From NCBI RefSeq assembly GCF_030247195.1, contig NC_080671.1:411318044-411382043 (forward strand): 64,000 bases of DNA. The letters run 5' to 3'. The DNA comes from Topomyia yanbarensis. Lineage: Eukaryota; Arthropoda; Insecta; Diptera; Culicidae. Below are positions 1 to 64,000 of the stretch, one piece after another (the stretch's first letter is position 1; every line of letters begins with the position of its first letter). The notes under the pieces are model-generated. The model did not search any database. It was given only the letters and a program-made list of their open reading frames with translations, and was not told where the DNA came from. The position numbers were made by a program, and so were the translations under genes.

Positions 1-3000
1 TGTTTTATGTTTTATGTTTTATGTTTTATGTTTTATGTTTTATGTTTTATGTTTTATGTTTTATGTTTTATGTTTTATGTTTTATGTTTTATGTTTTATG
101 TTTTATGTTTTATGTTTTATGTTTTATGTTTTATGTTTTATGTTTTATGTTTTATGTTTTATGTTTTATGTTTTATGTTTTATGTTTTATGTTTTATGTT
201 TTATGTTTTATGTTTTATGTTTTATGTTTTATGTTTTATGTTTTATGTTTTATGTTTTATGTTTTATGTTTTATGTTTTATGTTTTATGTTTTATGTTTT
301 ATGTTTTATGTTTTATGTTTTATGTTTTATGTTTTATGTTTTATGTTTTATGTTTTATGTTTTATGTTTTATGTTTTATGTTTTATGTTTTATGTTTTAT
401 GTTTTATGTTTTATGTTTTATGTTTTATGTTTTATGTTTTATGTTTTATGTTTTATGTTTTATGTTTTATGTTTTATGTTTTATGTTTTATGTTTTATGT
501 TTTATGTTTTATGTTTTATGTTTTATGTTTTATGTTTTATGTTTTATGTTTTATGTTTTATGTTTTATGTTTTATGTTTTATGTTTTATGTTTTATGTTT
601 TATGTTTTATGTTTTATGTTTTATGTTTTATGTTTTATGTTTTATGTTTTATGTTTTATGTTTTATGTTTTATGTTTTATGTTTTATGTTTTATGTTTTA
701 TGTTTTATGTTTTATGTTTTATGTTTTATGTTTTATGTTTTATGTTTTATGTTTTATGTTTTATGTTTTATGTTTTATGTTTTATGTTTTATGTTTTATG
801 TTTTATGTTTTATGTTTTATGTTTTATGTTTTATGTTTTATGTTTTATGTTTTATGTTTTATGTTTTATGTTTTATGTTTTATGTTTTATGTTTTATGTT
901 TTATGTTTTATGTTTTATGTTTTATGTTTTATGTTTTATGTTTTATGTTTTATGTTTTATGTTTTATGTTTTATGTTTTATGTTTTATGTTTTATGTTTT
1001 ATGTTTTATGTTTTATGTTTTATGTTTTATGTTTTATGTTTTATGTTTTATGTTTTATGTTTTATGTTTTATGTTTTATGTTTTATGTTTTATGTTTTAT
1101 GTTTTATGTTTTATGTTTTATGTTTTATGTTTTATGTTTTATGTTTTATGTTTTATGTTTTATGTTTTATGTTTTATGTTTTATGTTTTATGTTTTATGT
1201 TTTATGTTTTATGTTTTATGTTTTATGTTTTATGTTTTATGTTTTATGTTTTATGTTTTATGTTTTATGTTTTATGTTTTATGTTTTATGTTTTATGTTT
1301 TATGTTTTATGTTTTATGTTTTATGTTTTATGTTTTATGTTTTATGTTTTATGTTTTATGTTTTATGTTTTATGTTTTATGTTTTATGTTTTATGTTTTA
1401 TGTTTTATGTTTTATGTTTTATGTTTTATGTTTTATGTTTTATGTTTTATGTTTTATGTTTTATGTTTTATGTTTTATGTTTTATGTTTTATGTTTTATG
1501 TTTTATGTTTTATGTTTTATGTTTTATGTTTTATGTTTTATGTTTTATGTTTTATGTTTTATGTTTTATGTTTTATGTTTTATGTTTTATGTTTTATGTT
1601 TTATGTTTTATGTTTTATGTTTTATGTTTTATGTTTTATGTTTTATGTTTTATGTTTTATGTTTTATGTTTTATGTTTTATGTTTTATGTTTTATGTTTT
1701 ATGTTTTATGTTTTATGTTTTATGTTTTATGTTTTATGTTTTATGTTTTATGTTTTATGTTTTATGTTTTATGTTTTATGTTTTATGTTTTATGTTTTAT
1801 GTTTTATGTTTTATGTTTTATGTTTTATGTTTTATGTTTTATGTTTTATGTTTTATGTTTTATGTTTTATGTTTTATGTTTTATGTTTTATGTTTTATGT
1901 TTTATGTTTTATGTTTTATGTTTTATGTTTTATGTTTTATGTTTTATGTTTTATGTTTTATGTTTTATGTTTTATGTTTTATGTTTTATGTTTTATGTTT
2001 TATGTTTTATGTTTTATGTTTTATGTTTTATGTTTTATGTTTTATGTTTTATGTTTTATGTTTTATGTTTTATGTTTTATGTTTTATGTTTTATGTTTTA
2101 TGTTTTATGTTTTATGTTTTATGTTTTATGTTTTATGTTTTATGTTTTATGTTTTATGTTTTATGTTTTATGTTTTATGTTTTATGTTTTATGTTTTATG
2201 TTTTATGTTTTATGTTTTATGTTTTATGTTTTATGTTTTATGTTTTATGTTTTATGTTTTATGTTTTATGTTTTATGTTTTATGTTTTATGTTTTATGTT
2301 TTATGTTTTATGTTTTATGTTTTATGTTTTATGTTTTATGTTTTATGTTTTATGTTTTATGTTTTATGTTTTATGTTTTATGTTTTATGTTTTATGTTTT
2401 ATGTTTTATGTTTTATGTTTTATGTTTTATGTTTTATGTTTTATGTTTTATGTTTTATGTTTTATGTTTTATGTTTTATGTTTTATGTTTTATGTTTTAT
2501 GTTTTATGTTTTATGTTTTATGTTTTATGTTTTATGTTTTATGTTTTATGTTTTATGTTTTATGTTTTATGTTTTATGTTTTATGTTTTATGTTTTATGT
2601 TTTATGTTTTATGTTTTATGTTTTATGTTTTATGTTTTATGTTTTATGTTTTATGTTTTATGTTTTATGTTTTATGTTTTATGTTTTATGTTTTATGTTT
2701 TATGTTTTATGTTTTATGTTTTATGTTTTATGTTTTATGTTTTATGTTTTATGTTTTATGTTTTATGTTTTATGTTTTATGTTTTATGTTTTATGTTTTA
2801 TGTTTTATGTTTTATGTTTTATGTTTTATGTTTTATGTTTTATGTTTTATGTTTTATGTTTTATGTTTTATGTTTTATGTTTTATGTTTTATGTTTTATG
2901 TTTTATGTTTTATGTTTTATGTTTTATGTTTTATGTTTTATGTTTTATGTTTTATGTTTTATGTTTTATGTTTTATGTTTTATGTTTTATGTTTTATGTT

Positions 3001-6000
3001 TTATGTTTTATGTTTTATGTTTTATGTTTTATGTTTTATGTTTTATGTTTTATGTTTTATGTTTTATGTTTTATGTTTTATGTTTTATGTTTTATGTTTT
3101 ATGTTTTATGTTTTATGTTTTATGTTTTATGTTTTATGTTTTATGTTTTATGTTTTATGTTTTATGTTTTATGTTTTATGTTTTATGTTTTATGTTTTAT
3201 GTTTTATGTTTTATGTTTTATGTTTTATGTTTTATGTTTTATGTTTTATGTTTTATGTTTTATGTTTTATGTTTTATGTTTTATGTTTTATGTTTTATGT
3301 TTTATGTTTTATGTTTTATGTTTTATGTTTTATGTTTTATGTTTTATGTTTTATGTTTTATGTTTTATGTTTTATGTTTTATGTTTTATGTTTTATGTTT
3401 TATGTTTTATGTTTTATGTTTTATGTTTTATGTTTTATGTTTTATGTTTTATGTTTTATGTTTTATGTTTTATGTTTTATGTTTTATGTTTTATGTTTTA
3501 TGTTTTATGTTTTATGTTTTATGTTTTATGTTTTATGTTTTATGTTTTATGTTTTATGTTTTATGTTTTATGTTTTATGTTTTATGTTTTATGTTTTATG
3601 TTTTATGTTTTATGTTTTATGTTTTATGTTTTATGTTTTATGTTTTATGTTTTATGTTTTATGTTTTATGTTTTATGTTTTATGTTTTATGTTTTATGTT
3701 TTATGTTTTATGTTTTATGTTTTATGTTTTATGTTTTATGTTTTATGTTTTATGTTTTATGTTTTATGTTTTATGTTTTATGTTTTATGTTTTATGTTTT
3801 ATGTTTTATGTTTTATGTTTTATGTTTTATGTTTTATGTTTTATGTTTTATGTTTTATGTTTTATGTTTTATGTTTTATGTTTTATGTTTTATGTTTTAT
3901 GTTTTATGTTTTATGTTTTATGTTTTATGTTTTATGTTTTATGTTTTATGTTTTATGTTTTATGTTTTATGTTTTATGTTTTATGTTTTATGTTTTATGT
4001 TTTATGTTTTATGTTTTATGTTTTATGTTTTATGTTTTATGTTTTATGTTTTATGTTTTATGTTTTATGTTTTATGTTTTATGTTTTATGTTTTATGTTT
4101 ATGTTTTATGTTTTATGTTTTATGTTTTATGTTTTATGTTTTATGTTTTATGTTTTATGTTTTATGTTTTATGTTTTATGTTTTATGTTTTATGTTTTAT
4201 GTTTTATGTTTTATGTTTTATGTTTTATGTTTTATGTTTTATGTTTTATGTTTTATGTTTTATGTTTTATGTTTTATGTTTTATGTTTTATGTTTTATGT
4301 TTTATGTTTTATGTTTTATGTTTTATGTTTTATGTTTTATGTTTATGTTTTATGTTTTATGTTTTATGTTTTATGTTTTATGTTTTATGTTTTATGTTTT
4401 ATGTTTTATGTTTTATGTTTTATGTTTTATGTTTTATGTTTTATGTTTTATGTTTTATGTTTTATGTTTTATGTTTTATGTTTTATGTTTTATGTTTTAT
4501 GTTTTATGTTTTATGTTTTATGTTTTATGTTTTATGTTTTATGTTTTATGTTTTATGTTTTATGTTTTATGTTTTATGTTTTATGTTTTATGTTTTATGT
4601 TTTATGTTTTATGTTTTATGTTTTATGTTTTATGTTTTATGTTTTATGTTTTATGTTTTATGTTTATGTTTTATGTTTTATGTTTTATGTTTTATGTTTT
4701 ATGTTTTATGTTTTATGTTTTATGTTTTATGTTTTATGTTTTATGTTTTATGTTTTATGTTTTATGTTTTATGTTTTATGTTTTATGTTTTATGTTTTAT
4801 GTTTTATGTTTTATGTTTTATGTTTTATGTTTTATGTTTTATGTTTTATGTTTTATGTTTTATGTTTTATGTTTTATGTTTATGTTTTATGTTTTATGTT
4901 TTATGTTTTATGTTTTATGTTTTATGTTTTATGTTTTATGTTTTATGTTTTATGTTTTATGTTTTATGTTTTATGTTTTATGTTTTATGTTTTATGTTTT
5001 ATGTTTTATGTTTTATGTTTTATGTTTTATGTTTTATGTTTTATGTTTTATGTTTTATGTTTTATGTTTTATGTTTTATGTTTTATGTTTTATGTTTTAT
5101 GTTTTATGTTTTATGTTTTATGTTTTATGTTTTATGTTTTATGTTTTATGTTTTATGTTTTATGTTTTATGTTTTATGTTTTATGTTTTATGTTTTATGT
5201 TTTATGTTTTATGTTTTATGTTTTATGTTTTATGTTTTATGTTTTATGTTTTATGTTTTATGTTTTATGTTTTATGTTTTATGTTTTATGTTTTATGTTT
5301 TATGTTTTATGTTTTATGTTTTATGTTTTATGTTTTATGTTTTATGTTTTATGTTTTATGTTTTATGTTTTATGTTTTATGTTTTATGTTTTATGTTTTA
5401 TGTTTTATGTTTTATGTTTTATGTTTTATGTTTTATGTTTTATGTTTTATGTTTTATGTTTTATGTTTTATGTTTTATGTTTTATGTTTTATGTTTTATG
5501 TTTTATGTTTTATGTTTTATGTTTTATGTTTTATGTTTTATGTTTTATGTTTTATGTTTTATGTTTTATGTTTTATGTTTTATGTTTTATGTTTTATGTT
5601 TTATGTTTTATGTTTTATGTTTTATGTTTTATGTTTTATGTTTTATGTTTTATGTTTTATGTTTTATGTTTTATGTTTTATGTTTTATGTTTTATGTTTT
5701 ATGTTTTATGTTTTATGTTTTATGTTTTATGTTTTATGTTTTATGTTTTATGTTTTATGTTTTATGTTTTATGTTTTATGTTTTATGTTTTATGTTTTAT
5801 GTTTTATGTTTTATGTTTTATGTTTTATGTTTTATGTTTTATGTTTTATGTTTTATGTTTTATGTTTTATGTTTTATGTTTTATGTTTTATGTTTTATGT
5901 TTTATGTTTTATGTTTTATGTTTTATGTTTTATGTTTTATGTTTTATGTTTTATGTTTTATGTTTTCATGTTTCATGTTTTATGTTTTATGTTTTATGTT

Positions 6001-9000
6001 TTATGTTTCATGTTTCATGTTTTATGTTTTATGTTTTATGTTTTATGTTTCATGTTTCATGTTTTATGTTTTATGTTTTATGTTTTATGTTTTATGTTTC
6101 ATGTTTTATGTTTTATGTTTTATGTTTTATGTTTTATGTTTTATGTTTTATGTTTTATGTTTTATGTTTTATGTTTTATGTTTTATGTTTTATGTTTTAT
6201 GTTTTATGTTTTATGTTTTATGTTTTATGTTTTATGTTTTATGTTTTATGTTTTATGTTTTATGTTTTATGTTTTATGTTTTATGTTTTATGTTTTATGT
6301 TTTATGTTTTATGTTTTATGTTTTATGTTTTATGTTTTATGTTTTATGTTTTATGTTTTATGTTTTATGTTTATGTTTTATGTTTTATGTTTTATGTTTT
6401 ATGTTTCATGTTTTATGTTTTATGTTTTATGTTTTATGTTTTATGTTTTATGTTTTATGTTTCATGTTTTATGTTTTATGTTTTATGTTTCATGTTTCAT
6501 GTTTTATGTTTTATGTTTTATGTTTCATGTTTCATGTTTTATGTTTTATGTTTTATGTTTCATGTTTCATGTTTTATGTTTTATGTTTTATGTTTTATGT
6601 TTCATGTTTTATGTTTCATGTTTTATGTTTTATGTTTCATGTTTCATGTTTCATGTTTTATGTTTTATGTTTTATGTTTTATGTTTTATGTTTTATGTTT
6701 TATGTTTTATGTTTTATGTTTTATGTTTTATGTTTTATGTTTTATGTTTTATGTTTTATGTTTTATGTTTTATGTTTTATGTTTTATGTTTTATGTTTTA
6801 TGTTTTATGTTTTATGTTTTATGTTTTATGTTTTATGTTTTATGTTTTATGTTTTATGTTTTATGTTTTATGTTTTATGTTTTATGTTTTATGTTTTATG
6901 TTTTATGTTTTATGTTTTATGTTTTATGTTTTATGTTTTATGTTTTATGTTTTATGTTTTATGTTTTATGTTTTATGTTTTATGTTTTATGTTTTATGTT
7001 TTATGTTTTATGTTTTATGTTTTATGTTTTATGTTTTATGTTTTATGTTTTATGTTTTATGTTTTATGTTTTATGTTTTATGTTTTATGTTTTATGTTTT
7101 ATGTTTTATGTTTTATGTTTTATGTTTTATGTTTTATGTTTTATGTTTTATGTTTTATGTTTTATGTTTTATGTTTTATGTTTTATGTTTTATGTTTTAT
7201 GTTTTATGTTTTATGTTTTATGTTTTATGTTTTATGTTTTATGTTTTATGTTTTATGTTTTATGTTTTATGTTTTATGTTTTATGTTTTATGTTTTATGT
7301 TTTATGTTTTATGTTTTATGTTTTATGTTTTATGTTTTATGTTTTATGTTTTATGTTTTATGTTTTATGTTTTATGTTTTATGTTTTATGTTTTATGTTT
7401 TATGTTTTATGTTTTATGTTTTATGTTTTATGTTTTATGTTTTATGTTTTATGTTTTATGTTTTATGTTTTATGTTTTATGTTTTATGTTTTATGTTTTA
7501 TGTTTTATGTTTTATGTTTTATGTTTTATGTTTTATGTTTTATGTTTATGTTTTATGTTTTATGTTTTATGTTTTATGTTTTATGTTTTATGTTTTATGT
7601 TTTATGTTTATGTTTTATGTTTTATGTTTTATGTTTTATGTTTTATGTTTATGTTTTATGTTTTATGTTTTATGTTTTATGTTTTATGTTTTATGTTTTA
7701 TGTTTTATGTTTTATGTTTTATGTTTTATGTTTTATGTTTTATGTTTTATGTTTTATGTTTTATGTTTTATGTTTTATGTTTATGTTTTATGTTTTATGT
7801 TTTATGTTTTATGTTTTATGTTTATGTTTTATGTTTTATGTTTTATGTTTTATGTTTTATGTTTTATGTTTTATGTTTTATGTTTTATGTTTTATGTTTT
7901 ATGTTTTATGTTTTATGTTTTATGTTTTATGTTTTATGTTTTATGTTTTATGTTTATGTTTTATGTTTTATGTTTTATGTTTTATGTTTTATGTTTTATG
8001 TTTTATGTTTTATGTTTTATGTTTTATGTTTTATGTTTTATGTTTTATGTTTTATGTTTTATGTTTTATGTTTTATGTTTTATGTTTTATGTTTTATGTT
8101 TTATGTTTTATGTTTTATGTTTTATGTTTTATGTTTTATGTTTTATGTTTTATGTTTTATGTTTTATGTTTTATGTTTTATGTTTTATGTTTTATGTTTT
8201 ATGTTTTATGTTTTATGTTTTATGTTTTATGTTTTATGTTTTATGTTTTATGTTTTATGTTTTATGTTTTATGTTTTATGTTTATGTTTTATGTTTTATG
8301 TTTTATGTTTTATGTTTTATGTTTTATGTTTTATGTTTTATGTTTTATGTTTTATGTTTTATGTTTTATGTTTTATGTTTTATGTTTTATGTTTTATGTT
8401 TTATGTTTTATGTTTTATGTTTTATGTTTTATGTTTTATGTTTTATGTTTTATGTTTTATGTTTTATGTTTTATGTTTTATGTTTTATGTTTTATGTTTT
8501 ATGTTTTATGTTTTATGTTTTATGTTTTATGTTTTATGTTTTATGTTTTATGTTTTATGTTTATTATGTTTTATGTTTTATGTTTTATGTTTTATGTTTT
8601 ATGTTTTATGTTTTATGTTTTATGTTTTATGTTTTATGTTTTATGTTTTATGTTTTATGTTTTATGTTTTATGTTTATGTTTTATGTTTTATGTTTTATG
8701 TTTTATGTTTTATGTTTTATGTTTTATGTTTTATGTTTTATGTTTTATGTTTTATGTTTTATGTTTTATGTTTTATGTTTTATGTTTTATGTTTTATGTT
8801 TTATGTTTTATGTTTTATGTTTTATGTTTTATGTTTTATGTTTTATGTTTTATGTTTTATGTTTTATGTTTTATGTTTTATGTTTTATGTTTTATGTTTT
8901 ATGTTTTATGTTTTATGTTTTATGTTTTATGTTTTATGTTTTATGTTTTATGTTTTATGTTTTATGTTTTATGTTTTATGTTTTATGTTTTATGTTTTAT

Positions 9001-12000
9001 GTTTTATGTTTTATGTTTTATGTTTATGTTTTATGTTTTATGTTTTATGTTTTATGTTTATGTTTATGTTTTATGTTTTATGTTTTATGTTTTATGTTTT
9101 ATGTTTTATGTTTTATGTTTTATGTTTTATGTTTTATGTTTTATGTTTTATGTTTTATGTTTTATGTTTTATGTTTTATGTTTTATGTTTTATGTTTTAT
9201 GTTTTATGTTTTATGTTTTATGTTTTATGTTTTATGTTTTATGTTTTATGTTTATGTTTTATGTTTTATGTTTTATGTTTATGTTTTATGTTTTATGTTT
9301 TATGTTTTATGTTTTATGTTTTATGTTTTATGTTTTATGTTTTATGTTTTATGTTTTATGTTTTATGTTTTATGTTTTATGTTTTATGTTTTATGTTTTA
9401 TGTTTTATGTTTTATGTTTTATGTTTTATGTTTTATGTTTTATGTTTATGTTTTATGTTTTATGTTTTATGTTTATGTTTTATGTTTTATGTTTTATGTT
9501 TTATGTTTTATGTTTTATGTTTTATGTTTTATGTTTTATGTTTTATGTTTTATGTTTTATGTTTTATGTTTTATGTTTTATGTTTTTATGTTTTATGTTT
9601 TATGTTTTATGTTTTATGTTTTATGTTTTATGTTTTATGTTTTATGTTTTATGTTTTATGTTTTATGTTTTATGTTTTATGTTTTATGTTTTATGTTTTA
9701 TGTTTTATGTTTTATGTTTTATGTTTTATGTTTTATGTTTTATGTTTTATGTTTTATGTTTTATGTTTTATGTTTTATGTTTTATGTTTTATGTTTTATG
9801 TTTTATGTTTTATGTTTTATGTTTTATGTTTTATGTTTTATGTTTTATGTTTTATGTTTTATGTTTTATGTTTTATGTTTTATGTTTTATGTTTTATGTT
9901 TTATGTTTTATGTTTATGTTTTATGTTTTATGTTTTATGTTTTATGTTTTATGTTTTATGTTTTATGTTTTATGTTTTATGTTTTATGTTTTATGTTTTA
10001 TGTTTTATGTTTTATGTTTTATGTTTTATGTTTTATGTTTTATGTTTTATGTTTTATGTTTTATGTTTTATGTTTTATGTTTTATGTTTTATGTTTTATG
10101 TTTTATGTTTTATGTTTTATGTTTATGTTTTATGTTTTATGTTTTATGTTTTATGTTTTATGTTTTATGTTTTATGTTTTATGTTTTATGTTTTATGTTT
10201 TATGTTTTATGTTTTATGTTTTATGTTTATGTTTTATGTTTTATGTTTTATGTTTTATGTTTTATGTTTTATGTTTTATGTTTTATGTTTTATGTTTTAT
10301 GTTTTATGTTTTATGTTTTATGTTTTATGTTTTATGTTTATGTTTTATGTTTTATGTTTTATGTTTTATGTTTTATGTTTTATGTTTTATGTTTTATGTT
10401 TTATGTTTTATGTTTTATGTTTTATGTTTTATGTTTATGTTTTATGTTTTATGTTTTATGTTTATGTTTTATGTTTTATGTTTTATGTTTTATGTTTTAT
10501 GTTTTATGTTTTATGTTTATGTTTATGTTTTATGTTTTATGTTTTATGTTTTATGTTTTATGTTTTATGTTTTATGTTTTATGTTTTATGTTTTATGTTT
10601 TATGTTTTATGTTTCATGTTTTATGTTTTATGTTTTATGTTTTATGTTTATGTTTTATGTTTTATGTTTTATGTTTTATGTTTCATGTTTTATGTTTATG
10701 TTTTATGTTTATGTTTATGTTTTATGTTTTATGTTTTATGTTTTATGTTTATGTTTTCATGTTTTATGTTTTATGTTTTATGTTTTATGTTTTATGTTTT
10801 ATGTTTTATGTTTTATGTTTTATGTTTTATGTTTTATGTTTTATGTTTTATGTTTTATGTTTTATGTTTTATGTTTTATGTTTTATGTTTTATGTTTTAT
10901 GTTTTATGTTTTATGTTTTATGTTTTATGTTTTATGTTTTATGTTTTATGTTTTATGTTTTATGTTTTATGTTTTATGTTTTATGTTTTATGTTTTATGT
11001 TTTATGTTTTATGTTTATGTTTTATGTTTTATGTTTTATGTTTATGTTTTATGTTTTATGTTTTATGTTTTATGTTTTATGTTTTATGTTTATGTTTTAT
11101 GTTTTATGTTTTATGTTTATGTTTTATGTTATGTTTATGTTTTATGTTTTATGTTTTATGTTTATGTTTTATGTTTTATGTTTTATGTTTTATGTTTTAT
11201 GTTTATGTTTTATGTTTTATGTTTTATGTTTTATGTTTCATGTTTTATGTTTTATGTTTTATGTTTTATGTTTTATGTTTTATGTTTATGTTTATGTTTA
11301 TGTTTTATGTTTTATGTTTTATGTTTTATGTTTTATGTTTTATGTTTTATGTTTTATGTTTTATGTTTTATGTTTTATGTTTTATGTTTTATGTTTTATG
11401 TTTTATGTTTTATGTTTTATGTTTTTATGTTTTATGTTTTATGTTTTATGTTTTATGTTTTATGTTTTATGTTTTATGTTTTATGTTTTATGTTTTATGT
11501 TTTATGTTTTATGTTTTATGTTTTATGTTTTATGTTTTATGTTTTATGTTTTATGTTTTATGTTTTATGTTTTATGTTTTATGTTTTATGTTTTATGTTT
11601 TATGTTTTATGTTTTATGTTTTATGTTTTATGTTTTATGTTTTATGTTTTATGTTTTATGTTTTATGTTTTATGTTTTATGTTTTATGTTTTATGTTTTA
11701 TGTTTTATGTTTTATGTTTTATGTTTTATGTTTTATGTTTTATGTTTTATGTTTTATGTTTTATGTTTTATGTTTTATGTTTTATGTTTTATGTTTTATG
11801 TTTTATGTTTTATGTTTTATGTTTTATGTTTTTGTTTTATGTTTTATGTTTTATGTTTTATGTTTTATGTTTTATGTTTTATGTTTTATGTTTTATGTTT
11901 TATGTTTTATGTTTATGTTTTATGTTTTATGTTTTATGTTTTATGTTTTATGTTTATGTTTATGTTTTATGTTTTATGTTTTATGTTTTATGTTTTATGT

Positions 12001-14186
12001 TTTATGTTTTATGTTTTATGTTTTATGTTTTATGTTTTATGTTTTATGTTTTATGTTTTATGTTTTATGTTTTATGTTTTATGTTTTATGTTTTATGTTT
12101 TATGTTTTATGTTTTATGTTTTATGTTTTATGTTTTATGTTTTATGTTTTATGTTTTATGTTTTATGTTTTATGTTTTATGTTTTATGTTTATGTTTTAT
12201 GTTTTATGTTTTATGTTTTATGTTTTATGTTTTATGTTTTATGTTTTATGTTTTATGTTTTATGTTTTATGTTTTATGTTTTATGTTTTATGTTTTATGT
12301 TTATGTTTTATGTTTTATGTTTTATGTTTTATGTTTTATGTTTTATGTTTTATGTTTTATGTTTTATGTTTATGTTTTATGTTTTATGTTTTATGTTTTA
12401 TGTTTTATGTTTTATGTTTCATGTTTTATGTTTTATGTTTTATGTTTCATGTTTTATGTTTTATGTTTCATGTTTTATGTTTCATGTTTATGTTTCATGT
12501 TTCATGTTTTATGTTTATGTTTATGTTTCATGTTTCATGTTTCATGTTTCATGTTTTATGTTTTATGTTTTATGTTTTATGTTTTATGTTTTATGTTTTA
12601 TGTTTATGTTTTATGTTTTATGTTTTATGTTTTATGTTTTATGTTTATGTTTTATGTTTTATGTTTTATGTTTTATGTTTTATGTTTTATGTTTTATGTT
12701 TTATGTTTTATGTTTTATGTTTTATGTTTTATGTTTTATGTTTTATGTTTTATGTTTTATGTTTTATGTTTTATGTTTATGTTTATGTTTTATGTTTTAT
12801 GTTTTATGTTTTATGTTTTATGTTTTATGTTTTATGTTTTATGTTTTATGTTTTATGTTTTATGTTTTATGTTTTATGTTTTATGTTTTATGTTTTATGT
12901 TTTATGTTTTATGTTTTTATGTTTTATGTTTTATGTTTTATGTTTTATGTTTTATGTTTTATGTTTTATGTTTTATGTTTTATGTTTATGTTTTATGTTT
13001 TATGTTTTATGTTTTATGTTTTATGTTTTATGTTTTATGTTTTATGTTTTATGTTTTATGTTTTATGTTTTATGTTTTATGTTTTATGTTTTATGTTTTA
13101 TGTTTTATGTTTTATGTTTATGTTTTATGTTTTATGTTTTATGTTTTATGTTTTATGTTTTATGTTTTATGTTTTATGTTTTATGTTTTATGTTTTATGT
13201 TTTATGTTTTATGTTTTATGTTTTATGTTTTATGTTTTATGTTTTATGTTTTATGTTTTATGTTTTATGTTTTATGTTTTATGTTTTATGTTTTATGTTT
13301 TATGTTTTATGTTTTATGTTTTATGTTTTATGTTTTATGTTTTATGTTTTATGTTTTATGTTTTATGTTTTATGTTTTATGTTTTATGTTTTATGTTTTA
13401 TGTTTTATGTTTTATGTTTTATGTTTTATGTTTTATGTTTTATGTTTTATGTTTTATGTTTTATGTTTTATGTTTTATGTTTTCTGTTTTATGTTTTATG
13501 TTTTATGTTTTATGTTTTATGTTTTATGTTTTATGTTTTATGTTTTATGTTTTATGTTTTATGTTTTATGTTTTATGTTTTATGTTTTATGTTTTATGTT
13601 TTATGTTTATGTTTTATGTTTTATGTTTTATGTTTTATGTTTTATGTTTTATGTTTATGTTTTATGTTTTATGTTTTATGTTTTATGTTTTATGTTTTAT
13701 GTTTTATGTTTTATGTTTTATGTTTTATGTTTTATGTTTTATGTTTTATGTTTTATGTTTTATGTTTTATGTTTTATGTTTTATGTTTTATGTTTTATGT
13801 TTTATGTTTATGTTTTATGTTTTATGTTTTATGTTTTATGTTTTATGTTTTATGTTTTATGTTTTATGTTTATGTTTTATGTTTTATGTTTTATGTTTTA
13901 TGTTTTATGTTTTATGTTTTATGTTTTATGTTTTATGTTTTATGTTTTATGTTTTATGTTTTATGTTTTATGTTTATGTTTTATGTTTTATGTTTTATGT
14001 TTTATGTTTTATGTTTTATGTTTTATGTTTTATGTTTATGTTTTATGTTTTATGTTTTATGTTTTATGTTTTATGTTTTTATGTTTTATGTTTTATGTTT
14101 TATGTTTTATGTTTTATGTTTTATGTTTTATGTTTTATGTTTTATGTTTTATGTTTTATGTTTTATGTTTTATGTTTTATGTTTTA
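1..14186. repeat. 7-bp satellite array (TTTTATG)n, left block
   Basis: Head-to-tail TTTTATG repeats run from the first base, so the array extends beyond the window. Positions 1 to about 4095 are essentially perfect. From there, shortened 6-bp units (TTTATG) appear with rising density, with 8-bp units (TTTTTATG or TTTTCATG) now and then. A T-to-C variant (TTTCATG) occurs in patches near 5965-6105, 6400-6655, 10610-10760 and 12415-12560. Seven is not a multiple of three and the 21-nt cycle has no forward stop codon, so all three + frames are open and read as a repeated MFYVLCF heptapeptide. This is a property of the repeat and not a gene. On the minus strand every frame meets TAA within 21 nt. 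Confidence 0.97.
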
Positions 14187-14686
14187 NNNNNNNNNNNNNN
14201 NNNNNNNNNNNNNNNNNNNNNNNNNNNNNNNNNNNNNNNNNNNNNNNNNNNNNNNNNNNNNNNNNNNNNNNNNNNNNNNNNNNNNNNNNNNNNNNNNNNN
14301 NNNNNNNNNNNNNNNNNNNNNNNNNNNNNNNNNNNNNNNNNNNNNNNNNNNNNNNNNNNNNNNNNNNNNNNNNNNNNNNNNNNNNNNNNNNNNNNNNNNN
14401 NNNNNNNNNNNNNNNNNNNNNNNNNNNNNNNNNNNNNNNNNNNNNNNNNNNNNNNNNNNNNNNNNNNNNNNNNNNNNNNNNNNNNNNNNNNNNNNNNNNN
14501 NNNNNNNNNNNNNNNNNNNNNNNNNNNNNNNNNNNNNNNNNNNNNNNNNNNNNNNNNNNNNNNNNNNNNNNNNNNNNNNNNNNNNNNNNNNNNNNNNNNN
14601 NNNNNNNNNNNNNNNNNNNNNNNNNNNNNNNNNNNNNNNNNNNNNNNNNNNNNNNNNNNNNNNNNNNNNNNNNNNNNNNNNNNNNN
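14187..14686. other. Assembly gap (500 N)
   Basis: Exactly 500 undetermined bases lie inside the satellite. The round number suggests a placeholder gap, so the true array length is unknown. The sequence on both sides is the same 7-bp satellite, but the first 350 bp to the right is rich in the TTTCATG and TTTTCATG variants. Confidence 0.98.
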
Positions 14687-16246
14687 TTATGTTTTATGTT
14701 TTATGTTTTATGTTTTATGTTTTATGTTTTATGTTTTCATGTTTTATGTTTTATGTTTCATGTTTCATGTTTTATGTTTTATGTTTCATGTTTCTATGTT
14801 TCATGTTTTATGTTTTATGTTTCATGTTTTCATGTTTTCATGTTTTATGTTTTATGTTTCATGTTTTATGTTTTATGTTTCATGTTTCATGTTTTATGTT
14901 TTATGTTTATGTTTTCATGTTTCATGTTTCATGTTTTCATGTTTTATGTTTTATGTTTTCATGTTTCATGTTTCATGTTTCATGTTTTATGTTTTATGTT
15001 TTATGTTTCATGTTTTCATGTTTCATGTTTTATGTTTTATGTTTTTATGTTTTATGTTTTATGTTTTATGTTTTATGTTTTATGTTTTATGTTTTATGTT
15101 TTATGTTTTATGTTTTATGTTTTATGTTTATGTTTTATGTTTTATGTTTTATGTTTTATGTTTTATGTTTTATGTTTTATGTTTTATGTTTTATGTTTTA
15201 TGTTTTATGTTTTATGTTTTATGTTTTATGTTTTATGTTTTATGTTTTATGTTTTATGTTTAGTTTTATGTTTTATGTTTTATGTTTTATGTTTTATGTT
15301 TTATGTTTTATGTTTTATGTTTTATGTTTTATGTTTTATGTTTTATGTTTTATGTTTTATGTTTTATGTTTTATGTTTATGTTTTATGTTTTATGTTTTA
15401 TGTTTTATGTTTTATGTTTTATGTTTTATGTTTTATGTTTTATGTTTTATGTTTTATGTTTATGTTTTATTTTTATGTTTTATGTTTTATGTTTTATGTT
15501 TATGTTTTATGTTTTATGTTTATGTTTTATGTTTTATGTTTTATGTTTTATGTTTTATGTTTTATGTTTTATGTTTTATGTTTATGTTTTATGTTTTATG
15601 TTTTATGTTTTATGTTTTATGTTTTATGTTTTATGTTTTATGTTTTATGTTTTATTATGTTTTATGTTTTATGTTTTATGTTTTATGTTTTTATGTTTTT
15701 ATTGTTTTATGTTTTATGTTTTATGTTTTATGTTTTATGTTTTATGTTTTATGTTTTATGTTTTATGTTTTATGTTTTATGTTTTATGTTTTATGTTTTA
15801 TGTTTTATGTTTTATGTTTTATGTTTTATGTTTTATGTTTTATGTTTTATGTTTTATGTTTTATGTTTTATGTTTTGTTTTATGTTTTATGTTTTATGTT
15901 TTATGTTTTATGTTTTATGTTTTATGTTTTATGTTTATGTTTTATGTTTTATGTTTTATGTTTTATGTTTTATGTTTTATGTTTTATGTTTTATGTTTTT
16001 GTTTATGTTTTATGTTTTATTGTTTTATGTTTTATGTTTTATGTTTTTATGTTTTATGTTTTATGTTTTATGTTTATGTTTTTATGGTTTGTTATGTTTT
16101 ATGTTTTATGTTTTATGGTTTTATGTTTTATGTTTTTGTTTTTGTTTTATGTTTTATGTTTTATGTTTTATGTTTTATGTTTTATGTTTATGTTTATGTT
16201 TTATGTTTTATGTTTTGTTGTTATGTTTTATGTTTTATGTTTTATG

Positions 16247-16278
<32 letters not shown>

Positions 16279-19200
16279 ATGTTTTATGTTTTATGTTTTA
16301 TGTTTTATGTTTTATGTTTTATGTTTTATGTTTTGTTTATGTTTTATGTTTATGTTTTATGTTTATGTTTTATGTTTTTATGTTTTATGTTTTATGTTTT
16401 ATGTTTTATGTTTTATGTTTTATGTTTTATGTTTTATGTTTTTGTTATGTTTTATGTTTTATGTTTTATGTTTATGTTTTATGTTTTATGTTTTATGTTT
16501 TTGTTATGTTTTTGGTTATGTTTTATGTTTTTTATGTTTTATGTTTTATGTTTTATGTTTTATGTTTTATGTTTTATGTTTATGTTTTATGTTTTATGTT
16601 TTATGTTTTATGTTTTATGTTTTATGTTTTATGTTTATGTTTTATGTTTTTATGTTTATGTTTATGTTTTATGTTTTATGTTTTATGTTTTATGTTTTAT
16701 GTTTTATGTTTTATGTTTTATGTTTTATGTTTTTGTTTTATGTTTTATGTTTTATGTTTTATGTTTTATGTTTTATGTTTTATGTTTATGTTTTATGTTT
16801 TATGTTTTATGTTTTATGTTTTATGTTTTATGTTTTATGTTTTATGTTTTATGTTTTTGTTTTATGTTTTTATGTTTTATGTTTTATGTTTTATGTTTTA
16901 TGTTTTATGTTTTATGTTTTATGTTTTATGTTTTATGTTTTATGTTTTATGTTTTATGTTTTATGTTTTATGTTTTATGTTTTATGTTTTATGTTTTATG
17001 TTTTATGTTTTATGTTTTATGTTTTATGTTTTATGTTTTATGTTTATGTTTTATGTTTTATGTTTTATGTTTTATGTTTTATGTTTTATGTTTTATGTTT
17101 TATGTTTATGTTTTATGTTTTATGTTTTATGTTTTATGTTTTATGTTTTATGTTTATGTTTTATGTTTTTATGTTTTATGTTTTTGTTTTATGTTTTATG
17201 TTTTATGTTTTATGTTTTATGTTTTATGTTTTATGTTTTATGTTTTATGTTTTATGTTTTATGTTTATGTTTTATGTTTTATGTTTTATGTTTTATGTTT
17301 TATGTTTTATGTTTTATGTTTTATGTTTTATGTTTTATGTTTTATGTTTTATGTTTTATGTTTTATGTTTTATGTTTTATGTTTTATGTTTTATGTTTTA
17401 TGTTTTATGTTTTATGTTTTATGTTTTATGTTTTATGTTTATGTTTTATGTTTTATGTTTTTGTTTTATGTTTTATGTTTTATGTTTTATGTTTTATGTT
17501 TTATGTTTTTTTTGTTTTATGTTTTATGTTTTATGTTTTATGTTTTATGTTTTATGTTTTATGTTTTATGTTTTATGTTTTATGTTTTATGTTTTGTTTT
17601 ATGTTTTATGTTTTATGTTTTATGTTTTATGTTTTATGTTTTATGTTTTATGTTTTATGTTTTATGTTTTATGTTTTATGTTTTATGTTTTATGTTTTTA
17701 TGTTTTATGTTTTATGTTTTATGTTTATGTTTTATGTTTTATGTTTTATGTTTTATGTTTATTTTATGTTTTATGTTTATGTTTTATGTTTTTATGTTTT
17801 TATGTTTTATGTTTTATGTTTTATGTTTTATGTTTTATGTTTATGTTTTATGTTTTATGTTTTATGTTTTATGTTTTATGTTTTATGTTTTATGTTTTAT
17901 GTTTATGTTTTATGTTTTATGTTTTATGTTTTATGTTTTATGTTTTATGTTTTATGTTTTATGTTTTATGTTTTATGTTTTATGTTTTATGTTTTATGTT
18001 TTTATGTTTTATGTTTTATGTTTTATGTTTTATGTTTTATGTTTTATGTTTTTATGTTTTATGTTTTATGTTTTATGTTTTATGTTTTATGTTTTATGTT
18101 TTATGTTTTATGTTTTTTATGTTTTATGTTTATGTTTTATGTTTTATGTTTTATGTTTTATGTTTTATGTTTATGTTTTATGTTTTATGTTTTATGTTTT
18201 ATTTATGTTTTATGTTTTATGTTTTATGTTTATGTTTTATGTTTATGTTTTATGTTTTATGTTTTATGTTTTATGTTTTATGTTTTATGTTTTATGTTTT
18301 ATGTTTTATGTTTTATGTTTTATGTTTTATGGTTTTATGTTTTATGTTTTATGTTTTATGTTTTATGTTTTATGTTTTATGTTTTATGTTTTATGTTTAT
18401 GTTTTATGTTTTATGTTTTATGTTTTATGTTTTATGTTTTATGTTTTATGTTTTATGTTTTATGTTTATGTTTTATGTTTTATGTTTTATGTTTTATGTT
18501 TTTGTTTTATGTTTTATGTTTTATGTTTTATGTTTTATGTTTTATGTTTTCATGTTTTATGTTTTATGTTTTATGTTTTATGTTTTATGTTTTATGTTTT
18601 ATGTTTTATGTTTTATGTTTTATGTTTTATGTTTTATGTTTTATGTTTTATGTTTTATGTTTTATGTTTTATGTTTTATGTTTATGTTTTATGTTTTATG
18701 TTTTATGTTTTATGTTTTATGTTTTATGTTTTATGTTTTATGTTTTTTGTTTTTTGTTTTTTGTTTTATGTTTTATGTTTTATGTTTATGTTTTATGTTT
18801 TATGTTTTATGTTTATGTTTATGTTTTATGTTTTTGTTTTTGTTTTATGTTTTATGTTTTATGTTTTATGTTTATGTTTTATGTTTTATGTTTTATGTTT
18901 TATGTTATGTTTTATGTTTTATGTTTTATGTTTTATGTTTTATGTTTTATGTTTTTTATGTTTTATGTTTTATGTTTTATGTTTTATGTTTTATGTTTTA
19001 TGTTTTATGTTTTATGTTTTATGTTTTATGTTTTATGTTTTATGTTTTATGTTTTATGTTTTATGTTTTATGTTTTATGTTTTATGTTTTTATGTTTTAT
19101 GTTTTATGTTTTATGTTTTATGTTTTATGTTTTATGTTTTATGTTTTTATGTTTTATGTTTTATGTTTTATGTTTTATGTTTTATGTTTTATGTTTTATG

Positions 19201-22200
19201 TTTTATGTTTTATGTTTTATGTTTTATGTTTTATGTTTTATGTTTTATGTTTTATGTTTTATGTTTTATGTTTTATGTTTTATGTTTTATGTTTTATGTT
19301 TTATGTTTTATGTTTTATGTTTTATGTTTTATGTTTTATGTTTTATGTTTTTATGTTTTATGTTTTATGTTTTATGTTTTATGTTTTATGTTTTATGTTT
19401 TTGTTTTATGTTTTATGTGTTTTATGTTTTATGTTTTATGTTTTATGTTTTATGTTTTATGTTTTATGTTTTATGTTTTTATGTTTTATGTTTTATGTTT
19501 TATGTTTTATGTTTTATGTTTTATGTTTTATGTTTATGTTTTATGTTTTATGTTTTATGTTTTATGTTTTATGTTTTATGTTTTATGTTTTATGTTTTAT
19601 GTTTTATGTTTTATGTTTTATGTTTTATGTTTTATGTTTTATGTTTTATGTTTTATGTTTTATGTTTTATGTTTTATGTTTTATGTTTTATGTTTTATGT
19701 TTTATGTTTTATGTTTTATGTTTTATGTTTTAATGTTTTATGTTTTATGTTTTATGTTTTATGTTTATGTTTTATGTTTTATGTTTTATGTTTTATGTTT
19801 TATGTTTTATGTTTTATGTTTTATGTTTTATGTTTTATGTTTTATGTTTTATGTTTTATGTTTTATGTTTTATGTTTTATGTTTTATGTTTTATGTTTTA
19901 TGTTTTATGTTTTATGTTTTATGTTTATGTTTATGTTTATGTTTTATGTTTTATGTTTTATGTTTTATGTTTTATGTTTTATGTTTTATGTTTTATGTTT
20001 TATGTTTTATGTTTTATGTTTTATGTTTTATGTTTTATGTTTTATGTTTTATGTTTTATGTTTTATGTTTATGTTTTATGTTTTATGTTTTATGTTTTAT
20101 GTTTTATGTTTTATGTTTTATGTTTTATGTTTTATGTTTTATGTTTTATGTTTTATGTTTTATGTTTTATGTTTTATGTTTTATGTTTTATGTTTTATGT
20201 TTTATGTTTTATGTTTTATGTTTTATGTTTTATGTTTTATGTTTTATGTTTTATGTTTTATGTTTTATGTTTTATGTTTTATGTTTTATGTTTTATGTTT
20301 TATGTTTCATGTTTTATGTTTTATGTTTCATGTTTTATGTTTTATGTTTCATGTTTTATGTTTATGTTTTATGTTTTATGTTTTATGTTTCATGTTTTAT
20401 GTTTCATGTTTTATGTTTCATGTTTTATGTTTTATGTTTCATGTTTATGTTTTATGTTTTATGTTTCATGTTTTATGTTTTATGTTTCATGTTTTATGTT
20501 TCATGTTTCATGTTTTATGTTTTATGTTTTATGTTTCATGTTTTATGTTTCATGTTTTATGTTTTATGTTTCATGTTTTATGTTTTATGTTTTATGTTTT
20601 ATGTTTTATGTTTTATGTTTTATGTTTTATGTTTTATGTTTATGTTTTATGTTTTATGTTTTATGTTTTATGTTTTATGTTTTATGTTTTATGTTTTATG
20701 TTTTATGTTTTATGTTTTATGTTTTATGTTTTATGTTTTATGTTTTATGTTTTATGTTTTATGTTTTATGTTTTATGTTTTATGTTTTATGTTTTATGTT
20801 TTATGTTTTATGTTTTATGTTTTATGTTTTATGTTTTATGTTTTATGTTTTATGTTTTATGTTTTATGTTTTATGTTTTATGTTTTATGTTTTATGTTTA
20901 TGTTTTATGTTTTATGTTTTATGTTTTATGTTTTATGTTTTATGTTTTATGTTTTATGTTTTATGTTTTATGTTTTATGTTTTATGTTTTATGTTTTATG
21001 TTTTATGTTTTATGTTTTATGTTTTATGTTTTATGTTTTATGTTTTATGTTTTATGTTTTATGTTTTATGTTTTATGTTTTATGTTTTATGTTTTATGTT
21101 TTATGTTTTATGTTTTATGTTTTATGTTTTATGTTTTATGTTTTATGTTTTATGTTTTATGTTTTATGTTTTATGTTTTATGTTTTATGTTTTATGTTTT
21201 ATGTTTTATGTTTTATGTTTTATGTTTTATGTTTTATGTTTTATGTTTTATGTTTTATGTTTTATGTTTTATGTTTTATGTTTTATGTTTTATGTTTTAT
21301 GTTTTATGTTTTATGTTTTATGTTTATGTTTTATGTTTTATGTTTTATGTTTTATGTTTTATGTTTTATGTTTTATGTTTTATGTTTTATGTTTTATGTT
21401 TTATGTTTTATGTTTTATGTTTTATGTTTTATGTTTTATGTTTTATGTTTTATGTTTTATGTTTATGTTTTATGTTTTATGTTTTATGTTTTATGTTTTA
21501 TGTTTTATGTTTTATGTTTTATGTTTTATGTTTTATGTTTTATGTTTTATGTTTTATGTTTTATGTTTTATGTTTTATGTTTTATGTTTTATGTTTTATG
21601 TTTTATGTTTTATGTTTTATGTTTTATGTTTTATGTTTTATGTTTTATGTTTTATGTTTTATGTTTTATGTTTTATGTTTTATGTTTTATGTTTTATGTT
21701 TTATGTTTTATGTTTTATGTTTTATGTTTTATGTTTTATGTTTTATGTTTTATGTTTTATGTTTTATGTTTTATGTTTTATGTTTTATGTTTTATGTTTT
21801 ATGTTTTATGTTTTATGTTTTATGTTTTATGTTTTATGTTTTATGTTTTATGTTTTATGTTTTATGTTTTATGTTTTATGTTTTATGTTTTATGTTTTAT
21901 GTTTTATGTTTTATGTTTTATGTTTTATGTTTTATGTTTTATGTTTTATGTTTTATGTTTTATGTTTTATGTTTTATGTTTTATGTTTTATGTTTTATGT
22001 TTTATGTTTATGTTTTATGTTTTATGTTTTATGTTTTATGTTTTATGTTTTATGTTTTATGTTTTATGTTTTATGTTTTATGTTTTATGTTTTATGTTTT
22101 ATGTTTTATGTTTTATGTTTTATGTTTTATGTTTTATGTTTTATGTTTTATGTTTTATGTTTTATGTTTTATGTTTTATGTTTTATGTTTTATGTTTTAT

Positions 22201-24531
22201 GTTTTATGTTTTATGTTTTATGTTTTATGTTTTATGTTTTATGTTTTATGTTTTATGTTTTATGTTTTATGTTTTATGTTTTATGTTTTATGTTTTATGT
22301 TTTATGTTTTATGTTTTATGTTTTATGTTTTATGTTTTATGTTTTATGTTTTATGTTTTATGTTTTATGTTTTATGTTTTATGTTTTATGTTTTATGTTT
22401 TATGTTTTATGTTTTATGTTTTATGTTTTATGTTTTATGTTTTATGTTTTATGTTTTATGTTTTATGTTTTATGTTTTATGTTTTATGTTTTATGTTTTA
22501 TGTTTTATGTTTTATGTTTTATGTTTTATGTTTTATGTTTTATGTTTTATGTTTTATGTTTTATGTTTTATGTTTTATGTTTTATGTTTTATGTTTTATG
22601 TTTTATGTTTTATGTTTTATGTTTTATGTTTTATGTTTTATGTTTTATGTTTTATGTTTTATGTTTTATGTTTTATGTTTTATGTTTTATGTTTTATGTT
22701 TTATGTTTTATGTTTTATGTTTTATGTTTTATGTTTTATGTTTTATGTTTTATGTTTTATGTTTTATGTTTTATGTTTTATGTTTTATGTTTTATGTTTT
22801 ATGTTTTATGTTTTATGTTTTATGTTTTATGTTTTATGTTTTATGTTTTATGTTTTATGTTTTATGTTTTATGTTTTATGTTTTATGTTTTATGTTTTAT
22901 GTTTTATGTTTTATGTTTTATGTTTTATGTTTTATGTTTATGTTTTATGTTTTATGTTTTATGTTTTATGTTTTATGTTTTATGTTTTATGTTTTATGTT
23001 TTATGTTTTATGTTTTATGTTTTATGTTTTATGTTTTATGTTTTATGTTTTATGTTTTATGTTTTATGTTTTATGTTTTATGTTTTATGTTTTATGTTTT
23101 ATGTTTTATGTTTTATGTTTTATGTTTTATGTTTTATGTTTTATGTTTTATGTTTTATGTTTTATGTTTTATGTTTTATGTTTTATGTTTTATGTTTTAT
23201 GTTTTATGTTTTATGTTTTATGTTTTATGTTTTATGTTTTATGTTTTATGTTTTATGTTTTATGTTTTATGTTTTATGTTTTATGTTTTATGTTTTATGT
23301 TTTATGTTTTATGTTTTATGTTTTATGTTTTATGTTTTATGTTTTATGTTTTATGTTTTATGTTTTATGTTTTATGTTTTATGTTTTATGTTTTATGTTT
23401 TATGTTTTATGTTTTATGTTTTATGTTTTATGTTTTATGTTTTATGTTTTATGTTTTATGTTTTATGTTTTATGTTTTATGTTTTATGTTTTATGTTTTA
23501 TGTTTTATGTTTTATGTTTTATGTTTTATGTTTTATGTTTTATGTTTTATGTTTTATGTTTTATGTTTTATGTTTTATGTTTTATGTTTTATGTTTTATG
23601 TTTTATGTTTTATGTTTTATGTTTTATGTTTTATGTTTTATGTTTTATGTTTTATGTTTTATGTTTTATGTTTTATGTTTTATGTTTTATGTTTTATGTT
23701 TTATGTTTTATGTTTTATGTTTTATGTTTTATGTTTTATGTTTTATGTTTTATGTTTTATGTTTTATGTTTTATGTTTTATGTTTTATGTTTTATGTTTT
23801 ATGTTTTATGTTTTATGTTTTATGTTTTATGTTTTATGTTTTATGTTTTATGTTTTATGTTTTATGTTTTATGTTTTATGTTTTATGTTTTATGTTTTAT
23901 GTTTTATGTTTTATGTTTTATGTTTTATGTTTTATGTTTTATGTTTTATGTTTTATGTTTTATGTTTTATGTTTTATGTTTTATGTTTTATGTTTTATGT
24001 TTTATGTTTTATGTTTTATGTTTTATGTTTTATGTTTTATGTTTTATGTTTTATGTTTTATGTTTTATGTTTTATGTTTTATGTTTTATGTTTTATGTTT
24101 TATGTTTTATGTTTTATGTTTTATGTTTTATGTTTTATGTTTTATGTTTTATGTTTTATGTTTTATGTTTTATGTTTTATGTTTTATGTTTTATGTTTTA
24201 TGTTTTATGTTTTATGTTTTATGTTTTATGTTTTATGTTTTATGTTTTATGTTTTATGTTTTATGTTTTATGTTTTATGTTTTATGTTTTATGTTTTATG
24301 TTTTATGTTTTATGTTTTATGTTTTATGTTTTATGTTTTATGTTTTATGTTTTATGTTTTATGTTTTATGTTTTATGTTTTATGTTTTATGTTTTATGTT
24401 TTATGTTTTATGTTTTATGTTTTATGTTTTATGTTTTATGTTTTATGTTTTATGTTTTATGTTTTATGTTTTATGTTTTATGTTTTATGTTTTATGTTTT
24501 ATGTTTTATGTTTTATGTTTTATGTTTTGTT
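14687..24531. repeat. 7-bp satellite array (TTTTATG)n, right block
   Basis: This continues the satellite. The block 14730-15035 is rich in C variants. The block about 15255-19400 is the most degraded part, with many T-tract length changes, TTTTTG units lacking the A, and occasional GG. It contains the TAG at 15261-15263 that ends one of the long open frames. Another C-variant patch lies at 20305-20580. From there to 24528 the array is almost perfect again. It ends in a short degenerate unit (TTTTGTTTTC) and passes directly into unique sequence at about 24532. Confidence 0.97.
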
Positions 24532-25678
24532 TTCTACATGAAAACATTCACCTGGAAAGTGATTCCGGAGTTGTGAGATTTCAAATCAAAGAGTTCACTT
24601 TTTAAAGAGTGTGCCGAGTTATCGATGAAATGCATAACTTTCAAAATTTGCTGAAAATGTTTTATTTTTTTGACAATACGTGGAGGAATTTTCTTGTACA
24701 TTTTGTATGTTAGCCTGGTTTTTAGTGCTAAAGAAAAGTAAAATGAATGTTCGAAAGCAGTTTTTACGGTCAGTTTTTTCAAAAACAGTAAGCTTTAAAT
24801 GTTTAACATGTGTGAACAATTTTAAACCAGAGTATTTTCGGATGAAATTATTTTGGCGGTTATTTCTTCTAGAAACAAATAGGTGCATTTAATCTTTGAA
24901 CACCTTTAGTTTGAGTCCTAATGTCTACAGAATAGTTTTGGAAAATGTTTTTACCCATAACTTTGTTGAAGAAATGAATGCCTCACGTATTGAAATATGT
25001 TAGACTACTCGTGAAATTAAATCTTTAGAACAAGTTATTCTGGTATTACTGTGTATGATAAACCTCTTCTGCTGTTTATAGACAGTGAAATTTACATTTT
25101 ATCCATGGCATATATCTCGATAGCATTCATACCACCATCAAAGTTGTTTAAAGACACTAAATCTCTTACCATTTTTTTGGAGAAATTAATGGCCATAATT
25201 ATTTCTATAAGAATATTTCCCTAAAATTATTACATAAGATCTTGCACTGTTTTATATCTTCTTCGAAGTTGTTTTTCATTTCAAGTTTTGACTTTTAAAG
25301 TTCAATTTTGAAGACAAGAAAAAACATTGGCTTTAAATGCCTTTGATTACATTGATGTGGAAGCTGTTGCCGAGTTGTTTCATAAAGGTATTGCTCGGAT
25401 TTCAATATTTTTAAAATTATTCAGTAAACATATCGTTGTTTCCTCGTAAAAGATTTTTTTATCTTGCGAATTACAAATTTTTTGCCACGCTTGTTTGTTT
25501 TTTTTTATTTTTGTTACATTTCTTGGCATGTTAGAGACTATAAAAACGGCGTAAAACAAAATTTTACAAATCATGCACGGAAAAACATAGCGTTATATTT
25601 ACTGAATAATTAAAAAAATGAAATCGGACCAATACTTTATGAAAAATCTTACTCGGTAGCAAATCTTGGAGCTTTTTT

Positions 25679-25865
25679 CAAAAAGACATATCTACAATGA
25701 GTGACTCTCATTGTTTACTTTCTCTTCTGTTAATTATTCGGTCGCTTCAACATTTATCCCTCAAGTCTTCACATAACGGAAAACAAGTGAAAAGTGTTAT
25801 AGTGACACCGTAAAAATCGAAAGAGAAAGTAAACAAAGAGAATCATTTTAGATATGTCGTTTTGA
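25679..25865. repeat. Imperfect inverted repeat (small MITE-like element)
   Basis: The left arm (about 25679-25730, containing AAAAGACATATCTACAATGA and then TTGTTTACTTTCTCTT) is the reverse complement, with a few mismatches, of the right arm (about 25817-25865). About 90 bp lies between the arms. This is typical of a small foldback or MITE-type element. No target duplication was established. Confidence 0.6.
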
Positions 25866-26531
25866 ATAAAAGATATATAAATTTGTACCTAAATATTATC
25901 CCCAATTATGATGCTTCGATAATAATTTTACAATGCCAATTAATTTTAGACAATTATGGAGTAGCGTTACTCAGTCTTACCCTATAAATGGTTGCTAGTA
26001 CAACATATCCCAAGATACAACTAAAAGGAGATACTATACAAATTGTTTAACCAATTCTTGAATTATTAGTTGGAGTAAGCGTTCACAAGTATCTGTTATA
26101 AACAGTGGATCATTCACCAAAACGAAAACATTGAAACATTAATAATCTTACAATGTATGACACAACGATACACGTGTGTACACAAGCTTGTTGATCGAAT
26201 GGCGGGCCACGCTTCCAGCATAATGACCATGCGCCAGAGTAAACAATGTTCTTGGTTCCAACTGGCCGGCGTTCGTTAGCACACATAGCATTTCACACAA
26301 GTTGCGAGAGAGAAAGAGAGATAGACCTCCTTCCTTCCATCCATTAGTGGGGGTGGAACAAAATTAATTCTCTTCGCTCCCGGCTTTCAGAGTAAACATT
26401 TTACGTTCAGTAGATAAATTGTTTTCGAATGAAAAAATATTTTCTCGGTAGCAAAATATTCAGTGTCTGCTAGTTTGCCTATTCGGCCGGTTCAATCAAA
26501 ATGGTATTCAAGAGAGATGCGAAAGCGGTGA

Positions 26532-26768
26532 ACCGGTATCCTGCAAAGTGCACCCAATAAACGACCAAAGAACTACGGTATAGCCGTTTCGGTTCCCACG
26601 TCAGCCCACGGTTACCTCTTGATTCATCATGCTCTAGATGTGGAGATTATCCAGCTACGCTCGGAATCGGTGATCCTGCAACAGATGCAGGATATCTTTC
26701 ATCTTGTACGATACGTTGTTGCCATGGGCCATGCGTTTCCAGTTTCATATGATGCACGAAGAAAATAA
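26532..26768 (+). other. Open frame without start codon, 78 codons, unassigned
   Basis: A frame opens after TGA at 26529 and ends at TAA 26766-26768. Its composition is protein-like (for example ...VEIIQLRSESVILQQMQ...). I do not recognise it. It could be a decayed exon or a chance open frame: 78 open codons are not rare in 64 kb read in six frames. No convincing splice sites were identified. A second short protein-like stretch lies on the opposite strand near 26800-26890. Confidence 0.15.
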
Positions 26769-27324
26769 CGGGGCTTGACGAGATGAGGAAGTTAATCAAC
26801 TGAAGGTCTCACTTGTTGCTTCACAACAAAGTCCGACCGCTTGATAGAGAGTTTGTTTCTGCTCCTCCAGGAACTGATATCACATTCTGTGGAAGGAATT
26901 GTAAAATTTTCTTGTCAACCGTATCCATCCTGATGTGTAGGGTATTTTAAAATTACCTAATAGAGTGCTGAGCCCGCAATATGCATGTTTCTATTGCGCC
27001 ATCCTGGAAATTTTAACCGGTTCAGCCAAGGCAGCATGAATTATATAAGAACAGAGTATTCGCTTAGATTGTAGGATGAAAAGTGTGGTTCTCGGTTCGA
27101 AGTTTCGATTTGACTAAAATGAATAATTCATATTTAGATCGATTACCTTGTTGCGTGGTACATAAGAGGCTTCGAGCTGCCAAATAAACACACCCCACAA
27201 GTAAAATGATAGTTCACCGATAAAAAACTGTTTTCCGAAAGAAAATCAATTTTTTTTTGCCACCATTCATTTCGCACACCCATATAAACTGACTGTTCCG
27301 CATCGGTCGTAAATATCAATTAGC

Positions 27325-27441
27325 GGGGTTACCATATTGTTCTCCACTCCGCACTACTATTCGCAGCAGTCAGTATAATTCGCGTATTCGCTGATTAAAC
27401 ATCGATTTTCGCTAAACGGTGGCACTATTCAACAGTACACT
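27325..27441 (+). promoter_or_regulatory. Predicted promoter and 5' UTR of receptor exon 1
   Basis: The arthropod initiator-like TCAGT lies at 27370-27374, 72 bp before the ATG. The surrounding sequence (TTGTT..., a TCCG-CA block, CTAT..CAG..TCAGT, then AAACATCGA near 27400) aligns with the sequence before the ATG of the third receptor exon and, in part, of the second. This conservation across distant copies supports a real promoter/5' UTR block. The transcription start is inferred. Confidence 0.5.
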
Positions 27442-28061
27442 ATGCGTTGGTTCACTATATCCAGCATCTACGAAACGGTTCGACCCTTCACGTATCTGTT
27501 GAAAGTTTGTGGTTTAAACTGTGACAACTCCTGGTCGAAGATACCGGCCAGCCGAAGGATATGGAACTCGCTACTATACATAGTGCTGTTTATAGTGTTT
27601 TACTCTTACATTACCTTTGTAACTATCGTAATTCTAAGGCTAGACACTTACTACGAGTCGCTTATTGTAGGCCACACGGAGAATGTGTTTGCCGTGGTAC
27701 TGTGCCTGGTCGTTGTTTACTCCGTGGTGTTTGGCTATGTTTCCCGGAACGAAGTGTCTACCGTTCTGCGGATGTTGCACGAAGTAGACCGAGATCTGCT
27801 TTGTGTCCAGATCAGAATCGATCATCAAAGACAGCATCTTCTTTTGACGGTATTTATTTTAAGTGTGATTTTTGTTACTTTTGCGATGGCTATCCTTGGC
27901 TACCGGATCTATTATATGCTACTCGATGGATTCGAGGTGACTTTTTATAGCGTTGTAAGTTTTGTGGTATCATCTTGCTGTTATTTGGTGACGCTAAATC
28001 AGGCTACGTTGGCAGCACAGTTGTTGAGGGTGCGATTCGGAGCGATCAATGAAGCGTTTAG
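27442..28061 (+). CDS. Gustatory receptor N-terminal exon, copy 1
   Basis: This exon encodes 206 codons plus two bases of the N-terminal half of an insect gustatory receptor (7tm_7 family), a membrane ligand-gated cation channel of taste neurons. Four hydrophobic segments are visible at about residues 44-66, 82-100, 133-154 and 167-188, with an N-terminal stretch starting MRWFTISSIYETVRPF. The last residues before the donor (RFGAINEAFR) resemble the cytoplasmic loop before TM5. The reading frame stops just past AG|GTGAG, so the exon ends at 28061 in phase 2. The family's TM5-7 and C-terminal TYxxxxxQF are absent and must lie in other exons. The start was chosen because MRW/MWW aligns in all four copies. 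It is intact, with no stop or frameshift. Ligand unknown. Confidence 0.85.
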
Positions 28062-28994
28062 GTGAGGATTTTACTAACGGTGCAATGACAAAAGAATTCT
28101 TTTGATTTTTAAAGGCAGCGCGTGCTAAATCAATGTATGGTGAAGCAGAGGAGAATTGATTGTTTTAAGAAAGTTTCTAAAACGTTTTGTTTTTGTCGCA
28201 ATAATTACTTAATGCCTATATGGAAAAAAAAATCATCCTATAATCGTGACAGTAGAGAATTTACTGGACTGAAACATTTCCAATTTTCTTGAACTCTTCA
28301 TGTTAAAGTTTTTTAACCCTTCGCAGACCAGGTGAGAATAATTTGCGCCGAAGACCCATATCTGACTCCATATATTCTAATACACAAGAACTTTAATAAT
28401 ATTGAACCATCGTTTTAGTCAAGTACAGAGAAAAAGAGTTTTTTATCAATTTCAAAATTACTTTTTTTTTATATTACCTCAATATACTTATTTTATATCA
28501 CCTAAAACGACAAGTCGTTCGTCCTCCTCACGCATGCGCTGGCCTACAACCAATGGAACATGGAGACGCATCCGACCCCGCGTGGTTTGCGGAAGCTGAA
28601 TTCATACGTTTTTGACACGGTGGGGGTTAAAAGAGAGTTTCGATAGAGTGAAGGGAGGAGATTAGTGAGCTCAATTCGCGATCATGCTAATGTCTACCCA
28701 TGCCAGTGAGCTCGTGATTGATGAGTGGATGACGGAAATTGATGTCTGAAGCCATCTTAAAACCAAAATGACGACTTCCAATTTAGATAAAATTTCTATA
28801 CAGTGTCCGGAACTCGAAGTGTAACAAATAAAAAAAGCCATAAATTTTGCTAATCAGAATCAGAAATTCAGAATCAATTCGCTTTTTCTCGGTATGATAA
28901 CCTTTTACCTTGACTATAGTCTTCTTTTTTATTATTCAGTTCGTTTATTTGATAGGCACAAATGCGTTAGCTTGGCGGTGCCAAATTCTTTTGT
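28062..28994. other. Start of intron or spacer after receptor copy 1
   Basis: The sequence after the donor is noncoding. No TM5-7 receptor exon was found here. A candidate TTAA-flanked insertion is listed separately. The ORF at 28402-28599 has no recognisable features. Confidence 0.6.
28317..28626. mobile_element. Possible TTAA-flanked MITE
   Basis: TTAA lies at 28313-28316 followed by CCCTTCGCAGACC, and the other side ends in GACACGGTGGGGG followed by TTAA at 28627-28630. The ends share only a CCC start and weak complementarity, so the call is tentative. TTAA duplication is the hallmark of piggyBac-type insertion. Confidence 0.3.
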
Positions 28995-29385
28995 TTTTTT
29001 ACATTTTAAATACTTAAAACTAGGAGGTTACAATGTTCAAATATTTTTTTATATTGAGAGGAAGAATTCTACAGCTATCTTAAGACTACAAATACAGTTC
29101 TATATACAAGAGTGGGGGCAAAAGATTTCTTTTATGAAAAATTTTAAAGCAAGGAATCCAGTTTGATATTTAAAAGGGAAGAAAAAGTTTTTTTCGAAAT
29201 ATTTTACAGTTATCTTAAAACTAGGAAAATAGTTTGGTATATAAAAGGGGGAACAAATATTTATGAGAAATTTCACAGATATCTTAAAACTAGGGATACA
29301 ATTCTATTTACAAGATGGGGGACAATAGTTGTAATGAAGAATAAAATTAACAGCTATCTTAAAACTAGGAATACAGAATACTAAT
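28995..29385. repeat. Minisatellite of roughly 70-bp units
   Basis: About five to six degenerate copies share the core ACAG(C/T/A)TATCTTAAAACTAG, seen near 29070, 29207, 29276 and 29350, with degraded units near 29008 and 29148. Each is followed by a TATATACAAGAGTGGGGG-like and an AT-rich segment. The small ORFs at 28894-29166 and 29163-29384 read through it and encode the repeat (recurring YLKTR), so they are not genes. The tract abuts the 3' end of the minus-strand LINE and could be part of its 3' tail region. Confidence 0.7.
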
Positions 29386-29761
29386 TTATTATTTTTTTAA
29401 GGACACTTATGCTTGGTTAAGATATTCAAAGGAGGGCCTATTTCCATCATCGGTGTAGCAGCAGTTGTATCAAGGACAGGGGAGAGAAGGCGTATATGAT
29501 GACATGGAGAGAACAGCAGAAGTTGTAACTTTCGGGCAAACGGGAGATCAGCGACACAGTGCCTTGTTAGTAAATCGTCGAGTACCGGGTTGGCGGGTGG
29601 TATTCTTCAGACCCGCGGGGATGTTATCAGACCATCGCGTCGCTCTCGCTTCGGCTTCCTTCTATGCAGGGCGATGGCGGTCGCATTGTGGCACTCTGGC
29701 ACTGGTCGGATCGACAAGGAAGGACAGGGAGCTTCTGGAAACGAGAAATAAGAGAGAGGGG

Positions 29762-32700
29762 CTAAACTGGGATGTTTATCGTTTTTATAAAAATGTAAAT
29801 AAGGGATATATAGGGGAGATCTCGATTTGCCAGCATATCCCGAACTGGGACATAGGGTGGTCTACCTCGGGCCCGAAGGGAATTCTTTAACTGAGACCTG
29901 GCGTCACAATACCCGGCGCATACCCAGACAACGTGATCGATATCGTGATAACCTTCATTACAAGCGCACCGACTACTCTCTGTGAGCCCAATACGCCGCA
30001 AATGCGCATCCAATGTGTAGTGGTTGGACATAATCCGGGACACTACACGTATGAAATCTCGACCCACATCCATCTCCCTGAACCAAGGCTTCGTTGATAC
30101 CTTTGGGATAATCGAATGTAGCCATCGTCCAAGTTCTCCATTGCTCCACGAGGTTTGCCAACTGATGACAAATACTGAAAAATTCCTTGAAGCAAATTGG
30201 TCTTTCGTAGATGTCACCTTCTGTGACGGCGAAGCCCCTCGTTGCAGCGCTGCTACCAACACACAGCGGCGCGATCATTTCAGCCCTACCTGAATCTGTG
30301 CGGCGTTGATGAAACGGAAGGCAGAAAACTGTCACTTGGAAAAACACAGCAGCAGTAGATAGAAGGAGGACGATTATTTTCTCTTTAATTTACAGAATAC
30401 TTTATCTAACTATTTAAAAATTAATTTAAAACTAAATTTGCAGTGCAGTTTAACCTATTCTTAGGTGGCATAAAACTTAAATTAGTGGTTTGAGCTTAAT
30501 ACTACTTAAAACTATTGTGAGTATTCTAACTTAACCTAAAATTCTTACTTAGAGCTAAAACATGTGCACAATTTATCCAGACTTACAGACTAAATTCACG
30601 AATACTGAGTCAACCCTACCATTTGTTAAGCTGGTAACACCAAATAATTGTAATTAAACCAATCATGAAAACATGCAAATATTAAAATTTCACTGTTTGC
30701 AGTTGAAGCATTCCGTAACAAAAGATCCGGTTTGCTGTCTTAATTTGGAATTATCACACACCCCCACACCTTCTAATGCGCCCACCTTTGCTAAAGAGTC
30801 GGCCTTTTCATTACCCGAGATAGAGCAATGAGAGGGGACCCAAACAAAGGTAATCTGGTAAGATTTTTCAGATAACTTGCGCAGAGACTCCCGTATCTTC
30901 CCCAGAAAATACGGGAATTGCTTTTGAGGCTTAACCGTACGATGAGCCTTGATAGAGCTGAGACTGTCCGAAATGATGAAGTAGTGATCTGTGGGCAAAA
31001 TGTCGATGATCCCAAGGGCATAGTGAATAGCAGCTAATTCGGCGGCGTAAACTGAAGCAGGATCATCGGCCTTGAATGAAGCGGTGACATTACAATTGAA
31101 GATACCGAAGCCAGTGGACCCATCGAGATTTGATTCGTCGGTGTAAAACATTTTGTCGTAGTCGACTTCTCGGAATTTATTATAAAATATATTAAGGATC
31201 ACTTGTGGGCGTATATGATCTGGGATTCCACGGGTCTCTTCCTGCATGGATGTGTCGAAGAATACAGTTGAATCAGAAGTATCAAAGAAAGGTACACGGT
31301 CGGGATTATATGAAGAAGAATTGATGCTCTGTGCCATGTAGTCGAAGTACAAGGACATAAAACGGGTTTGAGAATTAAGCTCGACGAGCCTCTCTCAGTT
31401 TTCAATCACCAGCGGGTTCAAGATATCGCATCGAATGAGCAATCGATATGAGAATTCCCATAATCGATTTTTCAGCGGTAGAACGCCCGCCAGCACTTCG
31501 AGACTCATCGTATGGGACGAGTGCATGCCACCTAAGGCAATACGCAAGCAACGATATTGGATTCTTTCCAGTTTGATGAAGTGTATGTTCGCAGGTACCT
31601 TTAGAGTCGAACCAGACCCCGAGATATTTAAATGTGAAAACCTGATTGATCGTTGCACCCATTAATAGAAGATGGAGTTGCGCCGGCTCACGCTTCCTAG
31701 AACCAATTCAGTTTTCTCCGTGGAGAACTCGATACCCAGCTGAAGAGCCCAAGCAGACAAATTGTCCAAGGTATTTTGTAATGGTCCTTGCAAATCGGCA
31801 GCTTTGGGCCCTATAACAGAGACCACCCCGTCGTCTGCAAGTTGCCTTAGCGTGCATGAATTGGCAAGACAATCGTCAATGTCATTCACATAAAAAATGT
31901 AGAGTAGGGGACTTAGACATCAGCCCTGGGGAAGACCCATGTAGCTAAATCGCAATGTTGTTAAATCGCCATGCGAAAAGTGCATGTGCTTTTCAGACAA
32001 CAGGTTTTTATAAAATTTATTTAAAATAAGTGAAAGACTATGCTGGTGCAGCTTCTCTGACAGAACGTTGATAGAAACTGAATCAAAAGCCCGCTTATAT
32101 CCAAGAAGACTGATTCCATCTGCTCTTTGTTAGCATAGGCCATTTGGATTTCTGTAGAAAGCAACGCAAGGCAATCGTTCGTCCCTTTGCCTTTGCGGAA
32201 GCCAAATTGTGTATCTGACAGTAAGCCATTTGCTTCGACCCAGTTGTCGAGCCGAAACAGGATCATTTTCTCGAACAACTTCCGAATACAGGACAGCATT
32301 GTAATCGGTCGATACGAGTTGTGGTCGGAGGCTGGTTTTCCTGGTTTTTGAATGACGATGACCTTCACTTGCCTCCAGTCATGAGGGACAATGTTACCCT
32401 CAAGAAACTTGTTAAATAAGTTCAACAAGCGTCTTTTTGCCGTGTCAGGCAGATTCTTCAGCAAATTGAATTTGATTCTGTCTAACCCTGGGGCGTTATT
32501 GTTACATGACAAGAGAGCAAGTGAGAATTCCACCATCGAAAACGGTGTTTCGTTCACGGTATCGTGAGGAGACGCGGCGTGGTGCGTTTTCTGTACCGGG
32601 ACAGAGTCCGGACAGATCTTCTTGGCGAAAGCGAATATCCAGCGGTTTGAATATTCTACGTTCTCGTTGGTACTGTTTCGGTAACGCATACGTCATGCCG

Positions 32701-33821
32701 TACCCCAAAGAGTGCTCATCGCTGTTTCTCTCGTTAACCCGTCGACGAACCGGCGCCAATAGCTGCGTTTTTTGGCTTTCATTAGACTCTTCATTCGCCT
32801 TTCTAACGACGCGTACTGTTGATAGCTAGCGGGTAACCCGTCTTCCCGGAAGGCCTTATATGCAGTGGACTTTTCCGCGTACAACTCCGAGCACTTTTTG
32901 TCCCACGACAGTGTGGGAGACTGTCCTTGGGTATTCGCGCCCGGTACTGGTTTAGTCTGAGCTTGATTCGCACTGTCGAGAATCAAGCCAGCCAAAAACC
33001 CGTACTCTTCCTCCGGAGGAAGTTCTTGAGTGGATTCGATTTTAACGGATATCGCGGTCGCCTAACTCTTCCAATCAATGTTCCGTGTGAGGTCATACGA
33101 GGCATTGATTGTTTTCGATGGTCTTGAACCGTTAGCAATTGAAATCACGATAGGCAAATGATCGCTACCGTGGGGATCAGGGATCACCTTCTACATGCAA
33201 TCTAACTGTAGCGATGTCGAGCAAAGCGATAAATTCAACGCGCTTGCGCGTGCTGGTGGTGTAGGAATCCGCGTCATTTCTCCCGTGTTCAAGATGGTCA
33301 TGTTGAAATTGTCGCAAAGATCTTGGATTATTATCATCATGAAGACAACCCCATACCATACCGTGCGAGTTAAAGTCTCCCAGAACTAGCCGCGGTGCCG
33401 GTAAGGATTCCGTGATATTACAAAGCGTTCGGTGCCCTACCGAGGCTCTAGGAGGAATGTAGATGGTAGCAATGCAAAGGTCTTTACCTTTGATTAAAAC
33501 TTGACAAGCGACAATTTCAATGCCTGGTGTTGAAGGGAGGTTAATTCGGTTGAAAGAATAGCACTTTTTGATCCCCAAAAGTACTCCTCCATAGGGGTTT
33601 TTTCGATCCAGACGAATTATATTAAAGTCGTGGAAGTTGAGATTTATATCGGAAGTTAACCAAGTTTCACATAATGCGAAAGCATCACATTTTAAACTAT
33701 TTAGTAAAAATTTAAAGGAATCGATTTTCGGGAGGATACTTCTGCTGTTCCACTGTAGAACAGTGATCGAATCGGTGACCTCGTTCGACGACTTAGCCAT
33801 CGAAGGATACGATCGCTGCAA
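29762..33821 (-). pseudogene. I-clade LINE ORF2: endonuclease, reverse transcriptase, RNase H, decayed
   Basis: The domains in order on the minus strand are as follows. Apurinic-type endonuclease at 33821-33177, with LCETWL and GDFNSHG. Linker at 32995-32693. Reverse transcriptase at about 32689-31662, with a YRPITML motif, a GFRKGKGT motif and the catalytic pair in QLADDG (aspartate codons at 31830-31835). Connection at 31662-31395. RNase H at about 31250-30769, with DESN, YAAELAA, ISDSLSSIK and SHCSISGNEKAD. A Cys/His C-terminal region at 30221-29762 (CACNEGYHDIDHVVWVC) ending INIPV. Defects include frameshifts near 33180, 32100, 31660 and 31395, an in-frame TGA at 31920-31922 just after the LPQG motif, and a solo LTR inside the RNase H-C-terminal junction. 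The encoded enzyme would have performed target-primed reverse transcription; it is dead here. Confidence 0.88.
30222..30768. mobile_element. Solo LTR inserted in LINE ORF2 (547 bp)
   Basis: The insertion starts TGTGACGG and ends CCCCCACA, the TG...CA form of an LTR on either strand. It is flanked by the 5-bp direct repeat CCTTC at 30217-30221 and 30769-30773. Removing the insert and one repeat restores an uninterrupted LINE reading frame, with codons for ALEG joined directly to DIYERP, which is strong evidence for a clean insertion. No internal gag-pol is present, so it is best read as a solo LTR left by recombination. A 5-bp duplication fits BEL/Pao or copia-type integration, among others. 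Orientation is not determined. Confidence 0.75.
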
Positions 33822-33953
33822 GGAGGGGCCATTTAGTAGTCAACTGCTTCAAAAATGTTTGCACCATAGGTAGAAAACGTATCAGAAGGCTTTTAAGAGG
33901 ATCAGTAACATTGAAAGCTGTGAAAATTAAGTCCACTATGTCAGAAAATTTCA

Positions 33954-35148
33954 TTAGTCCGTTACTGGACTGAGTATCTGTTTGAAAAAAGGGACACTTG
34001 GGGTTTTTGGTGTCCCTGGAAGTGGTAGGTACTCCTTGTTAGAATTAATATTTCCAAGTCCTGGAGCAAATTGCTGCGGCTGTAGTGCATCACTTCCGTT
34101 GGATTTATTGGTTGTAGATGGCGCACTATGAGTGGACGACACCTTGGCACTCTTACGAGGCAATGTAGGGGAGGCTAGATTTCTCCTCTTCCTGGATTCC
34201 CCTGAGTTAACCAAAGATGTTCCCTCTTGTGGGTCGTCAGATTCTTGCTCAACGCCAGCCAAAAGAGCAAAGGAATTTTCGGAAGGGACAGATGGCGAAG
34301 CATTCTTAAGAATTTCTGCATAAGAGCGCTTCGAGCGTTCCTTAAGGGAGCGCTTAATTTTATCCCCGCGCTGTTTGTACGCGGGGCATGATTTAAGATC
34401 ATGCGGAAGGCCCCCGCAGTAAATACACTTCTCAGTTTCTTCACCGCAAGCGTCATCCTCATGCTCTCCCTCGAATTGCCGCACCGTTTTTTATTGCCAC
34501 AATAAGTGGCTGTGTGACCCAGTTGCTTGCAATTGCTGCAGTTCATTACCCGCGGTACAAACAGGCGAACAGGTAGGCGAACCTTATCCAGGAGGACATA
34601 GTTGGGAAGAGCAGACCCGGTGAAAGTCACCCGAATCGAGTCTGACGGAGAATAAGTTGTCTTATCATCTTCTGTTTTTGCAATTGCTTGCATTCCAGAA
34701 TCTTCACCTTTTGAAGTGAAGGGTCCTTAAAGCAGCCAACCCCGTACTTCAACAGGTCTTCGCACTTTAGACCCGGTTCGGCGACGACCCCATCGATCTC
34801 CACAACCCTACAAGGCACATACACTTTGAATTGCTTCGTAGAACGCTCGCTGCGAGCAATCTGGTTTGCCTGGTCGAGGTCATTTACTATAACGCGTATC
34901 TTATTAGCTCGAACACGTGTTATCTGAGCTACGGACGGGTAGTTAGCAGTCAGCTCCAGTGAAATCTCTAGAATATTTGGCGATTTCGTGTTGGGCCGGA
35001 AATACACCACCCAGGGTCCATTTGAACTGGCTGGGTATGTTTTAATACGGGGAGGACTGGGGGAATCAGGGGAGGGAGTAATTTCGGGTTTATCCGGTAA
35101 ATCCATGGGAATATCATTCCCATCCAATGTTACTTCGCCCTCGGCCAT
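33954..35148 (-). pseudogene. I-clade LINE ORF1 (nucleocapsid-like), frameshifted
   Basis: The protein starts at 35148 (MAEGEVTLDG...), with a proline-rich N-terminus followed by an RNA-binding-like domain (region containing ANKIRVIVNDLDQAN). At about 34690 the frame shifts. The continuing frame contains one CCHC knuckle (CSNCKQLGHTATYC). A second shift near 34480 leads into the frame with another CCHC (CIYCGGLPHDLKSC), then a basic and serine-rich tail ending at 33954. Two CX2CX4HX4C knuckles are usual for ORF1 proteins that coat LINE RNA. At least two frameshifts make this a pseudogene. The ORF1-ORF2 spacing is about 130 bp. Confidence 0.82.
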
Positions 35149-35489
35149 TTAGGCACGAGGATAACACGTGGTGTAAACGAGAGATGAAACTTATATTCAG
35201 GGGAAAGGGCAGAAGTAGAGACCGATCGAGGAAAGGGAAATGAAAGAAAAAAAAAATACTTAGCTTATATAGCGGCGATTCCGGCTATTCTGGTATTCAC
35301 TTCACCAGCCTGGGCACCGGCGAACAAAGACTGCCTCGAACAATGGTTGACCTTCACTGACAATTTATTCTTGTTCACTTTATGCACAGCACCAGAAAAC
35401 GAACTGCTTCGATCGAGAGCTCGGAGAGTTATATGGTTTTATTTATTATTACTAGCAACTCTTTACGTGAAATGGTTGCGTATAAACTA

Positions 35490-35840
35490 CCTCTGTCCAA
35501 GGGTCCAAAGTCGATTTTTTGTTGAAGATCCAGTTCTTATATCTCGTAAGTACTAGACATTCAGTGTCTTCAAATGAATTTCTTCACAATTTTTGTTTCG
35601 GTGTAAAAAATAGGGTTGTCTCAACATTTTTGAAATAAAAATAACAGCAATAAAAATTGAAGTATAAAGCCCTTCAGAAAATTAAAAAGTAATCATGTGT
35701 GGGTAATTTTATTGACAATTCCTAAACTATTGCCAGTGGCTTTTATTTTACGGCGATTTCCTTTATTTGGTTTGGCGTGACTCTTAAAAAAATATTTTTT
35801 CAGTAAAATAGTTTTGAAGTGAATTTCCCAAAAAAATTAA
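35490..35840 (-). repeat. Dispersed repeat X, copy 1 (minus)
   Basis: The reverse complement of this stretch aligns with 41100-41450. Shared blocks include TTTAAGAGTCAC followed by AAACNAAA, a TTTCAAAAAT..GAGACA..CCCTA block, and a TATAAG..CTGGAT..TCGAC..AAAAATCGA block in the same order. It marks an upper limit for the 5' end of the LINE below it. Family unknown; noncoding. Confidence 0.6.
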
Positions 35841-35866
35841 AATTTTCTTCTGAAAAGTACCATTTT

Positions 35867-36735
35867 TGCCTTTCTCATATAAAGAAAGGCTATGCAATCA
35901 CTGTAAAAATCGACTTTTCAACCGAGGCCCGAAGGGCCGAGTGTCATACACCATTCGGTTCAGTTCGTCGGGATCGGCAAATGTCTGTGTGTGTGTATGT
36001 GTGTGTGTCATTTAAACTCACACAATTTTCTCAGAGATGGCTGAACCGATTTTCGCAAACTTAGTTTCATCTGAAAGGTATAACGCTCCCATAAGCTGCT
36101 ATTGAATTTTTAGTTGATCCGACTTCCGGTTCCGGAGTTACGGGTTGAAGAGTGCGGTCACACAGCAAATTCCCATATAAACTGGTACCACCATGATGTT
36201 CAAATGATGTAAAACATATTAAAATTGATGTAACATTACTCTAGTTTGTGGGTCTAGATCACTAATGATCAATCAAAGCAGCTTTGACCACATTGGCCAC
36301 CTATGACGGTTCATGACGCCCCCGGGGAACCCGCCAAGTTCCTAAGCTAATATCATACCCATTCCCCAACGAATTCTCTTCCGATTTTTACAAACTTGAT
36401 TTCAAATGAAAGATACAGTAATACCATTGACTGCTGCTGAATTTCATTCGGTTGTGACTGTTGCTTCCGGAGTTACAGGGGTGTAAGTAAGGATACACTG
36501 GAATTTCCCATATAAATCGGTACAATCGTAATACCTCAGAGGCTAAAAACTATTGAAATGGTCACCAAATTACTTCTAATCTCAGATCTAGATAACTGAT
36601 TGCCAATCAAACATTCTTTGAATATATTGTCCACTATCGACGATTCCGGAAGTCCGGAATTCCGGGCATATTCTACAATTTAAGTCACATCGGTTTCTCA
36701 AACCAAGTCTCAAATGGAAGGCAAAATATGCAGTT
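35867..36735 (+). repeat. GCCTTTCTCAT dispersed repeat, copy a (3' truncated)
   Basis: It begins TGCCTTTCTCATAT, followed by a near-palindromic GAAAGGCTATGCAA, a GGCCCGAAGGGCCGAG motif, and a TG-rich microsatellite at about 35980-36008. It then has an internal module recurring about every 320-335 bp (centred near 36040, 36374 and 36690): an ACCGATTTT..AAACTTAGTTTC segment, then TGAAAGGTATAACG, then CCGACTTCCGGTTCCGGAGT. It breaks off near 36735. From memory this kind of sequence is abundant in culicine mosquito genomes; I cannot name the family. The ORF at 35819-36064 lies inside and is not a gene. Confidence 0.7.
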
Positions 36736-37009
36736 GAATATTCCGTCGCCGCCCCTCCCCCCGCCTTGCCCGTACACCTCCTTCCTTCATCACTCCCCTC
36801 CCCTTGGACCACCCGCATTTCCTTCATCCACCCCGTATACCGAAATAAGATGAAGGATTTCTCCGATTACTCCCAAAGAAGGATTACTCCCACTCTACTA
36901 ACCCCCCATTACCTTCACTTTCTAACCCATTCCACCAACATTTCAAAATATAATCACATGAAGATAACATTAAACTCATGCAGATTAAGCTAATTAAATA
37001 TTATTCTTT
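36736..37009. other. C-rich pyrimidine-biased spacer between two repeat copies
   Basis: The + strand is strongly biased to C and T (runs such as CCGCCCCTCCCCCC and CACTCCCCTCCCC) up to about 36930. This composition is unlike anything around it. The overlapping small ORFs on both strands are composition artefacts. It may be an expanded pyrimidine tract within the repeat family. Confidence 0.5.
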
Positions 37010-37142
37010 TGCCTTTCTCATATAGAAAGGTTATGCAATTGCTCCAAAGACCGACTTTCTAATCGAGGCCCGGAGGGCCGAGTCTCATATAACATTCGAC
37101 TCAGTTCGCCGAGATCGCAAAATATCTGTGTGTATGTATGTG

Positions 37143-37174
<32 letters not shown>

Positions 37175-38025
37175 TGTATGTATGTATGTATGTGTGTGTA
37201 TGTGCGGATTTGTTAACAAAATGTCCACATCGGTTACTCGGAGATGGCTGAACCGATTTTTATAAACTAAGATTCAAATAAAAGGTATAATATTCCAATA
37301 GGTTGCTATTGAATTTCATTTTCAACCGACATCATGTTCCGGATTACGAGTTGAAGTGTATGGTTACAAAACAAAATTTGTTGATTTGTCCACATCGGTT
37401 TCTCGAAATTTTCTGAACCGATTTTGACAAACTTAATTTTAAATGAAAGGTCCATCAGCTGCTGTTGAATTTTGTGTGGATCCGAGTTCTGGTTCCTGAA
37501 TTACAGGGTGATACGTACGATCACGCAGCAAATCCCGATTCTAACGAATTCTGCGATGAATGTAAAAAGGTGAATTTTTTTTCCAAAATGTAAACACAAC
37601 TGTTGAATTTGTAGATCTAGGTCATCAACAGTCATGCAAAGTCTCTTTAGCCACACTGGCCACCATCGACGGATCCGGAAGCATCCAAATTCAGAATAAC
37701 GGTTATATTGGTTTCTCGAAAATGGCTCGACCGATTTGATCAACTTAGTCTCAAATGAAAGGTGTTGCGTCCCCGGAAACTGATATTAAATTCCATCTCC
37801 ATCCGACTTCCGGCTCCGGAGTTACGAGTTATGGAGTGCGATCACATAGAAAACTCCGATTCAAACCGATACCGCGATGAATGCAAAAAGGTGCTCTTAT
37901 ATATACTTACCCAGTGTAATAAGAATGAAAGACATTTCCATAATGTTATATTGTACGAACCCGCTATTAAATCATAGTTTGTAGAAATGAGAAAGGCACA
38001 ATTGCACCTCTAGGTGGATTAAAAC
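37010..38025 (+). repeat. GCCTTTCTCAT dispersed repeat, copy b (most complete)
   Basis: Both ends are present. TGCCTTTCTCAT lies at 37010-37021 and its inverted copy ATGAGAAAGGCA at 37987-37998, followed by a conserved tail CAATTGCACCTCTAGGTGGA and TTAAAA. The (TATG)n microsatellite is at 37129-37204. Three internal modules carry the ACCGATTT/AAACTTA and CCGGAGTTACG motifs. The tail also appears at the start of the minus-oriented copy c, which shows it belongs to the element. There is no coding capacity; it is probably a non-autonomous element. Confidence 0.72.
37129..37204. repeat. (TATG)n microsatellite
   Basis: About 15 consecutive TATG units flanked by TG-rich sequence, at the position where all copies of this repeat family carry a TATG/TG (or CATA/CA) microsatellite. 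Confidence 0.9.
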
Positions 38026-38103
38026 ATGTTTTTTCTTTAGAGACCAATTTATTACCAATTTTATAAACGAGATATTATTTTTCAGCAGCAATATTTTTTT
38101 CTA

Positions 38104-38315
38104 CACGCAGAAATTTTGTTTATGCATCGATAGCATACTTTTCTATCTGCCTCTCGTTTCTTCTGCTGTAAATTTTATGCATTGGACATATTCGGTCTAT
38201 CCACTCATTGAATGCTTACTAGAAGTATATGCATGAAAATGCATAAAAATCAGTGCAGAAGAAAAGAGACGGGAAAAGCAAGTATGCTAACTATGCATAT
38301 TTTTGTTTCTCAGTG
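38104..38315. mobile_element. TA-flanked MITE with long inverted repeats (212 bp)
   Basis: The left end (CACGCAGAAATTTTGTTTATGC) is the imperfect reverse complement of the right end (GCATATTTTTGTTTCTCAGTG), with complementarity over about 65 bp per arm. It is flanked by TA at 38102-38103 and 38316-38317, the usual Tc1/mariner-type target duplication. There is no coding capacity. Confidence 0.65.
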
Positions 38316-38879
38316 TACGTTTCAACAATTTCTACACTGCTAAAACAAAGTACCCATTAATGCGTAGAAATTTGAATAAAAGTGAAATAACTCACTTAAT
38401 GGGTGAAGAGGTTGTACGTCAACCTGGATACGTTTTACCCATTATTTCTTGTAGAACACTTACAACGAATTGCGTAAAGATACCGAAATTCGTTTTTTTC
38501 GGAGCCGATAATGTGCAGGTTTCGAAACGATTTTTAATGTGTAGGTTATCTCGCTTGAAGTAATTCAAAATGATCCCATTATTAGTCACTTATTATTGGT
38601 CTCAATATACCCATTGGCATAGTCTCATCGAAATCTATGAAAAGTATTAGAAACAAAAAAGTACCCAATTTTGACACCTGGAATAACTTCTGCAAATGAG
38701 CAATTTATAATCATAAAATTGGTAAAGTTTGTTTGACGTGTAAGGAAAATAATTACGAAGGAGATTGTCAATCTCATATCCGTTTGATAATACTACAAAA
38801 TACTATATAATGAGAGCTGAACAGCTTGTCTTCCAACGTATGTTCACGTGAAATTTTTTATTGTTAATTTCCTCAGCTT

Positions 38880-40360
38880 GGGTTAAAACCAAGGTTAGAA
38901 ATAGCATTTTGGGAAACTATTAGGACAAATAGCAGAGAGCTGAAACAGAGGATACGATTAATAAAAGACAACCAAATGCTTTTCAATCGCTCTCTCGGTG
39001 AAAGTATTTTTCCCGCCAAGTGGAAGGAGGCTTTAATAACACTAATTCATAAAGCCGGTAACGTCCATGACGTCATAAATTACAGGGGAATTTCAATCCT
39101 GAGCTGCCTCCCAAAAGTTTTTGAAAGTATGCTGTTAGATATTCTTTACCCTACAGTAAAACACATCATCACTACAGATCAGCATGGGTTTGTTAGAAAG
39201 CGCTCAACAACGACGAACTTAATGAGCTATGTGTCAACGCTGAATGATAAATTAGAGAAACGACAACAAATTGATGCAGTGTATGTAGATTTCTCCAAAG
39301 CCTTCGATCGCCTTCCTCACCAGCTAGCTGTTGAAAAGTTGACGCGAATCGGATTTCCGGACTGGCTGACCAATTGGATCTTCTCGTACCTTACAAACCG
39401 CAGTGCATCTGTGCGACTTGGAACTGTACTTTCAGACCCATTCGACATCACATCGGGTGTACCTCAAGGGAGTCACCTTGGACCTCTTCTCTTCGTGCTC
39501 TTTGTGAATGACATTTGCAGCGAATTGACAACGTGTACGCAGATGATCTGAAAATTTATCGCATCATAACAACTCTGGTAGATTGTTGTGCACTTCAGAT
39601 GGACATAGATAGGATCAAGAGTTGGTGTGATAGAAACGGAATGACTATAAACATTCAGAAATGCAACATAATCACATTCACACGAATACTCTCGCCAATT
39701 AAGTTTGAGTATGCAGTGAGCGCTGCCCCAGTAAAACGAGTTTCATCAATCAAGGACCTTGGTGTTATACTTGACCGTAAGCTACGTTTCATCGAACACT
39801 TCAATGCAGTAACTGCTAAAGCCTATGCAGTACTAGGACTCATCAAACGAAACACCCAAGATTTCAACGACGTCTACTGCCTGAAGGCACTGTACATCAG
39901 TCTGGTACGCAGCATTCTAGAGTATGGAGTTATCGTTTGGGCCCCGTATCACACCGTACACATTAATCGCATAGAACGGGTGCAAAAGAGCTTCGTCCGG
40001 TATGCCCTTCGACGGCTTCCCTGGCGAAATCGATTGGAACTACCACCGTATAAGTATCGTTGTGCTCTTATCAACCTGCCTACGCTACGAAACAGGAGAG
40101 TTTTTCTGCAGCGACTTTTTGTGTTCGATCTTCTCGCTGACAACATTGACTGCCCTCTGCTTCTCGCTAAGCTGGACTTCAACGTTCCCGGTAGGTCTCT
40201 GCGGAGAATGGACTTCTTTCGGCGCTCTACTCATCGCACGCAGTACGACCAGAATAACCCGGTAGATGTTTGCTGTCAGCTCTTCAATAGCGTTTTTCAT
40301 CATTTTGACTTCAACTTAAGTAGAGAAATGTTCAAATTGAAAATAGGTTTAAGTTAGTAT
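38880..40360 (+). pseudogene. CR1/jockey-type LINE reverse transcriptase, 5'-truncated and frameshifted
   Basis: The first frame (38976-39551) carries RT fingers and palm: a YRGISIL motif, HGFVRKRST, the catalytic VDFSKAFDRLPH and SGVPQGSHLGPLLF. The second frame (39515-40357) begins with the catalytic VYADDLK (YADD at 39536-39547), then the thumb and the C-terminal region ending FDFNLSREMFKLKIG. The two overlap around 39515-39551, so one frameshift separates the two halves of the palm. The endonuclease and ORF1 are missing, consistent with 5' truncation during insertion. The sequence before 38976 already reads as RT N-terminus in another frame. The other ORFs at 39949-40303 are shadows. Confidence 0.85.
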
Positions 40361-41099
40361 AGTATTTCAGTCTGTACGAAAATTTATTAATTCGAAGACA
40401 ATAATTAATTAATAAATAATTAACAACCAAATCATGAATGCTAAACAATGGGTGCTTCCTATACCGTAAACCTGAGCTTTCAAAATATTGTAATATGTTG
40501 ATAATAATTCTTTATTTGCCATTCGAATAAAACGTATGCCAAACACTCCAAATATTCATTTTTTAAACCGTAGTCCGAAAATCACATGTTTTATGTGCAA
40601 TTTGTCTCCACGAAACAAGTTTAAAATGTCTGACAAGAATTCTCATCATTGTTACAAACAAAATGCGGAAACGATTTGCATAATCTTCGGTTTGAACGAG
40701 ACACATCTCCAATGAGTATTATCAAATTTTATTTGCATCGGACAGAGTTCCGGATATGTATGTATAAAAGAACGGCGACTATATTTTAATTTAGATGAAT
40801 ACCGCATTCATTCTCTATAACAGAGGTAGTTTACAAGCAACCATTTCACGTGAAGAGTCGCTAGGACAAACCATGTGCCCCTTATTTTGTAGAGTTTTTA
40901 AAATACTACCAGATGGTCATAACATTGATTGTCACTTTTTGCCACCTTCGGAGTTATTTACCTTAGAAAATGTCGACTTTCGAGCATAAAATCGTCAATA
41001 ACTCTGTTTCTGTAAAAGTTAATGATTTAGTACCTGAAGAAGAAATGTGCGCATTTGTAAAAGCTAACTGGTGTCCGAAGTCAACATTCACGAGAAATC
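40361..41099. other. AT-rich noncoding spacer
   Basis: Contains the probable LINE 3' tail (AATTAATTAATAAATAATTAA near 40403) and AT-rich sequence. The ORFs at 40795-40989 and 40970-41221 have no recognisable domain, and the second runs into repeat X. Confidence 0.5.
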
Positions 41100-41450
41100 A
41101 TCGTCAAAGATTTTATATTAAAAAAACTGATTTTTTAAGAGTCACCCTAAACGAAACAAGGGAAATAAAAATAAAAACCGTTGAAGATAGAATTTCGACA
41201 TTTTCAACAAAGTTACTCTGAATTTATTTCTCTATATTTCTATAGAAGGTTGTGTTCTCCTACCTTTTTCCATTCAGGATATTTTTTTATTTCAAAAATT
41301 GAGAGAGACACCCTAATTTTGTTTTCCCCTAAATGAAGGGCACTTCTTGTAGATAATTTGTTCCAAAGACACCGGAAGTCTCACACTAACGGTTTATAAG
41401 TTCTGGATTTTCGACCAAAAAAATCGATTTGTGGCCCATGGTGCCGTGTA
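41100..41450 (+). repeat. Dispersed repeat X, copy 2 (plus)
   Basis: It aligns with the reverse complement of 35490-35840 (see copy 1). The two copies are clearly diverged, so neither insertion is recent. Sequence on either side (about 40790-42300) may belong to a longer version of the same element, but the window offers no second copy to confirm it. Confidence 0.6.
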
Positions 41451-42349
41451 CTGGTATCTTTGAGAAGTTTAACCCAGACTTCATTGCAAATAACAACATG
41501 TGACACAAATTCAAGCCTTAAGTAATGTTAAAACCAAGCTTTCGTCGTAAATTGCCTCTCTTTAGGCGGATAGATGTGAATAAATTTATCAGTCAAAGGT
41601 CCTAATTGTTAGTTTGAAACTTAAGCTACATTTTGGTGCCATAAAAGTTGATTTGCACCACTCCATGGCAATGCTATACGATGATTTTCAAAACTCTACG
41701 TTTTCCATCCTTTTACAATCAAGCGGTAATTCTTATCTCCCTACGGGGCAATTCAGACGGTCATTTTTTTACAATGGAATTAGGAATTACCTCTGAAACA
41801 TTTATTGAAGAGACTCCTTAAGCCACAAGCAAGCCGTTGAATGGTGGTTGATGGAATAGGGGGTCCGAATAGTCCCGTACTCTCTTTTCGCACAAAAGTG
41901 ATGAGCGTCTTGAAAATATCTGTGTTTTCACCCAAACAAAAATCATCCATAGAATAGGAGACTCAAACTTTCTAAAATATATACCAGTTATTTTTGTCAC
42001 TTTTATTTGTTGCTTTAATCATGGTTTTACCATCATAGTTATTTTTGTTTTGAGGATGGCAAAAAAATGAAACACGTTGTATCTCCTCCTAAAGAATTAG
42101 ATTCTGCTGTCAAAATTAATGTTTTAGAATAGCGGTTCCACGAATATGTGCGACAGTCAGATAGTCTTACGATTGGGAAATCGAGGAATCCGAATTACCC
42201 CTTAATAGCCCCGGGTCCCCCTAGGTAAATGAGGCTGGGCACCTACTTCGATCATATTATTTTGGGCTAGTTTTGTAACCATACGGCCTTAAAATAGTTG
42301 TTTTCCTTGATTTACAACATGTAGTGGCAGCCAAATATTGATTTCACAC
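41451..42349. other. Noncoding stretch without identifiable feature
   Basis: The small ORFs at 41614-41796 and 41818-42000 are not supported by any domain or composition. The segment ends exactly at the target duplication of the long-inverted-repeat element. Confidence 0.5.
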
Positions 42350-43780
42350 TAGGGCATTGCAAAAAATTTTTTTTTTGGATTCTCAAAGGCCCCCCCTCTC
42401 ATATTGTGACAAATGTCAAAGTAAGCTCAGATGCCAAATTTCACATCATTTGGACAATTTTAGACCCCCGCCCACTTCGCTTGAATTTTTTTGAAATTGG
42501 TACTATGGGAAAATATGGAGGAAAAATACATTAAATGCTATAACTTTTGAAGTAGCAATCAGAAAATTGAAATTTATACCTCTTTTGGAAAGAAATAATC
42601 TAAGTATTTGAATGGAGAATGGGGTACTGGGCCATTTTGGCCCCAAAATCCCCTATTTTTAATGATTTTTCTGCTCCGTGATGCAAATCATACATATTTT
42701 GTAGTTTTTCTAATGTAAAAAAATCTCAGAAATCGAACGGAACCCTTTTGACCTTTGTCCGAATACAAGAAGTTGGGGTTTAATGGCCTTTTGACATTCA
42801 TATTAAACTTCATCATTTTCTCGTGAATATATCTCCATTATTCTTCACTCAATTTTCATAAACTATACCTTGTTGAACGTGGAAAATCCTTAGGATTATA
42901 ACAAAAATAGATTCGTTACCGGTAAAATTCAGGAACATTAAATTATCTGACATATAGTGTCGATTTCACATTTTTATCATAAAATCGCACATATTAACTC
43001 TATTTAACAACAAAATTCTTATTTAATTTACTACTTTTAGTGTAAAATATGCTTAGGGATCACATGAGAAAAGTTTCATTCCTGGAAAAATAGGGGAAGT
43101 TGAGGTATTAGGACAAATAATGAAAAAAATGAGATTTTTAGAGTAAATATCAAAAAGTTTGATGTTTCTGAATTTTACCTTTAACGTTTTTATTTTTGTT
43201 TTATTCCTCAGAATTTTACACGTTCAGTAAGTTACATTTTATGAAAATTGATTGAAGAATAATAGAGATATATGCATGAGAAAATGATAAAATTTAATAT
43301 GACTGACAAAAAGCCCTATAACCCCAATTTCTCGTATTCGAACTAAGGTCAAAAGGGTTCCGTTCGATTTCTGAGATTTTTTCACATTAGAAAAACTACA
43401 AAATATGTATGATTTGCCTCACGGAGCAGAAAAATCATTAAAAATAGGGGATTTTGGGTCCAAAATGACCCAGTGCCCCACTTTCCCGTATTTTTCAAGA
43501 AACAAGTATATCTCCATTCAAATACTTAGATTATTTCCTTTCAAAAGAGGTATAAATTGTAATTTTCTGATTGCTACTTCAAAAGTTAAAGCATTTAATG
43601 TATTTTTCCTCCACATTTTCCCATAGTACCAATTTCAAAAAATTTCAAGCGATGTGGGCGGGGGTCTAAAATTGTCCAAATGATGTGAAATTTGGCATCT
43701 GAGCTTACTTTGACATTTGTCACAATATGAGAGGGGGGGCCTTTGAGAATTCAAAAAAAAATTTTTTTTGCAATGCCCTA
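42350..43780. mobile_element. hAT-like non-autonomous element with ~600-bp inverted repeats
   Basis: The termini are TAGGGCATTGC and GCAATGCCCTA. The left arm (42350 to about 42960) is an imperfect reverse complement of the right arm (about 43160-43780), with a loop of about 200 bp. An 8-bp direct repeat TTTCACAC flanks the element (42342-42349 and 43781-43788). An 8-bp duplication with a TAGGG-type end fits the hAT superfamily. The ORF at 43405-43626 lies in the arm and is not a gene. Known function: none, but a transcript through both arms would fold into a long hairpin. It sits about 235 bp upstream of the predicted start site of receptor copy 2. Confidence 0.82.
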
Positions 43781-43788
43781 TTTCACAC

Positions 43789-44090
43789 AGATGCTAGAAA
43801 AATCACCTTGGAAGGATGTCATAGGAGAGGACATAATGACATGGCGATTTTAATTACCTCTGTAACGAAAGCAATTCTTCCGTTCACATCACGAACACGA
43901 CCATCCCAGTAAACTAGGTGTTGTCAGCATTCCATCGTTGAATTATTAATGCACTCAATTCTAATGATTGCCGGTGCTCGCATATTGTTGCTTTGTTCGG
44001 TGCAACTATCAGAAGTTAGTGAGATTCTCGAGCCCGCAGTAAAAGCACCGAATTCTTTTTGCCACAAAAGTCCTCATATTCGACAGTGAG
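43789..44090 (+). promoter_or_regulatory. Predicted promoter and 5' UTR of receptor exon 2
   Basis: The initiator-like TTAGT is at 44016-44020, 75 bp before the ATG. The block TTGTTCGGTGCAACTATCAG (about 43993-44012) and CTCGAGCCCGCAG (44027-44039) are nearly identical to the same positions before copy 3. Sequence further up (about 43840-43960) also matches 45065-45200, so the promoter was duplicated with the exon. Confidence 0.55.
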
Positions 44091-44707
44091 ATGCGTTGGT
44101 ACGAAATATCCAACATCTACGAGACGGTTCAACCTTTCACGCATCTGTTGAAACTTTTCGGTTTCGACTATGGCAATTCTTGGTCGCAGACACCAGCCAG
44201 CTGCCGGGTATCGGTCGCGCTACTCCATATCGTGCTATTCGTTGTGTTTTACTCGTACATTACCTTTATGACAGTCGTCGCTCTGAGGCTGGACACATAC
44301 CACGAGTCACTTATAATTGGTCAAACCGAGAATTTGAACGCCGTGTATCTGTTCCTGATCATCGTTTACTCTGTAGTGTTTGGAGTTGTGTCTAGAAACG
44401 AAGTGTCCATCGTTCTGAGAAAGTTACACGAAGTAGATCGTGATTTGCGTAGAGTCCGCGTTCAAATCGATCACCAAAGGCAGCACTTTCAGTTGACGGC
44501 GGTTATGTTTAGTGTTGTTTCAGTGACTGTAGGGCTACCAGTAGTGACTTTGGTTTGTTACATGATAGTAGAAGGTTTTGAGGAAACATTTTATAAGTTT
44601 TTAACTTTCGTTGTACTGGTTACTTGTTATTTTGTGATACTGAGCCAAGCATCGGTAATGGCGCAATTGTTGAAGGTGCGATTCGAAGCAATTAACAAAA
44701 CGTTCAG
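44091..44707 (+). CDS. Gustatory receptor N-terminal exon, copy 2
   Basis: This exon has 205 codons plus two bases. It is collinear with copy 1 (MRWYEISNIYETVQPFTHLLK..., four hydrophobic segments at about residues 44-66, 82-100, 133-154 and 166-190, ending RFEAINKTFR). The donor AG|GTAACT at 44707/44708 is in phase 2, identical in position and phase to the other copies. It is intact. It is closest to copy 3, both in protein and in the preceding few hundred bases, so the two derive from a local tandem duplication. It encodes the N-terminal half of an insect gustatory receptor. The C-terminal half is not adjacent: no acceptor with a TM5-7 sequence is seen before copy 3. Confidence 0.85.
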
Positions 44708-45640
44708 GTAACTGAAACTGTTGGTGATTGCGATGCTGAAACATAAAAAGTCAGTTATTCAGTTTAGCAAATTGTATGTTTCCAAATAAAATAAGGACAT
44801 TGAACTCATAAGCAGTGATTTCTTGGTTGATTACGAGTATGTATAGGACACATGCACTACGAACTAGTTCTCAAACACTTGGAATTATACGCATATATTG
44901 CGTGGCAAAGAAAGATAATGACACGATGGATAGTAGACTAATCACGGTGTATTTTCATAATACAAATATACTTCGATAATCATGAACCAATTTTCTCATT
45001 TGGAAGAGACGATCATTATTCCCCTATCCCTATTTACCAAAATCTTATCTTGTCAAACCAAATTAACATTTGAAATGTCGATTCCAATCACATCTATAAC
45101 TGAAGTAATTTTACGCTCATATAACAAGCATGACCATTCCAATAAATTGTGTGTTGTCACCATGTTTCAGCTGTGCATTATTAATGCGCTCGTTATTGTT
45201 AAGGTGTCGTATACCTTCAACCTTGCCAATATAAATTTTGCGATCTTTAATTTTTTTTACCGATCACACAAACCAGCTAAGGCGTATCGACTAGTGTATG
45301 TTTTCATCAGTTTGTAAAGAAACTATCAAAAATAGTGAATTATACAAAGCTAACGTAGTTTTTAAATGTTTGCTGTTAGCACGATATTTCCACATCCAAT
45401 AGGCCGATTTTTTCAGCAGTTCTTTCACTTCTTCTTATGTGTTATGTTCAACGAACGGTGTTCCAAACAAAGATAAGTTACTGAATTATTGATAATTTTT
45501 ACAGAAAACTAAATCTCCGTAAATTTTTACGTTTTTTATGATCACATAAAATGTATATTCTGTTCAAAATATTACGATAAAACGCTGAATTTCACCGAGT
45601 TCAAAGGTACATAACCCCTTAATAGCTGCTGCTCCAACAT
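44708..45640. other. Intron or spacer between receptor copies 2 and 3
   Basis: Noncoding. The part at about 45065-45200 is a duplicate of the sequence preceding copy 2, followed by about 430 bp with no counterpart there, which looks like later inserted or diverged sequence. The ORF at 44982-45317 runs across this duplicate and is not a gene. Confidence 0.6.
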
Positions 45641-45745
45641 TGTTTCTTTGTTCCGTGCAACTATCAGCAATCAGTGACATACTCGAGCTCGCAGAAAAAA
45701 CATCGAATTCCGCGTGTAACAAACGGCAGCTAGTTTGACAGTAAT
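45641..45745 (+). promoter_or_regulatory. Predicted promoter and 5' UTR of receptor exon 3
   Basis: The initiator-like TCAGT is at 45671-45675, 75 bp before the ATG, within TTGTTCCGTGCAACTATCAG followed by CAATCAGTGACATACTCGAG. AAACATCGAATTCCGCG in the leader matches AAACATCGATTTTCGC in copy 1. The conserved spacing over three copies is the main support. Confidence 0.55.
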
Positions 45746-46359
45746 ATGCGTTGGTTCGCGATAGCCAACGTCTACGAAACGGTTAAACCTTTCGGGAATC
45801 TGTTGAAAGTTTGCGGTTTGAACTATGGCGACACTTGGTCTCAGTCTCCAGCCAGCTCCAGGATATTGAAATTGTTCATGTACATAGTGCTATTTGTTGT
45901 GATTTACTCGTACATCACCTTCGTAAATGTCGTTGTTCTGAGGTTGGACACTTTTCACGATTCGCTCATAATCGGCCACTCGGAGAATTTGTATGCTGTG
46001 ATTCTGTTCCTGATCATTGTTTACTCTATGGTGTTTGGAGCTGTGTCTCGGAATAAAGTGTCCTTTACGCTGAGAAAGCTGCACGAAATAGATAGTGATT
46101 TACTTGAACTCAACGTTAACATCGATCACCAAAAGCAGCACTTTCAATTGACAGTAGCTTTGATCAGTGGTCTTTCAGTGACTGTAGGCTTACCAGCGGT
46201 GACTTTGTTTTGTTACATGTTGGAAGGTTTCGAGATGACATTTTATAAGTTCTTAAGTTTTGTGGTATTAGTTGGCTGCTATTTTTTGCTAGTGAGTCAA
46301 GCAACTTTGGCTGCGCAGTTGCTGAAGGTGCGATTCGGGGCAATCAACAAAATATTCAG
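45746..46359 (+). CDS. Gustatory receptor N-terminal exon, copy 3
   Basis: This exon has 204 codons plus two bases. It starts MRWFAIANVYETVKPFGNLLK, has four hydrophobic segments in register with copies 1 and 2, and ends RFGAINKIFR before AG|GTAAAG at 46359/46360 (phase 2). It is intact and closest to copy 2. It is one residue shorter in the loop before TM4 (MLEGFE against MIVEGFE in copy 2). It encodes the N-terminal half of an insect gustatory receptor, and the rest must come from downstream exons. The next 9 kb contain only mobile DNA and no receptor-like exon. Confidence 0.85.
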
Positions 46360-46619
46360 GTAAAGTTAAGAAAATGTTTTCGTCGATTATAATTGCAAGG
46401 GAGGTACGTTAATATGTGGCAGTTAGCACTGTCACCCTTTGTATATTAGTTAATATGGGGCATTACAGGCAAAATAAAGATAATTATTTATTTCGGTTTG
46501 GCTGTCCAAATATTCTAGACGCATTTTTTATTTCAATATAGAGGAATTCCACGAGGATTCTTCCAAAAATCTTCAAAATCGTGACCGACCATCTTAGATT
46601 CCGATGGAACGTTACACGT

Positions 46620-47174
46620 TTCATAGTCATGGAAAACTAAACATTTTCCACAGTTAATAACATTATTTTAACTCAATTTAGAAGGGCATGGAAGTTTCTA
46701 CGTGCACTAATTTATTTTTTTCTTTGATTACTATATTTAATACAGCAAAACTATATGAGAACGAGTTACAGTGAATGAATACTTCTGTACGAAAAAAATT
46801 TACACTGAAAAAAAATATCAATTTTCATAAAAACCAAAATTTGTGTTGAAAATATAAAATGCAAAAAAACATTTTTTTAATTTTTTATATTTTTTCAGCA
46901 AAAATCTAAAGAGAAAAGAACCATTTTGAATGTAATTGTATTATGGAGAACTTATCGGCTGAAAAGTTTCTCTAGCAATATTTTATATTTGTTTTTAAAT
47001 TTCATACTAATTGACTTACAAAACTGTAATTTTATTGCAGAATATAATTCTAAGTATCATGTCAAATCAAAATGCATCTAACCAAAATCTTCCAAAATGC
47101 TAGTTTTAGAGATATGTGGAATTTTGCTCCAACAAAAACAATTAATTCGTGTAATTATACCCTTTAAAGAAGCT
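46620..47174 (-). repeat. Dispersed repeat Y, partial copy
   Basis: The sequence matches the reverse complement of about 53240-53590. Shared blocks in order include AACATTTTCCACA, GGAA(A/G)TTTCTACG, a GAACGAGTTACAG..GAATG block, TACACTGAAAAAAA, and finally CTCCAACAAAAACAATTAAT with TTCGTGTAATTAT. It is noncoding and ends just before the LINE fragment at about 47175. Confidence 0.6.
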
Positions 47175-48260
47175 TTGTATAGAAACGATCGCAGTTTTGT
47201 GAACAGCCGGAAATCACTGCAATTAATATTTTCGTCGATGCAACACCTGTTGACGTTTCGCTTGAACAGTTGTTCGATAAACTGAAGCTACCTGATCGTT
47301 TTGTCAGCGTCGATGTAATTTATGTAGTTTACTTTACCAGATCGTAAGAGTGATCTAGTCAGTGCAAACAATCATGTCCGATCGATTGATGCTGTTGTTT
47401 CTTGCCTTGGTAGTAATGATTGCGCATTATTGTTTGGAGACTACAATCAGTCTGGCCTCATTTGGGTGGGACACACATGACAATATCGCACCAGTAGTTA
47501 ATGTACTTCGCTCCTCCATTTCTACCGCTTGCGCTGCGCTGTTGGATGAATTCAGCTTCAACTGCCTCACACAAATTAATAGCATTAAAAATAGTTACGG
47601 TTGTATCCTGGACTTTATAACATTGCATGAGGCAGCACTAGCCGACTGTCAGATCCACGAACCTGCTGAATCTATTTCTGTGTTGGATGTAAATCATCCT
47701 CCCGTAGAAGTTATGAACTGTCTGTCGCCAAATATCATTTTGCGCTAGCGAGTAATAATTATCGATCCTATAACCTTTTTTTGTACAAACGCTACTCTAT
47801 TCGAAAACAAGCAAAGCTGCGCAATATTCCCCGGCAGTTTTGTAAATTCTTGAACTCCAAGCGGAAGCAGAACGGATTACCTACTGATATGTTTTTGAAG
47901 GAGTAGAGTGCTAGTGCGGAGAAGTGTGACCGCCACCCACTTTAAAAGTGCATTCAACGAAACTATTTCATCACATACATACATACACACATACACACAA
48001 ATTGCGCGCGCTTGTAGAGACACTCCATTGAATATTTATCCTTTGAGAAGCTTCACTGTTACAGATCGTCAGGTTATAGCAGCAATCAGCAAGCTCAACT
48101 ATTCAGTCACTCCTGGTCTTCACGGCATACCTTCATGTGTTCTCAAGAAATGCGCGGAGGCATTAATTTAGCCGTTCACAACTCTATTCAACAATTCTTT
48201 TAGGCAGTGTTGTTATCCAGCTGGAAAAGGTCAATTATGTTTCCTGTATACAAAAACCTA
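47175..48260 (+). pseudogene. CR1/jockey-type LINE fragment: endonuclease and start of reverse transcriptase
   Basis: In the frame through 47430-47465 the endonuclease motif GDYNQSGLIW is readable (catalytic Asp and Asn). The frame then shifts to ...FNCLTQINSIKNSYGCILDF...AALADC, the C-terminal part of the endonuclease domain. A further shift and degraded linker follow. At 48040-48170 the RT entry region is clear (AISKLNYSVTPGLHGIPSCV), then WKRSIMFPVYKN up to 48260. Several frameshifts and stops are present. The ORF beginning 47395 (MSDRLMLLFLALVVM) looks like a signal peptide but is only an off-frame reading of the endonuclease segment. Confidence 0.75.
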
Positions 48261-49490
48261 TTTTAATCCACCTAGCGGTGCAATTGTGCCTTTCTCAATC
48301 ATGAATCACGAGAATGTGTGCGTTGTTTTCATTCATTAAAAACTTTTAAATGCATATATTACATTTTATTATTATACATCACATGACAACTATACACAGG
48401 AAAATAAATCATTATTCGAATTCTAAAATTTTGAAAAAGAAAAAACAGCCACGGTAATATTGAACTGAAAAAAGGTGCGAAATCCCAAAAAGTCGATTTT
48501 CATAAAAAAAACAATTTTCGAGGTAACATAAAATCTCGACGTTTCATGCACTTTAAAGATGTTTGGCATCAAAAATACGAATTCGATTTCTGAAATTTCA
48601 TGAGGTCCCCCCTTTGAAAAAAAAAATTAGAGTTCCGGCTTATATGGGAATTTCATATGTGACCGGACGATTTAGTCTATACTTCCGGACCCATAGAAGC
48701 GATCCGTACGAAATTTTATAGACATCTGTGGGGATATTATAGCTATCATTTAGGACTAAGTTTGTGAAAATCGGCCCAACCATTTCCGGGAAACTGATGT
48801 GAGTTCGTAAATTTTGAAAGATGGCCGCTTTTCCCGGGCACTTCCGGAACCGTCTATGGTGGTCAATGTAGTCAACGAAAGTTTGGTTGGCCGTCGGTGA
48901 CCTTGCTTTCATCGGAGTATCGGTTTGAATCACAATTTGCTATGTGATCGCACGCCACAACCTGTAACTCCGGAACCGGAAGTCGGATCAGGATGAAATT
49001 AAATAGCCATTTACGGAGACGCAATACCTTTCATTTGAGATCAAGTTTAGTCGAATCGGTCTAGCCATCTCCGAGAAACCTGTTATTCTGAATTTAGATA
49101 CTTCCGCCGGGGCTTCCGGAACCGATGATGGTGACCAATGTGGCCAAATAGACTTTGAATGGATGTTAGTGACCTAATACTACAACTCGAAGCAGTTGTG
49201 GTCATATTTTGGAAAAATTTTCACCTTTATACATTCATTGCAGAATTTATTAAAATCGAAATTTTCTGCGTGTTCGTACTCATCACCCTGTAATTCCGGA
49301 ACCGGAAGTCGGATCCATTAGAAATTTAATAGCAGCCTATGGGAACGTCGCACCTTTCATTTGAGACTAAGTTTGTCAAAATCGGTTCAGCCATCTCTGA
49401 GAAAAATGAGTGACATTTTTGGTCACATACACACGCACATACACACACATACATACATACATACACACATTCATACACATACGCTCGTTA
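48261..49490 (-). repeat. GCCTTTCTCAT dispersed repeat, copy c, inside a LINE
   Basis: It starts on the + strand with TTTTAATCCACCTAGCGGTG and CAATTGTGCCTTTCTC, which is the reverse complement of the 3' tail of copy b. It runs through several modules (GGAACCGGAAGTCGGATC near 48975 and 49300; AAGTTT..CAAAATCGG..AGCCATCTC). It reaches the CA/CATA microsatellite at about 49420-49480 and stops, so the 5' end with the second GCCTTTCTCAT is missing. It interrupts the LINE whose two parts lie on either side. Confidence 0.7.
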
Positions 49491-49494
49491 TGCA

Positions 49495-49870
49495 CTAAGA
49501 TGGCCTCCGTGGTAGGACCTTATTAAGCTTCCGCCATACGAAGACCTCTGCAGATTATATGGTTTACAACGCTTGAAACGAGAACAAGAATTGCCCAAGC
49601 TGTTCCCGTCGCTAAGATTTTTCTTGGAAAGTTAGATACGCCGGAATTATTGGGTCAACTCCACATCTATGCACCGGAACGTGTGCTCCGTTCCGTGAAC
49701 GAAGCTTTTTGCTATTGGAACATAGGAACTCCTTGTATGGTGGTCATGATCCGATTCGCTTCATGTCTGCCACATTCAACGAAGTGTTTGCGGATTTCGA
49801 TTTCAACTATGGAGTTTCTGACTTGACTTCGATTTCAACTGCTATGGAGTTTCTAAATTGGCAGATATTT
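49495..49870 (+). pseudogene. LINE C-terminal fragment (same element as 47175-48260)
   Basis: Two frames carry the ORF2 tail: LPPYEDLCRLYGLQRLKRE, then a ...LDTPELLGQLHIYAPERVLR segment, then a shift to LYGGHDPIRFMSATFNEVF...FDFNY. The arrangement matches the tail of the LINE at 39950-40340 (LPPYKYRCALINLPTL...VDVCCQLFNSVFHHFDFN). The RT core expected between the two fragments (over 1 kb) is absent, so the region was both invaded by the repeat and partly deleted. Confidence 0.7.
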
Positions 49871-50221
49871 ACCGAAGACATTTTAATCTGTATTGTTATT
49901 TGCTGCTTTTTTATATCTTTTGCTTTTGTTTTTATTGTATTAGCCTGATTTGCCACATTTTTGACGTAGGATTACGTCTTTGTTTTCGATATGGGGGTGC
50001 ACTCTGCAAATTCTACAAAAATGGTATGAAACGAAAAGTGGTCCAATTTTAAACGCATATAATTCAGCCATCTCACGATAAATTTTCAAATTTTTTGCAC
50101 AAATCGCCCCGAAATACTTCTAAGAATAGATTCCAATAGATAAACCCAAAGATTTTTGATATCATAGCATTAAAAAATTAAATAATATACAACCTTGTCA
50201 AAATATCGCGCATTAACACAC
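49871..50221. other. AT-rich noncoding spacer
   Basis: Probably the LINE 3' UTR (to about 49960) followed by AT-rich sequence. The ORF at 49858-50052 is a hydrophobic, low-complexity reading and not supported as a gene. Confidence 0.5.
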
Positions 50222-51050
50222 AGAAGATAGCGCTTCCCAAGCCCTGTACGACGGATTGGTGTACCTAGCGCGCAACGCTTCTATGAATGACGTTAACATC
50301 GACTATTTAAAGAACGGACTTGGCCAGACACGCTCAGTTCCCTGTTGAACGGCTGGCGAAGCAGATCACTGCGCTGTGTTTTTTACAGCCAGTGTAGCTG
50401 AGCTAGAAGTCCGTTACACTGGCTGTGGAGGGACGCTACCCTGTGTCGTCCAACCAGGGATGCCAAAGGTACTGGTAAACTACATTTTTTTCGGTATATT
50501 TACATTTGCACAAGCCGTACAGCCCGCTACAGCGACGCATCACTACAGCTCATGCCAGAACGGTAGCCATACCGAGTACATTTTCCCGTAGAGCAGTAGA
50601 ATACATTTTTGTTTTGCTGCTGTACTCCGACTGCTCGGTGAGAGTGTGGCGTAGTAAAGTTTGTTCTCTCGCTTTGTACATTTTTCTCTGCATAGTCACA
50701 GGGAGAGGCCCACACACGAAAGCGATGATGCCGGTCGTGGCGTAAACGAACCGCATTTATTGTAGTCGTTTTTGATTAAAAATATTGAATAGATTAAAAA
50801 TATTAAAAAGTGTAAAATAAGGAAAGAGAAGCTGTACCGCCCGCGTCTGGTGGCTGTACTGGGGGCAGTATTTCTTTGTCATGTTACTGCTTTGCTTACA
50901 GACTGCCGTACAGCGCTGGGCGTCCTGCAATAGCGAACGACAGCAGCGTCAAAAGAGAAATGAGAATGTAGGCAGAAAAAATACAGCCGCAGAAAAGGTA
51001 GGCATTTTGCATCCTTGCGTCCAACAGGCGACCGCTCCAACTGCTTCATA
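50222..51050. other. GC-richer segment of unknown nature, with a hairpin
   Basis: This stretch is visibly richer in G and C than its neighbours and rich in TACAG/CTGTA-type words. A 12-bp perfect stem (ACAGCCAGTGTA at 50385-50396, TACACTGGCTGT at 50415-50426) has an 18-nt loop. The word CCGTACAGC recurs (near 50515 and 50910). Overlapping short ORFs on both strands (50376-50756) show no domain. It might be an LTR or the terminal part of a transposon. I do not recognise it. Confidence 0.35.
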
Positions 51051-51620
51051 AATGCCACTGTAATGTTGCCAGTAAATTTTTGGTTTAACTAGCACATGTA
51101 TTTGCTATTTCCGCTTGAAATTAAGTAATATAGTGGTAGTAATAAGCTTCCCATTTTGGTTTAAACGCAAGGACAGTTTTTAAAACAGGATTTGATTAAT
51201 TAGTTTAGCTCATCTAAGCAATTTTATCAATTCTGTAATTTAAAAGGAATTTTACGGAACTTGGTGGATTTGGCCCCACTTGCAACTGGTATAATCAACC
51301 TGCACAAAGTGTTGCATAACGCAGGGCTATTTTTTGGAACAAAATCATTCAGCCCTTCGCTATGCAAAGTCACGATATTATGACAGATGGGCTAAGCGCG
51401 GCCGGGAAAGGCCGCGTGGAATTTTGGTGAAATGCGCTAATAGTGTCGTGGTGGTACTAGTTGTCTCTTTCGCTCTACCCATCATCACCATCAGCGTTGA
51501 CTCATTTTGCATTGTACGCTTGGGTTCAATGTTTGGGGCGAAGGTGTTGGTAGGTAGGGGAACTGGCGGTAAAATGAACACGTTAAGCAATGTCATTATT
51601 TTCTAACTAATAAGTGAATG
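51051..51620. other. Noncoding spacer
   Basis: No feature recognised. The opposed ORFs at 51334-51606 and 51378-51596 overlap and lack domain character. The phrase GGCGGTAAAATGAACA near 51565 recurs in similar form near 51780, hinting at a repeated unit. Confidence 0.4.
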
Positions 51621-51629
51621 AGATATTAC

Positions 51630-52260
51630 AATCACATTATGTTTCTTGTTAGACATGTTTTGTACATATCTGGTAAAAATACTTCGTCATAAACACATTT
51701 TTTCAAACATGATTCTTGATTTTTAAACATGTCCAAAAATGAGACATGTTTATAGAGCGAGTGGGTAAAATGTACATATGGCGGTGGTAAAATGAACAGC
51801 TTCTGGTGACCTGCAAAATGTCCTGTATGTATGCAATGCGCAGCGTTGGAAAGCATTTTCCGATCAATGCTAATATCCCAACAAATCATGAGCTATGCAT
51901 ACACACAGGGCATTTTGCAGGCAAAAAAATTGTCACGGAAGAATTGAATTTTCATGACGTAATATTAAGGTTGGACAGAGAAAGGGTAAAATTCGCAAAC
52001 GAAAAAAGCAGTAGTGTAACAACATTCTACATACGCTGATTTATTTTTATGAAGATCTGACATACGGTGTGGAAAAAAACTACTTTTTTCGTTTGTGAAT
52101 TTTGCGCATTCTCTGTCCAACTTTAACCATTTTACAATCCTGTGGCATCGAAACACATCTACAAACTTGGGGTTATCCATGGGTGTTTGAACTTTTAGGA
52201 TCTGTTTGAGAGCAACTAGAAAGCTTGTTCTATACATGAGATGTGATTATATTGTCTAAA
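51630..52260. repeat. Region with two nested imperfect inverted repeats
   Basis: The outer pair is GGTTGGACAGAGAAAGGGTA-type sequence at 51969-52017 against its reverse complement at 52080-52135 (CTACTTTTTTCGTTTGTGAA and CATTCTCTGTCCAAC). A second pair is ACCTGCAAAATGTCCTGTAT at 51810-51838 against its reverse complement ending GGGCATTTTGCAGGC at about 51893-51923. These palindromes generate the overlapping ORFs here. The element type is unknown. Confidence 0.5.
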
Positions 52261-52408
52261 ATTTGATTTTTCTTCCCGCCCGGGTGTTTTTTTTAACACA
52301 CTAAGTACTAAGAAAATAAATATTTTACATTAAGTAGTATAGTCCTACGTCTACAGTTCGTGCAACCCCATAGGGCTACCCCTTGTAGTTTTTTCTTTGT
52401 ATTCTTAA

Positions 52409-52524
52409 CCTTCCGGCAGTCGCGCTAGTGCACTGAGTGCACGCTGCTCTGAAAATCTAGCGAAATCGTCTTAGGGCACCAGCGGCTGCTCGTTCAGTGG
52501 GCCATAAGCGCGACTTCCGGAGGG
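52409..52524. mobile_element. 116-bp TTAA-flanked MITE (piggyBac-like)
   Basis: TTAA at 52405-52408 is followed by CCTTCCGGCAGTCGCGC. The right end GCGCGACTTCCGGAGGG is followed by TTAA at 52525-52528. The 17-bp termini are imperfect inverted repeats (two to three mismatches). TTAA duplication plus CC-initial ends is the piggyBac-type signature. The GC-rich interior is partly self-complementary (GTGCACTGAGTGCAC). There is no coding capacity, so it would need a transposase in trans. Confidence 0.78.
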
Positions 52525-52750
52525 TTAAGTTATTATTTATTGTTAAGTTCTGTATTATGTATTCGACTGCAAAGATATGGGCTTTTTATACCATTTTGAG
52601 AAGAGTTAATGTTTCACTCAAAGTGGCTTTTCCCTATCTCCCCATATTCATTAAGATCAACTAGGTCAGATTATTAATAAATAAATAAATAATTGTAAAT
52701 AATTGTAAAAAGAAACGTTTTCAGTGTATTTGGATCATGAAGAAGCTACC

Positions 52751-53590
52751 AATAAAAAGTTTTCCTTTTGACTTTTGACATATTTTTATAAATGTTTTCA
52801 GTCAAAAATACAATTTTATTTTTGAATTTGATTTTAAACGCCATTTTAAATCAAAATGCTCATACCAAAAAAAATTTGAAATATAATAGTTCCCGAGATA
52901 TTTTAAATTTTGTTTTAACAACACAAAATGGTTTACAAAATCGCCTTGATGTCAAAGAGAAAGTTACAGAAAATGTTATGGGCTTTTTGAAAAACCTATT
53001 GTTGTTGCTGGAGAAACACGAAAAACTTATGAAAAGGTCGTAATAAAACAAAGTAATTAAGTTGTTCAAACAAAGATTAAAATATATCGAGAACTATTAC
53101 ATTTCAAAATATTTTTGTTGTGAGCATTTTGTTTTAAAATAGCGTTTAGAATCATATTCAAAAATAAAATTGTAAAAGCAATAATTAATTATAAAAATAT
53201 GTCGAAAGTTGTTAGGAAAACTTTTTATTGAAAGCGCGAATAGCTTTTTAAAAAGGACATAATTACACGAATTAATTGTTTTTGTTGGAGTAAAATTTCA
53301 ATTATTTCGAAAACTATCGTATTCTGGAAGATATTTTTAACATAAATTCAAATTTTAAGCGTAAATTTTAGTTTTTGTAAAAAATGTCACAGTATTTTTT
53401 TCAGTGTATATTTTTTGTGAAGATTTGTCCATTCCCTGTAACTCGTTCTAAGATAGTTTTATTGTATAAAATAGGGTAGTCGAACAAAAAATTAAAATTA
53501 TGCGCGTGGAAACGTCTACGCCATTTTAAAAAATTGCGCTTAAGTCAAGATAATCTTACAGATTGTGGAAAATGTTAAGTATTCTGGATT
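52751..53590. mobile_element. Repeat Y element with long inverted repeats
   Basis: The left arm (about 52751-52920: AATAAAAAGTTTTCC, GACATATTTTTATAA, ACAATTTTATTTTTGAAT, AAATCAAAATGCTCA) is the reverse complement, with mismatches, of about 53060-53232. The segment beyond the right arm (53240-53590) is homologous to 46620-47174. The ORFs at 52792-53043 and 52860-53069 are low-complexity readings of the arms and loop. No target duplication was found. It is non-autonomous and of unknown superfamily. Confidence 0.6.
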
Positions 53591-55430
53591 TTTCTCGCTT
53601 TATCTTAAGCAATCATTTTTTCAAAGTATGAGTCACTGAATCGATCCAAAGAGTCGATTCATTTTAGTGAGTGAATCGAATACGGTTCACTCATCGAACT
53701 GAATCGGTTTGCCCATCTCCAATTACTTTGACCGTCGTTGTGCTACCAGCCAGAATCGGCAGTACCAGAGTATTTATCGTACCATAGTCCGTACCAAACA
53801 GACAGTCAACCGGATAAAAAGCTCGCCGAAAGCAGTTAGCAACGAAGGCTCTCCTAAAAAGTGCCCTCGCTACCGACCAGGAAACCACCCAGTATCAGAA
53901 GCAAAAGAAGCTACTAATCCGCAATCAATACTAGCACGGAGCTTTACTAACTAATTATGACAGTCAATCCACGGAGCCGACTGCGTCCTAATAATCACCT
54001 TCTTTCTCGATGTTGTGATCTAGTCTCCGGTTATCCAATAAGGTTGACTAATAGAAACCGACCAAAATCATAAAACTTCCAGTTCAAGATTTGCGGCTCA
54101 TTGCATGAAATTGCCGGTAACCAATCTCGAACTGGCTCGAAATCCTGTTTTTCGTTGTATTTACTACTTTCTAACCATCATAAAATACAAACTTATTCAT
54201 CCACCAGCAGATATAGCTCCCAAATATTTCCTTCTTGGTATTGTACAGCCATTTGAGGAGATGCTCCGTTAGCTCTACACATCTCAACACGAATGATAAT
54301 GAAATAAATCTGTTGCGGAGCTATATTTAACAATTTTCATCATTTAACTGTTCGGTTGGTGCACCATATTGACGGTCTTGACTGAGATGATAATTTTCAC
54401 AATTTTCGAGTAGATTTTGATAACAGATAGATATGTGATAACAGAGAACTATTTTCCCAATAGATAGCTTAACCTATTCTACAATGGCTGAGCGTGTCGT
54501 TATGCAGTATCTCCCAGGGCCCGTTTTTCCTCTCTATTGCCCTGTTTACGCGTATTTTATAGTTACAAAATATACAAATTTTCTTTCTGTACTTTTGTAA
54601 ATTTAATCTAGCAATATTTTGCACATCGCAAAACATCTGAGAGGAGATGACCGTAACCTTCGTTTTAACGAATGAAACTTGCCAGTATAAAGTTGAAATT
54701 ATTTACAAAATTAGTTCAAATTGTATTTTTTTTTTCAATTTCGCTAAATTATTTAAAAAAGCAAATGTATATAAGAGTATTACCATAACTGTTTTTTATC
54801 GTTTGAGTACCGTATATTTTTCTTCCATCTCCACCTCACATGTTTTAATTTTAAGTAAACATGCGGGTCTCCGAAATACACAAAATACACCTGGACCCCG
54901 TAGTAGTCCTCTCCCGTATCCCTCTCCATAGCCCATTCTGACTTACCCTTCCGTCGAGCTTGAAGGCCTGAATAAGACAAACTGTTAACGAATGTACCAC
55001 TGAAACTGAAAAAACTGTTCAAAACCGTCTGTAGTGTTCGTATAGGCGCAAAAATGTCGGTTCGAAATTAATTCCAAGTTGACATGCGGGAACAAAAAAT
55101 TGTTTCATTAAGCAAAACTCTTGCTGGCCATTTACGGTACGTAAATGTTTTACGTTAAACTCACAAACCAAGAAATTTGAACACGAAAATATTTTGACAC
55201 GCTGCTATCAGATGTCGATCATTTCACCAATGTGTATTTAACCTAATGCTTGTGGGACCTGATAACCTCTAGAATGCGAATTGTGCACTGTGGAAAAAAA
55301 TGTTGTAGATTTTGTTTCCCTTTTCAAAACAAACACCGAACACGGTAGAAACGAAGTTCGGTTGAAATATTCGGCTATATTTCCACACATTTTCTTCGTG
55401 TTCGGATACCACTCCGTAATAGATGCGATG
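53591..55430. other. Noncoding spacer upstream of receptor copy 4
   Basis: A short GAATCG/CGATTC-rich cluster lies at 53635-53705. The segment 53705-53960 is less AT-rich and open on both strands for about 65-80 codons, with no domain recognised. The rest (53960-55430) shows no feature I can support. Confidence 0.5.
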
Positions 55431-55501
55431 CGTTTTATCAGATTACCTGCCGAAAGCAATTCATTAGTGCCGATAGAAGCGTCAAAGGACACACTGCAAC
55501 A
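55431..55501 (+). promoter_or_regulatory. Possible 5' leader of receptor exon 4
   Basis: ATCAGATT at 55437-55444, about 64 bp before the ATG, is a weak initiator-like sequence. The upstream block shared by copies 1-3 is not recognisable here, as expected from the greater divergence of this copy. The context before the start is GCAACAATG. Confidence 0.25.
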
Positions 55502-56118
55502 ATGTGGTGGTTCACCGTAACGGACATATACCAGTCCATCCGTCCTCTCTACTATCCGTTGAAACTGTTCGGTTTGGCTGTGAGCCCGTTCAATCGAAGT
55601 CCTGCTCGGGAGTCCCGCTTGCTTGCGTGGCTGTATCTGTTCGCGTTTGGAGCTCTGTACACCTACATCGCCTACGTTTGGATGTATCTGAACCCGTTTC
55701 CAAGTCGATACAAATCAGTGATCCTGGACGGTATCGAAGACCTGTACACGCTGATGTTCTATCTGCTGGCGGTGCATGGGATGCTGATGTTCTATTTGGT
55801 GCGAGATAAAATCGGAACAATCCTCAAGGCTCAATATGAAGTCGATCTAGTCCTGGCGCGACTCGGCACGAAAGTACATCATGCCAAACATCATCGTCAG
55901 TTGATGGTGGCAATCGCGATAGTGGTTGCCATAGCCGCCGGTATTACTGCCGGATACTATCGTGTCTTTATATCATTTTTGAATGTTGATCGTTTCACCT
56001 TGCAACGGCAAGTAGCCTATGTTATCTTTATGCACAATTTTGAGCTGACCGTGGGTTCCGGAACGTTTTTGATGCACCTCTTGCGACAAAGATTCGCTGC
56101 CCTCAACGATACGCTCAG
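55502..56118 (+). CDS. Gustatory receptor N-terminal exon, copy 4 (divergent)
   Basis: This exon has 205 codons plus two bases. It begins MWWFTVTDIYQSIRPLYYPLK and keeps the same plan as the other three (aromatic N-terminus, four hydrophobic segments at about residues 41-63, 80-99, 133-154 and 168-190, end RFAALNDTLR). It differs at most positions and has a less AT-biased coding sequence. The donor AG|GTAAGT at 56118/56119 matches the splice consensus perfectly and is in the same phase 2. It is intact. The family resemblance of the end (RF..LNDTLR) to other mosquito gustatory receptors is what I rely on most. No TM5-7 exon follows before the window ends. Confidence 0.82.
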
Positions 56119-57590
56119 GTAAGTGGGGTGGTTGGGGGAGTTTGCTTTTAAAGATAATCGGTTATTTAGATTAATGCAGCGCTTGGAAGTAAAAGTTACT
56201 AAATAATGAAACAAAAGGGACAAATACGTACATTGTTTTTTTTTTTTCAAATATGCTGCGAAATAGTTCGGAATAGCAGGATAAATCATATCTTAATCTT
56301 AATCTAATATTGTAATTGCATGCCTTTCTAAAATGTGCAAACTACTCAACATTACTATTTTAAAACCAAGATAATCATCTTAAAAAGAATTATAAGCATA
56401 TGTTGTATTTTTTAGAAGATTGTTTAATGTTACATTGCACCCTAGCGAGAACATTTGGTAAAACCATTGTTATCTGTGGAAAGTATACTAGCTATAACTT
56501 AGTAAATGCATGGATTGCATTTAGACTTTGTCGCATCACTGCAAACGATCACTTACTAATAGCGTTTTACTTTTTTCCTGATTCTGCACTGGTGTGGTGA
56601 TAAACTGATTACATCCAAGCTGGAATGTGTGCAGCACCAACTACACCGGTGTAGTGCACTGTCAAAAATAAAAATGCCATACGATCGATGAAATTTTATA
56701 GCAATGATCTGTAAAAGTAAAATTAAGACTCATAGTAGTTTACAGTGAGGTGCTCAACTTTGCAAAATATTGTTAAAACAGCACGGGATAAATAAAAATT
56801 ATCAAATTGGCTATATTTCTTACTGCGAACTACACTAAGGTGCAATGTGATGTTAACTCAATGATATAGTCTACTTTCTACTTCTGCCTGAGTCAGAGCC
56901 GCAAACGAGCCATATGAATGACAATTGGTAGCCTTCAGATCACGTAGTCATTGTCTCATGAACAAAGGAAACATTTTCTCTATTTTTGCCACTATGAATG
57001 AAGTTGGCAAAAAGGCTACTTCGATCCAATACCGTGATCACTGACTTTAAATGTTGTGCTATGAGACCGATTCATCATAAGATGGGACATTTTCTGAAGG
57101 TGAAAATGGAGCTTAGGCTAACGGAAATCATCTTTTTCATGTTTCAGTTCCAATTCAGCACTGATATGATATGCGACAAAGTTTCGGTTTGCCAAACAAC
57201 CTAAACACGTGGTTGAAAGTGGCAGAGTTGTAATTAAGATTCTCCCTTTTTAAAAGAGTGTAACCAATGAGTTCCAATATCTTCAACTCAATGTTAATTT
57301 ACAGCTAGGAATAGAATACAAATAATGCACGAAGATTAAAGGGAAAGCAATCTCTCTCAAGATAAAATTTAAACTAGGATTGAATAACCGTAGACACGCT
57401 ATCGCTGAATGTTATTAATATCAACTTTCCTTTCAGTCAATATTTCTGTTGCGGGGCATATTAATTATTATCTTTAACTCGTTTTCGGATAGTTTTACTG
57501 TTCAAACGACGGTTCACGATCAATACTTTTTTGCGAATAATGCATGCAAAAACCAATACGGTTGATTAAAAAATTGGTCGTGACTCAAAA
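56119..57590. other. Intron or spacer after receptor copy 4
   Basis: Noncoding. A perfect 16-bp palindrome ACTACACCGGTGTAGT lies at 56640-56655. The stretch 57138-57160 has a pyrimidine-AG acceptor-like sequence, but what follows does not read as receptor TM5-7. The small ORFs have no recognisable features. Confidence 0.5.
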
Positions 57591-57595
57591 TAGTA

Positions 57596-58360
57596 CACCC
57601 AAAACGTACCCGGTAAGATTCGCTTACATTAATGCAATAAATACGAGCGAAAATTGCAAGCGTTCTGGTAATGTGCGAAAATTGCAAGAAGCTTCCTTGC
57701 ATGCAATGCAAGAAACAGAAAAACCGAATTTTGCCTATGTATTAGCGATGTATGTGTATTGGTGACCAATATGCGTTAGAAAAAAAGACTGTTGGGCATT
57801 GAAAAGTGAACCCCGCACAAACAGATCGCTAAGCAATACTTTATCCACCCAACCATACTACCAGATAGTAATAAGTGGATAAAAGTCATATATAAACAGA
57901 TGATTTCACGATTAATGAAAAAAGTAAAACAAGCAGCCAGATTTGAACTCAAGTCCTTGCGCATCATAGCGCTAACTATAAGCACTGATCTGTCCTTACA
58001 CATAAGGACAGGACGTTAAAACTCGTACAACTGTCACATCCGCAATTTGATGCCGTCTCATGTGTAATGAATAAACCACAAAACTGTGTTTGATGATGTT
58101 GGTGAGGAATGAATATAAAGTAGACGGAAAATAAAAACTCGCCATGCGTTGCTGTACCAACCAGCATAGGCATGTGAATGTGGTGGTAATCCTTCGACAG
58201 TGTTTTGAAGAAACGTATGTACGTATAGCGAGAGATGAAGTGATTTTATATGCTTGCAACAATTGCAAGCGGGTTTAACTGCAAAATTGCAAGTGATGCT
58301 AACATTATTTGCAAGTGATAGTCGCCGGCAATCATTGCAAGAGATTTTTGTTTTGGGTGT
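57596..58360. mobile_element. TA-flanked element with ACACCCAAAAC ends
   Basis: ACACCCAAAAC at about 57595-57605 and its reverse complement GTTTTGGGTGT at 58350-58360 are bordered by T and A, which suggests a TA target. Both subterminal regions contain several ATTGCAAG words (57655-57715 and 58255-58345). The middle is occupied by unrelated sequence, including a tRNA-like SINE head, so the element appears to have received later insertions. Confidence 0.45.
57775..58015 (-). mobile_element. tRNA-derived SINE-like sequence
   Basis: On the minus strand a pol III internal promoter is readable. An A-box-like TAGTTAGCGC (57970-57980) lies about 20 nt before a B box GAGTTCAAATC (57940-57950), inside a tRNA-like stretch of about 60 nt. 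Non-tRNA sequence follows down to about 57775. The acceptor stem is not well paired, so this is a SINE head (Feilai-type SINEs of Aedes are tRNA-related) and not a working tRNA. The 3' limit is uncertain. Confidence 0.5.
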
Positions 58361-58603
58361 ATGATTGCCAAAAAAAAGGTTCATAAACCGAACACGACTA
58401 CAAAGTTTTGGTCAAAAAGAAGTTTTATGGTCTGCTACTCTCTGTTTCTCTGAAGCTTCCTATGTGGAAAGTTCGTAGTGCATTTCTGTACGCCGAGCAG
58501 TTGATTTGTCCGAATCATTTAATACTAAAACTGTGGTACGTCATTGATTCGATTTTGAAGTCGAAATGCTGCATAGTATGAACATTGGAGCGACAAGAAA
58601 AAA

Positions 58604-59503
58604 ATGGCCCACCCCTGAGTCGATTCTTAGCCCCACCAGGAGTACTTTGAAGCAAATCATACAAGTCTAGCTACCGGACCAACGTGCCTGAAGTTTGTAT
58701 GGGATATTTCAACAATTTACATGGAGAAAACCCACATGCTCGCATTTTCACCGCTAGGTGGCACTGTATGCATCGTATTATCACTATAAGTGAAAATAAG
58801 AAAGATAATTTAATTTTCTTCAACTTTGTCGAAGACTGCTAGTTGATCCGGCTTTGTTAAAAAAAAGTTATTAAACTTTTAACGAAGTGATGTCTGCGCC
58901 AGTTTTGCATGGGACCTAACAGTGCACGGTTGTATATCAGTACTCGATTCGCACGAACTAAACATTTTTGTGAAATAATCGTTTGGTTTAGCTCAATGGT
59001 ATGTTCAGATGAATTATAGTAAATAATACGAGTCAGGTTTTAATAAGAAAATTTTAGTTCCACGAGTTACCGGACAGAGGGCGCCAACACTAACTTTTTA
59101 ACGGAGAGAGATAGAAATTTGGTGTCTTCTGCATGGGGGATGGGGAGTATGTTAGACCGTTATGTAACCTTTTTTCACCGAAGAAAAAAAATTTTTCAAG
59201 GAATTTGTTACGTAATAGAGGAGGGGGGCTGGAGAAATTTGTGACAATTTGTTACATGGGGGGAGGGGGAGTCAATTTTGGGCAATTTTTGCGTTACATA
59301 ATTTATGAATGGTCCCTTATTTAATACAATTCTTGTAAACATACTATTCAGCAAAATCCAAATCCAATTTTCTCCATTTAAATTGTTGAAATATCCCATA
59401 CAAACTTCAGCTACGTTGCTTCGGTAGTTAGACTTGTCCGATTTGCTTATAATTTGGTGTAAGTACTCTTGGTGGGACTAGAAATCGATTGAGGGGTGGG
59501 CCG
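58604..59503. mobile_element. Long-inverted-repeat element with GGCCCACCCCT ends
   Basis: The left arm (58604-58732, starting GGCCCACCCCTGAGTCGATT) is the reverse complement, with mismatches, of the right arm (about 59370-59503, ending GAGGGGTGGGCC). The shared inner block CTGAAGTTTGTATGGGATAT and TTTCAACAATTTA is particularly well conserved. About 640 bp lies between the arms, part of which is a second repeat at 59130-59320. There is no coding capacity. The superfamily was not determined. Confidence 0.68.
59130..59320 (+). repeat. GCGTTACATAATTTATGAATGGTCCC-type repeat, nested
   Basis: The right end GCGTTACATAATTTATGAAT followed by GGTCCC (59291-59316), a purine-rich GGGGGGAGGGGGAG tract and TTTGTTACGTAATAGAGGAGGGG form a pattern I recall as widespread in insect genomes. 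The matching left terminus (GGGACCATTCATAAATTA) is not visible, so the copy is partial. The opposing ORFs are readings of this tract. Confidence 0.5.
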
Positions 59504-59573
59504 ATTGAGTTTTCAAAAATTCATCATTTTTCTAGGCAGTCTAATGAACATATACACCAACTAGCAGGCGTTT

Positions 59574-59960
59574 GCACACAGAAAAAAATATTTTGTAATT
59601 TTAAGTTTATTTTCATGCACATATTTGGAGCATGAATATAAATGTAAAATTAAGTTCCACCACAAACACACACGACTTGTCGTGCTTTCTTCAACGAATT
59701 TTATTATAATTTTACACGTGGATTGAAAATTACAGTTTCTTTAAACGGAAAACCAATGCGCTTCTTATGTATTTTTACTCGAAAACTGCTGTAAAATGAA
59801 TGACATGTAATATTACACGAATGAAAGTGTAAAATTGTATGCTGTTTGGTGCTCCAATTGATTTTAACGTAATTTTCAATGAAATTTTCGATTCAATCGT
59901 TGTATGTTTACATTCGTATTGATTTACATGTCGTTTAAATTTCATTATTTTTTGGTGTGC
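59574..59960. mobile_element. Possible MITE with GCACAC(A/C) ends
   Basis: The start GCACACAGAAAAAAATA and the end TTATTTTTTGGTGTGC are approximate inverted repeats, and the following bases (TTTTGTAATTTTAA / TTTAAATTTCA) are also roughly complementary. The interior is AT-rich and noncoding. No clear target duplication. Confidence 0.4.
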
Positions 59961-60663
59961 ATGCAATCGAAGATAAAGTGGACGCGTGGTGATTAACTAT
60001 TGAAACTTCTGTGCAGTGCGCCGGATGCAGGCTCCGTATTGCAAAAACGTCCGTTCAGGTGCTGGTTAAGGTTAGGGCTGGACCAAATAAGCTTCGGATT
60101 GTTTCTTCTTGTATTAGGATTAATGAAATAAAATATTATTGCCTGATTCTATTTTCATTTTCTCATCTAAATTGTCATGAGCCCAATGTAAAGAGTGGTA
60201 TCACGCACTGAATCGCGTTACTTTTTGCTGAGAATTTCTTGACGACACCCAAGTGTTGACCTTTGGTAAAGTATTCGAGTGTAATTGACAAACTTTAGAA
60301 ATGATTGGTGCACAAAAGAATAAAAATAATAAAAGATGATACACAAAAAACCAAACAGAGCACCAACTGATCAAAACTGGAATTATTGAAAAGCTGGTTA
60401 ATTAAATCCTATTTTAATTTGCTGCAATACAATAACATGTCGTGATTTGGTGGTTTCTTTCAAGCGAATGCCAATTGTTACTAAACCACACATTTTCAGT
60501 CAAGAAAGTATCTGTCAATGTTCGCTTCCATTTCGTCTCTTGGATTTTACTCTCGCGCGAAACTTAATGTTGCCACTATCTACTACTTTAGCCACGCTCT
60601 ATCAAAAACTAAGTGATGTCCATGGAAGTGTAAACACGTTGCGATGAAACAACAGAGTAAGTA
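59961..60663. other. Noncoding spacer
   Basis: The ORFs at 60011-60211 and 60447-60647 show no domain or signal. I see nothing else. Confidence 0.5.
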
Positions 60664-61115
60664 GAAAGGCAAAAATCCAAAAAAGTGAATTATCGTCAAA
60701 TTTTTTTTTGAGTTTGCATCAAATCTTGACGTTTCATGCACCTTAAAGACATTAAGCATCAAAAATAAAAATTCTATTTTTAATTTTTCCTATAGTTTAT
60801 ATGAGAAATTTCTGTGTGGTCGCACTCTTAAACTCTTAAACCCGTAATTCCGGAACCAGAATACCGATCTTTCCAAAATTCAATAGCAGCCGATGGGAAG
60901 GTTGCACCTTTCATTTCAGACTAAGTTTGGGCAAATCGGTCCAGCCATCTCTGAGAAAAATGAGTGACATTATTTGACACATACGCACATACATACACAC
61001 ACATACAGACTTTTTCCGATCTCGACGAACTGAATCGAATGGGATATGACACTCCGGCTGGGATTAGGTTGACGTTTTTCAGAGTGATTGCATAACCTTT
61101 CTATATGAGAAAGGC
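60664..61115 (-). repeat. GCCTTTCTCAT dispersed repeat, copy d
   Basis: On the minus strand it starts TGCCTTTCTCATATAGAAAG at 61115, followed by GTTATGCAATCACTC, the TG/TATG-type microsatellite (about 60975-61010) and one module (AAACTTAGTCTGAAATGAAA, CCATCGGCTGCTATTGAATT). It ends in a GACGTTTCATGCACCTTAAA block shared with copy c (about 48538). Confidence 0.7.
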
Positions 61116-61434
61116 AAAATATCTTTTATTTAATATCTATACGGAATACTGAAAGCTCTTTTCACGCGCTATCGAAAAATAGAATCATTGAATAGATTGA
61201 AAATCACCCTAAATAACGCAAAGTATTTAAAATTTAGCAAATTTACTTGGTATGTTCGAAAACACAATATCACCCACAACTTTCACCAAACAAATAATTT
61301 TGCAACAAAACCACATTGGATAACGGGTTTCACATAACTTGAGATACACAAGAAGAGGCAGCGCTATATGTCTATTAGAAACAAAGAAAAAGGAATTCCG
61401 CCAACTTACCCCAACCGCCAACTAGCCCCGGGCT

Positions 61435-61654
61435 CCCCTACTCATTACCCTGTAGTTCCGGAACGGGAAGCCGGATCCATTAGAAATTCAATAGCAGCCT
61501 ATGGGAACGTTGCATACATACACACACATACACACACAGACATTTGCCGAACTCGACGAACTGAATCGAATGGTATATGTCACTCGGCTTTCCGGTCCTC
61601 CGTCAAAGAGTCGGTTTTCAGAGCAATTTCAATACCTTTCTATAGTTAAAGGCA
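61435..61654 (-). repeat. GCCTTTCTCAT dispersed repeat, copy e (short)
   Basis: The minus strand starts near 61654 (TGCCTTTAACTATAGAAAGG), followed by the GACTCTTTGACGGAGGACCG and CGATTCAGTTCGTCGAGTTC region, the microsatellite (about 61507-61542) and one partial module ending with CCGGAACTACAGGGTAATGA. The small ORFs at 61368-61698 are readings of this repeat. Confidence 0.65.
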
Positions 61655-62100
61655 AAAATAATAACTGCAATTTTTCAACCGATTTTGAGCGGAATTAAAT
61701 TTTCTCTCTAAATTTATTTAAACAAAGATGCTTTCTAAGACAAAAGGAAGAGTAATTTTCATATTTTTAATGAAAAAATCGCAAAATAATGGTTATTTTC
61801 GTATTGTTGTCCTGAAACCTCACAGTACTTGTAACAAAAGAACATAACATAACATTCCGTTGGAAAGGTAATTTCTTCTTCTTTCCAAAATCCAAATTTT
61901 TGCTATGAATCAAGATTTTGAGGGTATATTAAATTGATCAAACGTGGTTTTGTGTTGTATTTGACGAGATCTACTAGCTTTAACGTACCACTTTAAAAGC
62001 ACATTATTTTTTTTATTTTGTAGCACCGTGTAACTAGCATAGAAACGATGCTTAGCTGTCATCATCAGACAAACGTTGCAGTGATATGCGCACTACAATA

Positions 62101-62524
62101 CACTCAAGTTTTTTTTACGCGGTTTTTTTGCGCGGTATTTTTTTACGCGGTTTTTTTTACGCGGATTTTGAAATTTACACGGTTTTCATTTACGCGGATT
62201 TTGAAATTTATGCGGTTTTCATTTACGCGGATTTTGAAATTTACGCGGTTTTCATTTACGCGGTTTTTGAAATTTACGCGGTTTTCATTTACGCGGATTT
62301 TGGAATTTACGCGGTACCCATCAATGAGGTTCCCTTTATCGCGGATTCTTAAATTTAAGTGGTCTTCATTTACGCGGATTTTGAAATTTACGCGGTTTTC
62401 ATTTACGCGGATTTTGAAATTTACGCGGTTTTCATTTACGCGGATTTTGAAATTTACGCGGTTTTCATTTACGCGGTTTTCATTTACGCGGCTCGTATCC
62501 CCCGCGTAAAAAAAAACCTGAGTG
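62101..62524. mobile_element. TA-flanked element made of an internal 33-bp minisatellite
   Basis: The ends CACTCAAGTTTTTTTTACGC and GCGTAAAAAAAAACCTGAGTG are inverted repeats of about 22 bp with one mismatch and one length change, flanked by TA at 62099-62100 and 62525-62526. The interior is about ten copies of a 33-bp unit built of TTTACGCGGATTTTGAAA and TTTACGCGGTTTTCA. The unit length is a multiple of three, so open frames run on both strands (62048-62509 plus, 62143-62772 minus) encoding 11-residue repeats. These are not credible genes: they follow from the repeat. Confidence 0.75.
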
Positions 62525-62529
62525 TACTT

Positions 62530-63376
62530 AGCGCGAGCATCTTGGCTGTCAGATAAATTTGTTTTTAAGGAACAATCATTACGTTTATATTCAGTACTAT
62601 CATTTTGTCGCGAAACTTCAATTGTTGGAATGTGGATCGAGTTTTTTATTTGCGTTTCTAACGTCGCGTATAGTTGGAAAAATTCGGGCGATCCGGCGCT
62701 TAAAAAGTCCTTATAGGACCATTTCGCGTACAATTCTGAGTTATCTTTGCCCACCACGGAGTGGGAGACCATCCACGGTTATTCGCGCCGGGCACTCGTT
62801 TCGTCTCTTTCAATCAACGGGCACACTAATTGTAGCAAGGTCGAGCACAGCAATAAATCTAACACGCTGGTGAAGTAGAAACTCGTGTCATTTCTATCGT
62901 ATTCAAGATCGCTATATTGAAATTGTCGCAAATATCATTCAGTAAGATATATCGGTTACCATCGGTAAGATAACCCAACGGCATACCGTGGGAGTTGAAG
63001 TCTTCCAGAACCAGCTGAGATGAGATGTATATCGAAATAATACCAATAATTCTTGGCCTTTGATTCGGACTCGACATATAACAACTTCAGTACCTGGTGC
63101 CGAGCAGAGGTAAATCCGATTGATAGAATAGCATATTTTAATCCCGAAAGACGTTGCTCCATAGTTCTTTCTCGGTCTAGCAAATAATATTAAAATTGTA
63201 GAAGATCTACGTCTGAAATTAACCAGGTTCTACACAATGCAAATGCATTGTGTAAAACCTGGGAAAAATATAGGGACTGAAATATAGGGATACTTGAGGT
63301 TTTGGATGTCCGATGAGGAAATTCCTGCTAGTTTCAAGGATTTCCGAGACCAGTACCCACTTACTTCGGTTTTGTA
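62530..63376 (-). pseudogene. Decayed I-clade LINE fragment (end of ORF1 to middle of ORF2)
   Basis: The minus strand aligns in order with the LINE at 29386-35480. 63250-63376 matches the ORF1 end (GGGATACTTGAGGTTTTGGA against GGGACACTTGGGGTTTTTGG). 62880-63080 carries the endonuclease remnant LEDFNSHGMPLGYL, corresponding to LGDFNSHGMVWGCL. 62640-62790 matches the linker before RT (TTCGCGTACAATTCTGAGTT against TTCCGCGTACAACTCCGAGC). Many indels and stops are present, and a 370-bp portion of the endonuclease-linker region is shortened. It is a dead copy of the same or a sister family. Confidence 0.75.
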
Positions 63377-64000
63377 AAGGGCGAACACGAAATTATTGCG
63401 ACACATTCAACAGGGCATAACTTTTTTAGCATTGGGTAAAAATCAACCAAATTTTGCACACTTTCTCATTGATGTGTATTGTTTACATGCTGTCAAACTC
63501 GAAGTCGTGTTTTTCGATTTAACGAAAATGGAGGTGAACCAACTCGAGTCGAGAGAACAAATTCTTTCCAAACACCTGGAATTTCCTGACCTGTCGCACC
63601 GGTAGTTGGGAAAAATGTTGAACATTTACCATTCAACCGTCTCCAGAGTGTTGAAGCGGTTCCAGAAGCGGTTGACGTTGGACCACGGCAAAGGAGCTGG
63701 AAGAAAACCGGGACCGGAGAACAAAAAGACAGAGAAAAAGGTGAAGCGGATGATTAAACCAAATCCCAACGTCTCAAGCCGTGATTTGGCTAAAAAGATC
63801 GGCATGTCGCAGAGCTACGTCCAGAATGCAAAGAAGAGAGCTGGACTACATACATACAAGGTACAGAACTTCCCAAACCGCGATGAGCGTATATAAAAGC
63901 CGATTTTAAGCAAATTCCGGGGTTGGAGTTTTTCACCGGCAAGAGCAAGTTCTATGTGGACGACAAATTTAAGAAGAAGAAAATGTCGAAGTTCGCCTCC
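63377..64000 (+). mobile_element. Mariner-family transposon (ITmD37E-like), cut by window edge
   Basis: The element begins AAGGGCGAACACGAAATTAT just after TA at 63375-63376, inside or at the edge of the decayed LINE copy. A transposase pseudogene follows. The right terminus lies beyond the window. The family assignment comes from recognition of the transposase region and the 5' terminus. Confidence 0.7.
63528..64000 (+). pseudogene. Mariner/Tc1-superfamily transposase, disrupted and partial
   Basis: The start is ATG at 63528 (MEVNQLESREQIL). In frame a TAG at 63603-63605 interrupts the first helix-turn-helix (LSHR-stop-LGKMLNIYHS). The frame then continues through HSTVSRVLKRFQKRL, the GRKPG hook and the second helix-turn-helix (SSRDLAKKIGMSQSYVQ) to NRDER at about 63890. 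There a deletion of roughly 90-100 bp removes the stretch expected to hold the first catalytic aspartate and shifts the frame. The catalytic-domain sequence resumes as YIKADFKQIPGLEFF...KFASS-type sequence to the window end. It is inactive: a nonsense mutation plus loss of a catalytic residue. It cannot be judged beyond 64000. Confidence 0.75.

What the first reader, a model, noticed from the sequence alone, without database searches (positions are those of the whole stretch)
27442..56118. Four receptor first exons with identical splice phase and no C-terminal exons: an alternative-first-exon array
Seen: four intact + strand exons of 204-206 codons, each holding TM1-4 of a gustatory receptor, each ending at a GT donor after an AG in phase 2. 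Nothing resembling TM5-7 or TYxxxxxQF appears in 28 kb between them or in the 8 kb after them. Known: some mosquito and fly gustatory receptor loci splice many long N-terminal exons to shared short C-terminal exons. Inferred: this is such a locus, with the shared exons beyond 64000, which would give introns of more than 8 to more than 36 kb swollen by transposons.
Basis: partly seen in the sequence, partly recalled or inferred. Interest (0 to 1): 0.75.

Follow-up and report, generated by a model that had tools for sequence, protein, structure and literature searches.

The report
Mosquito taste-receptor alternative first exons
This stretch of a Topomyia mosquito chromosome holds four interchangeable front halves of a taste receptor that are most likely spliced one at a time to a shared back half further downstream, an arrangement already known from the same gene in other mosquitoes.

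Summary
Four intact + strand exons (A 27442-28061, B 44091-44707, C 45746-46359, D 55502-56118) encode the N-terminal half of a gustatory receptor and end in the same phase (AG|GT). No C-terminal half was found in the window. The window is Topomyia yanbarensis. NCBI models already join exons D and C of one gene, LOC131685071 (isoforms X2, X3), to one C-terminus running from MYFPT to TYLIILIQF. That C-terminus is 92-98% identical in eight other culicine genera, including Aedes AAEL007935, which I match to AaegGr20 (13 transcripts in print). New detail: A, B, C are a clade of Topomyia exons only, under constraint (dN/dS 0.28-0.34), and alike for about 110 bp before the ATG but not after the donor, which suggests one promoter per exon. 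A decayed fifth first exon of another class lies at 26577-26777. Not shown: that A and B are spliced to the shared exons, and where those exons lie; the genome search tool did not complete.

The parts
26577..26777 (+). Decayed relic of a fifth first exon (middle part only, stop in frame; no intact start or end seen), nearest to Toxorhynchites P0023 and Aedes AAEL007935-PC/-PF first halves
   Evidence: tblastn P0023 E 1.1e-10, P0015 E 4.9e-10; alignments; profile E 1.5e-8
27364..27441 (+). Conserved block before exon A, TCAGT (initiator-like) at 27370; probable own promoter and 5' UTR
   Evidence: blastn with the block before C starts at 27364; 0 of 2000 random pairs score as high for A-B and A-C
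27442..28061 (+). First exon A, 206 codons + AG, donor GTGAGG
   Evidence: first 137 aa equal P0001
30690..35148 (-). Broken non-LTR retrotransposon (endonuclease, reverse transcriptase, RNase H pieces) between A and B
   Evidence: Pfam hits in 3 of the 5 separate ORFs scanned here
38868..40357 (+). Second reverse transcriptase, split over two frames
   Evidence: RVT_1 E 1.4e-23 and 0.0026, the latter below cut-off
42361..43768 (.). Foldback element (inverted arms 96% and 86% complementary) before exon B
43967..44090 (+). Conserved block before exon B (shared with C; TTAGT at 44016)
   Evidence: blastn 43967-44711 to 45622-46363 at 76.5%
44091..44707 (+). First exon B, 205 codons + AG, donor GTAACT
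45622..45745 (+). Conserved block before exon C, TCAGT at 45671
45746..46359 (+). First exon C, 204 codons + AG, donor GTAAAG; first half of LOC131685071 isoform X3 (P0042)
   Evidence: 100% identity over 204 aa
55502..56118 (+). First exon D, 205 codons + AG, donor GTAAGT; first half of LOC131685071 isoform X2 (P0002)
   Evidence: 100% identity over 205 aa

Best explanation
The window is the 5' side of one gustatory-receptor gene of Topomyia yanbarensis (LOC131685071), the counterpart of Aedes AAEL007935 (AaegGr20) and probably of the Anopheles AgGr9 locus. Each long first exon has its own ATG and most likely its own short promoter, and codes for the N-terminal helix and membrane helices 1-4. 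A transcript that starts at one of them uses that exon's donor; later first exons, having no acceptor of their own, are removed with the intron; the donor joins one common phase-2 acceptor beyond 64000, followed by shared exons for helices 5-7. The result is a set of receptors with different first halves on one constant half that holds the pore end. Shown: the exons, their phase and donors, constraint on A-C, absence of C-terminal exons here, gene models joining C and D to one C-terminus. Inferred: own promoters, use of A and B, place of the shared exons, and the roles of the two halves.
For: P0002 = exon D + C-term and P0042 = exon C + the same C-term, same LOC, same 470 Mb contig. 76 proteins match the C-term at E<=1e-3; Wyeomyia LOC129727139 X1, X2, X3, X5 and Aedes AAEL007935-PB, -PC, -PD, -PF, -PG, -PH, -PI carry different first halves, each a tip of its own in the tree. 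Of 77 proteins in hand 57 have MYFPT; the residue before it is R in 50, G in 6, C in 1, which fits a phase-2 junction with a fixed acceptor (many of these are isoforms or near copies, so not independent). Tree of 34 first halves: A, B, C one clade (100/97); D with Malaya P0003 (99/94) and Aedes X3 P0017 (98/95). dN/dS 0.284, 0.344, 0.343 for A-B, A-C, B-C at dS 0.88, 0.81, 0.57. The 110 bp before the ATG: 0 of 2000 random pairs score as high for A-B, A-C, B-C; the stretch 221-330 bp before: 1134, 1134, 1038 of 2000; start of the intron: 605, 1631, 69 of 2000. Model of P0002: junction 206/207 at the end of helix 166-208, before a low-confidence linker.
Against: The shared exons were not located: the genome search gave no answer. 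The gene models are computed and their read support was not seen. A is annotated as a separate, partial locus. No model for B among the 77 proteins. By blastn the A-B likeness starts only at the ATG. D's upstream block is not clearly like the others (A-D 142, B-D 40, C-D 793 of 2000), and one intron pair, B-D, is high (9 of 2000). The structure model is modest (pLDDT 75, pTM 0.50) and its TM-scores to Gr and Or structures are only 0.31-0.39.
Confidence: 0.92

Rival explanations
1. Only C and D (and first exons outside the window) are used; A and B are dead or dying copies cut off by transposon insertions.
For: A has only a partial model that runs into a retrotransposon; no model for B found; a decayed fifth copy shows that such exons do die here.
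Against: A and B have intact frames and donors, conserved upstream blocks and dN/dS of 0.28-0.34 against each other and C. Pairwise dN/dS cannot exclude a recent loss.
Confidence: 0.2
2. Four separate genes or pseudogenes, each without C-terminal exons.
For: No C-terminal exon found after any copy in the window.
Against: Annotated isoforms put C and D on one C-terminus; models of Aedes, Wyeomyia and Anopheles have the same layout.
Confidence: 0.03
3. The C and D isoforms arise by trans-splicing, or an assembly error displaced C-terminal exons.
For: Very long inferred introns; a large satellite array and an assembly gap (14187-14686) in the same window.
Against: The isoform models belong to one gene on one contig; related mosquitoes have the same layout in their models.
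Confidence: 0.03

Closest known systems
Aedes aegypti AaegGr20 (AAEL007935), 13 transcripts
   Same: C-terminus 92% identical; different first halves on isoforms; same junction before MYFPT. 13 transcripts stated in PMC10419030 (passages seen).
   Different: AAEL007935 = AaegGr20 is my inference from length 410 and LVHKAINCASSSAVI with Cys 337 in AAEL007935-PG. Topomyia has its own triplication A-C.
Anopheles gambiae AgGr9a-n, and AGAP001117 isoforms
   Same: C-terminus 89% identical in P0035, 50% in the AGAP001117-PA to -PH models, which lack a stretch of about 60 residues; different first halves. AgGr9a-n is named in PMC2204066 (section part read).
   Different: That AgGr9 is AGAP001117 was not tested; the Anopheles first halves in the tree sit outside the A-C and D clades.
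Aedes aegypti AaegGr60 (4 transcripts, PMC10419030)
   Same: Junction MYFPV in place of MYFPT and C-terminus 78% identical (P0045, P0046).
   Different: A more distant C-terminus, so another locus; its first halves were left out of the tree.
Drosophila Gr39a
   Same: Array of large first exons, each with own start and donor, spliced to small shared exons; duplicated, lost and degraded exons (PMC2204066: outline, Introduction and part 1 of 2 of Results read).
   Different: There each large exon codes for six membrane domains, here for four. That paper calls the orthology of Gr39a to AgGr9-12 weakly supported.

Membership tests
Insect gustatory receptor (7tm_7, PF08395) | Match to the 7tm_7 profile | tested here: met
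   Exon D alone passes the cut-off, B is below it, A and C have no hit; full-length P0002 and P0042 are listed with PF08395.
Insect gustatory receptor (7tm_7, PF08395) | TYxxxxxQF near the C-terminus | tested here: met
   P0002 position 380, P0042 position 356; not in the window itself.
Insect gustatory receptor (7tm_7, PF08395) | Gr/Or channel fold | tested here: inconclusive
   The nine top PDB matches are Gr43a, Gr9, OR5-Orco and Orco (8 with E<=0.001), but TM-scores are 0.31-0.39 on a model of pTM 0.50. By sequence residues 230-389 match Gr43a, E 9.3e-8.
AaegGr20-type alternative-first-exon locus | Several first exons with one donor phase | tested here: met
   4 of 4 phase 2, AG|GT.
AaegGr20-type alternative-first-exon locus | Two or more first exons joined to one C-terminus | tested here: met
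   NCBI models for C and D; not seen for A and B.
AaegGr20-type alternative-first-exon locus | Shared C-terminal exons downstream on the same strand | not testable with these tools
   Not found in the window; genome search gave no answer.
AaegGr20-type alternative-first-exon locus | C-terminus closest to that of AAEL007935 among Aedes loci | tested here: met
   92% identity; other named Aedes aegypti loci in the list 57-79%.
AaegGr20-type alternative-first-exon locus | Own promoter per first exon | tested here: inconclusive
   Conserved blocks before A, B, C; TCAGT in A and C, TTAGT in B; D not clearly alike. No transcript starts seen.

The most novel reading that the evidence does not exclude
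The unit that multiplies in this locus is a promoter-plus-exon cassette: about 100 bp of core promoter, the exon and its donor are copied and kept together, so that each new copy arrives able to be transcribed and spliced across tens of kilobases of transposon-filled intron to a channel half that hardly changes. The Topomyia triplication (A-C) and a decayed copy of another class show this birth and death under way.
Probability: 0.55. Interest if true: 0.35.

Novelty: new member of a known kind. Interest (0 to 1): 0.22.

Why it matters
It shows that this architecture can be read correctly from raw sequence, and it points to gaps in public annotation: exon A is filed as a separate partial gene and I found no model with exon B. 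The locus is a clear case of taste receptors diversifying by swapping the first half while the second half stays at 92-98% identity in the eight other culicine genera seen. The architecture itself is known.

Tried and rejected
A homolog search with exon A alone found only P0001; full-length receptors lie outside that query's length limits. I then used exon D with its open upstream frame and a region, and the C-terminal region of P0002. Plasmid records: no match. The first tblastn over the whole window timed out and was repeated without the satellite. Looking for further divergent first exons by profile, the next hit after the relic has E 0.074, taken as chance. That profile was built from 59 first halves that include those of P0002 and P0042, so the strong scores of D and C against it are by construction; I therefore cite for the identity of the exons. 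The E-values are for an 850-base subject with composition correction off and are not used.

Papers: AAEL007935, none. Topomyia yanbarensis, four papers listed, each with one mention, no title on this locus (listing). Sabethini with gustatory receptor or alternative splicing, 8 of 190 listed, no title on this locus (listing). Searches were seen as listings; PMC4704297 passages named no Gr20 or Gr39. A 2008 paper by Kent and others on Aedes Gr genes is recalled and was not seen.

Rejected: a pseudogene cluster, because of intact frames and dN/dS of about 0.3; P0001's second exon as a receptor exon, because it lies on the strand opposite to a reverse-transcriptase ORF of a broken retrotransposon.
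Full report
What is there. The window holds four + strand open frames at 27442-28061, 44091-44707, 45746-46359 and 55502-56118. Each starts with ATG, holds 204-206 whole codons and ends AG before GT; length mod 3 is 2 in 4 of 4. Pfam 7tm_7 covers its first half (profile positions 1-191 and 5-189 of 370) in D (E 1.1e-8) and B (E 5.4e-4, below cut-off); A and C give no 7tm_7 hit. The best matches in other mosquitoes have E 2.4e-38 (A), 2.7e-36 (B), 1.2e-34 (C) and 1.2e-83 (D). Among themselves A-B share 126/205, A-C 121/204 and B-C 139/204 residues; D shares 48-57 of 203-205 with the others.

Where it comes from. Exon A is identical over 137 residues to P0001, a partial protein of Topomyia yanbarensis (LOC131680891) on a 470 Mb contig. 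Topomyia is a genus of the tribe Sabethini.

The other half. Exon D is the first 205 residues of P0002 (LOC131685071 isoform X2, 409 aa), exon C the first 204 of P0042 (isoform X3, 385 aa). Both go on with R and then one C-terminus, from MYFPT to TYLIILIQF and on; X3 lacks 23 residues of it. It was not found in the window: best tblastn E 1.3 over 24529-64000, best profile E 0.63.

Relatives. 76 proteins match the C-terminal half at E<=1e-3. Identity is 98% in Malaya, 96% in Sabethes and Wyeomyia, 94% in Uranotaenia and Armigeres, 93% in Toxorhynchites, 92% in Aedes AAEL007935 and Culex, and about 88-90% in most full-length Anopheles models of this group (85% in one); other loci and shortened models score lower. 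Wyeomyia LOC129727139 (X1, X2, X3, X5) and Aedes AAEL007935 (-PB, -PC, -PD, -PF, -PG, -PH, -PI) carry different first halves on one C-terminus. Of the 77 proteins in hand 57 contain MYFPT; the residue before it is R in 50, G in 6 and C in 1, which fits a phase-2 donor ending in G before a fixed acceptor; many of these are isoforms or near copies of each other. AAEL007935-PG has 410 residues and Cys 337 in LVHKAINCASSSAVI, as does the entry AaegGr20 in PMC10419030 (passages). That paper gives AaegGr20 13 transcripts, AaegGr39 8 and AaegGr60 4 (passage). A single-nucleus atlas of Aedes speaks of a Gr20-positive antennal cluster, which its filter removed, and of Gr20/Gr60 in the abdominal tip (PMC12767863, passages).

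Evolution. The tree has 34 rows: the four exons, 28 first halves that I picked from the 77 proteins, and two pieces of P0023; three Gr60-type rows were dropped because they lack MYFPT. A, B and C form one clade (100/97). They lie near Wyeomyia X2 (90/80) and in a group with Aedes PG and PH (90/90, under the program's mark for firm support). D joins Malaya P0003 (99/94) and Aedes X3 P0017 (98/95). So D's class, and probably that of A-C, is older than the split from Aedes. A third class (Aedes PC/PF, Toxorhynchites) is represented here by a relic with a stop at 26577-26777. Pairwise dN/dS of A-C is 0.28-0.34 at dS 0.57-0.88 (own script, Nei-Gojobori counts).

How each copy could be switched on. 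By blastn the likeness of A and C starts 78 bp before A's ATG (27364), that of B and C 124 bp before B's ATG (43967), and that of A and B at the ATG; it stops within a few bases of the donor. In a global comparison the 110 bp before the ATG score above all 2000 random pairs for A-B, A-C and B-C. The stretch 221-330 bp before gives 1134, 1134 and 1038 of 2000, the first 110 bp of intron 605, 1631 and 69 of 2000. D is different: its upstream block gives 142 (with A), 40 (B) and 793 (C) of 2000, and one intron pair, B-D, scored high (9 of 2000), which I leave unexplained among 18 comparisons. A and C have TCAGT 72 and 75 bp before the ATG, B has TTAGT at the aligned place. This fits one promoter per exon for A-C; it is not proof.

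What the halves do. A predicted model of P0002, made with an alignment of 44 of the 77 proteins (pLDDT 75, pTM 0.50), puts the junction at the end of helix 166-208, the fourth long helix if 73-99 and 101-120 are counted as one, followed by a low-confidence linker and helices from 230 on. The nine top fold matches in the PDB are Gr or Or channels, with low TM-scores (0.31-0.39); by sequence the C-terminal half matches Gr43a (E 9.3e-8). From recall of such channels the last helix forms the pore and the helices before it the ligand pocket, so the choice of first exon would change much of the pocket and keep the pore.

Introns. If the shared exons lie downstream, the introns exceed 7.8, 17.6, 19.2 and 35.9 kb. 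The stretches between the exons hold a broken non-LTR element, a second reverse transcriptase, a foldback element and interspersed repeats. NCBI's model of exon A joins residue 137 to 32552-32596, on the strand opposite to a reverse-transcriptase ORF; I read this as an annotation error or a stray splice.

Verdict. Added here: the species, the gene, the relic, the cassette-like duplication, and the likely annotation faults at A and B.

Noticed in passing
1-24528: A 24.5 kb array of the 7-base unit TGTTTTA (97% matches), with a 500-base assembly gap at 14187-14686; it ends about 2.0 kb before the relic exon and 2.9 kb before exon A. G lies almost wholly on the + strand.
   Followed up: partly
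32552-32596: The partial model P0001 (LOC131680891) takes exon A residues 1-137 and then a short peptide from this place, opposite to a reverse-transcriptase ORF of a non-LTR element.
   Followed up: partly
42361-43768: Foldback element with inverted arms 96% and 86% complementary, ending about 200 bp before the conserved block of exon B.
   Followed up: no
35981-37893, 48903-49456, 60832-61010: Interspersed repeat family in both orientations.
   Followed up: no
62108-62491: Tandem array with a 33-base unit holding TTTACGCGG.
   Followed up: no
P0042 (LOC131685071 isoform X3, not window DNA): Lacks 23 residues of the shared C-terminus that hold several nearly invariant positions; exon skipping or a model error. 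Anopheles AGAP001117 models lack another stretch of about 60 residues.
   Followed up: partly
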